Assembly: GCA_030248225.1 (NCBI GenBank)
Contig: JASANE010016202.1
Span: 1 to 64,000 of the forward strand
Direction of reading: 5' to 3'
Origin: Trileptium ribeirensis
Taxonomy: Eukaryota; Nematoda; Enoplea; Enoplida; Thoracostomopsidae
DNA length: 64,000 bases
Under the pieces are notes generated by a model, which was not told where the DNA came from, did no database searches, and saw nothing but the letters and a program-made list of their open reading frames with translations. The translations under genes and the position numbers were made by a program. This document shows positions 1-64,000 of this stretch, in pieces; within the stretch, counting starts at the first letter, position 1; the number at the start of each line of letters is the position of its first letter.

Positions 1-640
1 AAGCCTCCTTTTAGGTTTACACTATTCGCGCCCGGACGGCTGACAACGGTGCGAGTATCTGATTACATTCCTCAACGTAGATCCTTAGAATTACGCTAAA
101 TACCGACCTTCTTTAATCCGCAGCCCCCGGACGACTGACCACGGCGGTAACTTCGATGATAGCGATTAAACGTTATTTTATATATTACTTTTATTACAGT
201 TAGTACATACATCAAACGCCGGACGGCTTGCCACTGCAGGGTTATTTAATTACCTGGCCTAAGTTCCTTAGAATTATCGCTAATACCGCCGTTATATTTC
301 TTTACCTGTCCTCGGAGAGTTGAAGCGATATGCTGTTCTAATAACCGCGTAGTAGTGGCAAGCTATATACTATTCAGTTAATTTATCAAGAATCTCGATC
401 CCGGATGGCTGATCGAGTTGGTAATTATAAAGAGTTAGCTCGATTGGGTAATCTATTCCACTCCCCTAACTCATGCGGTCTTCGCAAGATTAACAACACT
501 TGCTAGGCCGCCCTGTACGACTGCCACGCCTAACAAGTGATGCTACTATTAAGAACCCCCTAATCAGCTCTCCCGGGTGTGTTTCTCACTCGATACTAAG
601 GCCGAAGTTATGAAATATTATTAACTACATAATTAATAGC
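1..640. repeat. Diverged interspersed repeat units
   Basis: No gene is visible here. Three or four diverged units share a core like CCGGACGGCTGAC (near 33, 125, 220 and 402) followed some 50-70 bp later by TCCTTAGAATTA..CGCTAA-type sequence. Related units with GCCGGACGGTTCG and TTAGATTTA occur at about 5720-5890. They look like decayed copies of one repeat of unknown class. Confidence 0.4.
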
Positions 641-1043
641 TAATACGCTATCAACAGTACTAATAGATATTTAGCCATATAGTGTTTAATTGTGAATATT
701 AATTGAATTCGAGTGGAACGAGTATTTTCAATTTTGGCTTTGGAGGGTGGGTTGAGAAGGTCCTGTCTGTGTGTGTCTGTCGCACCTGGATCCCGATAAC
801 GGTTGGGCGAATTTTGATGCAAGATAGCTCATTCGAACCGCAATGGTCGATTTAGGTGTGGTGACGGAGCCCTATTTTTAAATTTTTTGCCGTGGGAAAA
901 GTTATAGGGCAAAATGACGTCATTTTGGCCCATTTTTCGGGCACCCCTTCCAGTTTTTGCGACTTTTCTCAATAAGTACACGAGGTATCCGCAAACTAAT
1001 AGGCCTATTCCATAACCAGGGCTTTCCAATGATACAGTCGGGT

Positions 1044-1402
1044 GGGGTTACTTTGGCCACAGTTTTTCTTTTATCGTTTGTGTAAACAAAGCTTCAAAGA
1101 ATGCCGCAGTTAAAACATAGCTATCATGTTGGGCAATGGTCAGCCTTGGGTTTGAGCTAAAAATAAAATTTGGCTCAAACCCTATCCTTTATTTTTTTAA
1201 CATAAATGGTGGCTAAAGTAGCCCCACGCAATGGGGCTATATTAGCCAGCTGTTTTTTGCGTAAAAAAGGTTCAACAGTATCGTGGACGTATCTGAAACA
1301 CTCTTCGTTTTGTTAGGAACCCAGTGGTTATGTACTGGTAACGAAAAAAGTGTGGCCAATGTCGCCCCTGACAATTGCTAAGGCAATGGGGCTACTTTGG
1401 CC
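1044..1402. promoter_or_regulatory. Left cluster of 15-bp transposase-site-like motifs
   Basis: Five copies of GGGGCTACTTTGGCC or close variants lie at 1044-1058 (+), 1211-1225 (-), 1233-1247 (+), 1354-1368 (-) and 1388-1402 (+). The outermost belongs to the terminal inverted repeat. Repetition of the terminal motif suggests binding sites for the helix-turn-helix of the encoded transposase (inference). Confidence 0.7.
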
Positions 1403-1736
1403 ACCTACCAACTTTTTAAAAACAAACTCGGTTTGAACCATTTTATTAAACAGCTCAAACCTGAAGCGCTTTACGTTATACAAAGAATTGTTGGCCACAA
1501 TAAAACTAATTAAGGAAAACTATTATATGGCAAAATATTTGGCAAATAACTGTTATACAAAGTGGCAAAATTTTTTTGTTCCATACTTCATTTTGTATTA
1601 ATGCTACGTTCTTGGAACTTGCGTTTGGTGTAGTCGGCAAATAGGTGACAAGCAGCATTGTAAGCTTTTTCCTGAATGTGATATGAGATCATTTCACTTT
1701 TACATTGACATTCGACATCTGCAAGTATATAATCGC

Positions 1737-3125
1737 TTATATATTTGGACTACTTCGCTTTTTACTTCGCACCACGCGGCGTTTGTTTTTGCTGGCTCGC
1801 AGCTCCGAAAAGTGTTTGTCGAGTGTTGCATTCATAGCTTCCACAGTAGTATCTGCATTATCTTCTGCATTTGAGCCAGGAATTTTCTGTATGACTCGTT
1901 GCTCATCGAATGGAACCAAACCTGATGCTGCAAAACCGCTCATCAAATTTCTCTTACATCTATCGCCCATCCTAACCAATGTTGTAAAAAGAAGATGAGG
2001 CACACGGTCTTTCGTAAACCGGTCATCACTGTCAGCTAAAACCTTTCGCCATTCTGATTTCAATGGGCCGAAAAATCCCAAATCCAAGGGCTGCATTAGC
2101 CATGTCGTATTGGGGGGCAAAAATATAAAATTTATATTGTTTTTGAAACACAGCTGAAGGACCTCATAATTCATGTGAGAGCTGAGATTGTCGCCCAGCA
2201 ACACCTTGTGCCCAGGTAACTTTACAGCGTGAGGCATAAAGACAAGTTTGAACCAATCGACAAAAGCGAGAGAATCGAACCAACCGGATTTGTTGCTGGT
2301 ATATTTCATTCCACCGGAGCAGCATGTATTGGTGCAACATGGCTCACCAAAAAGCTTTGGTGTCCATTGGTCGGGTAAAGAAGCAGCTTTGTAACATACA
2401 AACGGCGGCAACATATCTCCTGCTGCACTTCCGCAAAACATCAGAGAAACAGCAGTTTTACTGCATTCAAATATTCTTTGGCAATTTTTCTGCCTAATTC
2501 CTACAAAAACAGCCGCCTTTCCGGGGTCGTTTACAACATTAGTTTCATCATAATTAAAAAAATGTGTTGGCGGAACGTTTTCAATGTAAGGCTTAATGTT
2601 ATCAAAAAATTTCCGAGCCGTTGCGGGCTCAATGTCCTTAGAAGGCTGTTTATTTGCTACGGCCCGATAACTGATCTCGTCCTTGTGACGTTTGCGGAAT
2701 CCATAGAGCCAATCCTGACCCGGTCGACTAACTTTAGCTCCATTTTTAATGAACGGTTTTTTGCGTATTTCATTACAGTAGTCCTCGCATATATCAATAA
2801 GCTCTGCGGCAGTTAACGGGTAAGACCATTCTGCAAATTTTTTGCACATAGCAACCAGAAGATTTTCTTCATCAACGGTTAGCGCAGTGGCGTGACCTGG
2901 TGGGTTGGGATCTTTTGGCATTATATCGTCGTTTTGTTCCTGCGCAAGTCGCTCTCGGTATTTTTTCGCATGAACGTCGATAGTTTGCCGAGGGATATTC
3001 CACTGTTTCGATGCATCGCGAGCACTCAAAGCCCCATTTACAACAGACACCACAGCGTCCTTTAAGTCATCTAACGTCCAAAGTCTATAACCCCTTGCGT
3101 TCGTTTTCGGCTTATAGTTACGCAT
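1737..3125 (-). CDS. Pogo/jerky-type DDE transposase
   Basis: Transposase of 462 residues that would cut and rejoin the ends of the element at 1035-3911 in the nucleus. Residues about 12-50 form a pipsqueak/CENP-B-like helix-turn-helix (ending WNIPRQTI), and about 80-160 look like a CENP-B-type second DNA-binding domain (RPGQDWLYGFRKRH at 134-147). The catalytic DDE_1 domain has D193 in FFNYDETN, D312 in LLGDNLSSH and D348 in LMQPLDLGFFGPLK, so the last two acids are separated by 35 residues. The C-terminus is rich in basic residues (KNKRRVVRSKKR). There is no internal stop, and an in-frame TGA lies 6 bp before the chosen ATG, which fixes this as the first start in an unspliced frame. Length and motifs fit an intact member; activity is inferred only. 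Confidence 0.93.
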   Translation of the reverse strand: MRNYKPKTNARGYRLWTLDDLKDAVVSVVNGALSARDASKQWNIPRQTIDVHAKKYRERLAQEQNDDIMPKDPNPPGHATALTVDEENLLVAMCKKFAEWSYPLTAAELIDICEDYCNEIRKKPFIKNGAKVSRPGQDWLYGFRKRHKDEISYRAVANKQPSKDIEPATARKFFDNIKPYIENVPPTHFFNYDETNVVNDPGKAAVFVGIRQKNCQRIFECSKTAVSLMFCGSAAGDMLPPFVCYKAASLPDQWTPKLFGEPCCTNTCCSGGMKYTSNKSGWFDSLAFVDWFKLVFMPHAVKLPGHKVLLGDNLSSHMNYEVLQLCFKNNINFIFLPPNTTWLMQPLDLGFFGPLKSEWRKVLADSDDRFTKDRVPHLLFTTLVRMGDRCKRNLMSGFAASGLVPFDEQRVIQKIPGSNAEDNADTTVEAMNATLDKHFSELRASKNKRRVVRSKKRSSPNI

Positions 3126-3198
3126 TGATAATCAGTCGAAATATTTATCTCATAGAAAAACTAATACTTAAATTTCCTGGAAAAACAAACGGCGAAGG

Positions 3199-3384
3199 TC
3201 AAGCAGAGGGGCGTGACGTCATAGGCTGGTATGCCGTTCTAGGTTCTACAATATACTAACCCTAAGCTTCGATCTCTATATATCCCTAGATTATTATTAA
3301 GCCTAAGTCGGGGGCTCCTGCACCCAAACCCGTGCACTCAGCTGTTCTTTTTCTAAGGATATGACGTCACGCCCCTCAGCTTGA
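3199..3384. mobile_element. Small MITE nested in the pogo element
   Basis: A 186-bp element with 25-bp terminal inverted repeats (TCAAGC, A or T, GAGGGGCGTGACG at both ends, one internal mismatch). It lies between the transposase start and the right end of the pogo element. Its interior (AAGCCTAAGTCGGGGGCT and CTGTTCTTTTT) resembles the TTAGGC-bearing repeats at 21952 and 50237. Confidence 0.6.
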
Positions 3385-3487
3385 TTTTTGCTGAACAAAT
3401 GCAATTTATTATCGTGAAGCAAACAAAAGATACTCTTATTGGAGTTTAGGATACACATATTCGTGTTTACGGAGTCGTGGTCTTCAT

Positions 3488-3902
3488 GGCCAGTTTAGCC
3501 CCAACGGGTGGCCAAAGTAACCCCTGGCAACAAGTACGTTAACGATGGTACAGCGCACGCTGTGAAATTTATTTCGAAAAAAACACAAATTGCATAGTTG
3601 ATCACGTACTGCTCTTGCTACTTCTTACTTCAAAATCGGCCATTGATAGAACAGTGGAAAAATCCGGCCGCACTTAGTACGGTCCAAAACTGGGGCTAGA
3701 TTAGCCATTTTTTCCTAAACGGCAGTACATTACGTTTTGCCCTAAAAATGACAAAGTTTTTATGACACTGTATTCTGTAGTCGTTTTCGTTTCAGGTTCG
3801 TTCCATTTTTACACAAAAACTGTAGCCAGCAGCTGTGTATTAATTTAATTATAAAATCTATGCCCTCTGGCCAGAGTAGCCCCGCGCGGCCAAAGTAGCC
3901 CC
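3488..3902. promoter_or_regulatory. Right cluster of 15-bp transposase-site-like motifs
   Basis: Five more copies of the same motif lie at 3488-3502 (-), 3510-3524 (-), 3692-3706 (+), 3869-3883 (-) and 3888-3902 (-), matching the five on the left end. The last overlaps the right terminal inverted repeat. They also lie upstream of the transposase start, so they could let the transposase repress its own promoter (inference). Confidence 0.7.
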
Positions 3903-4435
3903 GCCCTACAGTATATAACAAGTTTTTCAACTACTTCCCAATCTGGAGTCTATAAACTTATAGTTGGCGTCAAATTTCATATTTGGTTCAAAGTTGTGGG
4001 AAATTCACCTAAATGTGTGGTTATTGTTGATTTTAGTGTCGGATATGGGGTTTTCTGGGCCAACAAGCTGATTGCGGGTGTCAAAAATATTGTGTGGCAA
4101 ATATTTTTCACACTTCTGCTTTATACTTGGTATGAAAAATGAGATTTTGCTCAAGTGTCGGTTTGAATTCTTTAACGTTCTTTTCACGATCAATTTAGGG
4201 TTTTATTGAATTATTAAATTGTTAGTTTATTTTTTGTACTCATTGTATGATGGTTTGTCTACTGCATACGTTGGCTATCAAATGAGGCGGGCGTAAATAT
4301 GGCTCATCACTCACGGTTTATGTAATGTTGCACCTGCGTACTGTGTGTAGGTTTTTGTTTGTGTGTGCTTTCTACAATAGACTTCGGGGGATTGTTCTCA
4401 CCACTCGAATTCTAGCTCGTAAGCGAGCTTCACTA

Positions 4436-6254
4436 GTAAGATAAGTTAAGGCTAAGTACGTTTTAAAAATACCTACATGTGAAGCTAAGATGAGCCTGAA
4501 CAGTAATTCTTTAATCAGCAATACAGACCTTAAGTTCGAACACCTCGGTTATAATCTATGCTATTTCTTATACCGGTAGCTCTCGATATCAAACGAATCA
4601 AATTAATCTTTAAATTCCTCTATGAAACAGTAAAACCGCTAGCTCGATTCTTTAAACCTAAACGTAAATAACACGTAAAGATATCATGACGATTGTAGCT
4701 AGGAATCTTTTTTTAGAAATACGAAATAAAATCCAACAATTAAATATAACGTAATTCTTCTACGGAATAATCTGTTAATACAAAGCCCAAAATCCAAAAC
4801 TGGAAGCGGAAGTCTTTTTAAAGTTCTCCAGACGCAATAACACCGCTAGTTTGTCCGAAGTCAAAAGCAGCACTGAATTAATACAAAAACTCCAGCTAAC
4901 TTCTAGTTAGATATTAAGAAAATCGAGAGAAGATTACGCAAATAACCATAGTCTTTGAACAAAAACAACAAAACAAAACTAAACAAAAATCCTAGGACGT
5001 AGAAGAGAAAAAGAAATATAATAGGTGGAATAGTGAAACCCCGGGAATTTTAAGTGATTTGGTACGGGTTTGGGCCGGGATTAATCACTGTAGCCTAGTG
5101 GACCCCTAACACTTATTGTTATTTTGTATGCTTTAGATTGGGGGTTGGGGTTGGGGTTGAACTATAATTTATTATGGCGGCTATCGGAGTATTAAACTGG
5201 GACTGGATTCGTCACTTGAAGATGTGTGGTCCGCACGCGTGCCCAGCAGTATGCCGGTGGGGATTATTGATTGTTCCTTGGGGCGCGTTATTTAGATCAG
5301 CCTATTGCTTTTTCTTATGCGTTGCTGCGGACTATTCGAGTTACTCGATACGTGTTTCCGATATAAAGTCAAACCAGCCGAAGTTATAATTTTGTATTCA
5401 AAATTAGTAAATACCACAATTGATAGTGCGGTTCGGTTCCACGTAACGTACTATGTAAAAGCACCTTGTCTTATGACTTCCGAGTATTTGATCACTTCCA
5501 GTATACTTAGTTTCGCCACTCTAATATTTGAGCTACGGATATACTCGACACTCCGTGATTAAGACTTGTTGCGCCCTGGCAGCGTTAGATTTTCGTGACT
5601 AAGCCTTGTATCCAATATTTCCTCTCAAACTCACTTTGGAGCGCACTGTTATTCTAAGTTATTTAGTACTGGTAATTGGGTATGTATTGATTAAATTCTC
5701 TTGTGAGGTTTGTACGAGACCGCCGGACGGTTCGATCCGTACGTTTATTTGTATACCTCAACCTTTGCCTTAGATTTACACTACTACTTCCGTATAATTT
5801 CCTCTTTTGAGGTTAGCACGAGATAGCCGGATGGTTCGGCTCGTACGTTTATTTGATTACCTTAACCTCTTCCTTAGATTTAGGATAAGTAGTTTCCTTA
5901 TGTTAACGTTCCCGCTGCCGTACGATTCAGCTAGGCGCGTGTTATTTCGAATACGGTCTTGAATTACTTTACGATCGTGCTCGCTCAGGTTTTATTCGGG
6001 GATAATAATACAATTAAGATAAATTATTAGAGCAATAAGTACCTATGTGTGAAGAATACTTGCGGCTCAACGTTAATAGTTTTAGATTCAATGCCAAAGT
6101 ATGCCACGGTTTTCCCAGTAGTCTGCTAATTCCAGGTATTGTTTCCATTACTCACTCACAGATCGTATCATCCACCACATCAAAGACAAAACCGGATAAA
6201 AACGTTAAATTCGATAGGTATAAGATTCATAATCAAAGCAAACAATTCAAAAAT
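4436..6254. repeat. No gene; decayed repeats
   Basis: Open frames here show no recognisable domain. The stretch 4970-5120 (from GACGTAGAAG through ACGGGTTTGGGCC to TGGACCCCTAAC) is a diverged copy of 10600-10725, which borders the 5' side of the LINE, so it may be a LINE 5' remnant. The stretch 5140-5156 has three G runs (GGGGGTTGGGGTTGGGG), one short of a standard G-quadruplex. Units at 5720-5890 resemble those at 1-500. Confidence 0.4.
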
Positions 6255-6320
6255 GAACAGTAATAATAATATTTATACCGCGCTCTTTTCGCACAAGCTG
6301 TTGCAAAAGCGCCAAAGAAA

Positions 6321-6780
6321 TCATAAAAATAATAATGAGTATAATAGTCTGTTTCTAGGAAATAAGAAAGTTTTCAACTTAGACTTATATTCGGCAGCGC
6401 TATGGGATCTACTACGAAGTTCAGATGGCAAATTGTTCCATTCGGATGGGCCAACAAACGCAAATGTTTGGTTTCGAGGTATATCAATTCGCAATATTCT
6501 TTCATCAGCCAATCTTGATGTTGATGAAAATCGGAGAATCTCGGTCAGGTATGAAGGAGCGTTGTCTGCTATTGCGTTGCGGACGATCAGAAGAATCTTT
6601 TATTTGATTCGTTGGTCCAAGGGCAGCCAATGCAGTTGGCGCAGGACGGGGAAATATGATCGCGTCGACGCGCGTCAGTTACAATTCTGGCAGCGCCGTT
6701 CAAGATGCGGCGAAGAGGCTGTAGACGCGTATAGGGCACGCTGTGGAGCAGCGCGTTACAGTAATCGATTTTTCACATGA
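6321..6780 (-). pseudogene. LINE reverse transcriptase, C-terminal end
   Basis: The end of the polyprotein shows DYCNALLHSVPYTRLQPLRR, ILNGAARIVTDARRRDHIS, then a frameshift, and the open segment 6321-6512 with FVGPSEWNNLPSELRSR and KLKTFLFPRNRL. This block is characteristic of CR1/L2-type elements. It terminates at a stop 65-70 bp before the AT-rich 3' tail. Confidence 0.85.
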
Positions 6781-6787
6781 TGAATGC

Positions 6788-7564
6788 TCAGATTATACTC
6801 TTTGAAGTCGCTGTGTCGAGTCGATTTCGTATCCTGCCTATTTCACGTAGTTGCCAAATACAGAAGCCGGGTACATCTCGAATATGATTGTCAAATTTTA
6901 GGCTACCATCAAGTATGACACCAAGACTTTTTACGTTCGATGAAGGACTAATTACTGCGTCAGATAGTTGAATTGAAGGACCGTAGAAATACCTGCGGCT
7001 AAAGTAGATGAGCAGAGTCTTTGACTCATTAGTTTTTAAGTTATTACTGCGCAACCACTGTTTTGTACATATGTATCAACAGTGCTTGCAATGAGATCAC
7101 AACATCGCCAACGTCAGCTGGATCTAAGCTTTTGTATATTTGCATATCATCGGCGTAGCTATGTACTTGAATCCCAGCATTATTGATAATGTCCAGAAGC
7201 GGCGCGATCAAGATGTTAAAAAATTCGGTCCGATAACACTGCCATGGGGAACACCGCTAGCTAGTAGCTAGCACAGTCGATTTGAAAAATGTCTCCCCGA
7301 TTTTGACGCATTGATAGCGGTTAGTCAGGTACGATATAAACCAGTTCATGGAGTTTGACGTCATTCCGATGCGGTAGTGTCTCAAAAATAGTGGAGTGAC
7401 TGATAGTGTCAAAGGCTGCTGAGCTGACATATCCAAACTAACTAGGATAACGATCTGCTGTCGACTGAACGCACATTGGATATCATTGCATATTTTTATG
7501 AGGTCTGTCTCAGCAGAATGCCTTTGCGATATGCAAATTGATCAGTTGGAATTAAGTTATTTGT
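6788..7564 (-). pseudogene. LINE reverse transcriptase, palm region
   Basis: After the MITE the frame resumes with NNLIPTDQFAYRKGI. It continues through SGVPHGSVIGPNFFNI to the catalytic HSYADDMQIY (around 7165-7135) and then NNLKTNESKTLLI and SLGVILDGSLKFDNHI. At least two frame changes and a stop (around 7060-7040) are needed to follow it, so it is inactive. Confidence 0.85.
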
Positions 7565-7572
7565 CTCCACAT

Positions 7573-8339
7573 CAGGGTTTTTTTGAGCATTTTACTGAGC
7601 ATTTGCTCAACTTTTCTTAGAAATGCTCAAGGTTTCTTAGAAATGCTCAACCTTTTGCTCAATGTCAGTTAACCCTAAGAATATATATCGTCTACTCTAC
7701 TGTTCTCTGTCACCACTTAAATTTTCTTGTTTATTCAATGCCCAAAGTTTCGGGATTATATTTGAAAAAATTGTTCTCAGCTCTATTTTTATTTGAAAGT
7801 TTGAAACTAAAATAACATTTTCAAAAATTTTCTTTTTACATAGCAAAGTAACATCAATGCGATAGTAAACTTAAGATGTGAGGCCAACCATCCTCTTTTG
7901 ACACCATGTAGTTAACTTTGTTAGAGAACAAAACTCGGATTTTAATACTCACATGTCACATCCAATTTCGACATTTTTCTGTTCAATAACGCGGTTAGAA
8001 AATGCAATATGGCTGCTGTGTACTTTAAAGCCTAGCTGTTCGCGAACATTTTCAAATTATAATGTAAGAAATTTGAAACGGACCAATTTCTGTTCTCATA
8101 CACAAAAATGGAACTTGTGTTCACTGAACAACGGAATCGATTTTGCTTTTGACAAAAGTTTTATAAGCCTCACAGCTTAAGTTTACTATGTCAATTATAT
8201 AAGACTATGGCTATACGTAAGAACTGCTGAAACATTTAATAATTTAAAAGCATGCAGTTTTGGGGTTGCTCCAAAATGCTCAATATCTCTTAGAAATGCT
8301 CAACTTTTTGCTCAGGGTCAGATTTGAAAAAAAACTCTG
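7573..8339. mobile_element. hAT-type MITE inserted in the LINE
   Basis: A 767-bp insertion flanked by the 8-bp direct repeat CTCCACAT (7565-7572 and 8340-8347). The ends are CAGGGTTTTTTTGAGC on the left and, on the opposite strand, CAGAGTTTTTTTTCAA on the right. An 8-bp target duplication and CAGGG-like ends are typical of hAT elements. Subterminal copies of TTGAGCATTT / AAATGCTCAA occur on both sides. No transposase is present. Confidence 0.8.
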
Positions 8340-8347
8340 CTCCACAT

Positions 8348-8720
8348 GATGACTCAGTTGTTTCAGAACTGTGCGTTCGATCAGTTTCGAGACGTAGGAA
8401 AGATCAGAAACAGGGCGATAGTTGTCTATTTCCAGATTGTTAGCGATTGATTTCTTAAAACGGAGATGGACAATGGCCATCTTTTCCCTGGATGGCATTA
8501 TCCCATTGATGATAGATTCATTGATCAATGATGTAAGTGGATTTAGAAGATCGTCAATAAATTGTTTAACTATTTTAGGAGAAAGTACATCCAGAGCACA
8601 GCATTTTTTAGTCATTAGTATAAGCCTCCGAACTTCCTGTTCTGAAACAGCCGATCATTGCATCAGTGGAGCGTCATTGGAGATTCGTGGCGAAAATATC
8701 GTTTATTGTTGAAAGTCGGA
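8348..8720 (-). pseudogene. LINE reverse transcriptase, N-terminal part
   Basis: The frame carries CCALDVLSPKIVKQF, LTSLINESIINGIMPS and NNLEIDNYRPVSDLS followed by LIERTVLKQLSHHVE, the typical fingers region of CR1/L2/Jockey-like reverse transcriptases. It is cut after HHVE by the hAT MITE that begins (in plus coordinates) at 8339; the domain resumes at 7564. Confidence 0.85.
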
Positions 8721-8900
8721 TCGTAGTGCTGCAATCTTTTGCACAAAATGAGTGGCAAAGTCATCGGTACGTTCGGGAGCTAGAGGCGTCTGATATCTCC
8801 GGTTCAATAAGGAATTTATGACTTTCCATTTGTTGCTGTTCGACGTTTCGTTGAAGAGTTTATGTTTACAGAGAATGTTTAGTTTTCGCTGACAGAGCTC

Positions 8901-9900
8901 TCAGTATGCTCGCTTTTGATTTATGTAGGCTATCTTATTCGTCATCGTTGGGTGACGTCGCCAGTACCGTTCCCAACGTCTCAATATTGCTTTCGTTGTT
9001 TGGCATTCAGAGTCAAACCATGGAGACTCTGGTCGATCGCGGATTGTCTTGATTTTGAGAGGCAGTAGATTATCGATGATAAGAGAAATTCGATTGTAGA
9101 AGTGGTCCAGACGGGCACCAAAAGAACAATTCAGTGGCAGCACAATCGATGACAGTGATTGTTTGAAGCTATCAACGTTTAGTGAGTTCCAGCATCTGTA
9201 TTTGATTGTCTTGGTTAAGAACTTAGTATTGATACGGCAATTAATATTAGTAATTATTAAGCTATGATCAGACACGGCACATTCTGAGACAGTGACGCTT
9301 GACACAAGGTTGCTGGTGTTGAGCGATAGAACAAGATCAAGTTTATTTCCACAGTCATGTGTAGCATCGTTACCATGTTGGCGCAATCCGATCGATTGGA
9401 GAAGGTTATTGAAGGTGGCGTTCGTAATGGGAATGTTAAAATCTCCCATAATCAGAATGTCATTCGAGGAAGTTACGATTAATGTCACTAGTTCAGAAAA
9501 GTCATCGTAGAAAGCTGCAAGAGGTAGTTGAGGAGGGCGATAAACGAGTATGGTGATTGCTCTTTCGCTTGCGGTAATGTTTCGCCTATAAATTCGAAGC
9601 TGTCAAATGATACCTAGCTAAAAAGTGTCGCTACGGTTTTTGTAATTCAGTGTCCTGCGAAAAATTACAGCAAGTCCACCTCCGCGACCGATCGCTCTTG
9701 GCTTGGCTGCATTGCAGAAATTGGATGGTGTGCAGTTCTAAAGGGCTGCGGAGCCGTCACGTCGCATCCAAGTCTCGGTAAGAGCAAGCACATGGAGATT
9801 GTGGGTGGAAATGGTGTGATGAAGTGCTGACTTCTTTGACAACGAGCGAGCATTGAGCAAACCAAGTGCTGCGGTGGGCGGAGATTGTGTTTCTATAACT
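8901..9900 (-). pseudogene. LINE endonuclease region (APE-type), broken
   Basis: The apurinic-endonuclease-like domain nicks target DNA for target-primed reverse transcription. Visible blocks are LLNARSLSKKSALHH (about 9860-9816), LALTETW with the catalytic glutamate (about 9790-9770), GRGGGLAVIFRR (about 9688-9653), MGDFNIPI (about 9449-9426) and AVSDHSLIITN with the catalytic histidine (about 9280). The segment 8901-9488 is one open frame of 195 residues. Stops lie near 9740 (after DGSAAL) and near 9920, so the full domain is no longer continuous. Confidence 0.85.
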
Positions 9901-10265
9901 GTGCCTGCGGCTAATCAGTTACTGCTGTTTGTCGGCACTGCTGGGTCGGTGGCTGTTGTAGTTCTCAGTCGGAGAATTATCGGTGGTCTTCCGGTTTGGT
10001 CTTCTGAATTGGTAGAGGTAGTCGATAAAGTTCTGGAATGCCCGAGCTGAGCCGATGCCGTTGGAATTGTATCCGAGTTATCAGTTCCTTGCTAAGCCGC
10101 AATATCGACGTTGCGGCCAATATCCGCTGTGGCTATCACGTTATGTCGCGACAAAGGACCTTGTTGCTGCGTATCGATGCATAGACGACCACGAGGAGGG
10201 AGATTGAGACGACGTCTTGCAGCATTGTCGAGAATGAACCGGAGATATTCAGCACCAGCAGGACA

Positions 10266-11139
10266 AAAAATAATCGATAAGAGATCGATAAGATAATCGC
10301 TAATAATAGATAGCTAAATAATCGTCAATAAATCAGTAACAAATTGTCGAAGCCAAAATTGAAAACAATAACTCGTATAAGCAATTTCGGAAGATTTCCG
10401 AGATTCTGACGCTAGGTAAGCCTGACTAATAAAAGCTAAAGCGTTCCTAAGCGCTGGCAACAGAAGCATAAAATTGTCACCTTATTCCTCGGAAGCAAGA
10501 AGAAGACTAAATTAAGAAAACTAAAAACAAGCTAAACAAGCTAAGAAAATAATGCTAATTAGCATTAAAACTACATAAAATGGTGAAAACAACAAAAACC
10601 TAAACCAACGGACGTAGAAGGAAGGGAGGGGTATAATAGATGAAAAAGTGATCCATCTCGGGTTTAAGGGATTTGGGACGGGTTTGGACCGCGAACCCCC
10701 TGGTAGACTGGTCAACCCCTAGCATTTCAGTCGGTTAAAATCGTTTTGACAATAGTAGACGGACTTAACATAGCTATGTACGCACCAAATCGAATAGACA
10801 TAATACCGCACAAACTGATCACAGACAACATAGTGATCATACGGCAAAAAATAGCTTTAGCCAGCGTGTAGATGCTGGCGCAAAATTTTCGGTTGATTGT
10901 GCAGTTAAATACATAGTTGCTAGCCCCTGCTGGCTCTAAAAATCGCAGGCCCAAGCATATGTCTATGCTTGGGTATATAAATACCTAGGCGCATGTCATC
11001 TTAAGGGGCTTCTCATTTATAGCGGAAAAATTGTATTTTTTTTTGTTTCTTGAATGAATAAACACACAAAGCATTTTATTTTGTTCATTCGATGTTTTAA
11101 ACGCAAATCATTTTATTTCAACTAATTTCTGACTAACAG
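10266..11139. other. Non-coding spacer 5' of the LINE
   Basis: No gene is recognised. The segment 10600-10725 resembles 4970-5120 and may be LINE 5' UTR. A perfect 10-bp stem with a 4-base loop (CCCAAGCATA/TATGCTTGGG, 10950-10973) is followed directly by TATATAAATA, which might be a promoter or a MITE end. Confidence 0.35.
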
Positions 11140-13040
11140 GAACAATACGAAAGAGGCAAATGAGAGTGTTGAGAAAGAGAAACACGAAAAATGAAAAACT
11201 TGGAATACTGCAAAACCTTTGCAAACGGGAAACTTGGAAAAAGTCTAAAACATGACAAACGGGATATTTATAAAACGGAAAACTCGGGAAAAAGAAACGT
11301 AGGAAAACGGCATGCTTAGGAAAATGGAGAATTTTGGGAAACGAAAAGCTTCAGAAACGTGAAAATGTTCAGAAATGGGAAATTTGGAGGAAAACCGAAA
11401 ACAAACAGGGAAATATGAAACTATAGGAAAGAGTCTACTCGGGAAGCGAAGAAATCTGGGAACACTCTGGGAACTTTAGAAAACATGAAACTCGAGAAAC
11501 GAGAAACGTGAAATGTTGGAAAACGGGACACTTGAGAATTTGAACAAAACCAGGAACAAGAGAAACAGCTAAGTGTGGAGTAAAACCCTATTCGGGAAAC
11601 AAAAAAATTTTGAAAACTATTAAGAAATTAGAAAAGCCGAGACTCGGGAGACCTATATATGTTGGAAAATAGGAAACTTGAACAGCTGAAGAAGACTCCG
11701 GAAGTGTGAGAATATGGGAAAGGAGAAACTTGGAAAACAAAGAAACTCAAGACGCTGGAGAATACTGGAAAACAGGAAATAATGAAAAGGGGAAACTCGG
11801 TAAAAGCAAAACCGGGGAAACTTGGAAAAAGGGAATATGTTAGAAAATGGAAATTAGGAAGACAGAAGCTCGGTGGTAATCTTTTTAAACGGGTAACTCA
11901 AGAAACGGGAAATGTTGAGCGACAAGAATTTAGAAAGAAAACAAAAACTCTAGAAGTAGAAAGTGCTGGAGATCGAATAATCGGTAATATGAGAATGTTG
12001 GAAAATTCTTGAAGCTTTTAATAGGAAGCGTGAAACTCAGGAAGCTTGAAATGTTGAAAATCATGAAACTGGATAAACTGGAAAAAAACGGCAAATTCAC
12101 GAAACGGAACTAATTTGGGACACGGCAACCCTAAAAAACTGGAAACTCAAGAAACGGAAAATGTTGGGAAACGGGAAACTTGTGAAAAGGAAGAATGGGG
12201 AATGGCAAATATGGCTTCCGGGAAATAAGAAGACTCGTGAAACTTGGAAAAGGGGAAATGTTAGGAAGCGGATAACAGGAAAACGGGAAACACAGTGGCA
12301 ATCTCGCGAAACGAGTGACTCAAGAAGCAGAAAAAGGTTGGGAAACGAAAAACTCAAACGCAAAATATGTGAAACCGGTAAATGTGGGACGTATAAATAC
12401 AAAAATATTGTGACGCGAGAGTCTCACGAAATGGTAAATGCTGGAAAATACTGAAAGTGAAAAACATCGTAAACGGAAAACTCTAGAAATTTAGAAAAGG
12501 GAAAATGTTAGAAAACGGATAACCGGAAAGTGGGAAGCTAAGCGGTAACCTTGAGCAACGAGTAACTCTAGAAACTGGAAACTGTTGAGAAACGGGTACT
12601 TGAGAGGAAAAGGGAAACTCGAGAAACAGAAAAGTACGAGAAACTCGCAAGTAGATTAGGAGATGTGGGAAAATCTAGAAAATTAAGCAAACGTTGAACT
12701 TGAGTATCATGAAATGGCGTAAAACTAATAACTTAATGAATGCTGAAAAGAGCGAACTCGAGAAATGTTATATAAAAGCGGAAAACTTAAAAAACAAAAA
12801 ATGTTAGGAAACGAGAAACTCGGGAAACGAAAAACGTTGAAAATGGAAAATGTAGGAACCGCAGAAAACTTGGGAAATAAGGAAAATGTTGGGTAACGGA
12901 ACACTCGAGAAACGAAAACTTGTGAAAATCTGGAAAATTCGGAAAGCGGGAATTGAAAAAATGTTGTAACATAGAAATCTCAGGAGATGCAAGCCGAATA
13001 GCCTGGATACAGAAAAATGTGAGAAATTATGGAAAAGGGA
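11140..13040. repeat. Purine-rich degenerate tandem repeat, about 1.9 kb
   Basis: The plus strand is almost entirely built of variants of GGAAACTCGGGAAACGAGAAA, GGAAAATGTTGGAAAACGG and GAAACTTGGAAAA. Purines dominate one strand for about 1900 bp. Spacing is irregular, at about 15-20 bp per GAAAC-type unit. Open frames inside it on either strand are products of the low stop density and are not called as genes. Confidence 0.85.
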
Positions 13041-13340
13041 GTCTTGCAAAACGGGGAACTAAAAATGGCCTAGACCACACCATCCAGTTGTATACAGTAT
13101 ATACCTACTACACTATATAATGCAATCGATGGTGTACCAAACACCATCAACTTAATTATAGTCGTTAAATCTACCTATTGTTTATTACAAACGGTATACA
13201 AGGACACTATTCACAAACACATTATATAAGGCGTGTAAATAACCACATGATGTAGCTAACACCATATAAATTTTATGGTGTGGTGTACACCATACTATTA
13301 GCGACACTACACTACCTATGTATACTATCTGGAAATACAA
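13041..13340. repeat. ACACCAT/ATGGTGT motif cluster
   Basis: The heptamer ACACCAT or its complement ATGGTGT recurs near 13067, 13130, 13141, 13259, 13275 and 13284, and again near 13350. Positions 13259-13281 form a near-perfect palindrome (ACACCATA, 6-base centre, TATGGTGT). This may be a palindromic MITE. Confidence 0.4.
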
Positions 13341-14499
13341 TCACAATCACCATGGTGTCAAAGAGACGATATATTTGATGGTGGTAGAGACTCTGAGGGT
13401 GGACAAAACTTTCACATGGTGGTCCTTTATAACGTAAACGTTGTATTAGCTTTTGTTCGATAAGTAAAATCTCCACAAATTTCACATCTATTGTTGTACG
13501 CAATATTACTTTGATACAGGTGTTAATGGGGGTTGGCGGCTAAGGATCGGACTACCCGTCAGGCCAAGATTACCTCTGGAAGGCTGCTTTCATCCCCCTA
13601 GCCGCGTTATATAAATCACTGAATGCGTAGGTATTTACAGTGATTACCTTGCGTGAGGGTTGCAGGGTGAGCACCCCTTTCCTAATAACCACATCTACCC
13701 GCTTCTAAAGGAACCACACTTGCCTTGCTACCACCGAATACTCACAGTAGCCGTGATTAGAGAGATATTACTAAAGAAGTGGATTTGCTTTTAGGCATGA
13801 CTAAAATAAGCGGAAGCGCTACTACATAATCAGAAATGCATGGGGTCGCAGATCTCAACTGGGGTCAGCCGGCCGGAGCGGCTTGGATAGCTGCGAAGCT
13901 TTCTGCGTTGGTGGAGCGGTGCCTTAGGCCCTTAAGAGAGCAGTGGTACGGCGCCTTTGGCGCAATGAATGTGCATCACTCAGCACGCCTGCGGCGTCGC
14001 TAAGCTCGGTTGGCTGACGAGTCGGAGTGTTTGGCGCTTTGGGTTGCCGACAGAGGTCCTATGCCTCAGGGAGTAACACCATCTATGGACATGTATGTAT
14101 GCAATACAGAAGGTAGCGCGGTGTGCGGGTGTAATAATGCGCACAGCCGAATGTGTCAAAACATCACGGAAACTAATTGGGATGCAGAGACGTTTTAAAC
14201 ACAAAAAACAATAATAGGGTTTCTTTTTATTCAGGTCACTGTTCTGTTCACTCTTTAAAACATACACGAACGTCTGCATCACATAACTATATTTCGAAAA
14301 TATGTAAATATGACTCCTTATAGTTAAGCCGGCTTCAAAGTTTTAATGATCCAAATATAATTGTTTATAAACACTTGCTTTACATATTTGTTAGGGAATC
14401 GGGATTGGATATTTACCAAAAACAAAAAGTATATAAACCAGACGTTTTAGCGTGTAAACCAATAAAGTGTTTTTCAGTATCATGAAAATGACTACCAAA
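13341..14499. other. No gene recognised
   Basis: A mixed-composition stretch. The part 13520-14110 is noticeably GC-richer than its surroundings and contains imperfect inverted segments (GGCGGCTAAGG near 13536 and CCCCTAGCCGC near 13595). No domain or RNA family was recognised, and the short open frames lack support. Confidence 0.3.
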
Positions 14500-14951
14500 T
14501 AAATACGCTCCTATGACTAACGCCCTCTATTAACAAAAGATATGTAAGTATTAATATTTGCTGTTTTATAAGCGAAAATGTGATCAAATAATCAAATTTT
14601 TATTCAACGATATTGAGCTTCAGTCAGTCGGCCATCGGTTAATCTTCAGAAGGCTCGTCCAGTTTATCACATTGATTCAACAGTTAAACGTAATGTACTT
14701 ACAAAATAAGATCAGTCTTCTGTGGTTTCTTCGTCCATTGATCCAGCATAGATAACGGCTTGACAGCTTAACGCCCAATAATGAAGTGAACTGTGACTGA
14801 CGAACTGACTTCACAAATGAAAGATCATCAGTTTATATATTGTCCGAGACTCGTCCAGATCTGATGCAAATCAGATGTAAAACGTATGCAAATCAGATGT
14901 AACACGTATGCTAATATCTCGCCATTGTTTACTCGACGTGTTCATATTACA
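14500..14951 (-). repeat. Probable 3' LTR of the gypsy element
   Basis: The element-strand sequence begins TGTAATATGAACACG directly after the polypurine tract, as LTRs begin with TG. Inside it are a TATATA-like segment (around 14836) and an AATAAA signal (around 14595). The 3' limit is uncertain because no second LTR is available for comparison. Confidence 0.5.
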
Positions 14952-14962
14952 GAACCCCCTTC
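14952..14962 (-). other. Polypurine tract
   Basis: AAGGGGGTTC on the element strand immediately precedes the TG that starts the LTR, the usual primer position for plus-strand synthesis. Confidence 0.5.
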
Positions 14963-15183
14963 GTATTAAGCGGAGCGCCGACGTCCGGCACGAGTGTCCA
15001 GGGCAAACCGCACCATCTTCTTTGTGGGAGTCGTGAGAGCCGAAAAACCGTCGACATGGCGATGAGCAAGGTCCATCGCCCGACGAAGGTCGCGACGTTT
15101 GATCGGTCGCTTTGCTTGTTCGAATGACCGCATGGTGGAGCGAGGGACGTACGCCAGTCGATTTGTCCCAAAAAACTAGACCG

Positions 15184-17934
15184 CTACGGCGTTAGGCGGC
15201 CTTCGACGGTCCGCGAGCTCGGTGTCATCGGGCCAGTGTGGCCAGTTCGGGAACTTCGCGAGGATGACGTCGCCGATTGCGGGTCGTTGAATTGCGATGT
15301 CATGGCGAGGTTGTGGAGCGGTGGTTTTGCATCTGTGGCGTCGTCGTGGATGAAAGCCGGCTTGACCCGATCGAGGCTGATCGTGTACTCAGTACCTCCA
15401 ATCTTCACGACCATGACTTTGTCGTTACGGCTCTTGACTTCGAACGGCCCGCGGAAGCGTGGCTGTAGAGCGCCTTTGACCGCATCGTCCCGTACCCACA
15501 CGTGAGTGGCGGTGAGAAGATCCTTCGGGACGTGCCATGGGGTTAAATGTCGACGATCGGTAGCGTTGAGGCGGCTGATGGTAGTCTGCAGTATTCGCAC
15601 GAACTCGGAAACGCCCGTGTCGTTAGACGTGCACGTTGTTGCGAAGTAGCAATGAGGTAAGTCAATGTTCGCGCCAAAAACGATCTGACACGGCGTGAAA
15701 CCCTTGTCGTTGAGCGCCGACCGGATGCCGAGCAGGACCAGTGGTAGCGATTGCGTCCAGGTCCTGTTGCGATGGGCGCGAAGACCGGTCTTGAGCGTCC
15801 GGTGAAAACGTTCGACCGCGCCGTTACATGCCGGATGATAGGCAGTGGTGCGCCGACGCTCGATTCCAAGCTATTCCATGAGTGTTGACCAGAGTGCGGA
15901 CTCGAATTGTGCACCGCGGTCGGAGATGATGACGCGTGGAACGCCGAAGCGACTGACCCAGCCGGAGATGAGGGCGGATGCGACAGAGTCGGTGGTGATG
16001 TCCGGGACCGGGATGGCTTCGGGCCACCGGGTAAACCGATCGATCACCGTGACGAGGTATCGATTGCCGAGGGATGGTGGGAACGGCCCGACGATGTCGA
16101 TATGGATCGTGTGGAACCGCCCTGGCGTCGGAATTGTTTTGACCGGAGTCTTCGTGTGGCGACTGACCTTGTTCCTTTGACACTCGAGGCATTCGCGGCA
16201 CCATTGTTTGACCTCGCGGTTCATGCCAGGCCAAACGTAGCTGCTGGCGACTTGGTTGAGGGTTGCCCGGGAACCCGCGTGGCTGAGGTTGTGCGCGGCG
16301 TCAAAGATTTTTCGTTGCATGCTGGACGGGACGTAAGGTCGGAGTTGCATCCTTGAAGCATCGCAATGAATTGTCCCACCGTTGACCGTCAGCTGGTTGA
16401 TGGGTAGGGTCGTACCTTCGAGAAAACGCATAAGGTCGTCGTCGGCTGCTTGGGCTGCCGACAGTTCGTCGTCGAACGTGGCGGTGATAGCGCACACTGG
16501 ACGGGATAGGGCGTCTGCCACGACAGTGTCGGCGCCTGCAACGTGCTCGATGTCGCAATCGAACTCTGTGATGAAGGACAACCATCGAGACTGCTGTGCG
16601 GAAGGATTCGCCATCGAGAGAGCGTTGACGATTGGCTTGTGGTCGGTGCGCACGGTGAAATCGGAGCCGAGAAGCCAAGGGAAGTGCTTCAGGGCTTTGT
16701 AGATTGCCAGAGGCTCCCGGTCGAACGCGGATTTGCGGGATTCCAGCGGTGTCCGAGTAGAACGCTAACGGCTCCGCGTTGCCATCGACCACTTGGTTGA
16801 GGACAGCGCCCATGGCGGCGCCGGACGCATCGGTAACGAGTCGAAGTCGACCTGCGGGGTTGGGGAACGAGAGCTTCACCGCGGCAGCAACGGCCGATTT
16901 GAGTGCATCGAATGCTTGGCGGCTGTCGTCCGACCAGGTTAAACTAAAGTTGCCTTTATCAGCTTTACCCCGTATCAGGTCGGTGAGAGGAGCGGCGATC
17001 CTTGAAAATCCCGGAACGAATCGGTGGTACAATCGGCCATACCCAGGAAACCGCGTAGGAGCTTCGTTGTTTCCGGGCACGGATAGTCGAGGATGACCTT
17101 GACCTTGGACGGTATGGGCCGGACGCCGTTTGGATCGACCTCAACACCGACTGGGGCTGAATAAAACGCACTTGTCCGGGCGAAGGCGGAGACCATGGTT
17201 TGTTGAGGCTGATGAGGACCGTCTTGAGGTGCTGCAGATGCTCGTCGTTTGAGCGGCTGGCCACCAGGATGTCGTCCAGATACACCTTGACAAACGGTAA
17301 TTTACCCAGGACCGAGTCCATAAACCGCTGGAAGGTTTGAGCGGCGTTGGGAAAACCGAAAAATATCCGCCTGAACAGGAACAGGCCGAACGGAGTTGTG
17401 ACGGCCGTCTTAGGTTGGTCCTGAACCGCCACAGGAATCTGCGTATAGGCGCAGACGAGGTCCAGCTTCGAGAAGACAGTCGCCCCGTGAAAATCGCCGG
17501 AGAGGTCCGTGAGGTTGGGCATCGGGTAACTATCGGGAACAGTTTGACGGTTGAGCTTCCGGTAGTCCCCGGTCGGGCGGTAGGGAGTCTTGGTGTCCGC
17601 CTTTGGGGCCATGTGTAAAGGTGACGCGTAAAGGACTCACCACGATAAACGATGCTTTGCTGCTCCCACTCGGAGAAAACCCGATTTGCAATCGCCAGCT
17701 TTTGTCCATCAAAGCGGCGCGGGCGGTCGAAGCACGGCGGTCCCGTGGTAACGCTGTGGTGTTCGATGCCGTGGAGAGCCGGCGAGACGGCATCGATCGG
17801 CTCAAAGATGCTCGGGAATCCGCGGAGGAGCTGCGTGATCCTGGTTGTCACAGCTGGTATTTCGACTCGAACGCCCGATGGTATCGATTCGGGCTTCGTG
17901 GTTGTCGCGCAACAGGCCGCAGGAGGCTGTTTTG
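15184..17934 (-). pseudogene. Ty3/gypsy pol, multiple frameshifts and a stop
   Basis: Blocks in order: HGIEHHSVTTGPP (about 17775), reverse transcriptase with QIPVAVQDQPKTAVTTPFG and the active site VYLDDILVAS (YLDD at 17271-17282), the connection region, RNase H with LVTDASGAAMGAV, and integrase. The integrase shows the HHCC zinc finger (CRECLECQ), IHIDIVGPF and IISDRGAQF. An in-frame stop near 15871 separates these from the later GAVERFHRTLK block with the third acidic residue. At least four frameshifts (near 17630, 17205, 17040 and 16740) break the frame, so no functional polyprotein is possible. The final segment (about 15600-15184) is the integrase C-terminal domain, including GPFEVKSRNDKVMVV. 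Confidence 0.9.
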
Positions 17935-17962
17935 TTGAAAAGATCCACGAGTGATCATACAT

Positions 17963-18033
17963 TGGACCAGCCGGGATTCGAACCCGGAACTCTAGCTTGC
18001 AAGACTAGCGCGCTACCATTACACCACAGGCCC
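17963..18033 (-). tRNA. tRNA-Ala (UGC), copy 1
   Basis: A 71-base cloverleaf folds. The acceptor stem is GGGCCTG against CTGGTCC with A73, and includes the G3:U70 pair that identifies alanine tRNAs. The D arm is GTGT/GCGC. The anticodon stem is CTAGT/GCTAG around the loop CTTGCAA (anticodon TGC), the variable loop has four bases, and the T arm is CCGGG-TTCGAAT-CCCGG. One U6-U67 mismatch lies in the acceptor stem. No intron is present. Confidence 0.92.
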
Positions 18034-18214
18034 CAATCACAGCGTGTTCAGCTACGCTATATATTCTAGCGTAGTGAGATGCTACATAACTCCCCTGCGG
18101 AGTCGCGGAGCGAGCGTTCGTTGCGTGCGTGAGGGCTCTAGCTGTGTGAAGAAACTCCGTGCAGGGGATCACGTCGGGTTCACCATTTGAAAAGATCAGC
18201 GAGTGACCATACAT

Positions 18215-18285
18215 TGGACCAGCCGGGATTCGAACCCGGAACTCTAGCTTGCAAGACTAGCGCGCTACCATTACACCACAGGCCC
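18215..18285 (-). tRNA. tRNA-Ala (UGC), copy 2
   Basis: This copy is identical in sequence to the one exactly 252 bp to the left, including the G3:U70 pair, the TGC anticodon and the same U6-U67 mismatch. It lies on the same strand. Confidence 0.92.
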
Positions 18286-18344
18286 CAATCACAGCGTGTT
18301 CAGCTACGCTATATATTCTAGCGTAGTGAGATGCTACAGATATA

Positions 18345-20408
18345 TACATGTCCCAGCCCGACTAGTCAAACATACTCTTCTAGGTAGGCGGTGCGCTTTA
18401 TTTTGCGAATGTCGGGATCGACTATGCCAAAACATTACCAGCCAGATTTGACTGCGTGACAAAATACGGCCCTAGCTGCACACATCTTTAAAGGGAAATG
18501 ATTCATTATAAAACATTATACGGGAATTTTCCTTATATAATAAAACCAAAATTTTCCAGCTCAAATGTAAAACTATCACAAATCAGTTACTTAATGCTTT
18601 TGAAGTATCGTTAATAGGGCAATTTTTTGTCACTTAAAGTTTTGCATGCGTTGCCCAAAACACCAATTTTATGTTTTTTTACGTGTCGACAGATGTCTCG
18701 TATGCCGAAAAAGCGTTCGCAAATCGCTAATGATAGAAGGAATGGTACTGGGCGCTCCATAACATTACTTATGCATAAAGAGGCTTAGATCGAGTCAAAG
18801 TTCATACAGTTTTGGTATTGGCATACTGAACATACACTCTATATCGAATCACATTAATCAAGCTAAACAGTAAAACAACATCAAAGTGATATTGAGAGAG
18901 TGAATAGTGGCATGACATTAAAACTTGTGCGCAGGCGTCAATGTGAGCTTCCCTGGAATTCGTCATCAATCGTGCCAGATACTGGACACGTGCGCAACCG
19001 ATCTTGCTGCGTCCTCACACACCTCGTGAAGTGCACCTGCTGCCTGCTAAGACCCATAACTTCTTAGGTCTGAACGAGAATGGTGATCTATCAGTGCAAT
19101 TCGCTAAAAAATTGGTCCACCCTTGAGGTTGTGATAGCCGGATTGTTGTGATAGATATGTACATTGTGTTTGGAAGTTAGGCCATGGAACCGCATCCGGA
19201 TATTATTAGACTAGAAATATTAAAATTCAATTGACGACGGGAGTTGAACACGCATGCGCTTTTCAAGATTGTTTAATCACTTGAAAAATCATAAAGGCTG
19301 CTGCAGCAGTTGTTTAATTTACTCAAAAGTTACGCAGAAGCAGAGGTACCTAGTGTAAACCCAACGCTAAATATACATTAATCTTTGTCACAAAAACAAA
19401 GTTAAAAATCTACCTTATATTGAGCAGTTATTATGCGTCAATTTAAAAATTTTAAGTTTAATTCATTTAAATTTTAGGCTCAATTTGTATATATTAAACT
19501 TTATGTCTTCAATTTTACGCTGAAAAATTAGTATTGTCATGCTAAAAAAGTACCATGAATTTCTACTTTTGAATATTTAGTAAAGCTCAAGAAGTGCAAG
19601 ATATTTTGAGATAAAATTATGCTTAAAATAGCACAATATTGCTAAATATTATGAATAAGCATTACGAAGCTTAAACATGATTACAAATTAATTACTGATT
19701 AAATTAATTGTTACAGATTACATATAGCATAACAATTTCGAATTTATATACTTGAGATTCTTTATGGGTTGTGGGCACAGCCCAATAAATTTGCATTGAA
19801 CGGATTTGCTTAAACGAACGTTTCATATGAATGCTAGAAAGCTGTAAAATATGTCCCATCAGGAGCAGACCATATGCCCTACAGGACGCCAGCTTTGTGT
19901 AAGACCGCCATTTGGCTCGTTGGTTACGCTGAACATACTGGTAAATTTTGCTCAGTTTTGCAAATTTCTGATTTTGTTTTATACATGTGCAATAAATTTC
20001 TATGCATTTAATACATCATGATGGTTGATAATTCATAGGTACATAAGGTCAAGCAGGAAGTAAGACAATGGAGGATGGGGTTGGAGTAAATTTTCGAAAT
20101 TTTTAAAAACTACTCAAAAGTTTTCCCAAAATTTGCTAAAAAAACTTCCACGATTTTCCGTATTTTTCTAATTTTAGCTAAAATTTTGCTAATTTCCTAA
20201 ATTTTTTACCCAAATTTTCAAGTTTCCGCTACGGGAGGGTGGACGAGGTGCTTAAAAGGATTGAGAGTAAACATGGCTTGAGCTGGGTCCGAGCATTAGG
20301 GGCTAACCCGTCCACCCCGACGATCAGCTATGATTTATATATGTAACCCGGAGGTTCAATGTAAGTTATAGGAGCGTGAGTTATATATGCTATGTCATTC
20401 TCGATATA
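18345..20408. other. No gene recognised
   Basis: AT-rich sequence without a supported exon, RNA gene or element end. The part 20080-20230 is a degenerate AAATTTT-rich stretch like those at 41600-41720 and 42480-42620. Confidence 0.3.
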
Positions 20409-20416
20409 GTTACAGC

Positions 20417-21816
20417 TAGGGATGTGGAGCGGAGCGCTTCGGAGCGCTCCGCTCCACGCTCCGGGGGGTGGGGCGGAGCGGAGCGGAGCGCTATGACTAA
20501 ATCGGAGCGCGCTTCGGTTGAAAACGGAGCGCTCCAGAGCGCGGAGCGCTCCGCTCGAAAGTGGAGCGCTCCGCATGAAAGTGGAGCGCTCCACTAATTT
20601 GGTGCGCTCCGGCTCAAAATTCAACGATTTTGAGATGCCAACAACCTTTTTGTTGTTTTTAAGTTAAATAGATGTTTTATACGTAAGCTAGCTCATAACT
20701 TTATGAAACCAAAAACTGTCCACCTGAGATACTTGCCGGCCGACACACACAAATGCATTGCGTACCTAACATACAATTATTATGAGCAGCTATATATAGG
20801 TAATAACTAAAATGAATTTAAAAAAGCAAGAAAAATGCTATTATATATTACATAAATAATTGTTGTATTTTGTTAGTAAACATGCGTTCATATTAACCTA
20901 TCTACAGAGTTGGTGCTGTAATCAGTTATTTTTTACTAAGAAATTGATCACAATGTTTTTCGTTTGTTTGGTTGTGCATGTGCTAAGTATAATTCGGTAT
21001 AAATTTATGTGTTTGATAGCTGGCGCCAGAGGTCTCATCGGGTCTGAATTACCGGACCCGACCCGACTTACAAGTTTTTGTTTCCTTGGGCCCATATGAG
21101 CTGAGGTGGTGCGAAGATTCTCAGGGGATGGGGGGACTAGTTGCCTCCATATTTTTGGGTGGGGGACGTAAAGGGTTCTGTCCCCATCCCCCACTTCTTA
21201 TAAAAAGATGCAGAATATCTAAAGTAATGCAAATGTTTGTTCAAAACTATGCATGTTCGCGTCCTAACAAAGAATATAATCTTATGGTCAGACCAGAACC
21301 GTGGCTAGGGATGTGAGTGCCCCCACTCCTAAACTGATGTGATAGGTGTACTAGCACGTATATGAAAAGTTAGATCATTGAGCATAGTAAAATGTTCTAC
21401 TGACGATAGTTTCCGCACAGAAACTTTACTGCTGAAACAAAATCTATCAGATCAAGGATTCCGTCACGCATTTATATTAGACACTAGACCATACTTAAGG
21501 TGGTCACATTATGCGTTGCATTCCATTAGGTATATTGGTGGTACATATTGATACATTGGTACAATGAACAAATACAATGCTTGGTGCGTCCATCAAACAT
21601 TATCCTTCGTATCTGTATGAAAATAAGAAATAGCTAAATGTTGTAAAGCTTTAGCCTACCGGCTAGGGCTTAATATGGTTACGTATCGTATAATGAGGTT
21701 ACAAGTCTAATTCGTACAGTATATTTCGGAGCGGAGCGGAACGGGGCGCTCCGCATTTTGAGTGGAGCGGAGCGCCCATGAAAATCCGGAGCGCTCCGCT
21801 CCGCTCCACATCACTA
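20417..21816. mobile_element. hAT-type nonautonomous element, 1.4 kb
   Basis: The ends are TAGGGATGTGGAGCGGAGCG and, on the other strand, TAGTGATGTGGAGCGGAGCG. The 8-bp target duplication GTTACAGC lies at 20409-20416 and 21817-21824, diagnostic of the hAT superfamily. Both ends are packed with GGAGCGCTCCGCTCC palindromic motifs (20425-20620 and 21725-21808). No transposase is encoded in the AT-rich interior, so it depends on a helper. Confidence 0.9.
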
Positions 21817-21951
21817 GTTACAGCATTAGCTGTAACCTAAGATCCATATTCAATATAAGGCTTAGACCAAGACTAAGTCGAAGAGCAGCCGTATCTAGAA
21901 ATTTCCCCTTAACTTGTTCTTTTTGAACCACATGCGTTCCATAAAGGTGAC

Positions 21952-22167
21952 GGCCCATGCGAACTTTAGGGGGCGGACGTTATAACGTTAGAAAAAGAAC
22001 CGCTTAGAGCGGGGCGTTCGGGGTGCGGCAGCCCCCCGACTTAGCCTTAGGCTTAGTACATGACACATATAGGGACCTTAGCTCAGGCTAAGACTAAGGC
22101 TTAGGCTTAGTATATCGAGAACGGCATGGCATGCATTATCCTTCTGCCCCTAAAGTTCACATGGGCC
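21952..22167. mobile_element. TTAGGC-bearing MITE
   Basis: A 216-bp element bounded by inverted repeats (GGCCCATGCGAACTTTAGGG on the left and GGCCCATGTGAACTTTAGGG from the other strand). The interior has GACTTAGCCTTAGGCTTAG and CTAAGGCTTAGGCTTAG runs. Relatives lie at about 22590-22730, 45340-45515 and 50237-50442. Confidence 0.6.
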
Positions 22168-22589
22168 AACGTGACAATGGCTAGCCAGATGGTGCATGAA
22201 TCATGCGTGTTTATCTATAATGAATAAACAATATTGATCCAATCCATGTAGTATATATAAAGGTTAAAGCGCGAATCACATTATGTAGCATTTTGATAAC
22301 GTTAAGCACGAACATGTCATAAAAGGTTCCACAGGAATACAATTAATAGGACTTCTAAGGACAACCTTGTAACCTGCGCATTTAAATATTTACTTGATAG
22401 GTAACCCCACCCCCCGTGCTACCTTTTTACGTCAGCGAAGGCTGTCCAGTATATGTAGGTTGGCTTTACGGCAGTGGCAGTTTTGCGTTTTCTTCCTCAT
22501 TACGCCATCGCAGAGCAAATTTCTTTAAGAGAAGGGGCACAATAACTGAATCAACACAGTTACATACCGTAGGATGAGAAGGAGGGAAG

Positions 22590-22730
22590 GCAGCGCCTGA
22601 CTTAGGCGTAGTATATGCCTCATATAGAGACCACAGCTTAGGCTAAGGCTTGGGCTTAGTATATCGAGAATGGCATCGAATGCATTTCACCTCCGCCCTT
22701 AAACGTTACAACGGACCCATGTAGTATACA
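22590..22730. mobile_element. TTAGGC-bearing MITE, partial copy
   Basis: It contains GACTTAGGCGTAGTATATG, CTTAGGCTAAGGCTTGGGC and TTAGTATATCGAGAATGGC, as in the copy at 21952. The end is degraded (CCGCCCTTAAACGTTACAAC). Confidence 0.5.
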
Positions 22731-25008
22731 AACAGCTATGTTCGCTTCAAACATATTAATAGTTTATTGGTCACAAATGTGAACTGTTGCACGAAAGATG
22801 TAGAAAATATTTGCTACAGTATATAAAACGACATTCGTGCCCAATCAAGGACTGTCGTTTATGGCGGAACTGTGTTCAGCAAGTGTTGATAAACTGAGGT
22901 GAGCTCCACAAAACTTGTTGTCAATCCCTGAGGTCGAAAGCGGACATATCTAGAAAGTTGTCTCAATTGTAAGCCAAAGATACGAAGCACCAGAAGACCT
23001 AACCCTTCACATCATACATGTTCAAGGTCCGAGATCTCCCAGGGGGTGACTGAGTCCTCGTAAGGAGCAGTCGATAGACGGAAACGAGAAACGAAGGGCG
23101 TGTTTAGCGCTTATGAGTTCAGCGCCTGCCGCGCAGCCAGAAGGACTACTTTTTCATGGCGAGGGGTCGATGCTTGACGCCCAAAGGTCACAACCTCAGG
23201 AAAGGGGTGGGGTCAACGCCCCTATAGGAGCATGATGTGTTCAGATCCTATATTACATTGATTCAGATTATCTTACGTTGTACATCATGAATAATTAATG
23301 GACCACGAAGCAACAACTACGTGTCGTGGCGGGGAATCGAACCAGGAACTCTCTGGCCCATCTACTGAAGACTAAAAACCCGGACGGCACACATCAATGA
23401 CACGTTACGGAACAATGAACTAGTGGAGACGTATGGCAATACGTCATTTTTAATACTTTTTCAGTGGACTCGGTACTCCAGTTTTCACGCAAATTTAGTT
23501 TAAAATTTCAGCGAATTTCAGTTTTTCCGGTGACACATGTATCGTTTACCCCAGAGCTAATATCAAATTTATTCCCGTAGTGCCATAAAGTTACCTGATG
23601 CGTCTGCTGCCTTACGCTATAATCTATCAATAAACTAATATATATACATTGGTGAAACCATGCCCTTAAAACTCTAATTATGCTTCATATCAATGCTTAA
23701 ATTTAAAGTTTCTAGTCTTAGTCAAATTCGAAAAGTTAAGCCTGTTTAATATTTTTCACATACTGAACTCGTCTCCAGCTCGTTAATAGAAACCGACATG
23801 GTGTCGAGCACTGCTGTGCGATTTTGTTATTTCTTAGCGAAAACCAGTAATAAGCTAAAGAAAGCCCTAAAGCCCATGATTATATTTTTATCAATTTTTT
23901 CGTGCAGCAGTAATTAAGCTAGAGTAATCAATAAGTTGCAAGCTGGTAGTTGCTAATTTTTTTTCTGGCCGATGACTGACAACATCTGTATAATTTCGAC
24001 ATTTCTTGTGTTCAATCCAAACTTATAAACCAATATTATTAAACGTTTTTTTGAGAAATATGTGTGCTATTTTTAAGTATAATATATAGTTACCACGAGA
24101 GTAAACTTTGTGGCTATTGAAGTTTGCTTTCGATCGAAAAATAACCACAATGCATATCGCCATAGTGGTCCAGATGCCTCAAAATTTAGATTTTAGAAAT
24201 TTAAAATTTTTATTTTAAAATATTTATTCATAAACAGACTGGCAGATTTTATATAACTTTTAGAGTAAAGACCATTGACATTTGATACGGTGTACTTCAT
24301 GGCGTTAGTCATATAATCTCATGGTTATTACGCATTATGGTACGTTTTACTCGTGTACGGATGGTCGTTGGAGTTTCGTCACTTGCTGATGCTTTGAATG
24401 TATTGTATAGGCTCAAAACAATAATTACAGTGTGTTAACGCTTTGTGTCACCATAGACGATAAAAATATAATAGATATTTTTTTATTTAATTACCAGTGT
24501 AGTAGCCATAATTGGGAAAATAAGCTAAAAAGCTGAATGAACAAATAGAAACACAAAAAAGATACAGGTAACAGATCATATAGCATTTGTGATGGAAATA
24601 ATTATTAAAATGCTCTTAATTTCATGATTCTATCACCCAATTCTAATTCTAAAATTCAAATTCACCCAATTCCAATTCTCACAAATTCTGTCACACATGA
24701 ATGCACAATTCAAAATTTAGTTTTGATTAATTAGACGCTGATACTATAATATGGGCATTAAAACGCCCGTAAATTTATTGGGTATTGGTTGAATAAAAGG
24801 CATTATATTTTTAAGAGCATGGTATTCCTTTTTCAAAGTTATGAATCAATATACAATACCATGAGGTCATAACAAAAATTTGCGGAAAATAGCTTTGGAA
24901 ATACTTTCTGCAAACCCTGTAAGTCGAAAAATTTAACACGACATCGCATAACGTAAGGTACATGAGTATGACCTATGCTCATATAATTCTACAAATTTTT
25001 ATATTATA
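22731..25008. other. No gene recognised
   Basis: No exon is supported. The part 23000-23250 is GC-richer but unidentified. A tRNA-like fragment lies at 23320-23405. The part 24640-24720 is low-complexity (AATTCTAATTC-type). Confidence 0.3.
23320..23405 (-). repeat. tRNA-like fragment (possible SINE)
   Basis: On the minus strand, TAGTCTTCAGTAGATGG resembles a Pol III A box and GGTTCGATTCC is a canonical B box. The acceptor and anticodon stems do not form a proper tRNA, so a tRNA-derived repeat or pseudogene is more likely. Confidence 0.35.
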
Positions 25009-25205
25009 AACTCTTAACACTGATTCAGCCACCGAACCGTCGAAAAGGCCAAAATAGCAAATAGCAATTTTACGAAGGCGAAAAATTCAATAATCCTAAT
25101 TGCTTATAAACTCTTAATAACACTGATTCAGCCACCGAACTGTCGAAAAGGCGAAAAAAGCAAATAGCAATTTTACGAAGGCGAAAAATTTAATAGTCCT
25201 AATTG
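25009..25205. repeat. Tandem duplication of the gene's last codons and 3' UTR
   Basis: Two copies with a period of about 100 bp run from AAACTCTTAA..CACTGATTCAGCCACCGAAC to CGAAGGCGAAAAATT. The upper copy overlaps the true stop codon of the copine-like gene (25173). The lower copy repeats the last nine codons (LGLLNFSPS, then TAA) near 25070-25100. Confidence 0.8.
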
Positions 25206-25389
25206 TTTAATTTCACGATATTGATCAGGGATTTCCATTAACGCATGAAGAGCGAATACGGCTTCCGGATTTTCGACACCTTCCATAACTTTATGAAAAT
25301 CAACAAAGTGAAAATTGTCATATTGACGTTTTGGAAGCGTTTCATCAAATTTTTTCATCATATGCCACGGACCATCGCCAACACCAACC
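25173..25389 (-). CDS. Exon C11: copine domain end and stop
   Basis: The acceptor is ATCAATTTTAG, with TAA at 25173-25175; 217 bp. It encodes [40 protein letters not shown] and [20 protein letters not shown], the family signature end. The acceptor and first bases of this exon are repeated eight more times upstream. Confidence 0.9.
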
Positions 25390-28300
25390 CTAAAATTGAT
25401 AAAATGATATAATGATAAGATTTTTTCATCATATGCCACGGACCATCGCCAACACCAACCCTAAAATTGATAAAATGATATAATGATAAGATTTTTTCAT
25501 CATATGCCACGGACCATCGCCAACACCAACCCTAAAATTGATAAAATGATATAATGATAAGATTTTTTCATCATATGCCATGGATCATCGCCAACACCAA
25601 CCCTAAAATTGATAAAATGATATAATGATAAGATTTTTTCATCATATGCCACGGACCATCGCCAACACCAACCCTAAAATTGATAAAATGATATAATGAT
25701 AAGATTTTTTCATCATATGCCATGGATCATCGCCAACACCAACCCTAAAATTGATAAAATGATATAATGATAAGATTTTTTCATCATATGCCACGGACCA
25801 TCGCCAACACCAACCCTAAAATTGATAAAATGATATAATGATAAGATTTTTTCATCATATGCCACGGATCATCGCCAACACCAACCCTAAAATTGATAAA
25901 ATGATATAATGATAAGATTTTTTCATCATATGCCAGGGACCATCGCCAACACCAACCCTAAAATTAAAAAATAAGTATTGTACAGCTGCATTAATTAAAA
26001 TAAAATGTTTAAATTTATAACTAAAGATAAAATATGACTTAAAAAACTACTTTGAGCATTCATTTAATGTACGAAAATCTAGAACATACTCAAATTTTGT
26101 ACTAAACCATCAGCTTTGCTGGACTGAATGACCACACCTATAAAAGATTATAGGTAAAATTACAGTTGTGTGTTTTACTACTTCTGGCTATCCTAATAGA
26201 AACTGTGTGAAATTGATGCTTCGCTAAACCCTCAGTTTTGGGATAGAAAACAACCGCACCTCGAACATTAGGGGTCAAATTATAGTTGTGTCTTTTACTT
26301 CTTCTGGTTATCCTGATGGAAACGTGAGCAACTCATCTTCCGCTAAATGCTCAGTTTTGCGAGAGTGAACAACCATACCTCTAATATTACAGGTCAAATT
26401 ATAGTTGTGTCTTTTACTTCTTCTGATTATCCTGATGGAAACGTGAGCAACTCATCTTCCGCTAAATCCTCAGTTTTGCGAGAGTGAACAACCATACCTC
26501 TAATATTACAGGTCAAATTATAGTTGTGTCTTTTACTTCTTCTGGTTATCCTGATGGAAACGTGTGCAACTGATGCTCCGCTAAACCCTCAGTTTTGCGA
26601 GAGTGAACAACCACACCTCTAACATTACAGGTCAAATTATAGTTGTGTCTATTACTTCGTCTGGTTATCCTGATGGAAACGTGTGCAACTGATGCTCCGC
26701 TAAGCCCTCAGTTTTGCGAGAGTGAACAACCACACCGCTAACATTACAGGTCAAATTATAGTTGTGTCTTTTACTTCTTCTGGTTATCCTGATGGAAACT
26801 TGTTCAACTGATGCTCCGCTAAACCCCCAGTTTTGCGAGAGTGAACAACCACGCCTCTAGCATTACAGGTCAAATTATAGTTGTGCCTTTTACTTCTTCT
26901 GGTTATCATGATGGAAACGTGTGCAGCTGAACCTCCGCTAATCCCTCAGTTTTACGAGAGTGAACAACCACACCTTTGACATTACAGGTCGAACTATAGC
27001 TGTGTCTTCTACTACTTCTGGCTATCCAGATGGAAACTGAGTGCACCTAATGCTCCGCTAGAACTTTTTGTACTAAATGCATTCAGTGGGCCGAGCAAAA
27101 ACTTGTGAAGCAACCAACCAGTTGCTTCATTAATTGTGAAATGAAATTCGTTCGTCGATAAGTTCTGTTTTTATATCATAGAGAAGTGTAAACCTAAATA
27201 TCCGGAATACAGCGTGCGAACACCGTTGCAACGTTCGTATAAAAATGACGCAACAAAATAGCTATACAAATACTTACAGTACAATCGATAGCGGATAGTG
27301 TGAAGCTCGCTGGATCGCTTTTTGGTTAATTTTCTCGTTCGTCACCTGTCCGTCGGCGACAATTACCAAAATGTGATACTGAAAATATATTTTATCCATG
27401 ACGCAAATATTTTGTCTAAAATAAAAGCAAAAAATATAAATGAATATCTAAAATATTACATAAAAATGTTATAATTATTCTAATTTGTGCACCTAAAAAG
27501 AAGATAACCATTTTTTAAGAGATAAATAAAAGAAGAAACATTACAAAGGTTTCTAACAGCCAACACTTCGTAAGTAAATAATTATATAAGAGAAAATATG
27601 AATGAATGTACGGAATTATCCAGAAAACAAAAGAAAATACATTCGCATATCCTACATAACCAATTAGACCATAATAGTAGTCAACTACCAAATAATCTAA
27701 AAAACTATAAATCTCAAAAAATGAATTATCAAAAATTATTAAATAATAAAATGTAATATATAAAATAAAATAATACATTATCAAAAAATGAAACTCTAAA
27801 AATCACATACGGCTTTCTTTTCTTTCACAATTTCGATTGCTTTATCGATCAACGGAACGAAATTAGTCGGTCCTGACAGATAGACATCCGGCGTGATTTT
27901 GTTGTAGACATTCAACACTTCTTCGAAACCTAAAATGTTATCACTATAGCTTGAGGGCACGCAATGAAGACTATGCTACAGCTATTACTTGCGATAGTGC
28001 GATATACTTACGATATGACTGGCTCACGGCAGTTCTATCGAATTTTATAACCGTTGGGTTGGGGAATCCTGAGGATACTCCTACCAATATTTTGCGCGCT
28101 GCTGATTCGTAAAATTTTTTGAAGTGTTTGACAAAAGTGCGATGATTACGGATATAAAATTGCTTAAACTGAAATCGTAACGACTGTGTCTAGAAGCCTT
28201 TGATAGTCTGGTTCCAACAGTTTTATCACAAATTTTAAATTGCACGTTTTTTAGCACATCGGCTCTTTTATCGATAAGAATTGTTTAATTACTAGTAATT

Positions 28301-31300
28301 TACTTAGCTAGGGGAAATAAAAAATTTCATAGTACAACGGTCCAGATTTTCTTTGTAATTCTGCACCTGCCAACCCAAAGATACCATTTAGTATATGCAA
28401 TCAACACAACAAATTCGTACGCTCAAAACACGGAATTTAAGACACTAAAAAACTATGGAATTTAAGAGAGGTTTCTTTGACGTTTGCGCTATCACATATT
28501 CTTTGAAAATTCAAAGAACTGTTCGTTGGAATTTTATAGAACTTCTATTTAAAGAGTTATATTATTAAGAATTATATTTGAAATTACAAAGAATAGTTCT
28601 TTGAATTTTAAAAGAATATCTGGTAATGCAAAAATCAAACAAACGTCTTTTAAATATCAAGGAAACTATTTTGAGCGAACTTATATATGTTTGTTAACTG
28701 GATTATGTACTAAAGCCGACGGGTTAGTAACATTATAATTTAAAGTTGTATTAACTAATTATAGTTGTTGTATTTAATATAGCTGCTTAATAAATTGTAT
28801 CTAATTATAGTTTGTCATTATGTTCGTGAACATAATTCTTGTTAATTCAAAAGCGATAAAATTTCGTTTACAAACAATTTTGATGTTCGCGAGCAGAAAA
28901 CAGCAAATTTTCGTTTGAGTTGAAAGAGTTCGGTAACGCAATATTTCCAAAATAACAAAATAGGATAGTCAGCGGGCGCAGGTTAAAGTTTACTCACGAA
29001 TTTAGTTTTGTATTGCTAGTAAACTAGCCGCCGCTATTAGTCATGCAGTGATCATCAATCCACAAAATTTAATATAACTTTTACAGCAAGACACAAAAAT
29101 TAAAGCCAAATTCCTATATAAATAGAAATTTTTTGAGCTGTTATTAAAATTGGAGCCTGCAACGCTGTATGTTATACACAAAATGTTACGAGTATCTTAC
29201 GGTGGGTTCACAAATCAAGCTTTTTGATCAAATTTTGACAATTAGTTTGCAATAGAAAAACATTGTTATTCTTAATTGAGTCGAAATATTAGCTCAAATT
29301 TCGAGCTCAAAATTTTTGATTTCTAATTCGTATTCCTGATTTGCTAAAGCAATATGCTAGAAAACTTTGAATTGTGGTCATACGTTCAAATTAACGCAAA
29401 AATGCAAAGATGCTCTCAACTTTCGATCCAAAATTTGATCAAAGTTTGACCACAGAATTTGAGTAAAACTTTGACGTATGAACATAAAAAAATCGGTAAA
29501 AATTCTGAACGACTAACCAGCTAACCATTGTAAACGTTTGCTTAATACAAATAAAGTGTCTTTACATTATTTGTGATACAAGTCAAATAGAAATCATAAT
29601 TTTGATGACAAATAGACGGGGATCAATACTAAAATCAATTGATTTTTTGCAGTAGCATCTAAATATTTCAATGTAAATAAGTCTTCACCAAATAGCAACC
29701 TGAAATTTGTTGTTAAGCTAACCTTTCTGATCAGGGTTTTATTATGTTAACTCTCATTTTCGTGGACGTTTTACTGGAAATCGTTTTACATATTGCAGGT
29801 ATATAGAGCAATTTCCAAAAGTTCAAAATATCAAGTTAAGCTCCCGCATTCAGCATTGTTCTGAAATTATTTATAGTTCTTTTGTGAAACTGTATACAAA
29901 ATAATAAAGGAGAAATCCTCAATTAGAGAGTGCTTTTTCTCAACGTTCCACTGCCTTACTTTCTATAGAAATACATTGCGCTCATGAAACCTAAATAAAA
30001 GTTTTCAAAATCTATTTAGTCACTGTATTCGTGCAGTTACCTAGAGCCGTATCTGCTTTTAATATACTTACTAAAAGTGTTTACGAAGCTGCTTATGAAA
30101 ACAAAAAGTAACGCTCGAACTTGCTAAAATTCTAACTTACGATGTCGAGTAAGTGCACACATTTCTCTGTGAACGACGCATAGTTTACAAAAAAACCCCA
30201 CTTACCTTGACAATATACGGCATCTTTCTTGAGCGAAAATATGGATTTGTCGAGTGTTACGTCATCGCCGAAGCCAAACGCTGGAATGAGACCGTCTTCG
30301 TCAAAACCTGATAGCGTTGCGCCGACGATTGATATTACCTAAACATACAATACAAGTAAACACGCGGATTTAGCCTTATACTGCCGGATTCAGATATCGA
30401 TTTGAGTTGAATGAATTTTGTTATCGATTTTTTTGAATCTTATTGTATGAAAAAAACAATCCAATATAGTGACTATGGCTCGCGACGCTGTGGTAATGAA
30501 TGCTAAAATATAATTGTCCTATTTGTTTTCATTGCCGTGCATTAAAGTATTATTCGCATGAAGCAATCTAGGTCGATAAACTTTCTCACAGAAGCAATTT
30601 AGGTCGTTAAACTTTCTTACAGATGCAATCTAGGTCGTTAAACTTTCTCACATAAGCAATCTAGGTCGTTAAACTTTCTCACAGAAGCAATCTAGGTCGT
30701 TAAACTTTCTCACAGAAGCAATCTAGGTCGTTATAATTTGTCACAGAAGCAATCTAGGTCGTTAAACTTTCTCAAGCAATCTAGGTCGTTATAATTTCTC
30801 ACAGAAGCAATTTATGTCGTTAAACTTTCTCACAGAAGCAACCTAGGTCGTTAAACTTTCTCACAGGAGCAATCTAGGTCGTTAAACTTTCTCACAGAAG
30901 CAATCTAGGTCGTCAAACTTTCTCACAGAATAAATCTAGGTCGTTATAATTTCTCACAGAAGCAATTTAGGTCGTTAAACTTTCTCACAGAAGCAATCTA
31001 GGTCGTTAAACTTTCTCACATTGTGGGACGATCGAGAGACTTCAATTTTGACTACCGAAATTGGATGGGTACTAACCAACCAAATAAAAACAGTTGATAC
31101 CAACTTGGAGTTCCTGATGGCGAAGCAATCGACTTTGTGGGTATGAGATGATTGGGGATCCAGAGACTATGGGGACATCACTAAAAAAATGGTGGGCCCC
31201 TTCCCGGAACCCCTTCTCCGGAAGTGCACTGGAGCCAAAATTTTAGAACATGGTTATTTCGAACATAAAGCAATAAAATTTATAAGACATGGTGTATACA

Positions 31301-34300
31301 CCATGAGCGATATAAAATTGTCGCCTTCATTCTGGCCAGCATGTATGATATATAAAACTATGCTACAACTATGTCACAAGTTAGCTGAAGTACACCTTGC
31401 CGTGAATTTATACTTCGATTAGTTAGGATGCTTAGTTTTTATCGTTAAAACTCGTTCTGCCGTTCGTCGGACCCATATAATTCAGTCACGACCGCAACTG
31501 TGCTTACACATCTTTCAATAGTTATTAGCAAGACATGAACATGTTGCAATTGTTATAGTTTAGCAAGCTTAGCTCCCAATTTATGTTAAAACTCGTTCTG
31601 CGTCCACCCATATAATTCAGTACCCCGCAACTGTGCTTACAGATCTTTCAAATAGTTACCTTAGACACACGAACATGTTGCAATTGTTATAGTTTAGCAA
31701 GCTTAGTTTTTATCGTTAAAACTCGTTCTGCCGTTCGTCGGACCCATATAATTCAGTCACGACCGCAACTGTGCTTACAGATCTTTCAATAGTTATTAGC
31801 AAGACATGAACATGTTGCAATTCGTTTAGTTTAGGATATTAGTTTTTATCGTTAAAACTCGTTCTGCCGTTCGTCGGACCCATATAATTCAGTCACGACC
31901 GCAACTGTGCTTACAGATCTTTCAATAGTTATTAGCAAGACATGAACATGTTGCAATTGTTATAGTTTAGCAAGCTTAGTTTTTATCGTTAAAACTCGTT
32001 CTGCCGTTCGTCGGACCCATATATAATTCAGTCACGACCGCAACTGTGCTTACAGATCTTTCAATAGTTATTAGCAAGACATGAACATGTTGCAATTGTT
32101 ATAGTTTAGCAAGCTTTAATGTGCTGCAACCACGCATATATACCCAGTAATGTCAACATATGTCACTAACACACGTATTTGTAAATATTTGATTAGTTCT
32201 TATACGCTTATACTGCCCAAACTGAGGGTCTCTTGCGAACACGGCAATCAGGTCATTTAAAATTTTTGCTTCAAATGAAATAAAACAAGTAGTCCAATGA
32301 TACATGTTGGTATAGGAAACCAAAAATTCTATCGAAAAATCAATAGTATCAAAGCTTAGTAACTTAGGTTAGGTTAAAATCCTTAGGATTGTAAATTATT
32401 TTCGAACGAATTCTTTATGATTATTGAAATATTGTCATAAACCGAGATACCTGTTGATAAGGATTTTGTATTTTCCGGTCGATATGATGAAGTGATTTAC
32501 CATCGAACGTAAATTCGCCTTGGTGTACGTTGCTTCGTGTATAATCGATACCTGAAATAAAAAATGAAATGTTTTATATTTCTTATTTACGGATAAAACT
32601 GTCGTATTCTATTGCATTGCGGATGTGATATTTATATTCTTGGGAACGTGATATAATTTGCATTTCGTGTACCACCGAACCATTGTAGGTCGCCGTGAGG
32701 AATAGAAGCCGGAACGCTAGATTGCAATTAACGCTCACTCGCCATTGAGCTATTTCGAAGTTGTTGCTCGGATCGTTAAGGCTCGTCTGAAAGCGATCAA
32801 ACGATAACTGCATACACCTTTATAGTACAAGGTGAATTTATATAATTATTGCCACATTTTGAAACTTAGCCCGATTTTTGTCGAACAACTGTAGGCGTTA
32901 AATGGTTTAAATATTTGGCATCTAAATTTGGATCAAAATTTCCAGTAATGACTAAATAAAAACAATTTCCGACAATAGAAGATAGACTGTAAAAGAATAA
33001 AACCATATTGGCAACAAATCGAAGTATACATAAACCGTCATAAAAAAGAATTTTCAACGACCTGTCAGATCCGAACCGATCCTATCCGTTCTAATCCAAG
33101 TCCATTTCCACGTGTATTGTGAGCATATAGAGTGTTCACATTGCATTCGATACGGTTCGAAGAAGCATGCATAGATCGCCTTGTGTCAGATCCGAACCGA
33201 TCCTATCCGTTCTAATCCGAGCCCATTCCCACGTGTATTGTGAGCATATAGAGTGTTCACATTGCATTCGATACGGTTCGAAGAAGCATGCATAATTTTA
33301 ATGAGCCAGTATGAAAAATACATTAGCGTAGATTCAGTGTACAATATCTGTGAAACTTGGTCGTATCAGATCGAAACAGAATGAAATTTGACAACATATA
33401 AACAAGACATTTAAATTCATAAGTAATAGAGATCCTGGATATATTTATATATAATATTTATAATGTATAATACAACAGATTAAATCGGCGAAACATATGT
33501 TTGATTCGTGTAAAGTTCCTGAACCCAAAGATGATAATTGTCCATATAAAATGTTACAATGTAACTGCATACGATAATGAGCAGTTTTGAATAGGTTGTG
33601 GTAATGACATGTGAAAAACGATAAAATATGCCAATCTGAACATGTTCGATGTTTCAAGATAAATTAATTAATTAACTAAGTTTTCAACATTCACAATTAA
33701 TGCGACGCCTTGGAAGGATAATGGCCTAGCCTCCTATGAGCATGTAGGATTTAGCTGATATGCCTATCTAAACCAATGACGTTATCCCCAATTCGCTTTA
33801 TGATGAGGCACCAGTACCCTGGTTATATACCACTAAAAGAAAATGTTTTCAATCCAACGATCATAACACGGCACATGGCTATTATTATAATCGAAGTTGT
33901 TGATACACAGCCCGTCCGATCACTGGGTCAAGCGCATAGGGCGGGCTGTGTATCAGCAACTTTTCAATGTCAGCGACTTTTCGATGCAACTTGGTGTTGG
34001 AAATGATTGAAAACCACTAGCTGTCTCAAAAAAGCATCTAGTTTTTGTCCTCAAACTTATATTGTATACCTTTTTCTAGATAAAATATTATGATATTATA
34101 GCGAAATGTTTCAGATTTTTGGACTAAATATTGATTCAAATGAAAAATTTACCGAATATAAGTTGACTCGATTCAAGACCGGACTTTCGTATTGCAGCGC
34201 TAATATCGTCAAGTGTATTGCGACGCTGCAAAAATCGTGGATGTCGAACGCCAACAGCTTTCAACACCGGATTTTCCGGGTTCAATTCACCATCGGCGCC

Positions 34301-37300
34301 ACGTTTTGTCATGTTTACGCTGAAAAAAAATAGCGATTTTTATTTTGTAGCGAAAATAATCATAATATAAAATTATCAAGGAGACATCGACATGTGACAA
34401 TATCATTAGGAGAGCACAGACGTGAAGAAAGAGTACATACGTGACTTTTCCGCACTTTCGTGTTAAACTAGTACAGTTGTTAGATGTCACGTATTTTTAC
34501 AGACTTTCCTCACATTACTGATAAATTTCAATATGTAAGCTGACCCATTACAGCTTGGACGGGGGACAGATGTGTTCCCAGTGTTATGGCAGCAGTTAGA
34601 CACCTTCAGGAAAACCTTCAGCGGCACCCACATTAGTTTGAGCCATGATGAATCCCAAACGCCATACTACTGGGAGCGTGTCCAAACACTAAACTGTCTT
34701 TTATTATAAGTATCTAAACAATATGATACATAAATTGTTTTGAAAATTTAATATTCAAATAAAAGCGCTATAAGCTATTGAAGGAAAATTTCACAGTTTT
34801 TATAATAGAATTTATTATAAAAACCTAACTAACTACTTATTAGCACTTACAATTGTGGAGCCGTAGGCAGTGGTCGATGATCAGTCACAGCTTGATCTTC
34901 CGGGACTTGTTGTAATATCTTCGCCGATTCACGAGCCTGTTTTCTTCGTTGCCGACGCAATGCCATCGATTCCTTAAAAATGATTTTTGCTTAGTAATAT
35001 TTTTACACTTTAGGTTATATATATAATCTGATTAATATTTTGTGCAAATGGGAGCAAGCCACCTCGTTTTGATATAAAAACACCTGCCACTCATCCAAGG
35101 ATTGAAGGACGAGCCATTCCCATGTAGCTATTTTACTGAAATAAGTTTACTTTCAAGTTCACAAAATGCTTACTTTTTTAAAAGCACATTATAAACGTAT
35201 AATATTTTAGAGACTAATCATTGGCCGTTTTCAAACACAACAACCCAAACTTTTAATATTAGAGTTCATTACAGCTCAAATTTCAGCCTCTCGCCTCAGT
35301 TTATCGCTTGTTGCAAAAAATTTACATGTGTTGTGCTTGTTTCCGATGATAAACATTTGCAACAGTTTTTGTAATTTCAGCATCTTTTGTATTTATATAT
35401 AAATCATGTTACATATATGATGTATGTTTGATGTATATATGATATATATGATGTATATATGTATATATATATATATATAATGTATATGATCTGTATATGA
35501 TGTATGCATAATATGAATATGTTTATACATATATGATGATATACATACATGTATGATCGTTCAGATGATCATCTTTCCCTTCATCGCTATCAATTTTAAT
35601 ACAATCAAGAATATATAGCTGAACAAGGAGTGTCACCATTTTCGCCGTGAAAGAGATTGGCTTATTATAATGTTTTTTTCAGCTACTCTAATACCTTTGA
35701 ACAAAAGTTCACTCACTACAATTCAAAAAATTTGGAGACAACCTGAAAGTTTAGGATAATATATTTTAAAAAATATATTCACAGAACAGAGTAATGCGGC
35801 GTTCACGTTATCATGTCCCCAACGTTTGGAACCTATGTACACCACACAGTGTCAGGCACACTGTTGACAACAGGGTGTCTTCGACACCCACATATTTTTA
35901 ATAAATTTTTTCAAAGGTATCTAGTTATGCGTATTACAACTTCTCGACAGTGTCAAGTACACCGTGTCTTATGGCAGTTTTATTGACAGGGTTCAGATTT
36001 ATTTGAGCAATGTTCATCTGGGCTACATACAAATATCGTAAATTTAGAAAAAAAACTACACGTGTCAGTTGATTAATAAACCGCATTAGCTACATACGGT
36101 GTCCGTTATAGTTAATTCACGCCAAATTAGTAGCTAAGGGTTTGTACGACACTGTCAAGAAAAATGTAGTAGCTAGGGGGTGTGTAGCAATTGATTTACA
36201 GTATGAATGTCACCCTACATGACTATACCGTAGGGTCGCGACTACAGGGGACAAAAGTTCCAAACAGCGGGGACATTATAACGTGAACGCCGCATAACTA
36301 ATTTATCGTTGAACGATTAAAAAATACTGAAATTGAGCAAACATACCTCGGAACTTTGATCTTGTACTTTCTCGGACGCAGCTGTGCTGAAAAGAGGAAA
36401 AATTAAATTATTTGGGTCGGAAATGTCATAGCGTAGAGAGGTCAAAGTCACAAATTTCGTAAAATCATTAAAACGATATTTTCTTCTTCATCATGGACCA
36501 TAGCGGTCCGTAGACGCAATATTATGACGTATGTCACGCCACCTACACCTTGAGGATTATGGCAGGACAGCTTCCTCCAAGCCAAAACAATGTCATAAAA
36601 ACTAATTATAAACAACTGGAGAATGTAACAAAAAAGTTAATAAAAAATTATTCGAACGAAAATGCTGTAGGGTATGGGCCAAAATTACTACTAAATAAAT
36701 GATATCATAAAGACGAATCATAAATAACTAGAAGTTTTACTGAGATCGTTTAGTTAGCAACATCGCTTTTAGTTTTATATTACTAGTATTTAGTTTTATA
36801 TACTTTCAAGCCCCAATTAATTTGTGTATCGTGCAATGTTTGACAAACTCAAGATGGCGCCACCGATCGATTCGTCACAAGTGAAAACTGCGTACCCAAA
36901 CCATTGAGCTGTCTAGAAGCTGTTGTTCGGTTCCTTTAGGAATAACAACGCACTTGCAAACATACATCATACTGAGCAAATACAACGCATCACATAAAAC
37001 AATATGTGCTGGATATATTTTGGGGGCGTGAATTAACAAAAATACTATATTCATACCAAAACATATTTTTCCATGTATTAAGCGAAACAAAATCAGTTAA
37101 ACAAAACCTAAATGTTGGTTCCATTCCCCAAAATCTTTTCTTTAATCCTTTGGAAATGTTTAATTTTGCAACTATCTCCTGGAAATAAATTTTGGTCGCC
37201 ACGAAATTATACTCCAAAAATATTCAGCACTCAGTATCGCTCTGCAACTTATGTGTCAATTGGACTAGCTGTTTCGTAAAATTTTAAATTTATTTAGAAA

Positions 37301-40300
37301 CATAAAGTCATCTTGACAAAATTGAGAAATTAATAGGTAAAACGAAGAACTACATAATTTTAATTCGATGGGTCTAGAATGTAAAAGACGAATAGTATTT
37401 TTGATCAATTCTCGTTGTAAACTTTTTTTTTAATAAATTTTTATAGCCCCAAAATTTTCACAATTTTCAGTATTTGTTCGGTTATCTATAATCGCTTAAA
37501 CATTGAAGTTTTCTAAAACATTTAAATGTATGAATCTGTTTGAATAACTGTTTTTTTCTATAAATTGAGTTGTCTAAATTATAATACAATTTTTTTTACA
37601 AAAAAATTGAAAGTTATTTCAAACTAACATGGTACTTGGTGAAGGAGCCTCGAGATCAGTCGTAATCGTGGGTTCGGAAACGGATTCTTTTTCATCAGAT
37701 CCGGCTGATTCTTGTGACGTTTGTGATTTAATTTAATTTAATTACAAAAAAAATTGAAAGTTATTTCAAACTAACCTGGTACTTGGTGAAGGAGCCTCGA
37801 GATCAGTCGTAATCGTGGGTTCGGAAACGGATTCTTTTTCATCAGATCCGGCTGATTCTTGTGACGTTTGTGATTTGAGGCCTTTCGATCGACGTTTCTT
37901 CTTTTTACTGAATACAAAATATTTATTATAAAAATCTAAATGCAGGTAAAATAGTGGCTAAACCATCGCCAAGCAGTAATAATTCAATTAATTTAGGATA
38001 CTAAGTTTTTTTAATTAAATTTATATATATTAGATTAAGAATTGACGGTATGTATAAAATATATGTGAAACGAATGGTAAAGTCAGTTATTTTTAACAAA
38101 TAACAGAGAATGCCATTGATTCCGTACTATTATGTTGTGACATATGTGTGGCTGACCCTAAATGTTTGGCTGAATATAGGCCAGAAAAAGATGCCGAATA
38201 AAAGGTATTACCCAAATTTCTTATTGGTCCTATTGTTGCTCGAAATATAGTTGACCGCAATCGATTCTCCTAAAATTGTACGCTGTCTCGTAGTCGAAGC
38301 CTGAGTGGTATATCGATCTCCGCTGTGGATGTAGAACCACGTTTAAAATAACTGGAAACTGCTCCACACAATAACATTCGGTGCCTCGCATAATCTAATG
38401 GTTCAATTTTACGACCGGCTATATTCATATGTGTAGCGTTATTTTAGTGCCAAACTAATAGAATCAATCTGTCATGACTAAAAATAAATATAATTTTTGC
38501 TTCTTTGTCGACTATTTACGATATGGCCCTAATTATGTCACGCGTCTTAACAGAACTAGTTTAGATACGCTATAATCGAGGCGGACTGGTTATCCTGGTT
38601 CATTTCGCTAGCCGTATATCCTGGTGTTGTTGTGAATAACATTGAGTCCAGCCAGACTATTTTAACTTGGCGTTGTTGTGATTTAACATTAATTCGAGCT
38701 AGACTATTTTTTGTCGCTGTTATGATTAACATTGATTCCATCTAGACTATTTTATCCTGGTGTTGTGATAAAATTGATGCAAGCTAGACTATTTTATCTT
38801 CCTGTTGATGTAATTAACAATGACTCCAGCTAGACTATAGACTATTTTATCCTGGTGCTGTTGTGACTAGCACTGATTCTAGCTAAACTAGTATATCTAG
38901 GTTTTGTTTTGATTAAAATGAGTTCAGCCATTCTATTTTATCCTGGCGGTATTGTGATTAACATTGATTTCAGCTAGACCATTTTATCTTTGCGTTGTTA
39001 TTATTAACACTGATTCCAGTTAAACTATTTTATCCTGGTGTTGTTGTGATTAACATTGAGTCCAGCTTGACTATTCTATCCGGCCGTTGTTGAGATTCAG
39101 ATGTATATTGTCGTTAAACAAATTTTACTTCTGACAACAACTTGCGTTTGTTGTAATAAATCTAAGTGAAGCGTAGTTTCCACTCTGGGCGCTACGGGAA
39201 AAAATCGTGATAAATTTTTGTCTGTTTCTGTTATTCATAACTCATTTTCGGATGGTCGGATTTTGACAAATTTTTTATACTATAGCAAAAATCATGATGA
39301 TGTGTTCATTAGATTAATTCGAACAGATCTGACCATGGCTTAGGATTCAAAATGCCAAAAACAGGTTTTAAGGGTTCTTTATGCCAAAATAGGTTCAATA
39401 CCAGTGTTTCGCAGCCTATATTCAGCGATACAGGCTTCGCATTGGAGACCTAGCCCAGCATTGGAGAGTCAGCTTATCGATATCTGTAACTTTGCCAATC
39501 ACGGCTTTTTTGTGAACAGCGGTCGGGCGGAATATGGTACATCGACCCTTTGCCAGAAATTGCGATTTTTCAATTTTCGGCATGTTATTGCGTGTTTTAC
39601 CTTACAATGGGTACCTATTAGGTCATCAAGCACGCTGGATACAAAATGCTTTTGCTATCTAGAGTCGAAGGTGTCTATACATTTTTATGGAATTTAAGAG
39701 TTTTACGGTTGACGAACCCGATTTCCAAAATGCAGTATTTTTCGTTTGTTTGGTTACGTATTGCGTACATGTCATCAAAAATGGTTTATATATAGATTTT
39801 TCGATAGGCTGAATACGGCGGTTTGGTTATCTGGAGTCCAGGACAAATATATCATGCCTTTCCAGATGTTTTCACTGCGTTTAGGTTGAATAAATCCGCA
39901 TTTCCAGAATATAGCAAGTCTTCACTAGCTTGGTGAATTTACTGCGGCCGGGTACGAAGAATTTTGTCTATGTAGGTTTTTCGGTATGTTGAATACGTTT
40001 GTTTGTTTTTTACCTTGCGATCCCTGTAATGCGCTATCGTCCGTTGCTTATTACTATCTAACAGCGGAAACCCTAGAATTTACCCAGTTGAGTCGTCAGC
40101 CGGAGAGCCTTCTTTGTTATTATCCGACGAAGACGCTTGCGCTTCGCCGACAACATCAGGCTGTGACGTGCTTGATGTCATTACGTTTGACGGAAATTGA
40201 TCGTTTGATGGAATCAAATCGGGATGTTTACGTTGCGCTTCGGATACCGAAAGTTCACCCTGAAAAACATATTAAAAAATATTAAAAATTTTTTGTAAAA

Positions 40301-43300
40301 CATATTAAAAATTAAATTGAAGTAAATATTAAATTATTAAATTAGTGAAGCTTGCTTGCGAGCCAGAATTCGAGTGGTGAGAACAATACCCCGAAGTCTG
40401 TTGCAGAAAGCACACACAAACAAAGCCTACACAGAGTACGCAGGTGCAGCATTATATAAACCGTGACTGATGAGTTATAGTTACGCGCGCCTCTTTTGAT
40501 AGCCAACGTATGCAGTAGACAAAACATCATACGAGTACAAAAACAATGAACTAACAATTTAATAATTCAATAAAACCCTAAATTGACCGTGAAATGAACG
40601 TTAAAGCATTCAAACTGACACTTGAGAAAAATCTCATTTTTCATACCAAGTATGAAGCAGAAGTGTGAATTGCCACACAATATTTTTGACACTCGCAATC
40701 AGCTTGTTGGCCCAGGAAACCCCATATCCGACACTAAAACCAACAATAACCACACATTTAGGTGCATTTCCCACGACTTTTCACCAAATATGAAATTTGG
40801 CGCCAACTATAAGCTTATAGACTCCAGATTGGGAAGTAGTTGAAAAACTAGTTATATATCATTGGAAAGCACTGGTAAAGCTACATGGTATAGGCCTATT
40901 AGTTTGCGGATACCTCGTTCACTTATTGAGAAAAGTCGCGAAAACTGGAGGCGGTGCCCGAAAAAAGAGCCAAAATGACGTCATTTTGCCCCATAACTTT
41001 TCCCACGGGAAAAAATTCAAAAAGCGGGCTCCGTCACTACACCTAAATCGACCATTGCGGTTTCAATGAGCTATCTTGCATCAAAATCCGCCCAACCATT
41101 ATCGAGATCCAGGTGCGACAGACACACACAGACACACAGACAGGACCTCCTCAACCCCCCTCCAGAGCCAAAATTGAAAATTCTCGTTCCACTCGCTCGC
41201 TTCGCTGTCACATTCCCCTCGAATTCAATTAAACATATTAAATATTATTATTATTATTATTAAAATATTATAAATTATTAAATTTAACACATTAAATTTT
41301 CTAAGACATATTAAAATTTTTTTGTAAAACAATGGTAGCTTTTAATATATTGTGTTTTGATTTCCAGATCAATGTGAGATTGTTGACACATAATTATGGG
41401 TATTTTATATTTATTTATTGGGCACTTAAATAAATTTGTGAAAATGTGTAACTTAAAGATCACACATGTAGATTAGGGGGACTCTCCACCTTGAGGCCCA
41501 GACCCCCACTCGGTGCAAGCTCCTATGATAGCACTCCTGCCAAATCGCCCAACCCTTGTCCCAGAAGACTCCGCACCCCCCGCCCCCCGAGCGTCGAAGG
41601 TACGACGAATGATATTTCGGAAAAAACTTGAATAAACCGGAGAGAAATAGGCAAAACTTGCAAAACATGGCCAGAAATTGGGGGATTATTGTCAAAAATT
41701 TCGAGAAACTTTTCAATAAGTAGTAAAAATTTTGAGTCACCGAAAATTTCGAAATTTATTCCCGCTGACAACCTGCCCCTCCCAGCCCACTATCTGATAC
41801 ACGCCTGGGGAGGACGAAGCCGCTCTTTTCCTCTTACCCAAGCAATTGTTATTCCCTTTCTGGGGTCTCTGGCCTTGTGCGGCCATGCCAATTTAGTATT
41901 TGACAATAACTGTAGGTTTAACGACACAGTTGAATATTTTAGGAACACAAATATGCTTTAAACTTTCATAAAATTTCCGAAGCATGATTTATGACTAAGT
42001 TTCATTAAGTGGGCAAGAACAAAGCTGAGAGTTAAAAAATGTCCAAATTTAAATTAGAAATAATAAAAAATAAAGAAAATTAAGTGTAACTTACCGGTTT
42101 TCCAGCTCCGTCAACAACTTCATTTTCGTCGTGGGTTTGTGACATTTTCTCGGCCTAAAATCAAAGAATTACTAACTCAATATTCTAAATTCTAAATTCC
42201 ATGAGCGCTAGCTGGTACACCTTATATATCTTACAAAAGTTTGCTATAGCAATATTAGTATCATAAACATTGTTATACACATAAGTCATTTTTGAGTTCA
42301 TGCATTTTTGTAACTATTTTGTTCAATGGATGGACGTCGAATACTTATTTATTGTCATTGGTACCAGATCCATATGCCCAGGATTTTGTCAAAGGGTTTA
42401 AAATAGTTTGGAATCACAGGGGTGCATGAGGTTGAAAGGTTTTACATCACCAAGCGTTAAACTCCTTCCCCAACCCACCTTTCCGATAAGAATATTTTAA
42501 GGAAATGGCCAAAAAATGGGGAAAACTTTTTACAAAATTGTCACAAATTAGCAAAAAACGATGAAATTTTTGCCAAAAACAATGAAATTTTTAGCAAAAA
42601 TTGGAAAACTTGATAAAAATTGCGAAAATTTTTAGGGGTACTGCGATTGATTTTAACTGTGGTCTTATCATCTAATTACAACTCCAGAATTAGTCCAAAT
42701 TAGTTTAAATTGATTAAAATATTAGCAGAATTAAGCAAAATTTTGCAAGAATATTGCAAAAAATTTTAGTGGAATTGTGAAAAAATTATGAATTTCTAAA
42801 AAGTTCGTAAATTTATCCTCTCCCATACGACCTCCCCCCGAGCAGAACGATGTACCTCCACACCCCCTGAGCCGAGGTACGTTGGACACATATGGCTTTT
42901 GAATGGCGTTTCCAATAGATTAAGCGAAGAACAGCTTACAGAGTGTCCAATTTAGTATGTATTTGCTATACCAAATAACTTTCTAGGTGGATTTATTTCA
43001 AAAGTCTGAAATCTGTATTAAAATAAAATTGCGTATTTGGTACTGGGTAAGTGAACAGCATCCAACAAGTTGTCCATGCAAAGTTTTGAACCCAGAAATG
43101 TGAAATTTCCGGCACAAAATGTATCCTGATTACCATTTTGTACATTTTAAAACTTTCAATTACGAGTGTTGCTTCAAAGACTAGTTAGGCGCTAGCTTGT
43201 CTTATATATCTTATGCCTGAATGCATTAAAATATGAACAATATTCACAGCATCCAAAAAGTTTTCCATGCAAAATTTTAAGCCCAGAAATGTGAAATTTC

Positions 43301-46300
43301 CGGCACAAAAGGTATCCCCAGCACCTTTTTGTACATTTTAAAACTTTCAATTATGAGTGTTGCTTGAAAGACTAGTTAGGCGCTAGCTTGTCTTATATAT
43401 CTTATCTCCGACTGTTTTAAAATATGAACAATATTCATAGCATTTGCGGAAAACATTGGGAAAATGTCTTCAATTTTCTGTTATAAATTTCAATCCCGGC
43501 TACCCGTGTACTAAAATGAACAAATCCCAGTATCTATATACATATTTATATATTGCAAAAACAAGATTTTAAAACAAATCCATTGTTTTTGATGTATTTC
43601 ATTTTTCTAAATAGAAAAAAAATAGTTACACGCTATACAAACAATTTAAAACAAAATCATGATTTAAAATCACATTTATATCTTTACAATTGTTACATTA
43701 ACATTATTAATTTAATTATTTAATTAATTTTTAATTAATTAAATAATTTAATTAATTTAATCATTTCATTAATTTAATTTATAATTGTTACATTTTTAAT
43801 TTTATTCGTTAACAAAGAAGATTTTGTTCATATAAACTTTCAACTTTTGTTCCATTATATCAAAGAGTATACGTACTTTATACGCGTATATATAAGGCAA
43901 AAATTTAAAGTTTGTGAGCCCACGTAAAGCTTCATTTTAGTCTAAGTCTAAGGCTTATACAGACAAACCATCAATCGATTATATAACGGTAGGGTGGGTG
44001 GGAATTTGTTAGTTTGGGTGAGGCGAAGCTTCTTCACTCACATGACCTAAACATTGTTTCGCCGCTACTTACCAATGAATAACTTTTGAGATATTTTCAG
44101 TGAATATGGGATAACTGAGTTAAAAATTTCTCTTCACTGTAAATACCATTTTTTGCGACATTGTATGGACGGCCTCCGCTTCCAGTTAACCGCCAAGTAA
44201 GCGAACCTCCAAACCTTACCCGTGCCTCATCGATTCGGAGCTTGATGGCTTGAATTTCTTCCGGCGTCAAGTAGGTAAAATATTTGTCCAGACGTGGCTT
44301 ATCGTGTTCGTCGAGCCGTAGAAGCTGATCAGAGTCCATCAGTAAAATTTCTTCTCGATTTCTTTGGCAATCGTTGCGACTGACACTGAAATTTTAAATA
44401 AAAATTTATATTTGGTTTTATTTTCAGCAGTTTTAACATTCAAATCCTTATAATTTTAAATATAAAGTTTCAAAGTGTTCAAAGCTCGGCAATGTCTTGA
44501 TCATTGAATTTCGTTGCATGACAACAAGTAGTTCGATATGTGCGCGGGTCAGCTCTCACGATCCCTTGTCAACTATCACCATTTTGTGAAGTAGCAATTA
44601 TAAGTCCCACACTGGATGGCTCAGTTATTTCTCTATTTTCAAAGAAATGCTAAGTATACGGCTGGCAGTAGCAGGATTAATATAAAATGGAGTGAACGCC
44701 GTTGCCCCACGAATCACTTCGAACCTATCCAGCTAAATCTACCCTCCTACGAGATACCTATTACAGAAATTTTGTTTTATTAGTTATATTTTAATTGTTA
44801 GAGGCCCCGAGGTTCGCATGCCACCCCCGCACCCCCCTTCTCGCGAGCACCAAAATATAGCGCCGAGTCGGCATTAAAAGACAAGAATAGAGACGAAAGA
44901 GTTTTTCATCAAACGGAGACCATATGAATAGAAGCAGAAAAACGTACGACACAGTTGATCAAACGGAGATCGAATGAGTAGAAGCAGAAAAAAGTAAGAC
45001 ACAGTAGTGAAGAATAATCTTTCGAGTAGGAAATTATCAGTTATGGGGGATATGTAATAATCAGGATAATAAACCTCAGGCAGTAACACACCGCGGCCAA
45101 TTATTTTTTGTGTTAGGCAACCCGAATGTTCAATTAAAAGCATGACCGTAGACAGAAGTATGAAAGCAAAGCCGACAAAACATAATTCAATCAGCATGTT
45201 TTGTTAGACAACGACTAACTAAAATGTACTAAACTATTCAACGTTTTTGTTAGTCATTCCAAGTTAATAATTAATTGTCAGCTGGAGGAGATATTATTAA
45301 GCCTTCAGAAGAAATATAGATTTGTGTTTAAGGCCCAGGTAACCCTGAGGGTCAGAAAATGAACAGCTTAGAGCGAGGGGTTCGGGAGGCGGCAGCCCCC
45401 TGACTTAGGCTTAAGCTTTAGTGTATGTCTTATGTAAGGACCTACGCTTGGGCTAAGACTAAGGCTTAGGCTTTGTATATAGACAACAGCATTACATGAA
45501 TTACACTTTGGCCAGTTACCTTGCCGTATTTGATAGAATGATAGGAAAAATATTCATTATAAACTGTTTTATTGCAACGATGCAAAGATCTATATTTAAG
45601 AAAATAAACAAGAAATTTGAGAGCAATTCACATGAAAAAAAATCCAAAATGGATCTAAACATCGGTTGTAAATTTTAAATTTTTTATAAAAAATATAAGT
45701 GTCCAACAATGTCAGGAATTTCACACGGTGTAAAATTCAAATGATCTAATGTAAGGTGTATATAAATTACATAGCATAACTGGATACCTGCGCTGAGACC
45801 GTTGCGTTAGCAGCAGCATCAATCTAGTTTTACTTAGTAAAAATTACCTAATAGTTTTATACGAACGGGAGTGAAACTGTAGAGCAACATTGATGAGGCC
45901 CAATGATGGCATCCCACATCACGCATCTAACCAAATGATTATGCACTGTGAAAATGTGAGCCAAATTGGATTGGTTTTTAATAAGTTATATTCTGTTATA
46001 GCAAAGTGGGTATTTCAGACTATATGTGTTCAGCCCGTTAACTGTAAATTTTGAAGAAACACAGTTAATTTTGGTACGACTGAACTCAGTTGTGGGCTAA
46101 GGGCTGGGTTGAGGTGGTTTAAAAATCCCCATTAGCACCATATTTATGACAAAGAATTGTTCGGGGAAAAACTGATGAATGACAAACAATGAATTCTTAG
46201 TGTCATAGGTTGGAGAAGGCTTATAATTTTTTCATAAATGGTCGTAGCTCCATAATTCATAAATTGATTGAATAAATTTTGACACCATTCCACTCAGTTA

Positions 46301-49300
46301 GTTAGTGCGGTACGAATGACTGGCAGCTATAGTCGAAGCAACCCAAGACAATTAGCTTATAGATTATAATTTGCACTGCTGTTGCCTCATACAATCGTTT
46401 ACTTCATCCATACTATTACCACATGTGAGCAATCTAGCGACGATTCACTCGGTCAAATGTGAGCTGAATCAGTTTACTTATAATCTATCTCCAAACGATA
46501 ATCAGCAAAACGGTCTGGTACTAGCATGAAGTATAACATTGTTTGACACCAGCTCCCGAACACGCAGAGGTATATGCATACCACTGTAGCTAAGCACCTG
46601 TAGATTTAGGCGCACCCTCTGGAAAAATTCAACGGAATACTCCGATCGATTGTTGAATTATTAGAGTTGCAACAAAATTTCAAGAATTACTAAGTTATAT
46701 AATGTATATATTGGAAGCACTAGCTATGTGGTCTTTTTGTTAATTTTTATTAAAAAAAATTGAAATTTATATTTTTTATTTTTAATATTTTATGGTATAC
46801 TTTATTCAGTATAGAACCTATCGACAGAATCTATGTATGATTCCTAGTTGACGCCTACCCTTACCTATAACATGACATAGTATGCAAGAATGTTCATCTT
46901 TGAGTTCAGAACTTGCAGGGTAGAAACTTATTTTTTAAGTTAATGTTTGGTATTACCTAGGGTAAACCCAACTGTAAATATTCAGTATCATATCTTGGGT
47001 TAAAAATCTCCATAGTCTAGTTGTAACAAAATTAAATGTAGTTTGGAGCCATAGGTTTTAACTGGAACTCAATTTCGCCCCAAAAATTTCAGCTTTCGTG
47101 AAAAAAAATAATTTTAGAACGACTTAATTTATGTTCTTTTGGTATTTCTGAATTTTCTCAAGGTCAAATTTTTTTTCTGATTTCTACAACTCTGTATGAG
47201 TTATAATCAGTCTAACACTAATGCAGATATTTTGAAATCAACGTTATATTGTATTACCAAACAAGTAAGTTATATGTGCAATTATTGCAATTAGTAAAAC
47301 AAATCACAGAGACATAAAACAAATTCTAATACTTTTGGGTCTACTTGGATTTAACTACAATTATTGTGCACTAAACACATGCAGATTTGTTATAAACTAA
47401 AATTCTATACTAATCTATTTCTGTTAATTTCATAAGCTACGATTACCCATTAGTAAGATATGTATTTGTATATAATTTGATATATCTATATAATAATAAC
47501 AAAATATATAAATATTAATCATAGATGATCACGGCCAATCTACTTAGGAGAGATAGATTGTCCCGGCTATGGGAATGACCGGCGGGGAGCCAAAAATTTT
47601 ACCCAGACCCCTTAAACTTTTCTCATAATCTGTCCAATTTTACCTAATCTTCCCTCAATATTTTTATCATTAATTGTTGAATTTTCTGCGCGGATTCGGA
47701 ATGGTAAGAGGCATTGCTGTAGGACCGCAAGATGGGACGGTAAATATTACTTAGACCCTTACAGGACCAAGTACCCTATACCCTAGACTAATGAAATTCA
47801 TATATTAACTATACGTATAAATATATAAAAATATATTAAATATCTATAATATATATGTATATATACGTGTTTGCAGCTTACTGTCATAAAGTGCGCGATG
47901 TCTTGCATTTTTTTACATTTTTTTTGCAATTACAAGTGGTAAACTTTTGTCCGGTGTCAGGACATGACACACTAGATATTAAACAGGAGTCCATTATCCG
48001 GATCGTATTCCTTTAAGGTTCGTCTTTTGTGCCACCAACAAAAACTCTACTTGATTTCGTTCCATTCCTCGGTGCTTAGGAACTGTTTGAGTTGCCCAAA
48101 TTCCATATCGCCCATCCGTAAGCTATCCAGAGCGCTAGCGTTTAAAGCTCGTTCACGATGGTCTAGAACCTCGCCTAGCCTTTGAACAACTACAAAAAGA
48201 TCGTCTTCAACCAGATTCGCATAGTGATGCTGGAGTTCGGATTGAGTTAGCTGGCTAAGGGCGTAGTTCGTTGCTTCGAATAGGATTTGGTACGAACGAT
48301 TTGCTTCTTGGCGCAGGCCGCTGGAAGTAAAATTATAGAAGGGTTTTTAGGGATTTAAAAATTGCATAATTGTCTGCTGGATCAAAAAGTTTCCTTAGTT
48401 TTATTTTTACAAATCTGGTAGCTCGAGTTCCTTTGTCTCCAAAATTTTTTAGTAACATATATACTTTGTCGGAACCTGCAGCTGGATATAAAGCGCTGTT
48501 TGTGCGGAATTTTGAAATTAAAATCTCTTGTAATGAACGCCGAAAATCGAATCTGGCGGTCCTGAAATGTTGACAAAGAAAGTAGTCAATAATAATACCT
48601 AAAGAGATATGTTTAAGATTGAATAGATTTGCGCTTAAGTTTAAGACGCGTCTTAAGAGATGTCTTAGAATGTATGTCAATTAAAATCTCTTGTAATGAA
48701 CGCCGAATATCGAATCCGGCGGTCCTGAAATGTTGACAAAGAAAGTAGTCAATAATAATACCTAAAGAGATATGTTTAAGGTTGAATAGATTTGCACTTA
48801 AGCTTAAGACGCGTCTTAAGAGATGTCTTAGAATATCTGTCAATTTAGGTCTAATAATTATGTTTTCCAGGCAATATAAAGTGTCTTAAATGTATGTTAA
48901 GACAGACGAGTGAGATGAATTAAGCGAATCAATGCCGGTTTGGTATAAGTGAATCGATTCACACCAATGCTATGTCAGAATAGTAAAAATTAATATCTAG
49001 TTAACTCAACACTACGTCGGCGAAACATATACTCACTGTTCGGGTAAACGATCCCAAGAACAGGGGACAAATCAAAAAAAAATTAGAAATAAAATTCAAA
49101 ATACACCGGTTAATTATTATTATTGTTAGATGCCACAATTTTAATATTTTGGTCATGTCACACGGCCACACTCACGAAAAATAATTATAGTTTTAGAATT
49201 GTATGAGTAAGTGATAAAAACCGAACAAGGGGTAAATGTCTTTCGAACAACAATGTCACACTGGGCCAAAACTGAAAACCACCATTTTTATGTTTATAAC

Positions 49301-52300
49301 ATAGGAGGACACCAATGGATCTAGCACTGCACGCATCAAGCCAACAAAAAAACTTCTACAACACTTGAAGATGGTGTAAAGATGCAATATAAAGTTAAAA
49401 ATATTGAGAGGGTCCCAAGTAAGTGTTGCCTTGAAGGTCAGCTATAAAATCCTGGTTCCTGCCAGATCAAAGACCGAGCAAATCTAACAACTGTGGTAAA
49501 AAAATATTGAGAGTGTCTCAAGTAAGTGTTCCCTTGAAGGACAGCTATAAAATCCTGGTTCCTGCCAGGTCAAAGACCGAGCAAATCTAACAACTATGGT
49601 AAAAAATATGCAGAGGGTCCCAAGTAAGTGTTCCCGTGAAGGTCAGATATATAATCCTGGTTCCTGCCAGATCAAAGACCGAGCAAATCTACCAAACTAT
49701 GGTAAAAAAATATTGAGAGGGTCAGAAGTAAGTGTTGCCTTGAAGGTCAGCTATAAAATCCTGGTTCCTGCCAGATCAAAGACCGAGCAAATCTAACAAC
49801 TATGGAAAAATTTGAGCCAAATCGGTTTGATTTATGTAAAGCTACATCCATTACAATTCGCTTCACTGGATTGCGAAAAACAGCAGTGTGTCTTTCGATT
49901 GCTTAGGAGGACTAATGCTTAGGAGGATTGCTTAGAAGGGCTTTAGAGGACTCAACAGACACAGTTTCATTAAGGAAGGCACAGCGACTTGATGCTTAAA
50001 CTTTAGATATATTGGACGGATTTTTCTCAAAATTTAGTCTAAACTAAAACAGAATTTGGCGAGTATAAAAACCTAATTCGAAGACAACAAGTACCGTGCA
50101 ATATTGTGAAAAAAGTTTGTAGATTCCTGGAAACTATTCATTTCATGGATTTATTGCAAAAGTAAGCTCGCCCAAATTTGAATTCATTCTGATTAAAATA
50201 TGGATAGAGCTATAAAAATTCTGGCTAATATAACCTTTAGGGTCGGAAATGAAATGCTTGACATGCCGTTCTCGATATAGTAAGCCTAAGCATTAGTCTT
50301 AGCCTAAGTTAAGGTTTCTATATGGGCCATGTAGTAAGCCTAAGCTTAAGTGGGGGGGGCTTCCGCCCCTCGAACCCCCGTTCTAAGCTGTTCTTTTTTA
50401 ATGTTATAACGTCCGGCCCCTAAAGGTGACATGGGCCAAAATTTTGGTGTGCCAAAATCGTGAGCAACTTGAAACAATAGCACAGAATTTTAGTGGAAAA
50501 CAATTAAGAACCAGGTTCAAAAGCAATTTATTTTTATTTCTAAACAACTGATGGTTTTTTACTGAATGAACAAAAAATTAACATAAAAATTCTCACTTTA
50601 ACTCTATTATCCATTACGGATTTCTGATTATTACCGGCCAGTTATAAAATTCAACTATAGCTGTTTTGTTATAGAAAATTAATACCATTCAAATCATGTT
50701 TCCCAATGTCACAAATAATAAAATAATAGATGAAGAAAATTCTTTAATGGCAAAATCTATAATGCCTCCTGGCACCTTATGAAACATCTAGTCTATTGAT
50801 GTTTTCCAAACTCCCAAACAATAGAATAATATTATGAAGAGATCCTTTAGTATCAAAACTTTTACTGCATCAAGACAGCACAACGAACCCTGGTCTTGAA
50901 GACAACCTTGAGCGTCAAAAATTATTCTGCATCTCGACACTGTAAGAAACCCTGGTCTTGAAGACAACCTTGAGCGTCAAAAAATTGAAGACAACCTTGA
51001 GCGTCAAAAATTATTCTGCATCTCGACACTGTAAGAAACCCTGGTCTTGAAGACAACCTTGAGCGTCAAAAAATTGAAGACAACCTTGAGCGTCAAAAAT
51101 TATTCTGCATCTCGACACTGTAAGAAACCCTGGTCTTGAAGACAACCTTGAGCGTCAAAAAATTGAAGACAACCTTGAGCGTCAAAAATTATTCTGCATC
51201 TCGACACTGTAAGAAACCCTGGTCGTGAAGACAACCTTGAGCGTCAAAAAATTGAAGACAACCTTGAGCGTCAAAAATTATTCTGCATTTCGACACTGTA
51301 AGAAACCCTGGTCTTGAAGACAACCTTGAGCGTCAAAAATTGTTCTGCATCTCGACACTGTAAGGAACCCTGGTCCTAAAGACAACGTTGAGCGTCAAAA
51401 ATTGTGCCGCATGTCAACACTGCAAGAAACCCTAGTCTTGAGTTCTTCTCCATCTCGACACGGTACGAAAATTAGGTCTTAAAGAGAACTTTGAGTGTCA
51501 AAAACTATACAGCATCTCGACACCGTAAAAACCCTGGTCTTGAAGACATCCTTTAGCGTCAAACGTTATATTGCATCTCGACACCTTAAGAAGCTTCGGT
51601 AAACCGCATGCTAGAGTTAGTTATTGGCTATTAAGAATAATGGATCCGAGCTGAGCTTCTCACTATCTGTGTTCGGACTGAAATACATTCCGCATGCTAG
51701 AGTGAGTTGTTGTCTATTAAGAGTAATGGACCAGAGCTTGGCTTTAGGCTTCTCACTATCTATGTTTGGACTGAAATACATTCCGCATGCTAGAGTGAGT
51801 TGTTGTCTATTAAGAGTAATGGACCAGAGCTTGGCTTTAGGCTTCTCACTATCTATGTTTGGACTGAAATACATTCCGCATGCTAGAGTGAGTTGTTGTC
51901 TATTAAGAGTAATGGACCAGAGCTTGGCTTTAGGCTTCTCACTATCTATGTTTGGACTGAAATACATTCCGCATGCTAGAGTGAGTTGTTGTCTATTAAG
52001 AGTAATGGACCAGAGCTTGGCTTTAGGCTTCTCACTATCTATGTTTGGACTGAAATACATTCCGCATGCTAGAGTGAGTTGTTGTCTATTAAGAGTAATG
52101 GACCAGAGCTTGGCTTTAGGCTTCTCACTATCTATGTTTGGACTGAAATACTTTCCGCATGCTAGAGTTAGCTATTGGCTATTAAGAATAATGGATCCGA
52201 GCTGAGCTTCTCACTATCTGTGTTCGGACTGAAATACATTCCGCATGCTAGAGTGAGTTGTTGTCTATTAAGAGTAACGGACCAGAGCTTGGCTTTAGGC

Positions 52301-55300
52301 TTCTCACTATCTATGTTTGGACTGAAATACATTCCGCATGCTAGAGTGAGTTGTTGTCTATTAAGAGTAATGGACCAGATGTTGGCGTGAGGCTTCTCAC
52401 TATCTATGTTTGGACTGAAATACATTCCGCATGCTAGAGTGAGTTGTTGTCTATTAAGAGTAATGGACCAGAGCTTGGCTTTAGGCTTCTCACTATCTAT
52501 GTTTGGACTGAAATACATTCCGCATGCTAGAGTGAGTTGTTGTCTATTAAGAGTAATGGACCAGAGCTTGGCTTTAGGCTTCTCACTATCTATGTTTGGA
52601 CTGAAATACATTCCGCATGCTAGAGTGAGTTGTTGTCTATTAAGAGTAATGGACCAGAGCTTGGCTTTAGGCTTCTCACTATCTATGTTTGGACTGAAAT
52701 ACTTTCCGCATGCTAGAGTTAGCTATTGGCTATTAAGAATAATGGATCCGAGCTGAGCTTCTCACTATCTGTGTTCGGACTGAAATACATTCCGCATGCT
52801 AGAGTGAGTTGTTGTCTATTAAGAGTAATGGACCAGAGCTTGGCTTTAGGCTTCTCACTATCTATGTTTGGACTGAAATACATTCCGCATGCTAGAGTGA
52901 GTTGTTGTCTATTAAGAGTAATGGACCAGAGCTTGGCTTTAGGCTTCTCACTATCTATGTTTGGACTGAAATACATTCCGCATGCTAGAGTGAGTTGTTG
53001 TCTATTAAGAGTAATGGACCAGAGCTTGGCTTTAGGCTTCTCACTATCTATGTTTGGACTGAAATACATTCCGCATGCTAGAGTGAGTTGTTGTCTATTA
53101 AGAGTAATGGACCAGAGCTTGGCTTTAGGCTTCTCACTATCTATGTTTGGACTGAAATACATTCCGCATGCTAGAGTGAGTTGTTGTCTATTAAGAGTAA
53201 TGGACCAGAGCTTGGCTTTAGGCTTCTCACTATCTATGTTTGGACTGAAATACATTCCGCATGCTAGAATGAGTTGTTGTCTATTAAGAGTAATGGACCA
53301 GAGCTTGGCTTTAGGCTTCTCACTATCTATGTTTGGACTGAAATACATTCCGCATGCTAGAGTGAGTTGTTGGCTTTTAAGAGTAATGGACCATAGCTTG
53401 GGTTTCGGCTTCTCACTATCTGTGTTTGGACTGAAATTTATGTAATCATCAATGTGTACGTCTCAGAGTTTTTGGTTCACTCACTTATAATAGCAGCTGA
53501 TAGCGGTCGCTTTCGTTGTTTTAAAAACACAGTATAACGAGCGAAAACAAATTTAAGGAAATAAAACACTTGTTTTTTGGGTAAAGATATTCATGAAATT
53601 AAAAAATCCAGGCAACCCCGACAAACCAGGTGATTATAGGCCCATTCACTTTCCGTTAGGAACCACTCCGGTAATCGGCTCCCAGGCAATTCTAATACTC
53701 AGCCTCTTACAGACTAGCCATAGTCAGGCAATACCGCTAAAAGGCCCAAATTTTGCTTAAAAAGAAAAAATAATTGATAATGGATTATAATTATCGTTTT
53801 AGAAAACTTGAATTAAGGGTGTGAAATTAGTACCGATCAGGCATGTTTTTAACTGCTAGCTGTGCGCCGAAGAGTGTGTCGATTTCGACAGTGGTTTAGA
53901 TAGTTAACCACCGCCATGATTTAAGAATAGTTATGAGATCGATAAGACGCTAAAACTGCTTGCGAAGTGATAACGATAAGATTATAAGGAAATTATGGAT
54001 CTTAACAGCTGGACACATTTTAGTAATTCTTGAAAATATACATTGGGCGTATATGTAAATGGGTAAGATATTACTTATATTAGAGAAACAAGCAAAATCT
54101 GGATATTGTTGTTGGCAAAATGTTGACGAGATACTCTTTTGATGGTGATGAAGACAATGTATTTTCAAATACCATTGGATGGTTTAGACCACTTAATTAG
54201 TGAAAATACACAATTTTTGAATTAAACAAACAACTTTATATAAAACTTTGAATAAACATATAATTTTGAAACATTGAAGCATTTTGAAACAAAAATATAG
54301 TTCGCTAGCTGTGCCTTTTACTACTTTTGAGCTATGACCAAGCCAAAGTTGTGTCGCTGATGATCTAAAAATATGATTTTGTTAATCTTCGCTACTTCAT
54401 TTCCAGCTAATGATATGTTTTTATTGCGTAACTAGCTTGAACGCTTTCTTTTCTATTTGTTTATTTTTAAATTTCATTATTTAAAGATTGGTTTACACGC
54501 TTTCGTTTACAATATCGCCAATGAGTCGCTTCTGTATAAAATAGTTTTTTTTATAGTTTCGTACTAAAAAATTTTAGGGTATAAATTTGCTGTGGATTTA
54601 TACAAAATACAGAAACGCCTTGGTCGGCCAATTCTCAACCACCGTAAAAAATTGGACTTTAAGTACGTAGTTATTTCAAAAACAACATAAACAAAAGTTG
54701 ACTAGGATCTCCAGAGCACCTAGCTCGTATTAAAATAGCGTATAGTAAGAGCCATAAGATATGATTTAGAAGCGAAGCAAATTCGTTTCAGGCCGTCGGT
54801 GCCATAAGTTTAGCTTGGAAACAGAGTAAAAAATACAACTCGGGGACCATATTTTTTTGCTGAAAAATGCTATTATGGGTTATCCTTCGTTGCTATTACA
54901 TTTAACTGTCGCAAGTGTAATACAAAAATTTCGTATATTTATCGAATTTAGTACACTAAACCGCCCAAGGGTGGTTGGGAGTTGCTGTCAATGCATGTAT
55001 GATTCGCGAGATGAGCTGTCATATCTACTCTTATCTGTCTAACAATTAGGTATTATAGCTGACCCGTCACTAATGATGTACGCGGAGCGATCCAGACTGT
55101 TGAAATTTCTCTCACCAGAACTGTAAATTCACAATTTTTTTTTTCAAAATTAAATTTGGTACTCAGAGTTTGTGCAAAATTTCTTAATATAAGTTAAGAT
55201 AAAATTTCTCTATTTATGATGTGAGTCAAAACGGCATGTAAAAATATAAAATCCTTAGAAATTTTGGAGCATTGTCGGATAAAAAATTTTATGTCTTTTA

Positions 55301-58300
55301 GGTGAAAACAAATATTTCTGACGTGGTCAGTCCGCATACCTCATTTTTTATTGGCAAGTCCTACTTACTCAATTTAGTACGACTATATATAAAACATTGG
55401 GTATTTCTAAACCAAAAGAAAACAGAATCACTCAGATCAACAATCCCATCCTGATAATTCCTAATCCACACAAAGATAGGAACACATTTTTGTTTCAGTA
55501 AAACTGATTAGTTTTCACACCCTCAATAAAACAACCCAAAAAAGATCCATACAATCACACTATTACAAATTTTGATAGTACCAAATTTTACGGTTAAAGG
55601 TCAAAGATTGCCGAGTAATTATGCTAATAATCACTGCTGTAAAATTAAAATTTGTAATCAAAATTAAGCTAAAACCTGAAACATATGATCATAATAGCCT
55701 CTCTATAGAAAAAAATTTTATGTCATTGTTGAAAATATTTGATTTGCTTACTTCAATTTTATCCATTCTTGTTCACTTAAAATCGATCGATATGTTTGGA
55801 AATCATCTTCCGACAACTTCCCAAGCTGTCCCTGATTTAGGGCTAAAATCGAGTCCCGTCTCTTGTTCGTAGCTTCAATGCGAGCGGTAAGTGATTTCGA
55901 TTCGTCAGGAGTCAATACGCTAAGATAGTGATCCAGCTTGTCTTCCGAAAACAGCAATGTCAGCTGCAAATCATCAAGATTTTGAACTTCCGATCGTAAT
56001 TGGATTACTTTTGCACGTTTGGACCTGAAAATATTAATACATTCAAACTTACAAACGGGTATCTGTTTTGTTTCTTGTACATGGAATGTAAACACTAATG
56101 AAAATACGTTGGGAATTTTAAAAATCACGCTTTCCAGCCTAACTCTCCACGCCGTGATCTGTTGATGGAGCGACGTATTCATTGCGGACTAGTTTTGTTG
56201 CTCGATAACATTTTGATCAAAACCGTATGGATATACAAAAACGACAAAAATATTTTGATCATGTCAGGTATCTCCATACGGTTATGAAAGGGATAAACTT
56301 GACATGATCAAAATATTTTTTCCATTTTTGTATATCTATACGTTTTGGATCAAAATGTTATGAATCAACAAAACCATTCCGCCCCGTGATCCGTTGATAG
56401 ACCGACGCATTCACTGCGGACTTTTGTTTAATCATAACATTTAGATCAAAATGCACAGATAAACAAAACATCGTAAAAAATATTTTGGTCATGTCAAGTT
56501 TCTCAATTTCATAACCGTAGGCGGATACCTGACATGAGCACTGTAGAACCGAAATTTGATGTTCAATTACGGAGCCCAAGCTAAACTTCAAAGCTTAGCC
56601 TTAGGCTTGGTGCTACAAGCTTTCATACAGTCACTTTTAACTTGACAAGATACGACAGGACAATCTTGATATGACTCTGAACGATTCCTGCCAAGGCACA
56701 AATTTAGTTCTCTTTTTTATAAAAATTATACTTCAGCCACTGCCATTCTGCACAGCCGGGCGGATGGTAAATATGGCTTAATGAGGTTCGACGTCTTTAG
56801 GTGGGTAATCTATGCACACCTACATAATGCTATAAATATAAAGTTTAGGTACCATTGGGGCAGGAGCGGTTATCACCTTAAGCCATGTTTATCCCGAAGG
56901 TCACGCACCTCCCTCTTTCCAACAATCCCAACGCCCTGGCGCAAATTTTAGCAATTATATGGTAGCAAAATTTAAAAAAATTATGTGGGTACATTGGGGA
57001 ATATAGAAAAATTATGACGAAAAATTTAGGAGAAAGGCGAAAGTTTTGGTTAAGCCTGGCCCACCCGTCCCCCTCCCCGACACGATTCAGAGAGAGATAA
57101 ATACGGCTTAATGTAGTTCGATCCTTAGGAAGATTGTAAGTTTGCCTGCACCTATGTGGTGCACCTATGCCCCAAACATAATAAACCCATGCGATTTTGT
57201 AAAGTCTAAAAAGAATGCAAACCCAAACTATCCCAGGAAAGCACATATATAATAGACTAGTGAAGCTCGCTTGCGAGCCAGAATTCGAGTGGTGAGAACA
57301 ATCACCCGAAGCAGAAGTGTGAAAAATATTTGCCACACAATATTTTTGACGCTCGCAATGAGCTTGTCGGCCCAGAAAATCCCATATTCGACCCTAAAAC
57401 CAACAATAAACACACATTCAGGTGCTTTTCCCACGACTTCTCACCAAAAATTTCGAAAACGTCATTTTTTTATGCCAAGAATGAACCAGAAGTGTAAAAA
57501 ATATTTGCCCAACAATATTTTTAATACTTGCAATGAGTTTATCTGCCCAGAAAACCCCATATAAGACACTAAAAGCAACAAAAAGCACACATTTAGGTAC
57601 ATTTCCCACGACTTTTCACCAAATATGAAATTAGGCGCCAACTATAAGATTATAGACTCTAGATTGGGAAGTAGTTGAAAAACTTGTTATATATCATTGG
57701 AAAGCCCTGGTTAAGCTACATGGAATAGGCCTATTAGTTTGCGGATGCCTCGTGTACTATTGAGAAAAGTCGCAAAAACTGGAGGGGGTGCCCGAAAAAT
57801 GGGCTAAAATGACGTCATTTTGCCCCATAACTTTTCTCACGGCAAAAAATTCAAAAATCGGAAATCGACCATTGCGGTTCGAATGAGCGATCATGCATCA
57901 AAATCCCCCCATCGAGATCCAGGTGCGACACACAGACACACACAGACAGGACCTCCTCAAACCCCCTCCAGAGCCAAAATTGAAAATTCTCGTTCCACTC
58001 GCTCGTTTCGCTCGCTCACTCCACTCGAATTCAAATACCAAAATGAAATTGGGTGGAATGAAAACTTGGTGCTTTGCTAACAATTAGCTTACAACTATCT
58101 TACTTGAGGTCGTTCAATTCAGTTTCGTTCAATAGTCTTCCAGCCTTTTCACCAAACGCAGCATCAACCATCGTCCCAAGCTCTGAGTCGCTGGATTGCA
58201 AAAGCTTTTCACGATCGTTTGTCATCTCATCGATTCTAGCTCGAACTTCATTAGTTTCATCAGAACTTAGAACAGTAAGCAGCTGTTGAAGCTCCTCCGG

Positions 58301-61300
58301 TTTCGTGAGGGCAGTTGTGATAAGTGAAACGTCAGACATTGACAAAATTTCAGTCCTCAAGTGTTGATATTCTGAACGTTTTGACCTAAAAAATTCTTAA
58401 CTCTAAACCAGTCGACAGAATGAATCATAAACTACAACGTGCTGAAATGAGCGAGTTCCGTAAAATTTTAATAATTTCAAATTTTGGAAATGTAAATCCA
58501 GCCAAATAATATTTCGAAATTTTTTATAACAAATATTAATTTTAGCCAATATTCAACTATAAAATTAAAGTATACGAGGTAATGAAAATGATTTTACAAT
58601 GCTAAAGAGACATTGACTGCAAGGAAATCGCTTTAGGAACGCCTTAAGTTTTCATGGTTCCAATCTAAAGTGCTAATTAGATCTTGTAAACCACGATATG
58701 AAAATATACACATATAGTTAGCAATATGTGTGGCTATGTCGTACACACTGCGATGCGCATCCATTGTGTGCTGGATATAATTGCGAATATGATAGTCAGG
58801 AACATAAAACAATGAATTTTATTATATATACTCGTATGAAAATTCATCCGGTTTTACACTGAAAATACTAAAGACGTGTTCACATGCTCAAACTTTTTGC
58901 TCAAATTTTGAGATCAATACTTGGCCTCAAACTTTTTTAGGTAATACATCACATCGCTGATTGGGTGAACCAATATGCTTTAAAAGTTTGAGCAGTGTTC
59001 ACACGTTCAAACTTACCAAAAATACAAAAGAGATGCTTTCAAATTTTGATCAATATTTCAGCTCAAAATTTGATCAATATTTCAGCTCAAAATTTGATCA
59101 ATATTTCAGCTCAAATTTTGATCAATATTTCAGCTCAAATTTTGATCAATATTTCAGCTCAAATTTTGATCAATATTCCAGCTCAAATTTTGATCAATAT
59201 TTCAGCTCAAATTTTGATCAATATTTCAGCTCAAATTTTGATCAATATTTCAGCTCAAATTTTGATCAATATTTCAGCTCAAAATTTGATCAATATTTCA
59301 GCTCAAAATTTGATCAATATTTCAGCTCAAATTTTGATCAATATTCCAGCTCAAATTTTGATCAATATTTCAGCTCAAATTTTGATCAATATTTCAGCTC
59401 AAATTTTGATCAATATTCCAGCTCAAATTTTGATCAATATTTCAGCTCAAATTTTGATCAATATTTCAGCTCAAATTTTGATCAATTTTCCAGCTCAAAT
59501 TTTGATCAATATTCCAGCTCAAATTTTGATCAATATTTCAGCTCAAATTTTGATCAATATTTCAGCTCAAATTTTGATCAATATTCCAGCTCAAATTTTG
59601 ATCAATATTTCAGCTCAAATTTTGATCAATATTTCAGCTCAAATTTTAATCAAAATTTGAGCAAAAAGATTGAGCATGTGAACGTACCTTTAAAACTGTC
59701 AAAAAAGTTCAAAAAAATGGCATACTCCGAGATATGTATAGTTTTACAGTGTAAGCAGAGCCATTATGGTAGTTCGAAAACACGTACCTTAATTGCTCCA
59801 ATTCATCTCCGCCGAGTGCCTTCGTCCGTTGAGTAAATTCCGACTCATTCATTTGAGCTAATGCTGCCGGTGTGGTTCGACGAATTTCGTCGATATCTCG
59901 CAGAAGTCGGTCGATACGCTCCGTTACGGCATTCGCTTCCTCGGGTTTCATAAATTGAATGTAGCGTTCGATGTCTTGTTTCCGGAGCGCAGCTAGATCC
60001 TGATCCGAAGACTCGGTTAGAAGCTTCCGACCTTTCAGAGCTTCATTACGTAAGGCGCTGAAAAAGAAATAGTTTTGTTTTACAAAGAACAAAGGACTTG
60101 GAACAAATACAATTTTTGTCCAAATTAAGCATATATGTGAAAATATCAGTGAAAAAGGAAATATTATGCGGCGTTCACGTTCTAATGTCCCCGCTGTTTG
60201 GAACTTTTGACCCCCTGTAGTCGCGACCCTACCGTATAGACAGTCAGGGTGACACCCATACTGTATATCAAATGCCGAGGGTGTACGACACACCCTTAGC
60301 TACTACATTTTTCTAGACAGTGTCGTACACACCCTTAGCTACCGATTTGGCGCGAATTAACTATAACAGACACCGTCTGTAGATAATGCGGTTTATTAGT
60401 CAACTGTCCTGTGGAGTTTTTCCTAAATTCTCCATAATTGTATATAGCCCATATGAACATTGCTCAAATAATTCCGAACACTGTCAATAAAACTGCCAGA
60501 AGACACGGTGTGCCTGACACTGTCGGTAAGCGGTAATACGCGTAACTAGCCACCGTTGAAAAAATTTATTAAAAACATGTGGGTGTCTAAGACACCCTGT
60601 TGTCAACAGTGTGTCTGACACTGTGTGGGGTACATAGGTTCCAAACGTTGGGGACATTATAACGTGAACGCCGCATTAAACATTTAAAAGAAACAGTGAA
60701 AATCCGAAAACCTGCTAAAGCAAAACGATCAGACTCTTTAAAATTGTCATCACACGGTTTTAGAAATTCAAAAATTTAGGATTACTCTCTAGTTAAGTAA
60801 AGACACTGTCAGCTATATAAAATATATAAATAAAAATAGCAATAAATAACAATAAAAATAAATAAATAAATATAAATAAATAGCTTTGGTCTATATATTC
60901 GGGAAAAATGCAAACGTGTGTTCACAATGCCAAACTTAATACAAGCTCAAAATTTGACTGTAATATATATCTATGTATATATGTATATATGTATATATAT
61001 ATATGTATATCTATATATACATGTATATAAGTATATATGTAATGAAATGTAAATGTAAATATATATGTAATGAAAAAAAACGTGTGGAAAGAAGCGATGC
61101 TCAAGAAAAATTAACCCTTTCATGCCCGAATTAATTTGTAATTTGTGTATCGTGCAATGTTTGACAAACTCAAGCCTGCGCCAGGGATCGTACCCGAAAC
61201 GTACGGGTGAAACTTGTGTACGCAAACTACTGAGCTATCTGAGAGCAGTTGCTCGGTTCCTTAAGGAACGTCACAATGAGAGCGAATAACAACGCACGTT

Positions 61301-62051
61301 CAAACGTACGATATGCGACAAACCTAGTAAAAAACGAGTCGCAATGTGCGTTTGGTCCATTTGGACCTAGTGGGCATGAGAGGATTAGTTATGCGATAGG
61401 TTAATTTTTAAAAATGTTTTGTCAAATTTTGAGCTCAAAATTGTTATGTTCTGATACGTACGAGTTTTTTTCTTCAAACGTTGGGTAGTTTTTATACTTC
61501 CAAATTGAACAAAAAACAAAAATGCTATTAAATATTGAGCTGAATGTTTGACGGTTTTTACAATCATTTCTTAATAGAATTTGAACATTAAGAACAAGGT
61601 TAGAATTGCAAAAAACAATAACGGGATTGAAGCCGTCATCAACTCTGATCTTATTCATTTTCATTTCATCATTCTTTCGTTTCTTCATTTCAGCATCGTT
61701 TAGCAACTCTATAGAGTCTACGTTGACCTGATACCCGCGGCTCAAAACATTTCTGCACACACGCACCTCTTGTCTTACCTTATTTTCTTCATTTCAGCAT
61801 CGTTTAATAACTGCGTTGCAGCTTGCTCGAAATCGCTGTCGGTCATCGTCGCCAGATCAAATCCTTTGGCTTTGAGCAATTTTTGACGAAGTTTTGTCGA
61901 CTGAGCGATTCGTAGTTGAATTGCGTCTTGTTCTTCGGGCGTGAGGTACGCAAAATTTCGACGCCGTTCCGCGTTAGTCCAATTTATTAGCTCCAGATCC
62001 GTAGTTTGGAATATTTTTACACGAATTTCGAGAGCGTCTTTACGTTTGGCG
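25173..62051 (-). CDS. Copine-like vWA protein with N-terminal ~90-residue repeats (17 exons)
   Basis: The exon chain is 61779-62051, 59788-60057, 58104-58385, 55752-56024, 48051-48320, 44220-44385, 42095-42154, 40084-40259, 37776-37907, 36347-36386, 34851-34972, 34153-34319, 32451-32551, 30206-30338, 27811-27929, 27278-27378 and 25173-25389. Every junction is GT-AG and phase-compatible. The 2902 bases are one base finishing an upstream codon plus 966 codons and a stop. Order of parts: five and a half helical repeats (no family recognised), a disordered basic Ser/Glu-rich linker, and a copine/RGLG-like von Willebrand A domain of about 270 residues that should bind a divalent metal (DYTRSN, SGPTN and ADGQ as MIDAS elements). 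No C2 domain or RING finger is seen. The first exon and start codon were not found. The R5-R6 junction is the weak point. Cellular role unknown; copines generally act in membrane or adhesion complexes. Confidence 0.7.
25361..25979. repeat. 71-bp array containing nine 3' splice sites
   Basis: TATGCCACGG (or variants) recurs at 25361, 25432, 25503, 25574, 25645, 25716, 25787, 25858 and 25929, exactly 71 bp apart. Each copy holds, on the minus strand, the intron end TATCAATTTTAG (the last, 25929, has TTAATTTTAG) plus the first 30 or so bases of exon C11. Only the 25390 acceptor continues into the full exon. Confidence 0.93.
26100..27065. repeat. 119-bp tandem array
   Basis: About eight units of CAGGTCAAATTATAGTTGTG, then CTTCTGGTTATCCTGATGG, then CTCAGTTTTGCGAGAGTGAA repeat with a 119-bp period; the outer units are more diverged. 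The array lies in the intron between C10 and C11. Confidence 0.9.
27278..27378 (-). CDS. Exon C10: copine domain
   Basis: The acceptor is TATTTTCAG and the donor CT|GTAAGT; 101 bp. It encodes [20 protein letters not shown] and [19 protein letters not shown] holds the last MIDAS aspartate. Confidence 0.9.
27811..27929 (-). CDS. Exon C9: copine domain
   Basis: The acceptor is ACATTTTAG and the donor GCC|GTATGT; 119 bp. It encodes [20 protein letters not shown] and [19 protein letters not shown]. The GPTN loop supplies the MIDAS threonine. Confidence 0.9.
30206..30338 (-). CDS. Exon C8: copine domain core
   Basis: The acceptor is ATGTTTAG and the donor G|GTAAGT; 133 bp. It encodes [20 protein letters not shown] and [19 protein letters not shown]. 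The pattern I-x-x-L-S-x-F-D-E-D-x-L-I-P-x-F-G-F-G-D is highly diagnostic of copine/RGLG proteins. Confidence 0.9.
30545..31025. repeat. 31-bp tandem array
   Basis: About fifteen units of AGCAATCTAGGTCGTTAAAC plus TTTCTCACAGA. It lies in the intron between C7 and C8. Confidence 0.93.
31430..32116. repeat. About 137-bp tandem array
   Basis: Five units begin near 31443, 31585, 31715, 31851 and 31988 with GTTAAAACTCGTTCTGC, containing CCGCAACTGTGCTTACAGAT and ACATGAACATGTTGCAATT. It is in the same intron as the 31-bp array. Confidence 0.9.
32451..32551 (-). CDS. Exon C7: copine domain, MIDAS loop
   Basis: The acceptor is TTATTTCAG and the donor CAG|GTATCT; 101 bp. It encodes [20 protein letters not shown] and [12 protein letters not shown]. 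The D-x-T-x-S-N motif is the copine form of the metal-ion-dependent adhesion site. Confidence 0.88.
33064..33300. repeat. 122-bp tandem duplication
   Basis: Two near-identical copies begin TCAGATCCGAACCGATCCTA at 33064 and 33186 and end CGAAGAAGCATGCATA. They are in the C6-C7 intron. Confidence 0.9.
33840..34012. repeat. Long hairpin-forming inverted repeat
   Basis: The arms 33894-33917 and 33939-33962 pair over 24 bases with two mismatches (AAGTTGTTGATACACAGCCC on the left arm), with a 21-base loop. Outer flanks also pair (GTTTTCAATC near 33845 and GATTGAAAAC near 34004). It is probably a palindromic MITE in the C6-C7 intron. Confidence 0.7.
34153..34319 (-). CDS. Exon C6: start of the copine-like domain
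   Basis: The acceptor is TTTTTTTCAG and the donor CG|GTAAAT; 167 bp. It encodes [20 protein letters not shown] and [20 protein letters not shown]. The last residues are the first strand of the A domain, leading into the MIDAS loop on the next exon. Confidence 0.85.
34851..34972 (-). CDS. Exon C5: basic helix and linker
   Basis: The acceptor is TTTTTAAG and the donor TT|GTAAGT; 122 bp. It encodes [20 protein letters not shown] followed by [17 protein letters not shown]. The first half is probably a charged helix. Confidence 0.8.
35400..35555. repeat. AT-rich microsatellite (ATATATG-type)
   Basis: Interrupted runs of TATATGATG and TATATA lie in the C4-C5 intron. Confidence 0.8.
35795..36294. 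mobile_element. PIF/Harbinger-like MITE, copy 1
   Basis: A 500-bp element with terminal inverted repeats starting TGCGGCGTTCACGTTATCAT at one end and TGCGGCGTTCACGTTATAAT at the other. It is flanked by the 3-bp duplication TAA. The copy at 60167 is in inverse orientation. The 3-bp TWA duplication is the PIF/Harbinger signature. It sits 53 bp from exon C4. Confidence 0.82.
36347..36386 (-). CDS. Exon C4: 40-bp linker exon
   Basis: The acceptor is CTCTTTTCAG and the donor GAG|GTATGT. It encodes [13 protein letters not shown] and bridges the AG|C serine codon from C3 to the phase-0 start of C5. Confidence 0.75.
36816..36975 (-). mobile_element. tRNA-derived SINE, copy 1
   Basis: It shares ATTTGTGTATCGTGCAATGT, TTTGACAAACTCAAG and GTTCGGTTCCTTTAGGAA with the copy at 61131. 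Its internal promoter boxes are more degraded than in that copy. Confidence 0.6.
37598..37729 (-). repeat. Duplicated 3' part of exon C3 with its donor
   Basis: A near-perfect copy of 37744-37876, covering the exon from [13 protein letters not shown] to PSPST and the start of the following intron. The base before the donor is T rather than G (CCAT|GTTAGT). No acceptor precedes it, so it is read as intron. Confidence 0.88.
37776..37907 (-). CDS. Exon C3: basic and acidic linker
   Basis: The acceptor is GTATTCAG and the donor AG|GTTAGT; 132 bp. It encodes [12 protein letters not shown] followed by [19 protein letters not shown]. Lys/Arg clustering suggests a nuclear-localisation or membrane-binding patch (inference). 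Its 3' part and donor are duplicated just downstream (37598-37729). Confidence 0.82.
38560..39100. repeat. Degenerate 42-56 bp tandem array
   Basis: About ten loose units of AGCTAGACTATTTTATCCTG plus GTTGTTGTGATTAACATTGA. It is in the C2-C3 intron. Confidence 0.8.
39101..40083. other. Intron sequence without recognised feature
   Basis: The rest of the C2-C3 intron. Open frames on the plus strand overlap the antisense of exon C2 or carry no recognisable motif. Confidence 0.4.
40084..40259 (-). CDS. Exon C2: disordered linker
   Basis: The acceptor is GTTTTTCAG and the donor GG|GTAAAT; 176 bp. It encodes 58 residues rich in Ser, Asp and Glu ([39 protein letters not shown]). The split codon GG|T joins to C3. 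Confidence 0.8.
40345..41222 (+). mobile_element. Interspersed repeat family A, copy 2 (uninterrupted)
   Basis: About 880 bp, from AGTGAAGCTTGCTTGCGAGC to CCCCTCGAATTCAATT. It is the empty-site homologue of 703-4435: at the point where the pogo element is inserted there, this copy reads GTTATATATCATTGGAAAGC. It is in the C1-C2 intron and followed by an ATT microsatellite (41240-41265). Confidence 0.8.
41460..42090. other. Intron sequence with degenerate AAATTT stretches
   Basis: No exon is visible. The part 41600-41760 has fuzzy AAATTTCGAGAAAC-like low complexity next to a C/G-rich strip (41570-41600). Confidence 0.35.
42095..42154 (-). CDS. Exon C1: linker
   Basis: A 60-bp exon with acceptor GATTTTAG, donor CCG|GTAAGT, phase 0 at both ends, encoding [20 protein letters not shown]. 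The internal ATG at 42143-42145 is an alternative start if R6 is not joined. Confidence 0.75.
42155..44219. repeat. R6-C1 intron with a 191-bp tandem duplication
   Basis: Two copies near 43056 and 43247 share CAGCATCCAA, CCCAGAAATGTGAAATTTCC and AGTTAGGCGCTAGCTTGTCT. The rest is AT-rich, with AAATTTTT-type low complexity (42480-42620) and AATTAATTTAAT runs (43700-43780). Confidence 0.75.
44220..44385 (-). CDS. Exon R6: half repeat joining to the copine part
   Basis: The acceptor is ATTTCAG with phase 2 entry; the donor CGG|GTAAGG leaves in phase 0. It encodes [20 protein letters not shown] and [20 protein letters not shown]. It stops at the middle of the repeat, right after the PEE..RID helix. 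The phase switch lets the repeat array join the phase-0 exon at 42154. It could instead be the first coding exon of a shorter transcript (ATG at 44340). Confidence 0.72.
44895..45005. repeat. About 52-bp tandem duplication
   Basis: Two copies of ATCAAACGGAGA followed by GAATAGAAGCAGAAAAA and ACACAGT. They are in the R5-R6 intron. A long minus-strand open frame across it (44874-45197) has no recognisable domain. Confidence 0.7.
45340..45515. mobile_element. TTAGGC-bearing MITE, diverged copy
   Basis: It contains AGCTTAGAGCGAGGGGTTCG, CTGACTTAGGCTTAAGC and CTAAGGCTTAGGCTTTGTAT, matching 21952-22167 in the same orientation with decayed ends. Confidence 0.5.
45520..48046. other. Intron sequence without recognised feature
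   Basis: A long AT-rich portion of the R5-R6 intron. No exon-like segment, RNA gene or element end was identified. TATATA-rich runs occur at 47470-47520 and 47815-47870. Confidence 0.4.
48047..48320 (-). CDS. Exon R5: helical repeat 5, splice or stop
   Basis: The acceptor is TACTTCCAG with phase 2 entry. It encodes [38 protein letters not shown] and [20 protein letters not shown]. At the position where the other repeats splice (AA|GTAAG) it reads AA|GTAGAG. Used as a donor this gives a 270-bp symmetric exon ending at 48051; unspliced it ends in Lys and TAG at 48047-48049. Confidence 0.75.
48520..48845. repeat. About 158-bp tandem duplication
   Basis: Two copies of AAATCTCTTGTAATGAACGC through AAGACGCGTCTTAAGAGATG, at about 48519-48678 and 48682-48840. 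They are in the R4-R5 intron, 200 bp before exon R5. Confidence 0.88.
49390..49805. repeat. About 103-bp tandem array, four units
   Basis: Units share ATAAAATCCTGGTTCCTGCC, AAAGACCGAGCAAATCTA and CAAGTAAGTGTTCCCTTGAAG, with GACCGAGCA near 49472, 49575, 49677 and 49781. They are in the R4-R5 intron. Confidence 0.88.
50237..50442. mobile_element. TTAGGC-bearing MITE, inverted copy
   Basis: It reads TTCTCGATATAGTAAGCCTA, ATTAGTCTTAGCCTAAG and CGTCCGGCCCCTAAAGGTG, ending in ACATGGGCC; this is the reverse orientation of 21952-22167. It is in the R4-R5 intron. Confidence 0.55.
50885..51600. repeat. Compound tandem array (GACAACCTTGAGCGTC)
   Basis: Units of GACAACCTTGAGCGTCAAAA, TTATTCTGCATCTCGACACT and GTAAGAAACCCTGGTCTTGA alternate with an extra short copy of the first segment, giving a composite repeat of about 89 bp that decays toward 51600. 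Confidence 0.88.
51605..53445. repeat. 93-bp satellite with higher-order structure
   Basis: About twenty units of CATTCCGCATGCTAGAGTGA, TTGTTGTCTATTAAGAGTAA and GGCTTTAGGCTTCTCACTAT. Because 93 is divisible by three and the unit lacks stops in one frame on each strand, long repeat-peptide frames appear on both strands. They are artefacts. A variant unit (TTAGCTATTGGCTATTAAGA or close, with GGATCCGAGCTGAGC) recurs 551 bp apart. Confidence 0.95.
53446..55751. other. R4-R5 intron remainder
   Basis: AT-rich sequence with no supported exon. The part 54597-54985 resembles 62485-62895 (CCAATTCTCAACCACCGTAA against CGAATTCTCAACTACCGTAA), a further interspersed repeat pair. Confidence 0.45.
55752..56024 (-). 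CDS. Exon R4: helical repeat 4
   Basis: The acceptor is TATTTTCAG and the donor AA|GTAAGC; 273 bp, symmetric phase 2. It encodes [38 protein letters not shown] and [20 protein letters not shown]. It ends in the same helix as R3 and R5. Confidence 0.82.
56148..56560. repeat. Duplicated hairpin element next to R4
   Basis: Two related units near 56148 and 56386 both contain GCGGACT, AACATTT and AAATATTTTG then TCATGTCA. Within the first, arms of about 75 bp (TTTTGATCAAAACCGTATGG on the left) pair with 56290-56365. It is probably a palindromic MITE with a tandem copy. Confidence 0.65.
57264..58036 (+). mobile_element. Interspersed repeat family A, copy 3
   Basis: It starts AGTGAAGCTCGCTTGCGAGC and ends CCACTCGAATTCAAA. 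Compared with 40345-41222 it lacks about 280 bp after ATCACCCGAAG and carries an internal duplication of the CAGAAGTGTGAAAAATATTT segment. It is in the R3-R4 intron, ending about 70 bp before R3. Confidence 0.8.
58104..58385 (-). CDS. Exon R3: helical repeat 3
   Basis: The acceptor is TTTTTTAG and the donor AA|GTAAGA; 282 bp, symmetric phase 2. It encodes [38 protein letters not shown] and [20 protein letters not shown]. Reading through the donor gives an immediate TAA, which supports splicing here. Confidence 0.82.
58873..59690. mobile_element. MITE with 33-bp inverted ends and an internal 24-bp array
   Basis: The ends read GTTCACATGCTCAA, A or T, then CTTTTTGCTCAAATTTTG from both sides. 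The interior is about 25 copies of TTTGATCAATATTTCAGCTC plus AAAT (59040-59650). The array unit resembles the inner part of the terminal repeat. It is in the R2-R3 intron. The long repeat-peptide open frames on the plus strand are not genes. Confidence 0.8.
59788..60057 (-). CDS. Exon R2: helical repeat 2
   Basis: The acceptor is TTTTTCAG and the donor AG|GTACGT; 270 bp, phase 2 at both ends. It encodes [38 protein letters not shown] and [20 protein letters not shown], aligning throughout with R1. Confidence 0.82.
60167..60675. mobile_element. PIF/Harbinger-like MITE, copy 2
   Basis: A 509-bp element with the same TGCGGCGTTCACGTT ends and the 3-bp duplication TTA. It is the reverse-oriented relative of 35795-36294. 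No coding capacity. It is in the R1-R2 intron. Confidence 0.82.
61131..61320 (-). mobile_element. tRNA-derived SINE, copy 2
   Basis: On the minus strand AGATAGCTCAGT (61229-61240) matches a Pol III A box and GGGTACGATCCC (61184-61195) a B box, about 34 bp apart. The acceptor stem does not form, so it is not a functional tRNA gene. A second copy at 36816 supports dispersal. Confidence 0.65.
61635..61705 (-). repeat. Stray copy of the end of exon R1
   Basis: The minus strand carries CTAAACGATGCTGAAATGAA followed by GAAA, almost identical to the end of R1 (LLNDAEMKK) about 100 bp upstream, but without the GTAAG donor. It is a local duplication inside the R1-R2 intron. Confidence 0.7.
61779..62051 (-). 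CDS. Exon R1: helical repeat 1
   Basis: The acceptor is TTTTTTAG and the donor AG|GTAAGA, with entry and exit both in phase 2, so the exon (273 bp) is symmetric. It encodes [17 protein letters not shown], then [20 protein letters not shown] and [20 protein letters not shown]. It must be preceded by another exon, which was not found in 62052-64000. Confidence 0.8.
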
Positions 62052-64000
62052 CTAAAAAATTAATTTTAATAATAAAAGTAAAAAATAAAACTTGTAATCA
62101 AACGAAAATGAGCTGAAAAAGTTGGAAAAACTATCGGCCACGTGAAGAAATCTCAGTACAATATGTATATACCTATATAAATATAACCAGTGTGATCGCA
62201 TGTTTTCTTTAAAATTTTAATGCCTGAATTCCGAACTAACGACTTGGTAGTTGGGCATTACAACATTTAATTACGATAAATTTGATGACACTCATAACTC
62301 AACAATCGATTGGTCCAATCGATGTCAGTTAGGGATCAAAATATTGAAATCTTCATGTTGATGCGAAATAGGAGACTTGGATTCCTTCCTTTCTTTACGA
62401 CATTTTGACATACTGTCACTGAAAAACCCGGCTTTCACTACTTTACGTCATAAAACATAATAATTGGCTAATGTTGCTGTAACATCTATAATACTAGGCG
62501 CCTAGGTTGCCGAATTCTCAACTACCGTAAAAATTGTTGGACTTTAATGACAACAGAAAAAGCGAGAAACCAAAAAGAAAAACAAGCAAAACCAGAAACA
62601 GGATCATTATGCCTAGCTATGTAATAAATTACAATTATTATACCAGTCGCCACAAGGCTATAGTGCAGAAATAAACATAAATTCGTTTGGATCGTCGGCT
62701 TCGCAAACTCCAGCTTGGACATAGCCAAAAGTAGCTAAAGGCACAACTAGGCGACCATATCTATGCGGCAAAATAGCGTAATCATTTATGTTTCTTTTCT
62801 ATACGGCTGTAGATTTGGTACAAAAATTGCGGATTTTTCTTAAATTTAGTGCATTAACGGCACAACGATAGGTGGGAATAACTCTAGTATGTCCCCGCAG
62901 TTGCGAAAAATTGTTTTAGTATAAAAATGCATTTGCTTCTACCTCCATCGTTGCCAATCAAAACCCGTCTTTTCAAGGAATAAGTTTTAATTTTTTTCGA
63001 TCTAGCTAAGTAATTTTAGGCAAAAATTGAATGTTCCCTCTACATCTTGATTCCGATTTTTTTAACGAGAAACAAATTCTTTTTGCCGCCATGACCACGA
63101 ATCGAAATTGATTTGGTAGATTCCAACCAGGGTACAATAGGCATTAAGAGAGCTAGCTACCCCTGGTACTCTGAAACCCTTAAATATCTTCCAGAACATA
63201 TGCGATTTCATCAGTCCCGGTTCTGCAGCACCCAAAATGTGAATAATTACACACTTACTCGCTTAAAATTATAGCCTAATGGACACTTTCGATTATTTTA
63301 TAGGTAAAAAAACCTTCAGAAACACAATTAATCCACTAGTTATAAATTCATTTCGTGAGAAGGGTAAATCTTTATTGAAGCACACATACAAATTTTGGAC
63401 CCTATAGAGCTTTCAAATTCCTAAACATTATAATCTATACATAATTCCGACATAAGTCGCTTAATCAAGAATTTCCAAAAAAAAACTAAGATATCATATA
63501 ACCGTCCAATAGAGATTTTAGTTTCTTGCAAACGGCTGTTAAAGACAAAACTGCCCACTGTTTACACTTATTTTTCGGTGAAACCTGCAATAAACGAAAA
63601 TCTATGGCCTCGCCAAAACTATAAATCTATTATATACTGGTTCAATTTTTTTACCATTTATAGACTTTTGAATAATTTGGGACTGTGAACACAACGCTTT
63701 ATTCAACTTTAATTGTATACCATACCAATATCTAATTGCTGAACCTATAATTGATGAATTGATGGTGTATTTGTCGATACACACTTGAGCCGTAGGCTAT
63801 TCCTGTTTTGATACAGATTGCTGAGGGACACCGTACTACGAATCCAACTGCAAGTGTTAGCTAGTAGATCTCTGAGCTATGCCCAATAAGGTACCATAAC
63901 TTTTTAAACGACATACATATAATTGATGTATGACTAAACAACTATATATTAATTGCCGACTTTAGTTCAGCTAACAATATTAATGTTTACCCGTTAAATT
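62052..64000. other. No gene recognised; upstream intron of R1
   Basis: R1 has a 3' splice site, so 62052 onward should be intron or contain an upstream exon. I found no repeat-like exon or convincing first exon. The part 62485-62895 is a repeat related to 54597-54985. Confidence 0.4.

What the first reader, a model, noticed from the sequence alone, without database searches (positions are those of the whole stretch)
25173..62051. A copine-like vWA domain joined to a new exon-encoded repeat array
Seventeen minus-strand exons join with all phases matching and yield 966 sense codons. The C-terminal part is clearly copine/RGLG-like ([28 protein letters not shown]). The N-terminal part is five and a half copies of a unit of about 90 residues, which I do not recognise. 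Canonical copines have two C2 domains there; RGLG proteins have a RING finger after the domain. This architecture may be undescribed.
Basis: partly seen in the sequence, partly recalled or inferred. Interest (0 to 1): 0.85.

Follow-up and report, generated by a model that had tools for sequence, protein, structure and literature searches.

The report
Worm copine gene with new repeats
This is probably a nematode copine gene of a known type (CPNA-2-like, linked to muscle by its relatives) whose front half is here a chain of all-helical repeats, one per exon, for which the searches made found no relative.

Summary
Seventeen minus-strand exons (62051-25173) join in frame into 966 sense codons; the start lies outside the window. 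A phase-blind scan ranked the 16 splice-flanked exons highest; with stricter training two linker donors move and would break the frame.

The C-terminus is a copine/RGLG-type vWA (Copine E 2e-65; RGLG5 3e-76, BONZAI1 2e-17) with intact metal-site residues. A tree puts it beside Anisakis and Trichinella proteins labelled Copine family protein 2, apart from C. elegans CPNA-1, support 100/97; source labels are inconsistent. C2-less, RING-less copines with long N-termini already exist in nematodes.

The repeats are real: leave-one-out E 4e-7 to 2e-17. Each full exon encodes two related helical units of about 45 residues. No relative was found in 112 copine homologues, Pfam, PDB or two repeat-directed protein searches, within length limits.

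Verdict: new variant of a known kind, a CPNA-2-type gene with an orphan, exon-encoded helical array. Scaffold function is inferred. The whole genome could not be searched.

The parts
61779..62051 (-). exon R1, repeat 1 (phase 2-2); first exon seen, not the first of the gene
59788..60057 (-). exon R2, repeat 2 (phase 2-2)
58104..58385 (-). exon R3, repeat 3 (phase 2-2)
55752..56024 (-). exon R4, repeat 4 (phase 2-2)
48051..48320 (-). exon R5, repeat 5 (phase 2-2)
44220..44385 (-). exon R6, truncated repeat: first 45-residue half plus the start of the second (phase 2 to 0)
   Evidence: reading on past its donor looks non-coding
42095..42154 (-). exon X, linker, 20 codons (phase 0-0), with an in-frame ATG 9 nt after the acceptor
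40084..40259 (-). exon L1, low-complexity linker; donor uncertain
   Evidence: alternative donor at 40185 would break the frame
37776..37907 (-). exon L2, basic then Ser/Glu-rich linker; donor uncertain
   Evidence: alternative donor at 37783 would break the frame
36347..36386 (-). exon M, 40-nt linker exon (weakest single exon)
34851..34972 (-). exon L3, Arg-rich linker, with an in-frame ATG 6 nt after the acceptor
34153..34319 (-). exon P, stretch leading into the vWA; in-frame ATG 7 nt after the acceptor (possible short isoform)
32451..32551 (-). exon V1, vWA with metal-site motif DYTRS
30206..30338 (-). exon V2, vWA ([14 protein letters not shown])
27811..27929 (-). exon V3, vWA with metal-site Thr (GPTNF)
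27278..27378 (-). exon V4, vWA with metal-site Asp (VADGQ)
25173..25389 (-). exon V5, last vWA exon ([14 protein letters not shown]) and stop codon
25349..25972 (.). 71-bp tandem array, 8.8 copies: end of the last intron plus the start of exon V5, giving 8 decoy acceptors ahead of the true one

Best explanation
One gene, a CPNA-2-type copine of an unnamed nematode. Shown by computation: a C-terminal copine/RGLG-type vWA with intact metal-site (MIDAS) residues, a low-complexity linker of about 177 residues with acidic and basic stretches, and at least five and a half copies of a module predicted all-helical, each full copy on its own phase 2-2 exon and each made of two related units of about 45 residues. 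Inferred: consecutive modules share the helix that spans each exon junction and so stack into an elongated helical rod or solenoid. The protein works as an intracellular scaffold, most likely in muscle: the vWA holds one partner through its metal site while the rod sets distance and offers further binding surfaces, as CPNA-1 links integrin adhesion complexes to sarcomeric proteins in C. elegans. Because the repeat exons have equal phases, copies can be gained, lost or skipped without breaking the frame.
For: Gene model and its controls. vWA: Pfam Copine E 2.1e-65, RGLG5 8xt5 E 3.4e-76; metal-site residues as in 109-110 of the 110 homologues aligned (2 of 112 left out by my length filter). In a tree of 42 rows the window lies in a 10-row clade, 100/97, with Anisakis and Trichinella proteins labelled Copine family protein 2 and a Caenorhabditis protein, apart from C. 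elegans and Brugia CPNA-1; domain identity to members of that type is 64-68%. The 14 proteins of that type listed carry the domain after 521-1319 other residues. R6 reading on past its donor scores as non-coding, -5.7 over 40 codons, so R6 should splice onward. Repeat fold: mean pLDDT 87.8 (R1) and 88.4 (R4), the same seven helices. Half-units: a profile of first halves finds second halves with 0, 10, 0, 0 and 1 of 200 shuffles as good. Function by kin: CPNA-1 binds UNC-89 Ig1-3 and lies at M-lines and dense bodies (PMC12812942, passages); CPNA-1 and CPNA-2 were enriched in muscle samples of C. elegans proximity labelling (PMC8446793, passage).
Against: No transcript evidence. Exons X, L3 and P each have an in-frame ATG 6-9 nt after the acceptor, as a second, trans-spliced gene or isoform would. 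The N-terminal parts of other proteins of this type do not resemble the array, so its function cannot be carried over by homology. The reverse half-unit test is weaker (6, 4, 2, 34, 0 and 1 of 200 shuffles as good). Stricter training moves the donors of L1 and L2 out of frame. C. elegans strains with null or nonsense cpna-2 alleles were used in complementation tests with no muscle defect mentioned in the passages I saw (PMC5345728). The window row has a long branch (0.36) and its place inside the clade has only 94/78. The start of the protein is unseen.
Confidence: 0.6

Rival explanations
1. Two neighbouring genes, or one gene with a separate short transcript: the repeat array ends in or after R6, and the copine starts by trans-splicing at X, L3 or P, where an ATG follows the acceptor directly.
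For: In-frame ATGs 9, 6 and 7 nt after the acceptors of X, L3 and P. Intron R6-X holds 3 AATAAA where 2.0 are expected by composition, so a poly(A) signal there is possible but not marked.
Against: Phases match at all 16 junctions of exons that were ranked without regard to phase (two donors differ). The extension of R6 past its donor scores as non-coding (-5.7 over 40 codons). No candidate between R6 and X is among the 40 and 12 best listed. The 14 relatives listed have long N-terminal parts.
Confidence: 0.18
2. The array is a strongly diverged member of a known helical repeat class (spectrin-like, MgtE/FliG-like, or the extended homology region of Maf factors) rather than a new family.
Against: None is significant; Foldseek gives no E below 1 for either model. 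MafG is not in the rows listed for R4. For single repeats the best Pfam E is 0.015, and the 946-aa model has only Copine and vWA-TerF-like at E <= 0.01.
Confidence: 0.3
3. Assembly artefact or pseudogene: exons of unrelated genes brought together, or a decaying locus.
For: The introns are full of tandem arrays, and part of exon L2 and the start and end of exon V5 are duplicated locally.
Against: No frame break in 966 codons; repeats only 24-29% identical to R1 yet all open, where a random 90-codon frame stays open with P 0.0024; metal-site residues intact.
Confidence: 0.04

Closest known systems
Nematode proteins of the clade holding Copine family protein 2 of Anisakis (P0006) and Trichinella (P0010, P0014)
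   Same: C-terminal copine vWA 64-68% identical; same clade 100/97; long N-terminal part; only Copine and vWA-TerF-like Pfam hits at E <= 0.01 in the three relatives scanned (P0006, P0014, P0015)
   Different: N-terminal part unrelated: no significant hit by BLAST, HMM or profile-profile comparison
C. elegans CPNA-1 (P0087) and orthologues
   Same: Copine vWA at the C-terminus of a long protein
   Different: Separate, well supported sister clade; no repeat of this kind found
Plant RGLG1/2/5 E3 ligases
   Same: Closest solved vWA domains (E 3e-76 to 3e-69)
Canonical copines (BONZAI 1)
   Same: Same vWA superfamily (E 2e-17)
   Different: Two C2 domains before the vWA (PMC10968396, passages); none found in the about 690 residues before exon P here. 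Copine genes with a vWA but no C2 are also reported in the geoduck clam (PMC10729735, passages)

Membership tests
Nematode CPNA-2 type | Copine vWA groups with proteins labelled CPNA-2, apart from C. elegans CPNA-1 | tested here: met
   Tree of 42 rows, 10-row clade 100/97; C. elegans CPNA-2 itself not in the tree, and Trichinella rows labelled Copine family protein 2 also fall in the sister clade
Nematode CPNA-2 type | Copine domain at the C-terminus of a long protein without C2 or RING | tested here: met
   the unseen 5' end could still add domains
Nematode CPNA-2 type | N-terminal part homologous to that of the other members (not a shared feature of Trichinella and Chromadorea either) | tested here: not met
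Canonical copine | Two C2 domains directly before the vWA | tested here: not met
   Only Copine and vWA-TerF-like at E <= 0.01 in the 946-aa model
RGLG E3 ligase | RING finger after the vWA (feature recalled) | tested here: not met
   Stop codon 4 residues after the match to RGLG5; no RING in the Pfam scan
RGLG/copine vWA | Metal-site residues DxTxS, Thr, Asp | tested here: met
   D, T, S in 109 of 110 and T, D in 110 of 110 homologues aligned, all present here
Maf extended homology region (bZIP_Maf) | Significant sequence or fold match | tested here: inconclusive
Spectrin repeat | Significant sequence or fold match | tested here: inconclusive

The most novel reading that the evidence does not exclude
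A new repeat family: a 45-residue three-helix unit, doubled within each exon and then multiplied as phase 2-2 exons, that replaced the ancestral N-terminus of a CPNA-2-type copine in one nematode lineage and continues upstream of the window, making a giant helical muscle-adhesion protein whose length evolves by exon gain and loss.
Probability: 0.28. Interest if true: 0.6.

Novelty: new variant of a known kind. Interest (0 to 1): 0.42.

Why it matters
CPNA-1 shows that nematode C2-less copines link integrin adhesion sites to giant muscle proteins, but little is in print on CPNA-2 in the open papers held: a whole-word search for 'CPNA-2' found 3 papers, and in the two of which I saw passages it is named only in passing. 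Here the N-terminus of a CPNA-2-type gene is an orphan exon-encoded array. That would be a clear natural case of N-terminal replacement in a conserved scaffold, and a new helical repeat to solve.

Tried and rejected
Empty or rejected: a single-repeat profile against 5.8 billion proteins (706 candidates, none at E <= 1; by the tool's length rule only proteins of roughly 50-160 residues are candidates); the 511-residue array (7993 candidates, none at E <= 10; roughly 280-890 residues). In the first search candidates were limited to roughly 520-1655 residues and to the 7988 sharing most words, so longer relatives with the repeat are not excluded. The top three rows are not nematodes (Sinanodonta, Thraustotheca, and a eukprot row that I take for the sponge Ephydatia); I did not examine why they score highest (several vWA domains per chain would do it). 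Without filters the repeat profile gives only scattered domain scores below 5 bits in the homologues, best full-sequence E 0.029 in a Trichinella protein. Fold searches for R1 and R4 gave nothing significant. In one search four ETV6 fusion chains reach E 0.002-0.004 as whole sequences, but with no stretch that passes alone; I set them aside. A self-BLAST for repeats was useless: it found none even in the model, which has them. The scan showed no upstream exon in 62052-63900 above the decoys. In one search my script mis-set the end of L1; corrected. In one search the piece sent for R2 was out of frame; the right one went into.

Not held: the CPNA-1 paper of Warner et al. 2013, cited only through other papers' passages. 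I saw passages only of PMC12401492, PMC9192688, PMC10968396, PMC12812942, PMC10729735, PMC8446793, PMC5345728 and PMC7538588; all other papers only as search listings.

Full report
Observation. On the minus strand, seventeen exons between 62051 and 25173 join with GT-AG borders and give 966 sense codons and one stop. I reached 16 exons and 946 codons first. A scan that scores acceptor, donor and codon use, ignores phase and was trained without L1, L2, M, L3 and X then placed a 60-nt exon (42154-42095) in its top 16. All 16 junctions of this model keep the frame. In a stricter test trained only on R1-R5 and V1-V5, the seven best candidates between R5 and V1 fall on the seven model exons, but L1 and L2 prefer other donors that would break the frame. 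The seventh-best real score is 20.4; the highest seventh-best score in 100 dinucleotide shuffles is 12.8, although single best scores there reach 24.6. So the chain is solid and single linker borders are less so.

The vWA. Pfam Copine hits the 946-aa model at E 2.1e-65. The nearest solved domains are those of plant RGLG5, RGLG1 and RGLG2 (E 3e-76 to 3e-69); BONZAI 1, a canonical copine, follows far behind (2e-17). The five metal-site residues are present, and nearly invariant in the 110 of 112 homologues aligned. The chain ends right after the domain, so there is no RING behind it.

Which copine. Of 112 homologues the best single-domain matches are nematode proteins, some labelled Copine family protein 2, at 64-68% identity over the domain; the three highest rows by E-value are not nematodes and were not examined further. 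In a tree of 42 rows (41 hand-picked homologues and the window) the window falls in a 10-row clade, support 100/97, with Anisakis and Trichinella proteins labelled Copine family protein 2 and proteins of Pristionchus, Haemonchus, Caenorhabditis brenneri, Thelazia and Meloidogyne and one unnamed. C. elegans and Brugia CPNA-1 lie in the sister clade. The labels are not consistent: Trichinella rows of the sister clade are also labelled Copine family protein 2, and C. elegans CPNA-2 was not in the set. The branch is long (0.36) and the exact place inside the clade has 94/78. The source is very probably a nematode; the species was not determined.

The repeats. A profile of the other repeats finds each left-out one at E 3.5e-7 to 2.2e-17, and the profile of all six finds no further copy in the window. 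Identity to R1 is 24-29%. AlphaFold models of R1 and R4, each on the five-repeat alignment, agree on the same seven helices with mean pLDDT 87.8 and 88.4. Both show the same pattern twice: a long helix and two short ones. In sequence, a profile of the first halves scores the second halves above all or nearly all shuffles for four of five (0, 10, 0, 0 and 1 of 200 as good); the reverse test is weaker (6, 4, 2, 34, 0 and 1 of 200). I take the true unit to be about 45 residues, doubled in each full exon. R6 holds one unit and the start of the next. The last short helix of each exon and the first helix of the next should fuse into one long helix; this is inference.

Relatives of the repeat. None found: 0 of 112 copine homologues with the default search, and without filters only domain scores below 5 bits, best full-sequence E 0.029; profile-profile E 0.21 and 0.83 against Trichinella and chromadorean alignments; for single repeats no Pfam E better than 0.015; best PDB match of the 90-residue profile MafG at E 0.29; with the half-unit profile four ETV6 fusion chains at E 0.002-0.004, with no stretch passing alone, and MafG at 0.069; nothing in two protein searches aimed at it. 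Length limits of the searches mean that longer relatives could have been missed. Among the eight proteins compared (six chromadorean, two Trichinella), N-termini match between several of the chromadorean ones and between the two Trichinella ones, but across these groups the rows printed show only a match close to the start of the copine domain. So this end of the gene evolves fast or is replaced often.

One gene or two. For one gene: phases, the non-coding look of R6's continuation past its donor (-5.7 over 40 codons, where every model exon scores above zero), and the long N-termini of the 14 relatives listed. Against: X, L3 and P each carry an in-frame ATG 6-9 nt behind the acceptor, which fits a trans-spliced start of a shorter product. 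I give one gene, with or without such an isoform, about four chances in five.

How it may work. CPNA-1 of C. elegans binds UNC-89 and sits at M-lines and dense bodies (PMC12812942, passages), and CPNA-1 and CPNA-2 were enriched in muscle samples of proximity labelling (PMC8446793, passage). By kinship I infer a muscle adhesion scaffold: a metal-dependent vWA grip at one end, a flexible linker, and a helical rod at the other. No result here tests this directly.

Limits. The search of the source genome did not complete in 19 tries, so the start of the protein, the number of repeats and the species' other copines are unknown. There is no RNA evidence.

Noticed in passing
25349-25972: A 71-bp tandem array (8.8 copies, 97% matches) repeats the end of the last intron and about the first 40 nt of exon V5, so nine splice acceptors with the same 16-nt core stand in a row; only the last leads into the full exon, the other eight give a frame that stops after 33 residues.
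   Followed up: partly
37596-37876: A 147-bp tandem duplication (1.9 copies, 98% matches) covers most of linker exon L2; the second copy seems to lack an acceptor of its own.
   Followed up: partly
25004-25209: A 103-bp duplication copies the end of the last exon ([10 protein letters not shown] and stop) just downstream of the gene.
   Followed up: no
26102-27060, 30560-31020, 31423-32116, 49397-49810, 50896-51441, 51604-53437, 59039-59662: The introns are rich in tandem arrays (119, 31, 136, 103, 62-89, 93 and 24 bp units); the 93-bp array is open on both strands for up to 240-247 codons.
   Followed up: no
1740-3131: Transposase-like ORF of 464 codons with DDE_1 and a Psq-type helix-turn-helix.
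   Followed up: partly
15187-17636: Pieces of an LTR-type retroelement (reverse transcriptase, RNase H, integrase) in several minus-strand frames; two tRNA-Ala(TGC) genes with equal scores lie beside it at 17963-18033 and 18215-18285.
   Followed up: partly
8904-9602: Endonuclease/exonuclease-type fragment, probably part of a non-LTR element.
   Followed up: no
35549-35618: A splice-flanked open segment scores just under the weakest model exon (17.8 and 18.7), but its outgoing phase does not fit the chain.
   Followed up: no
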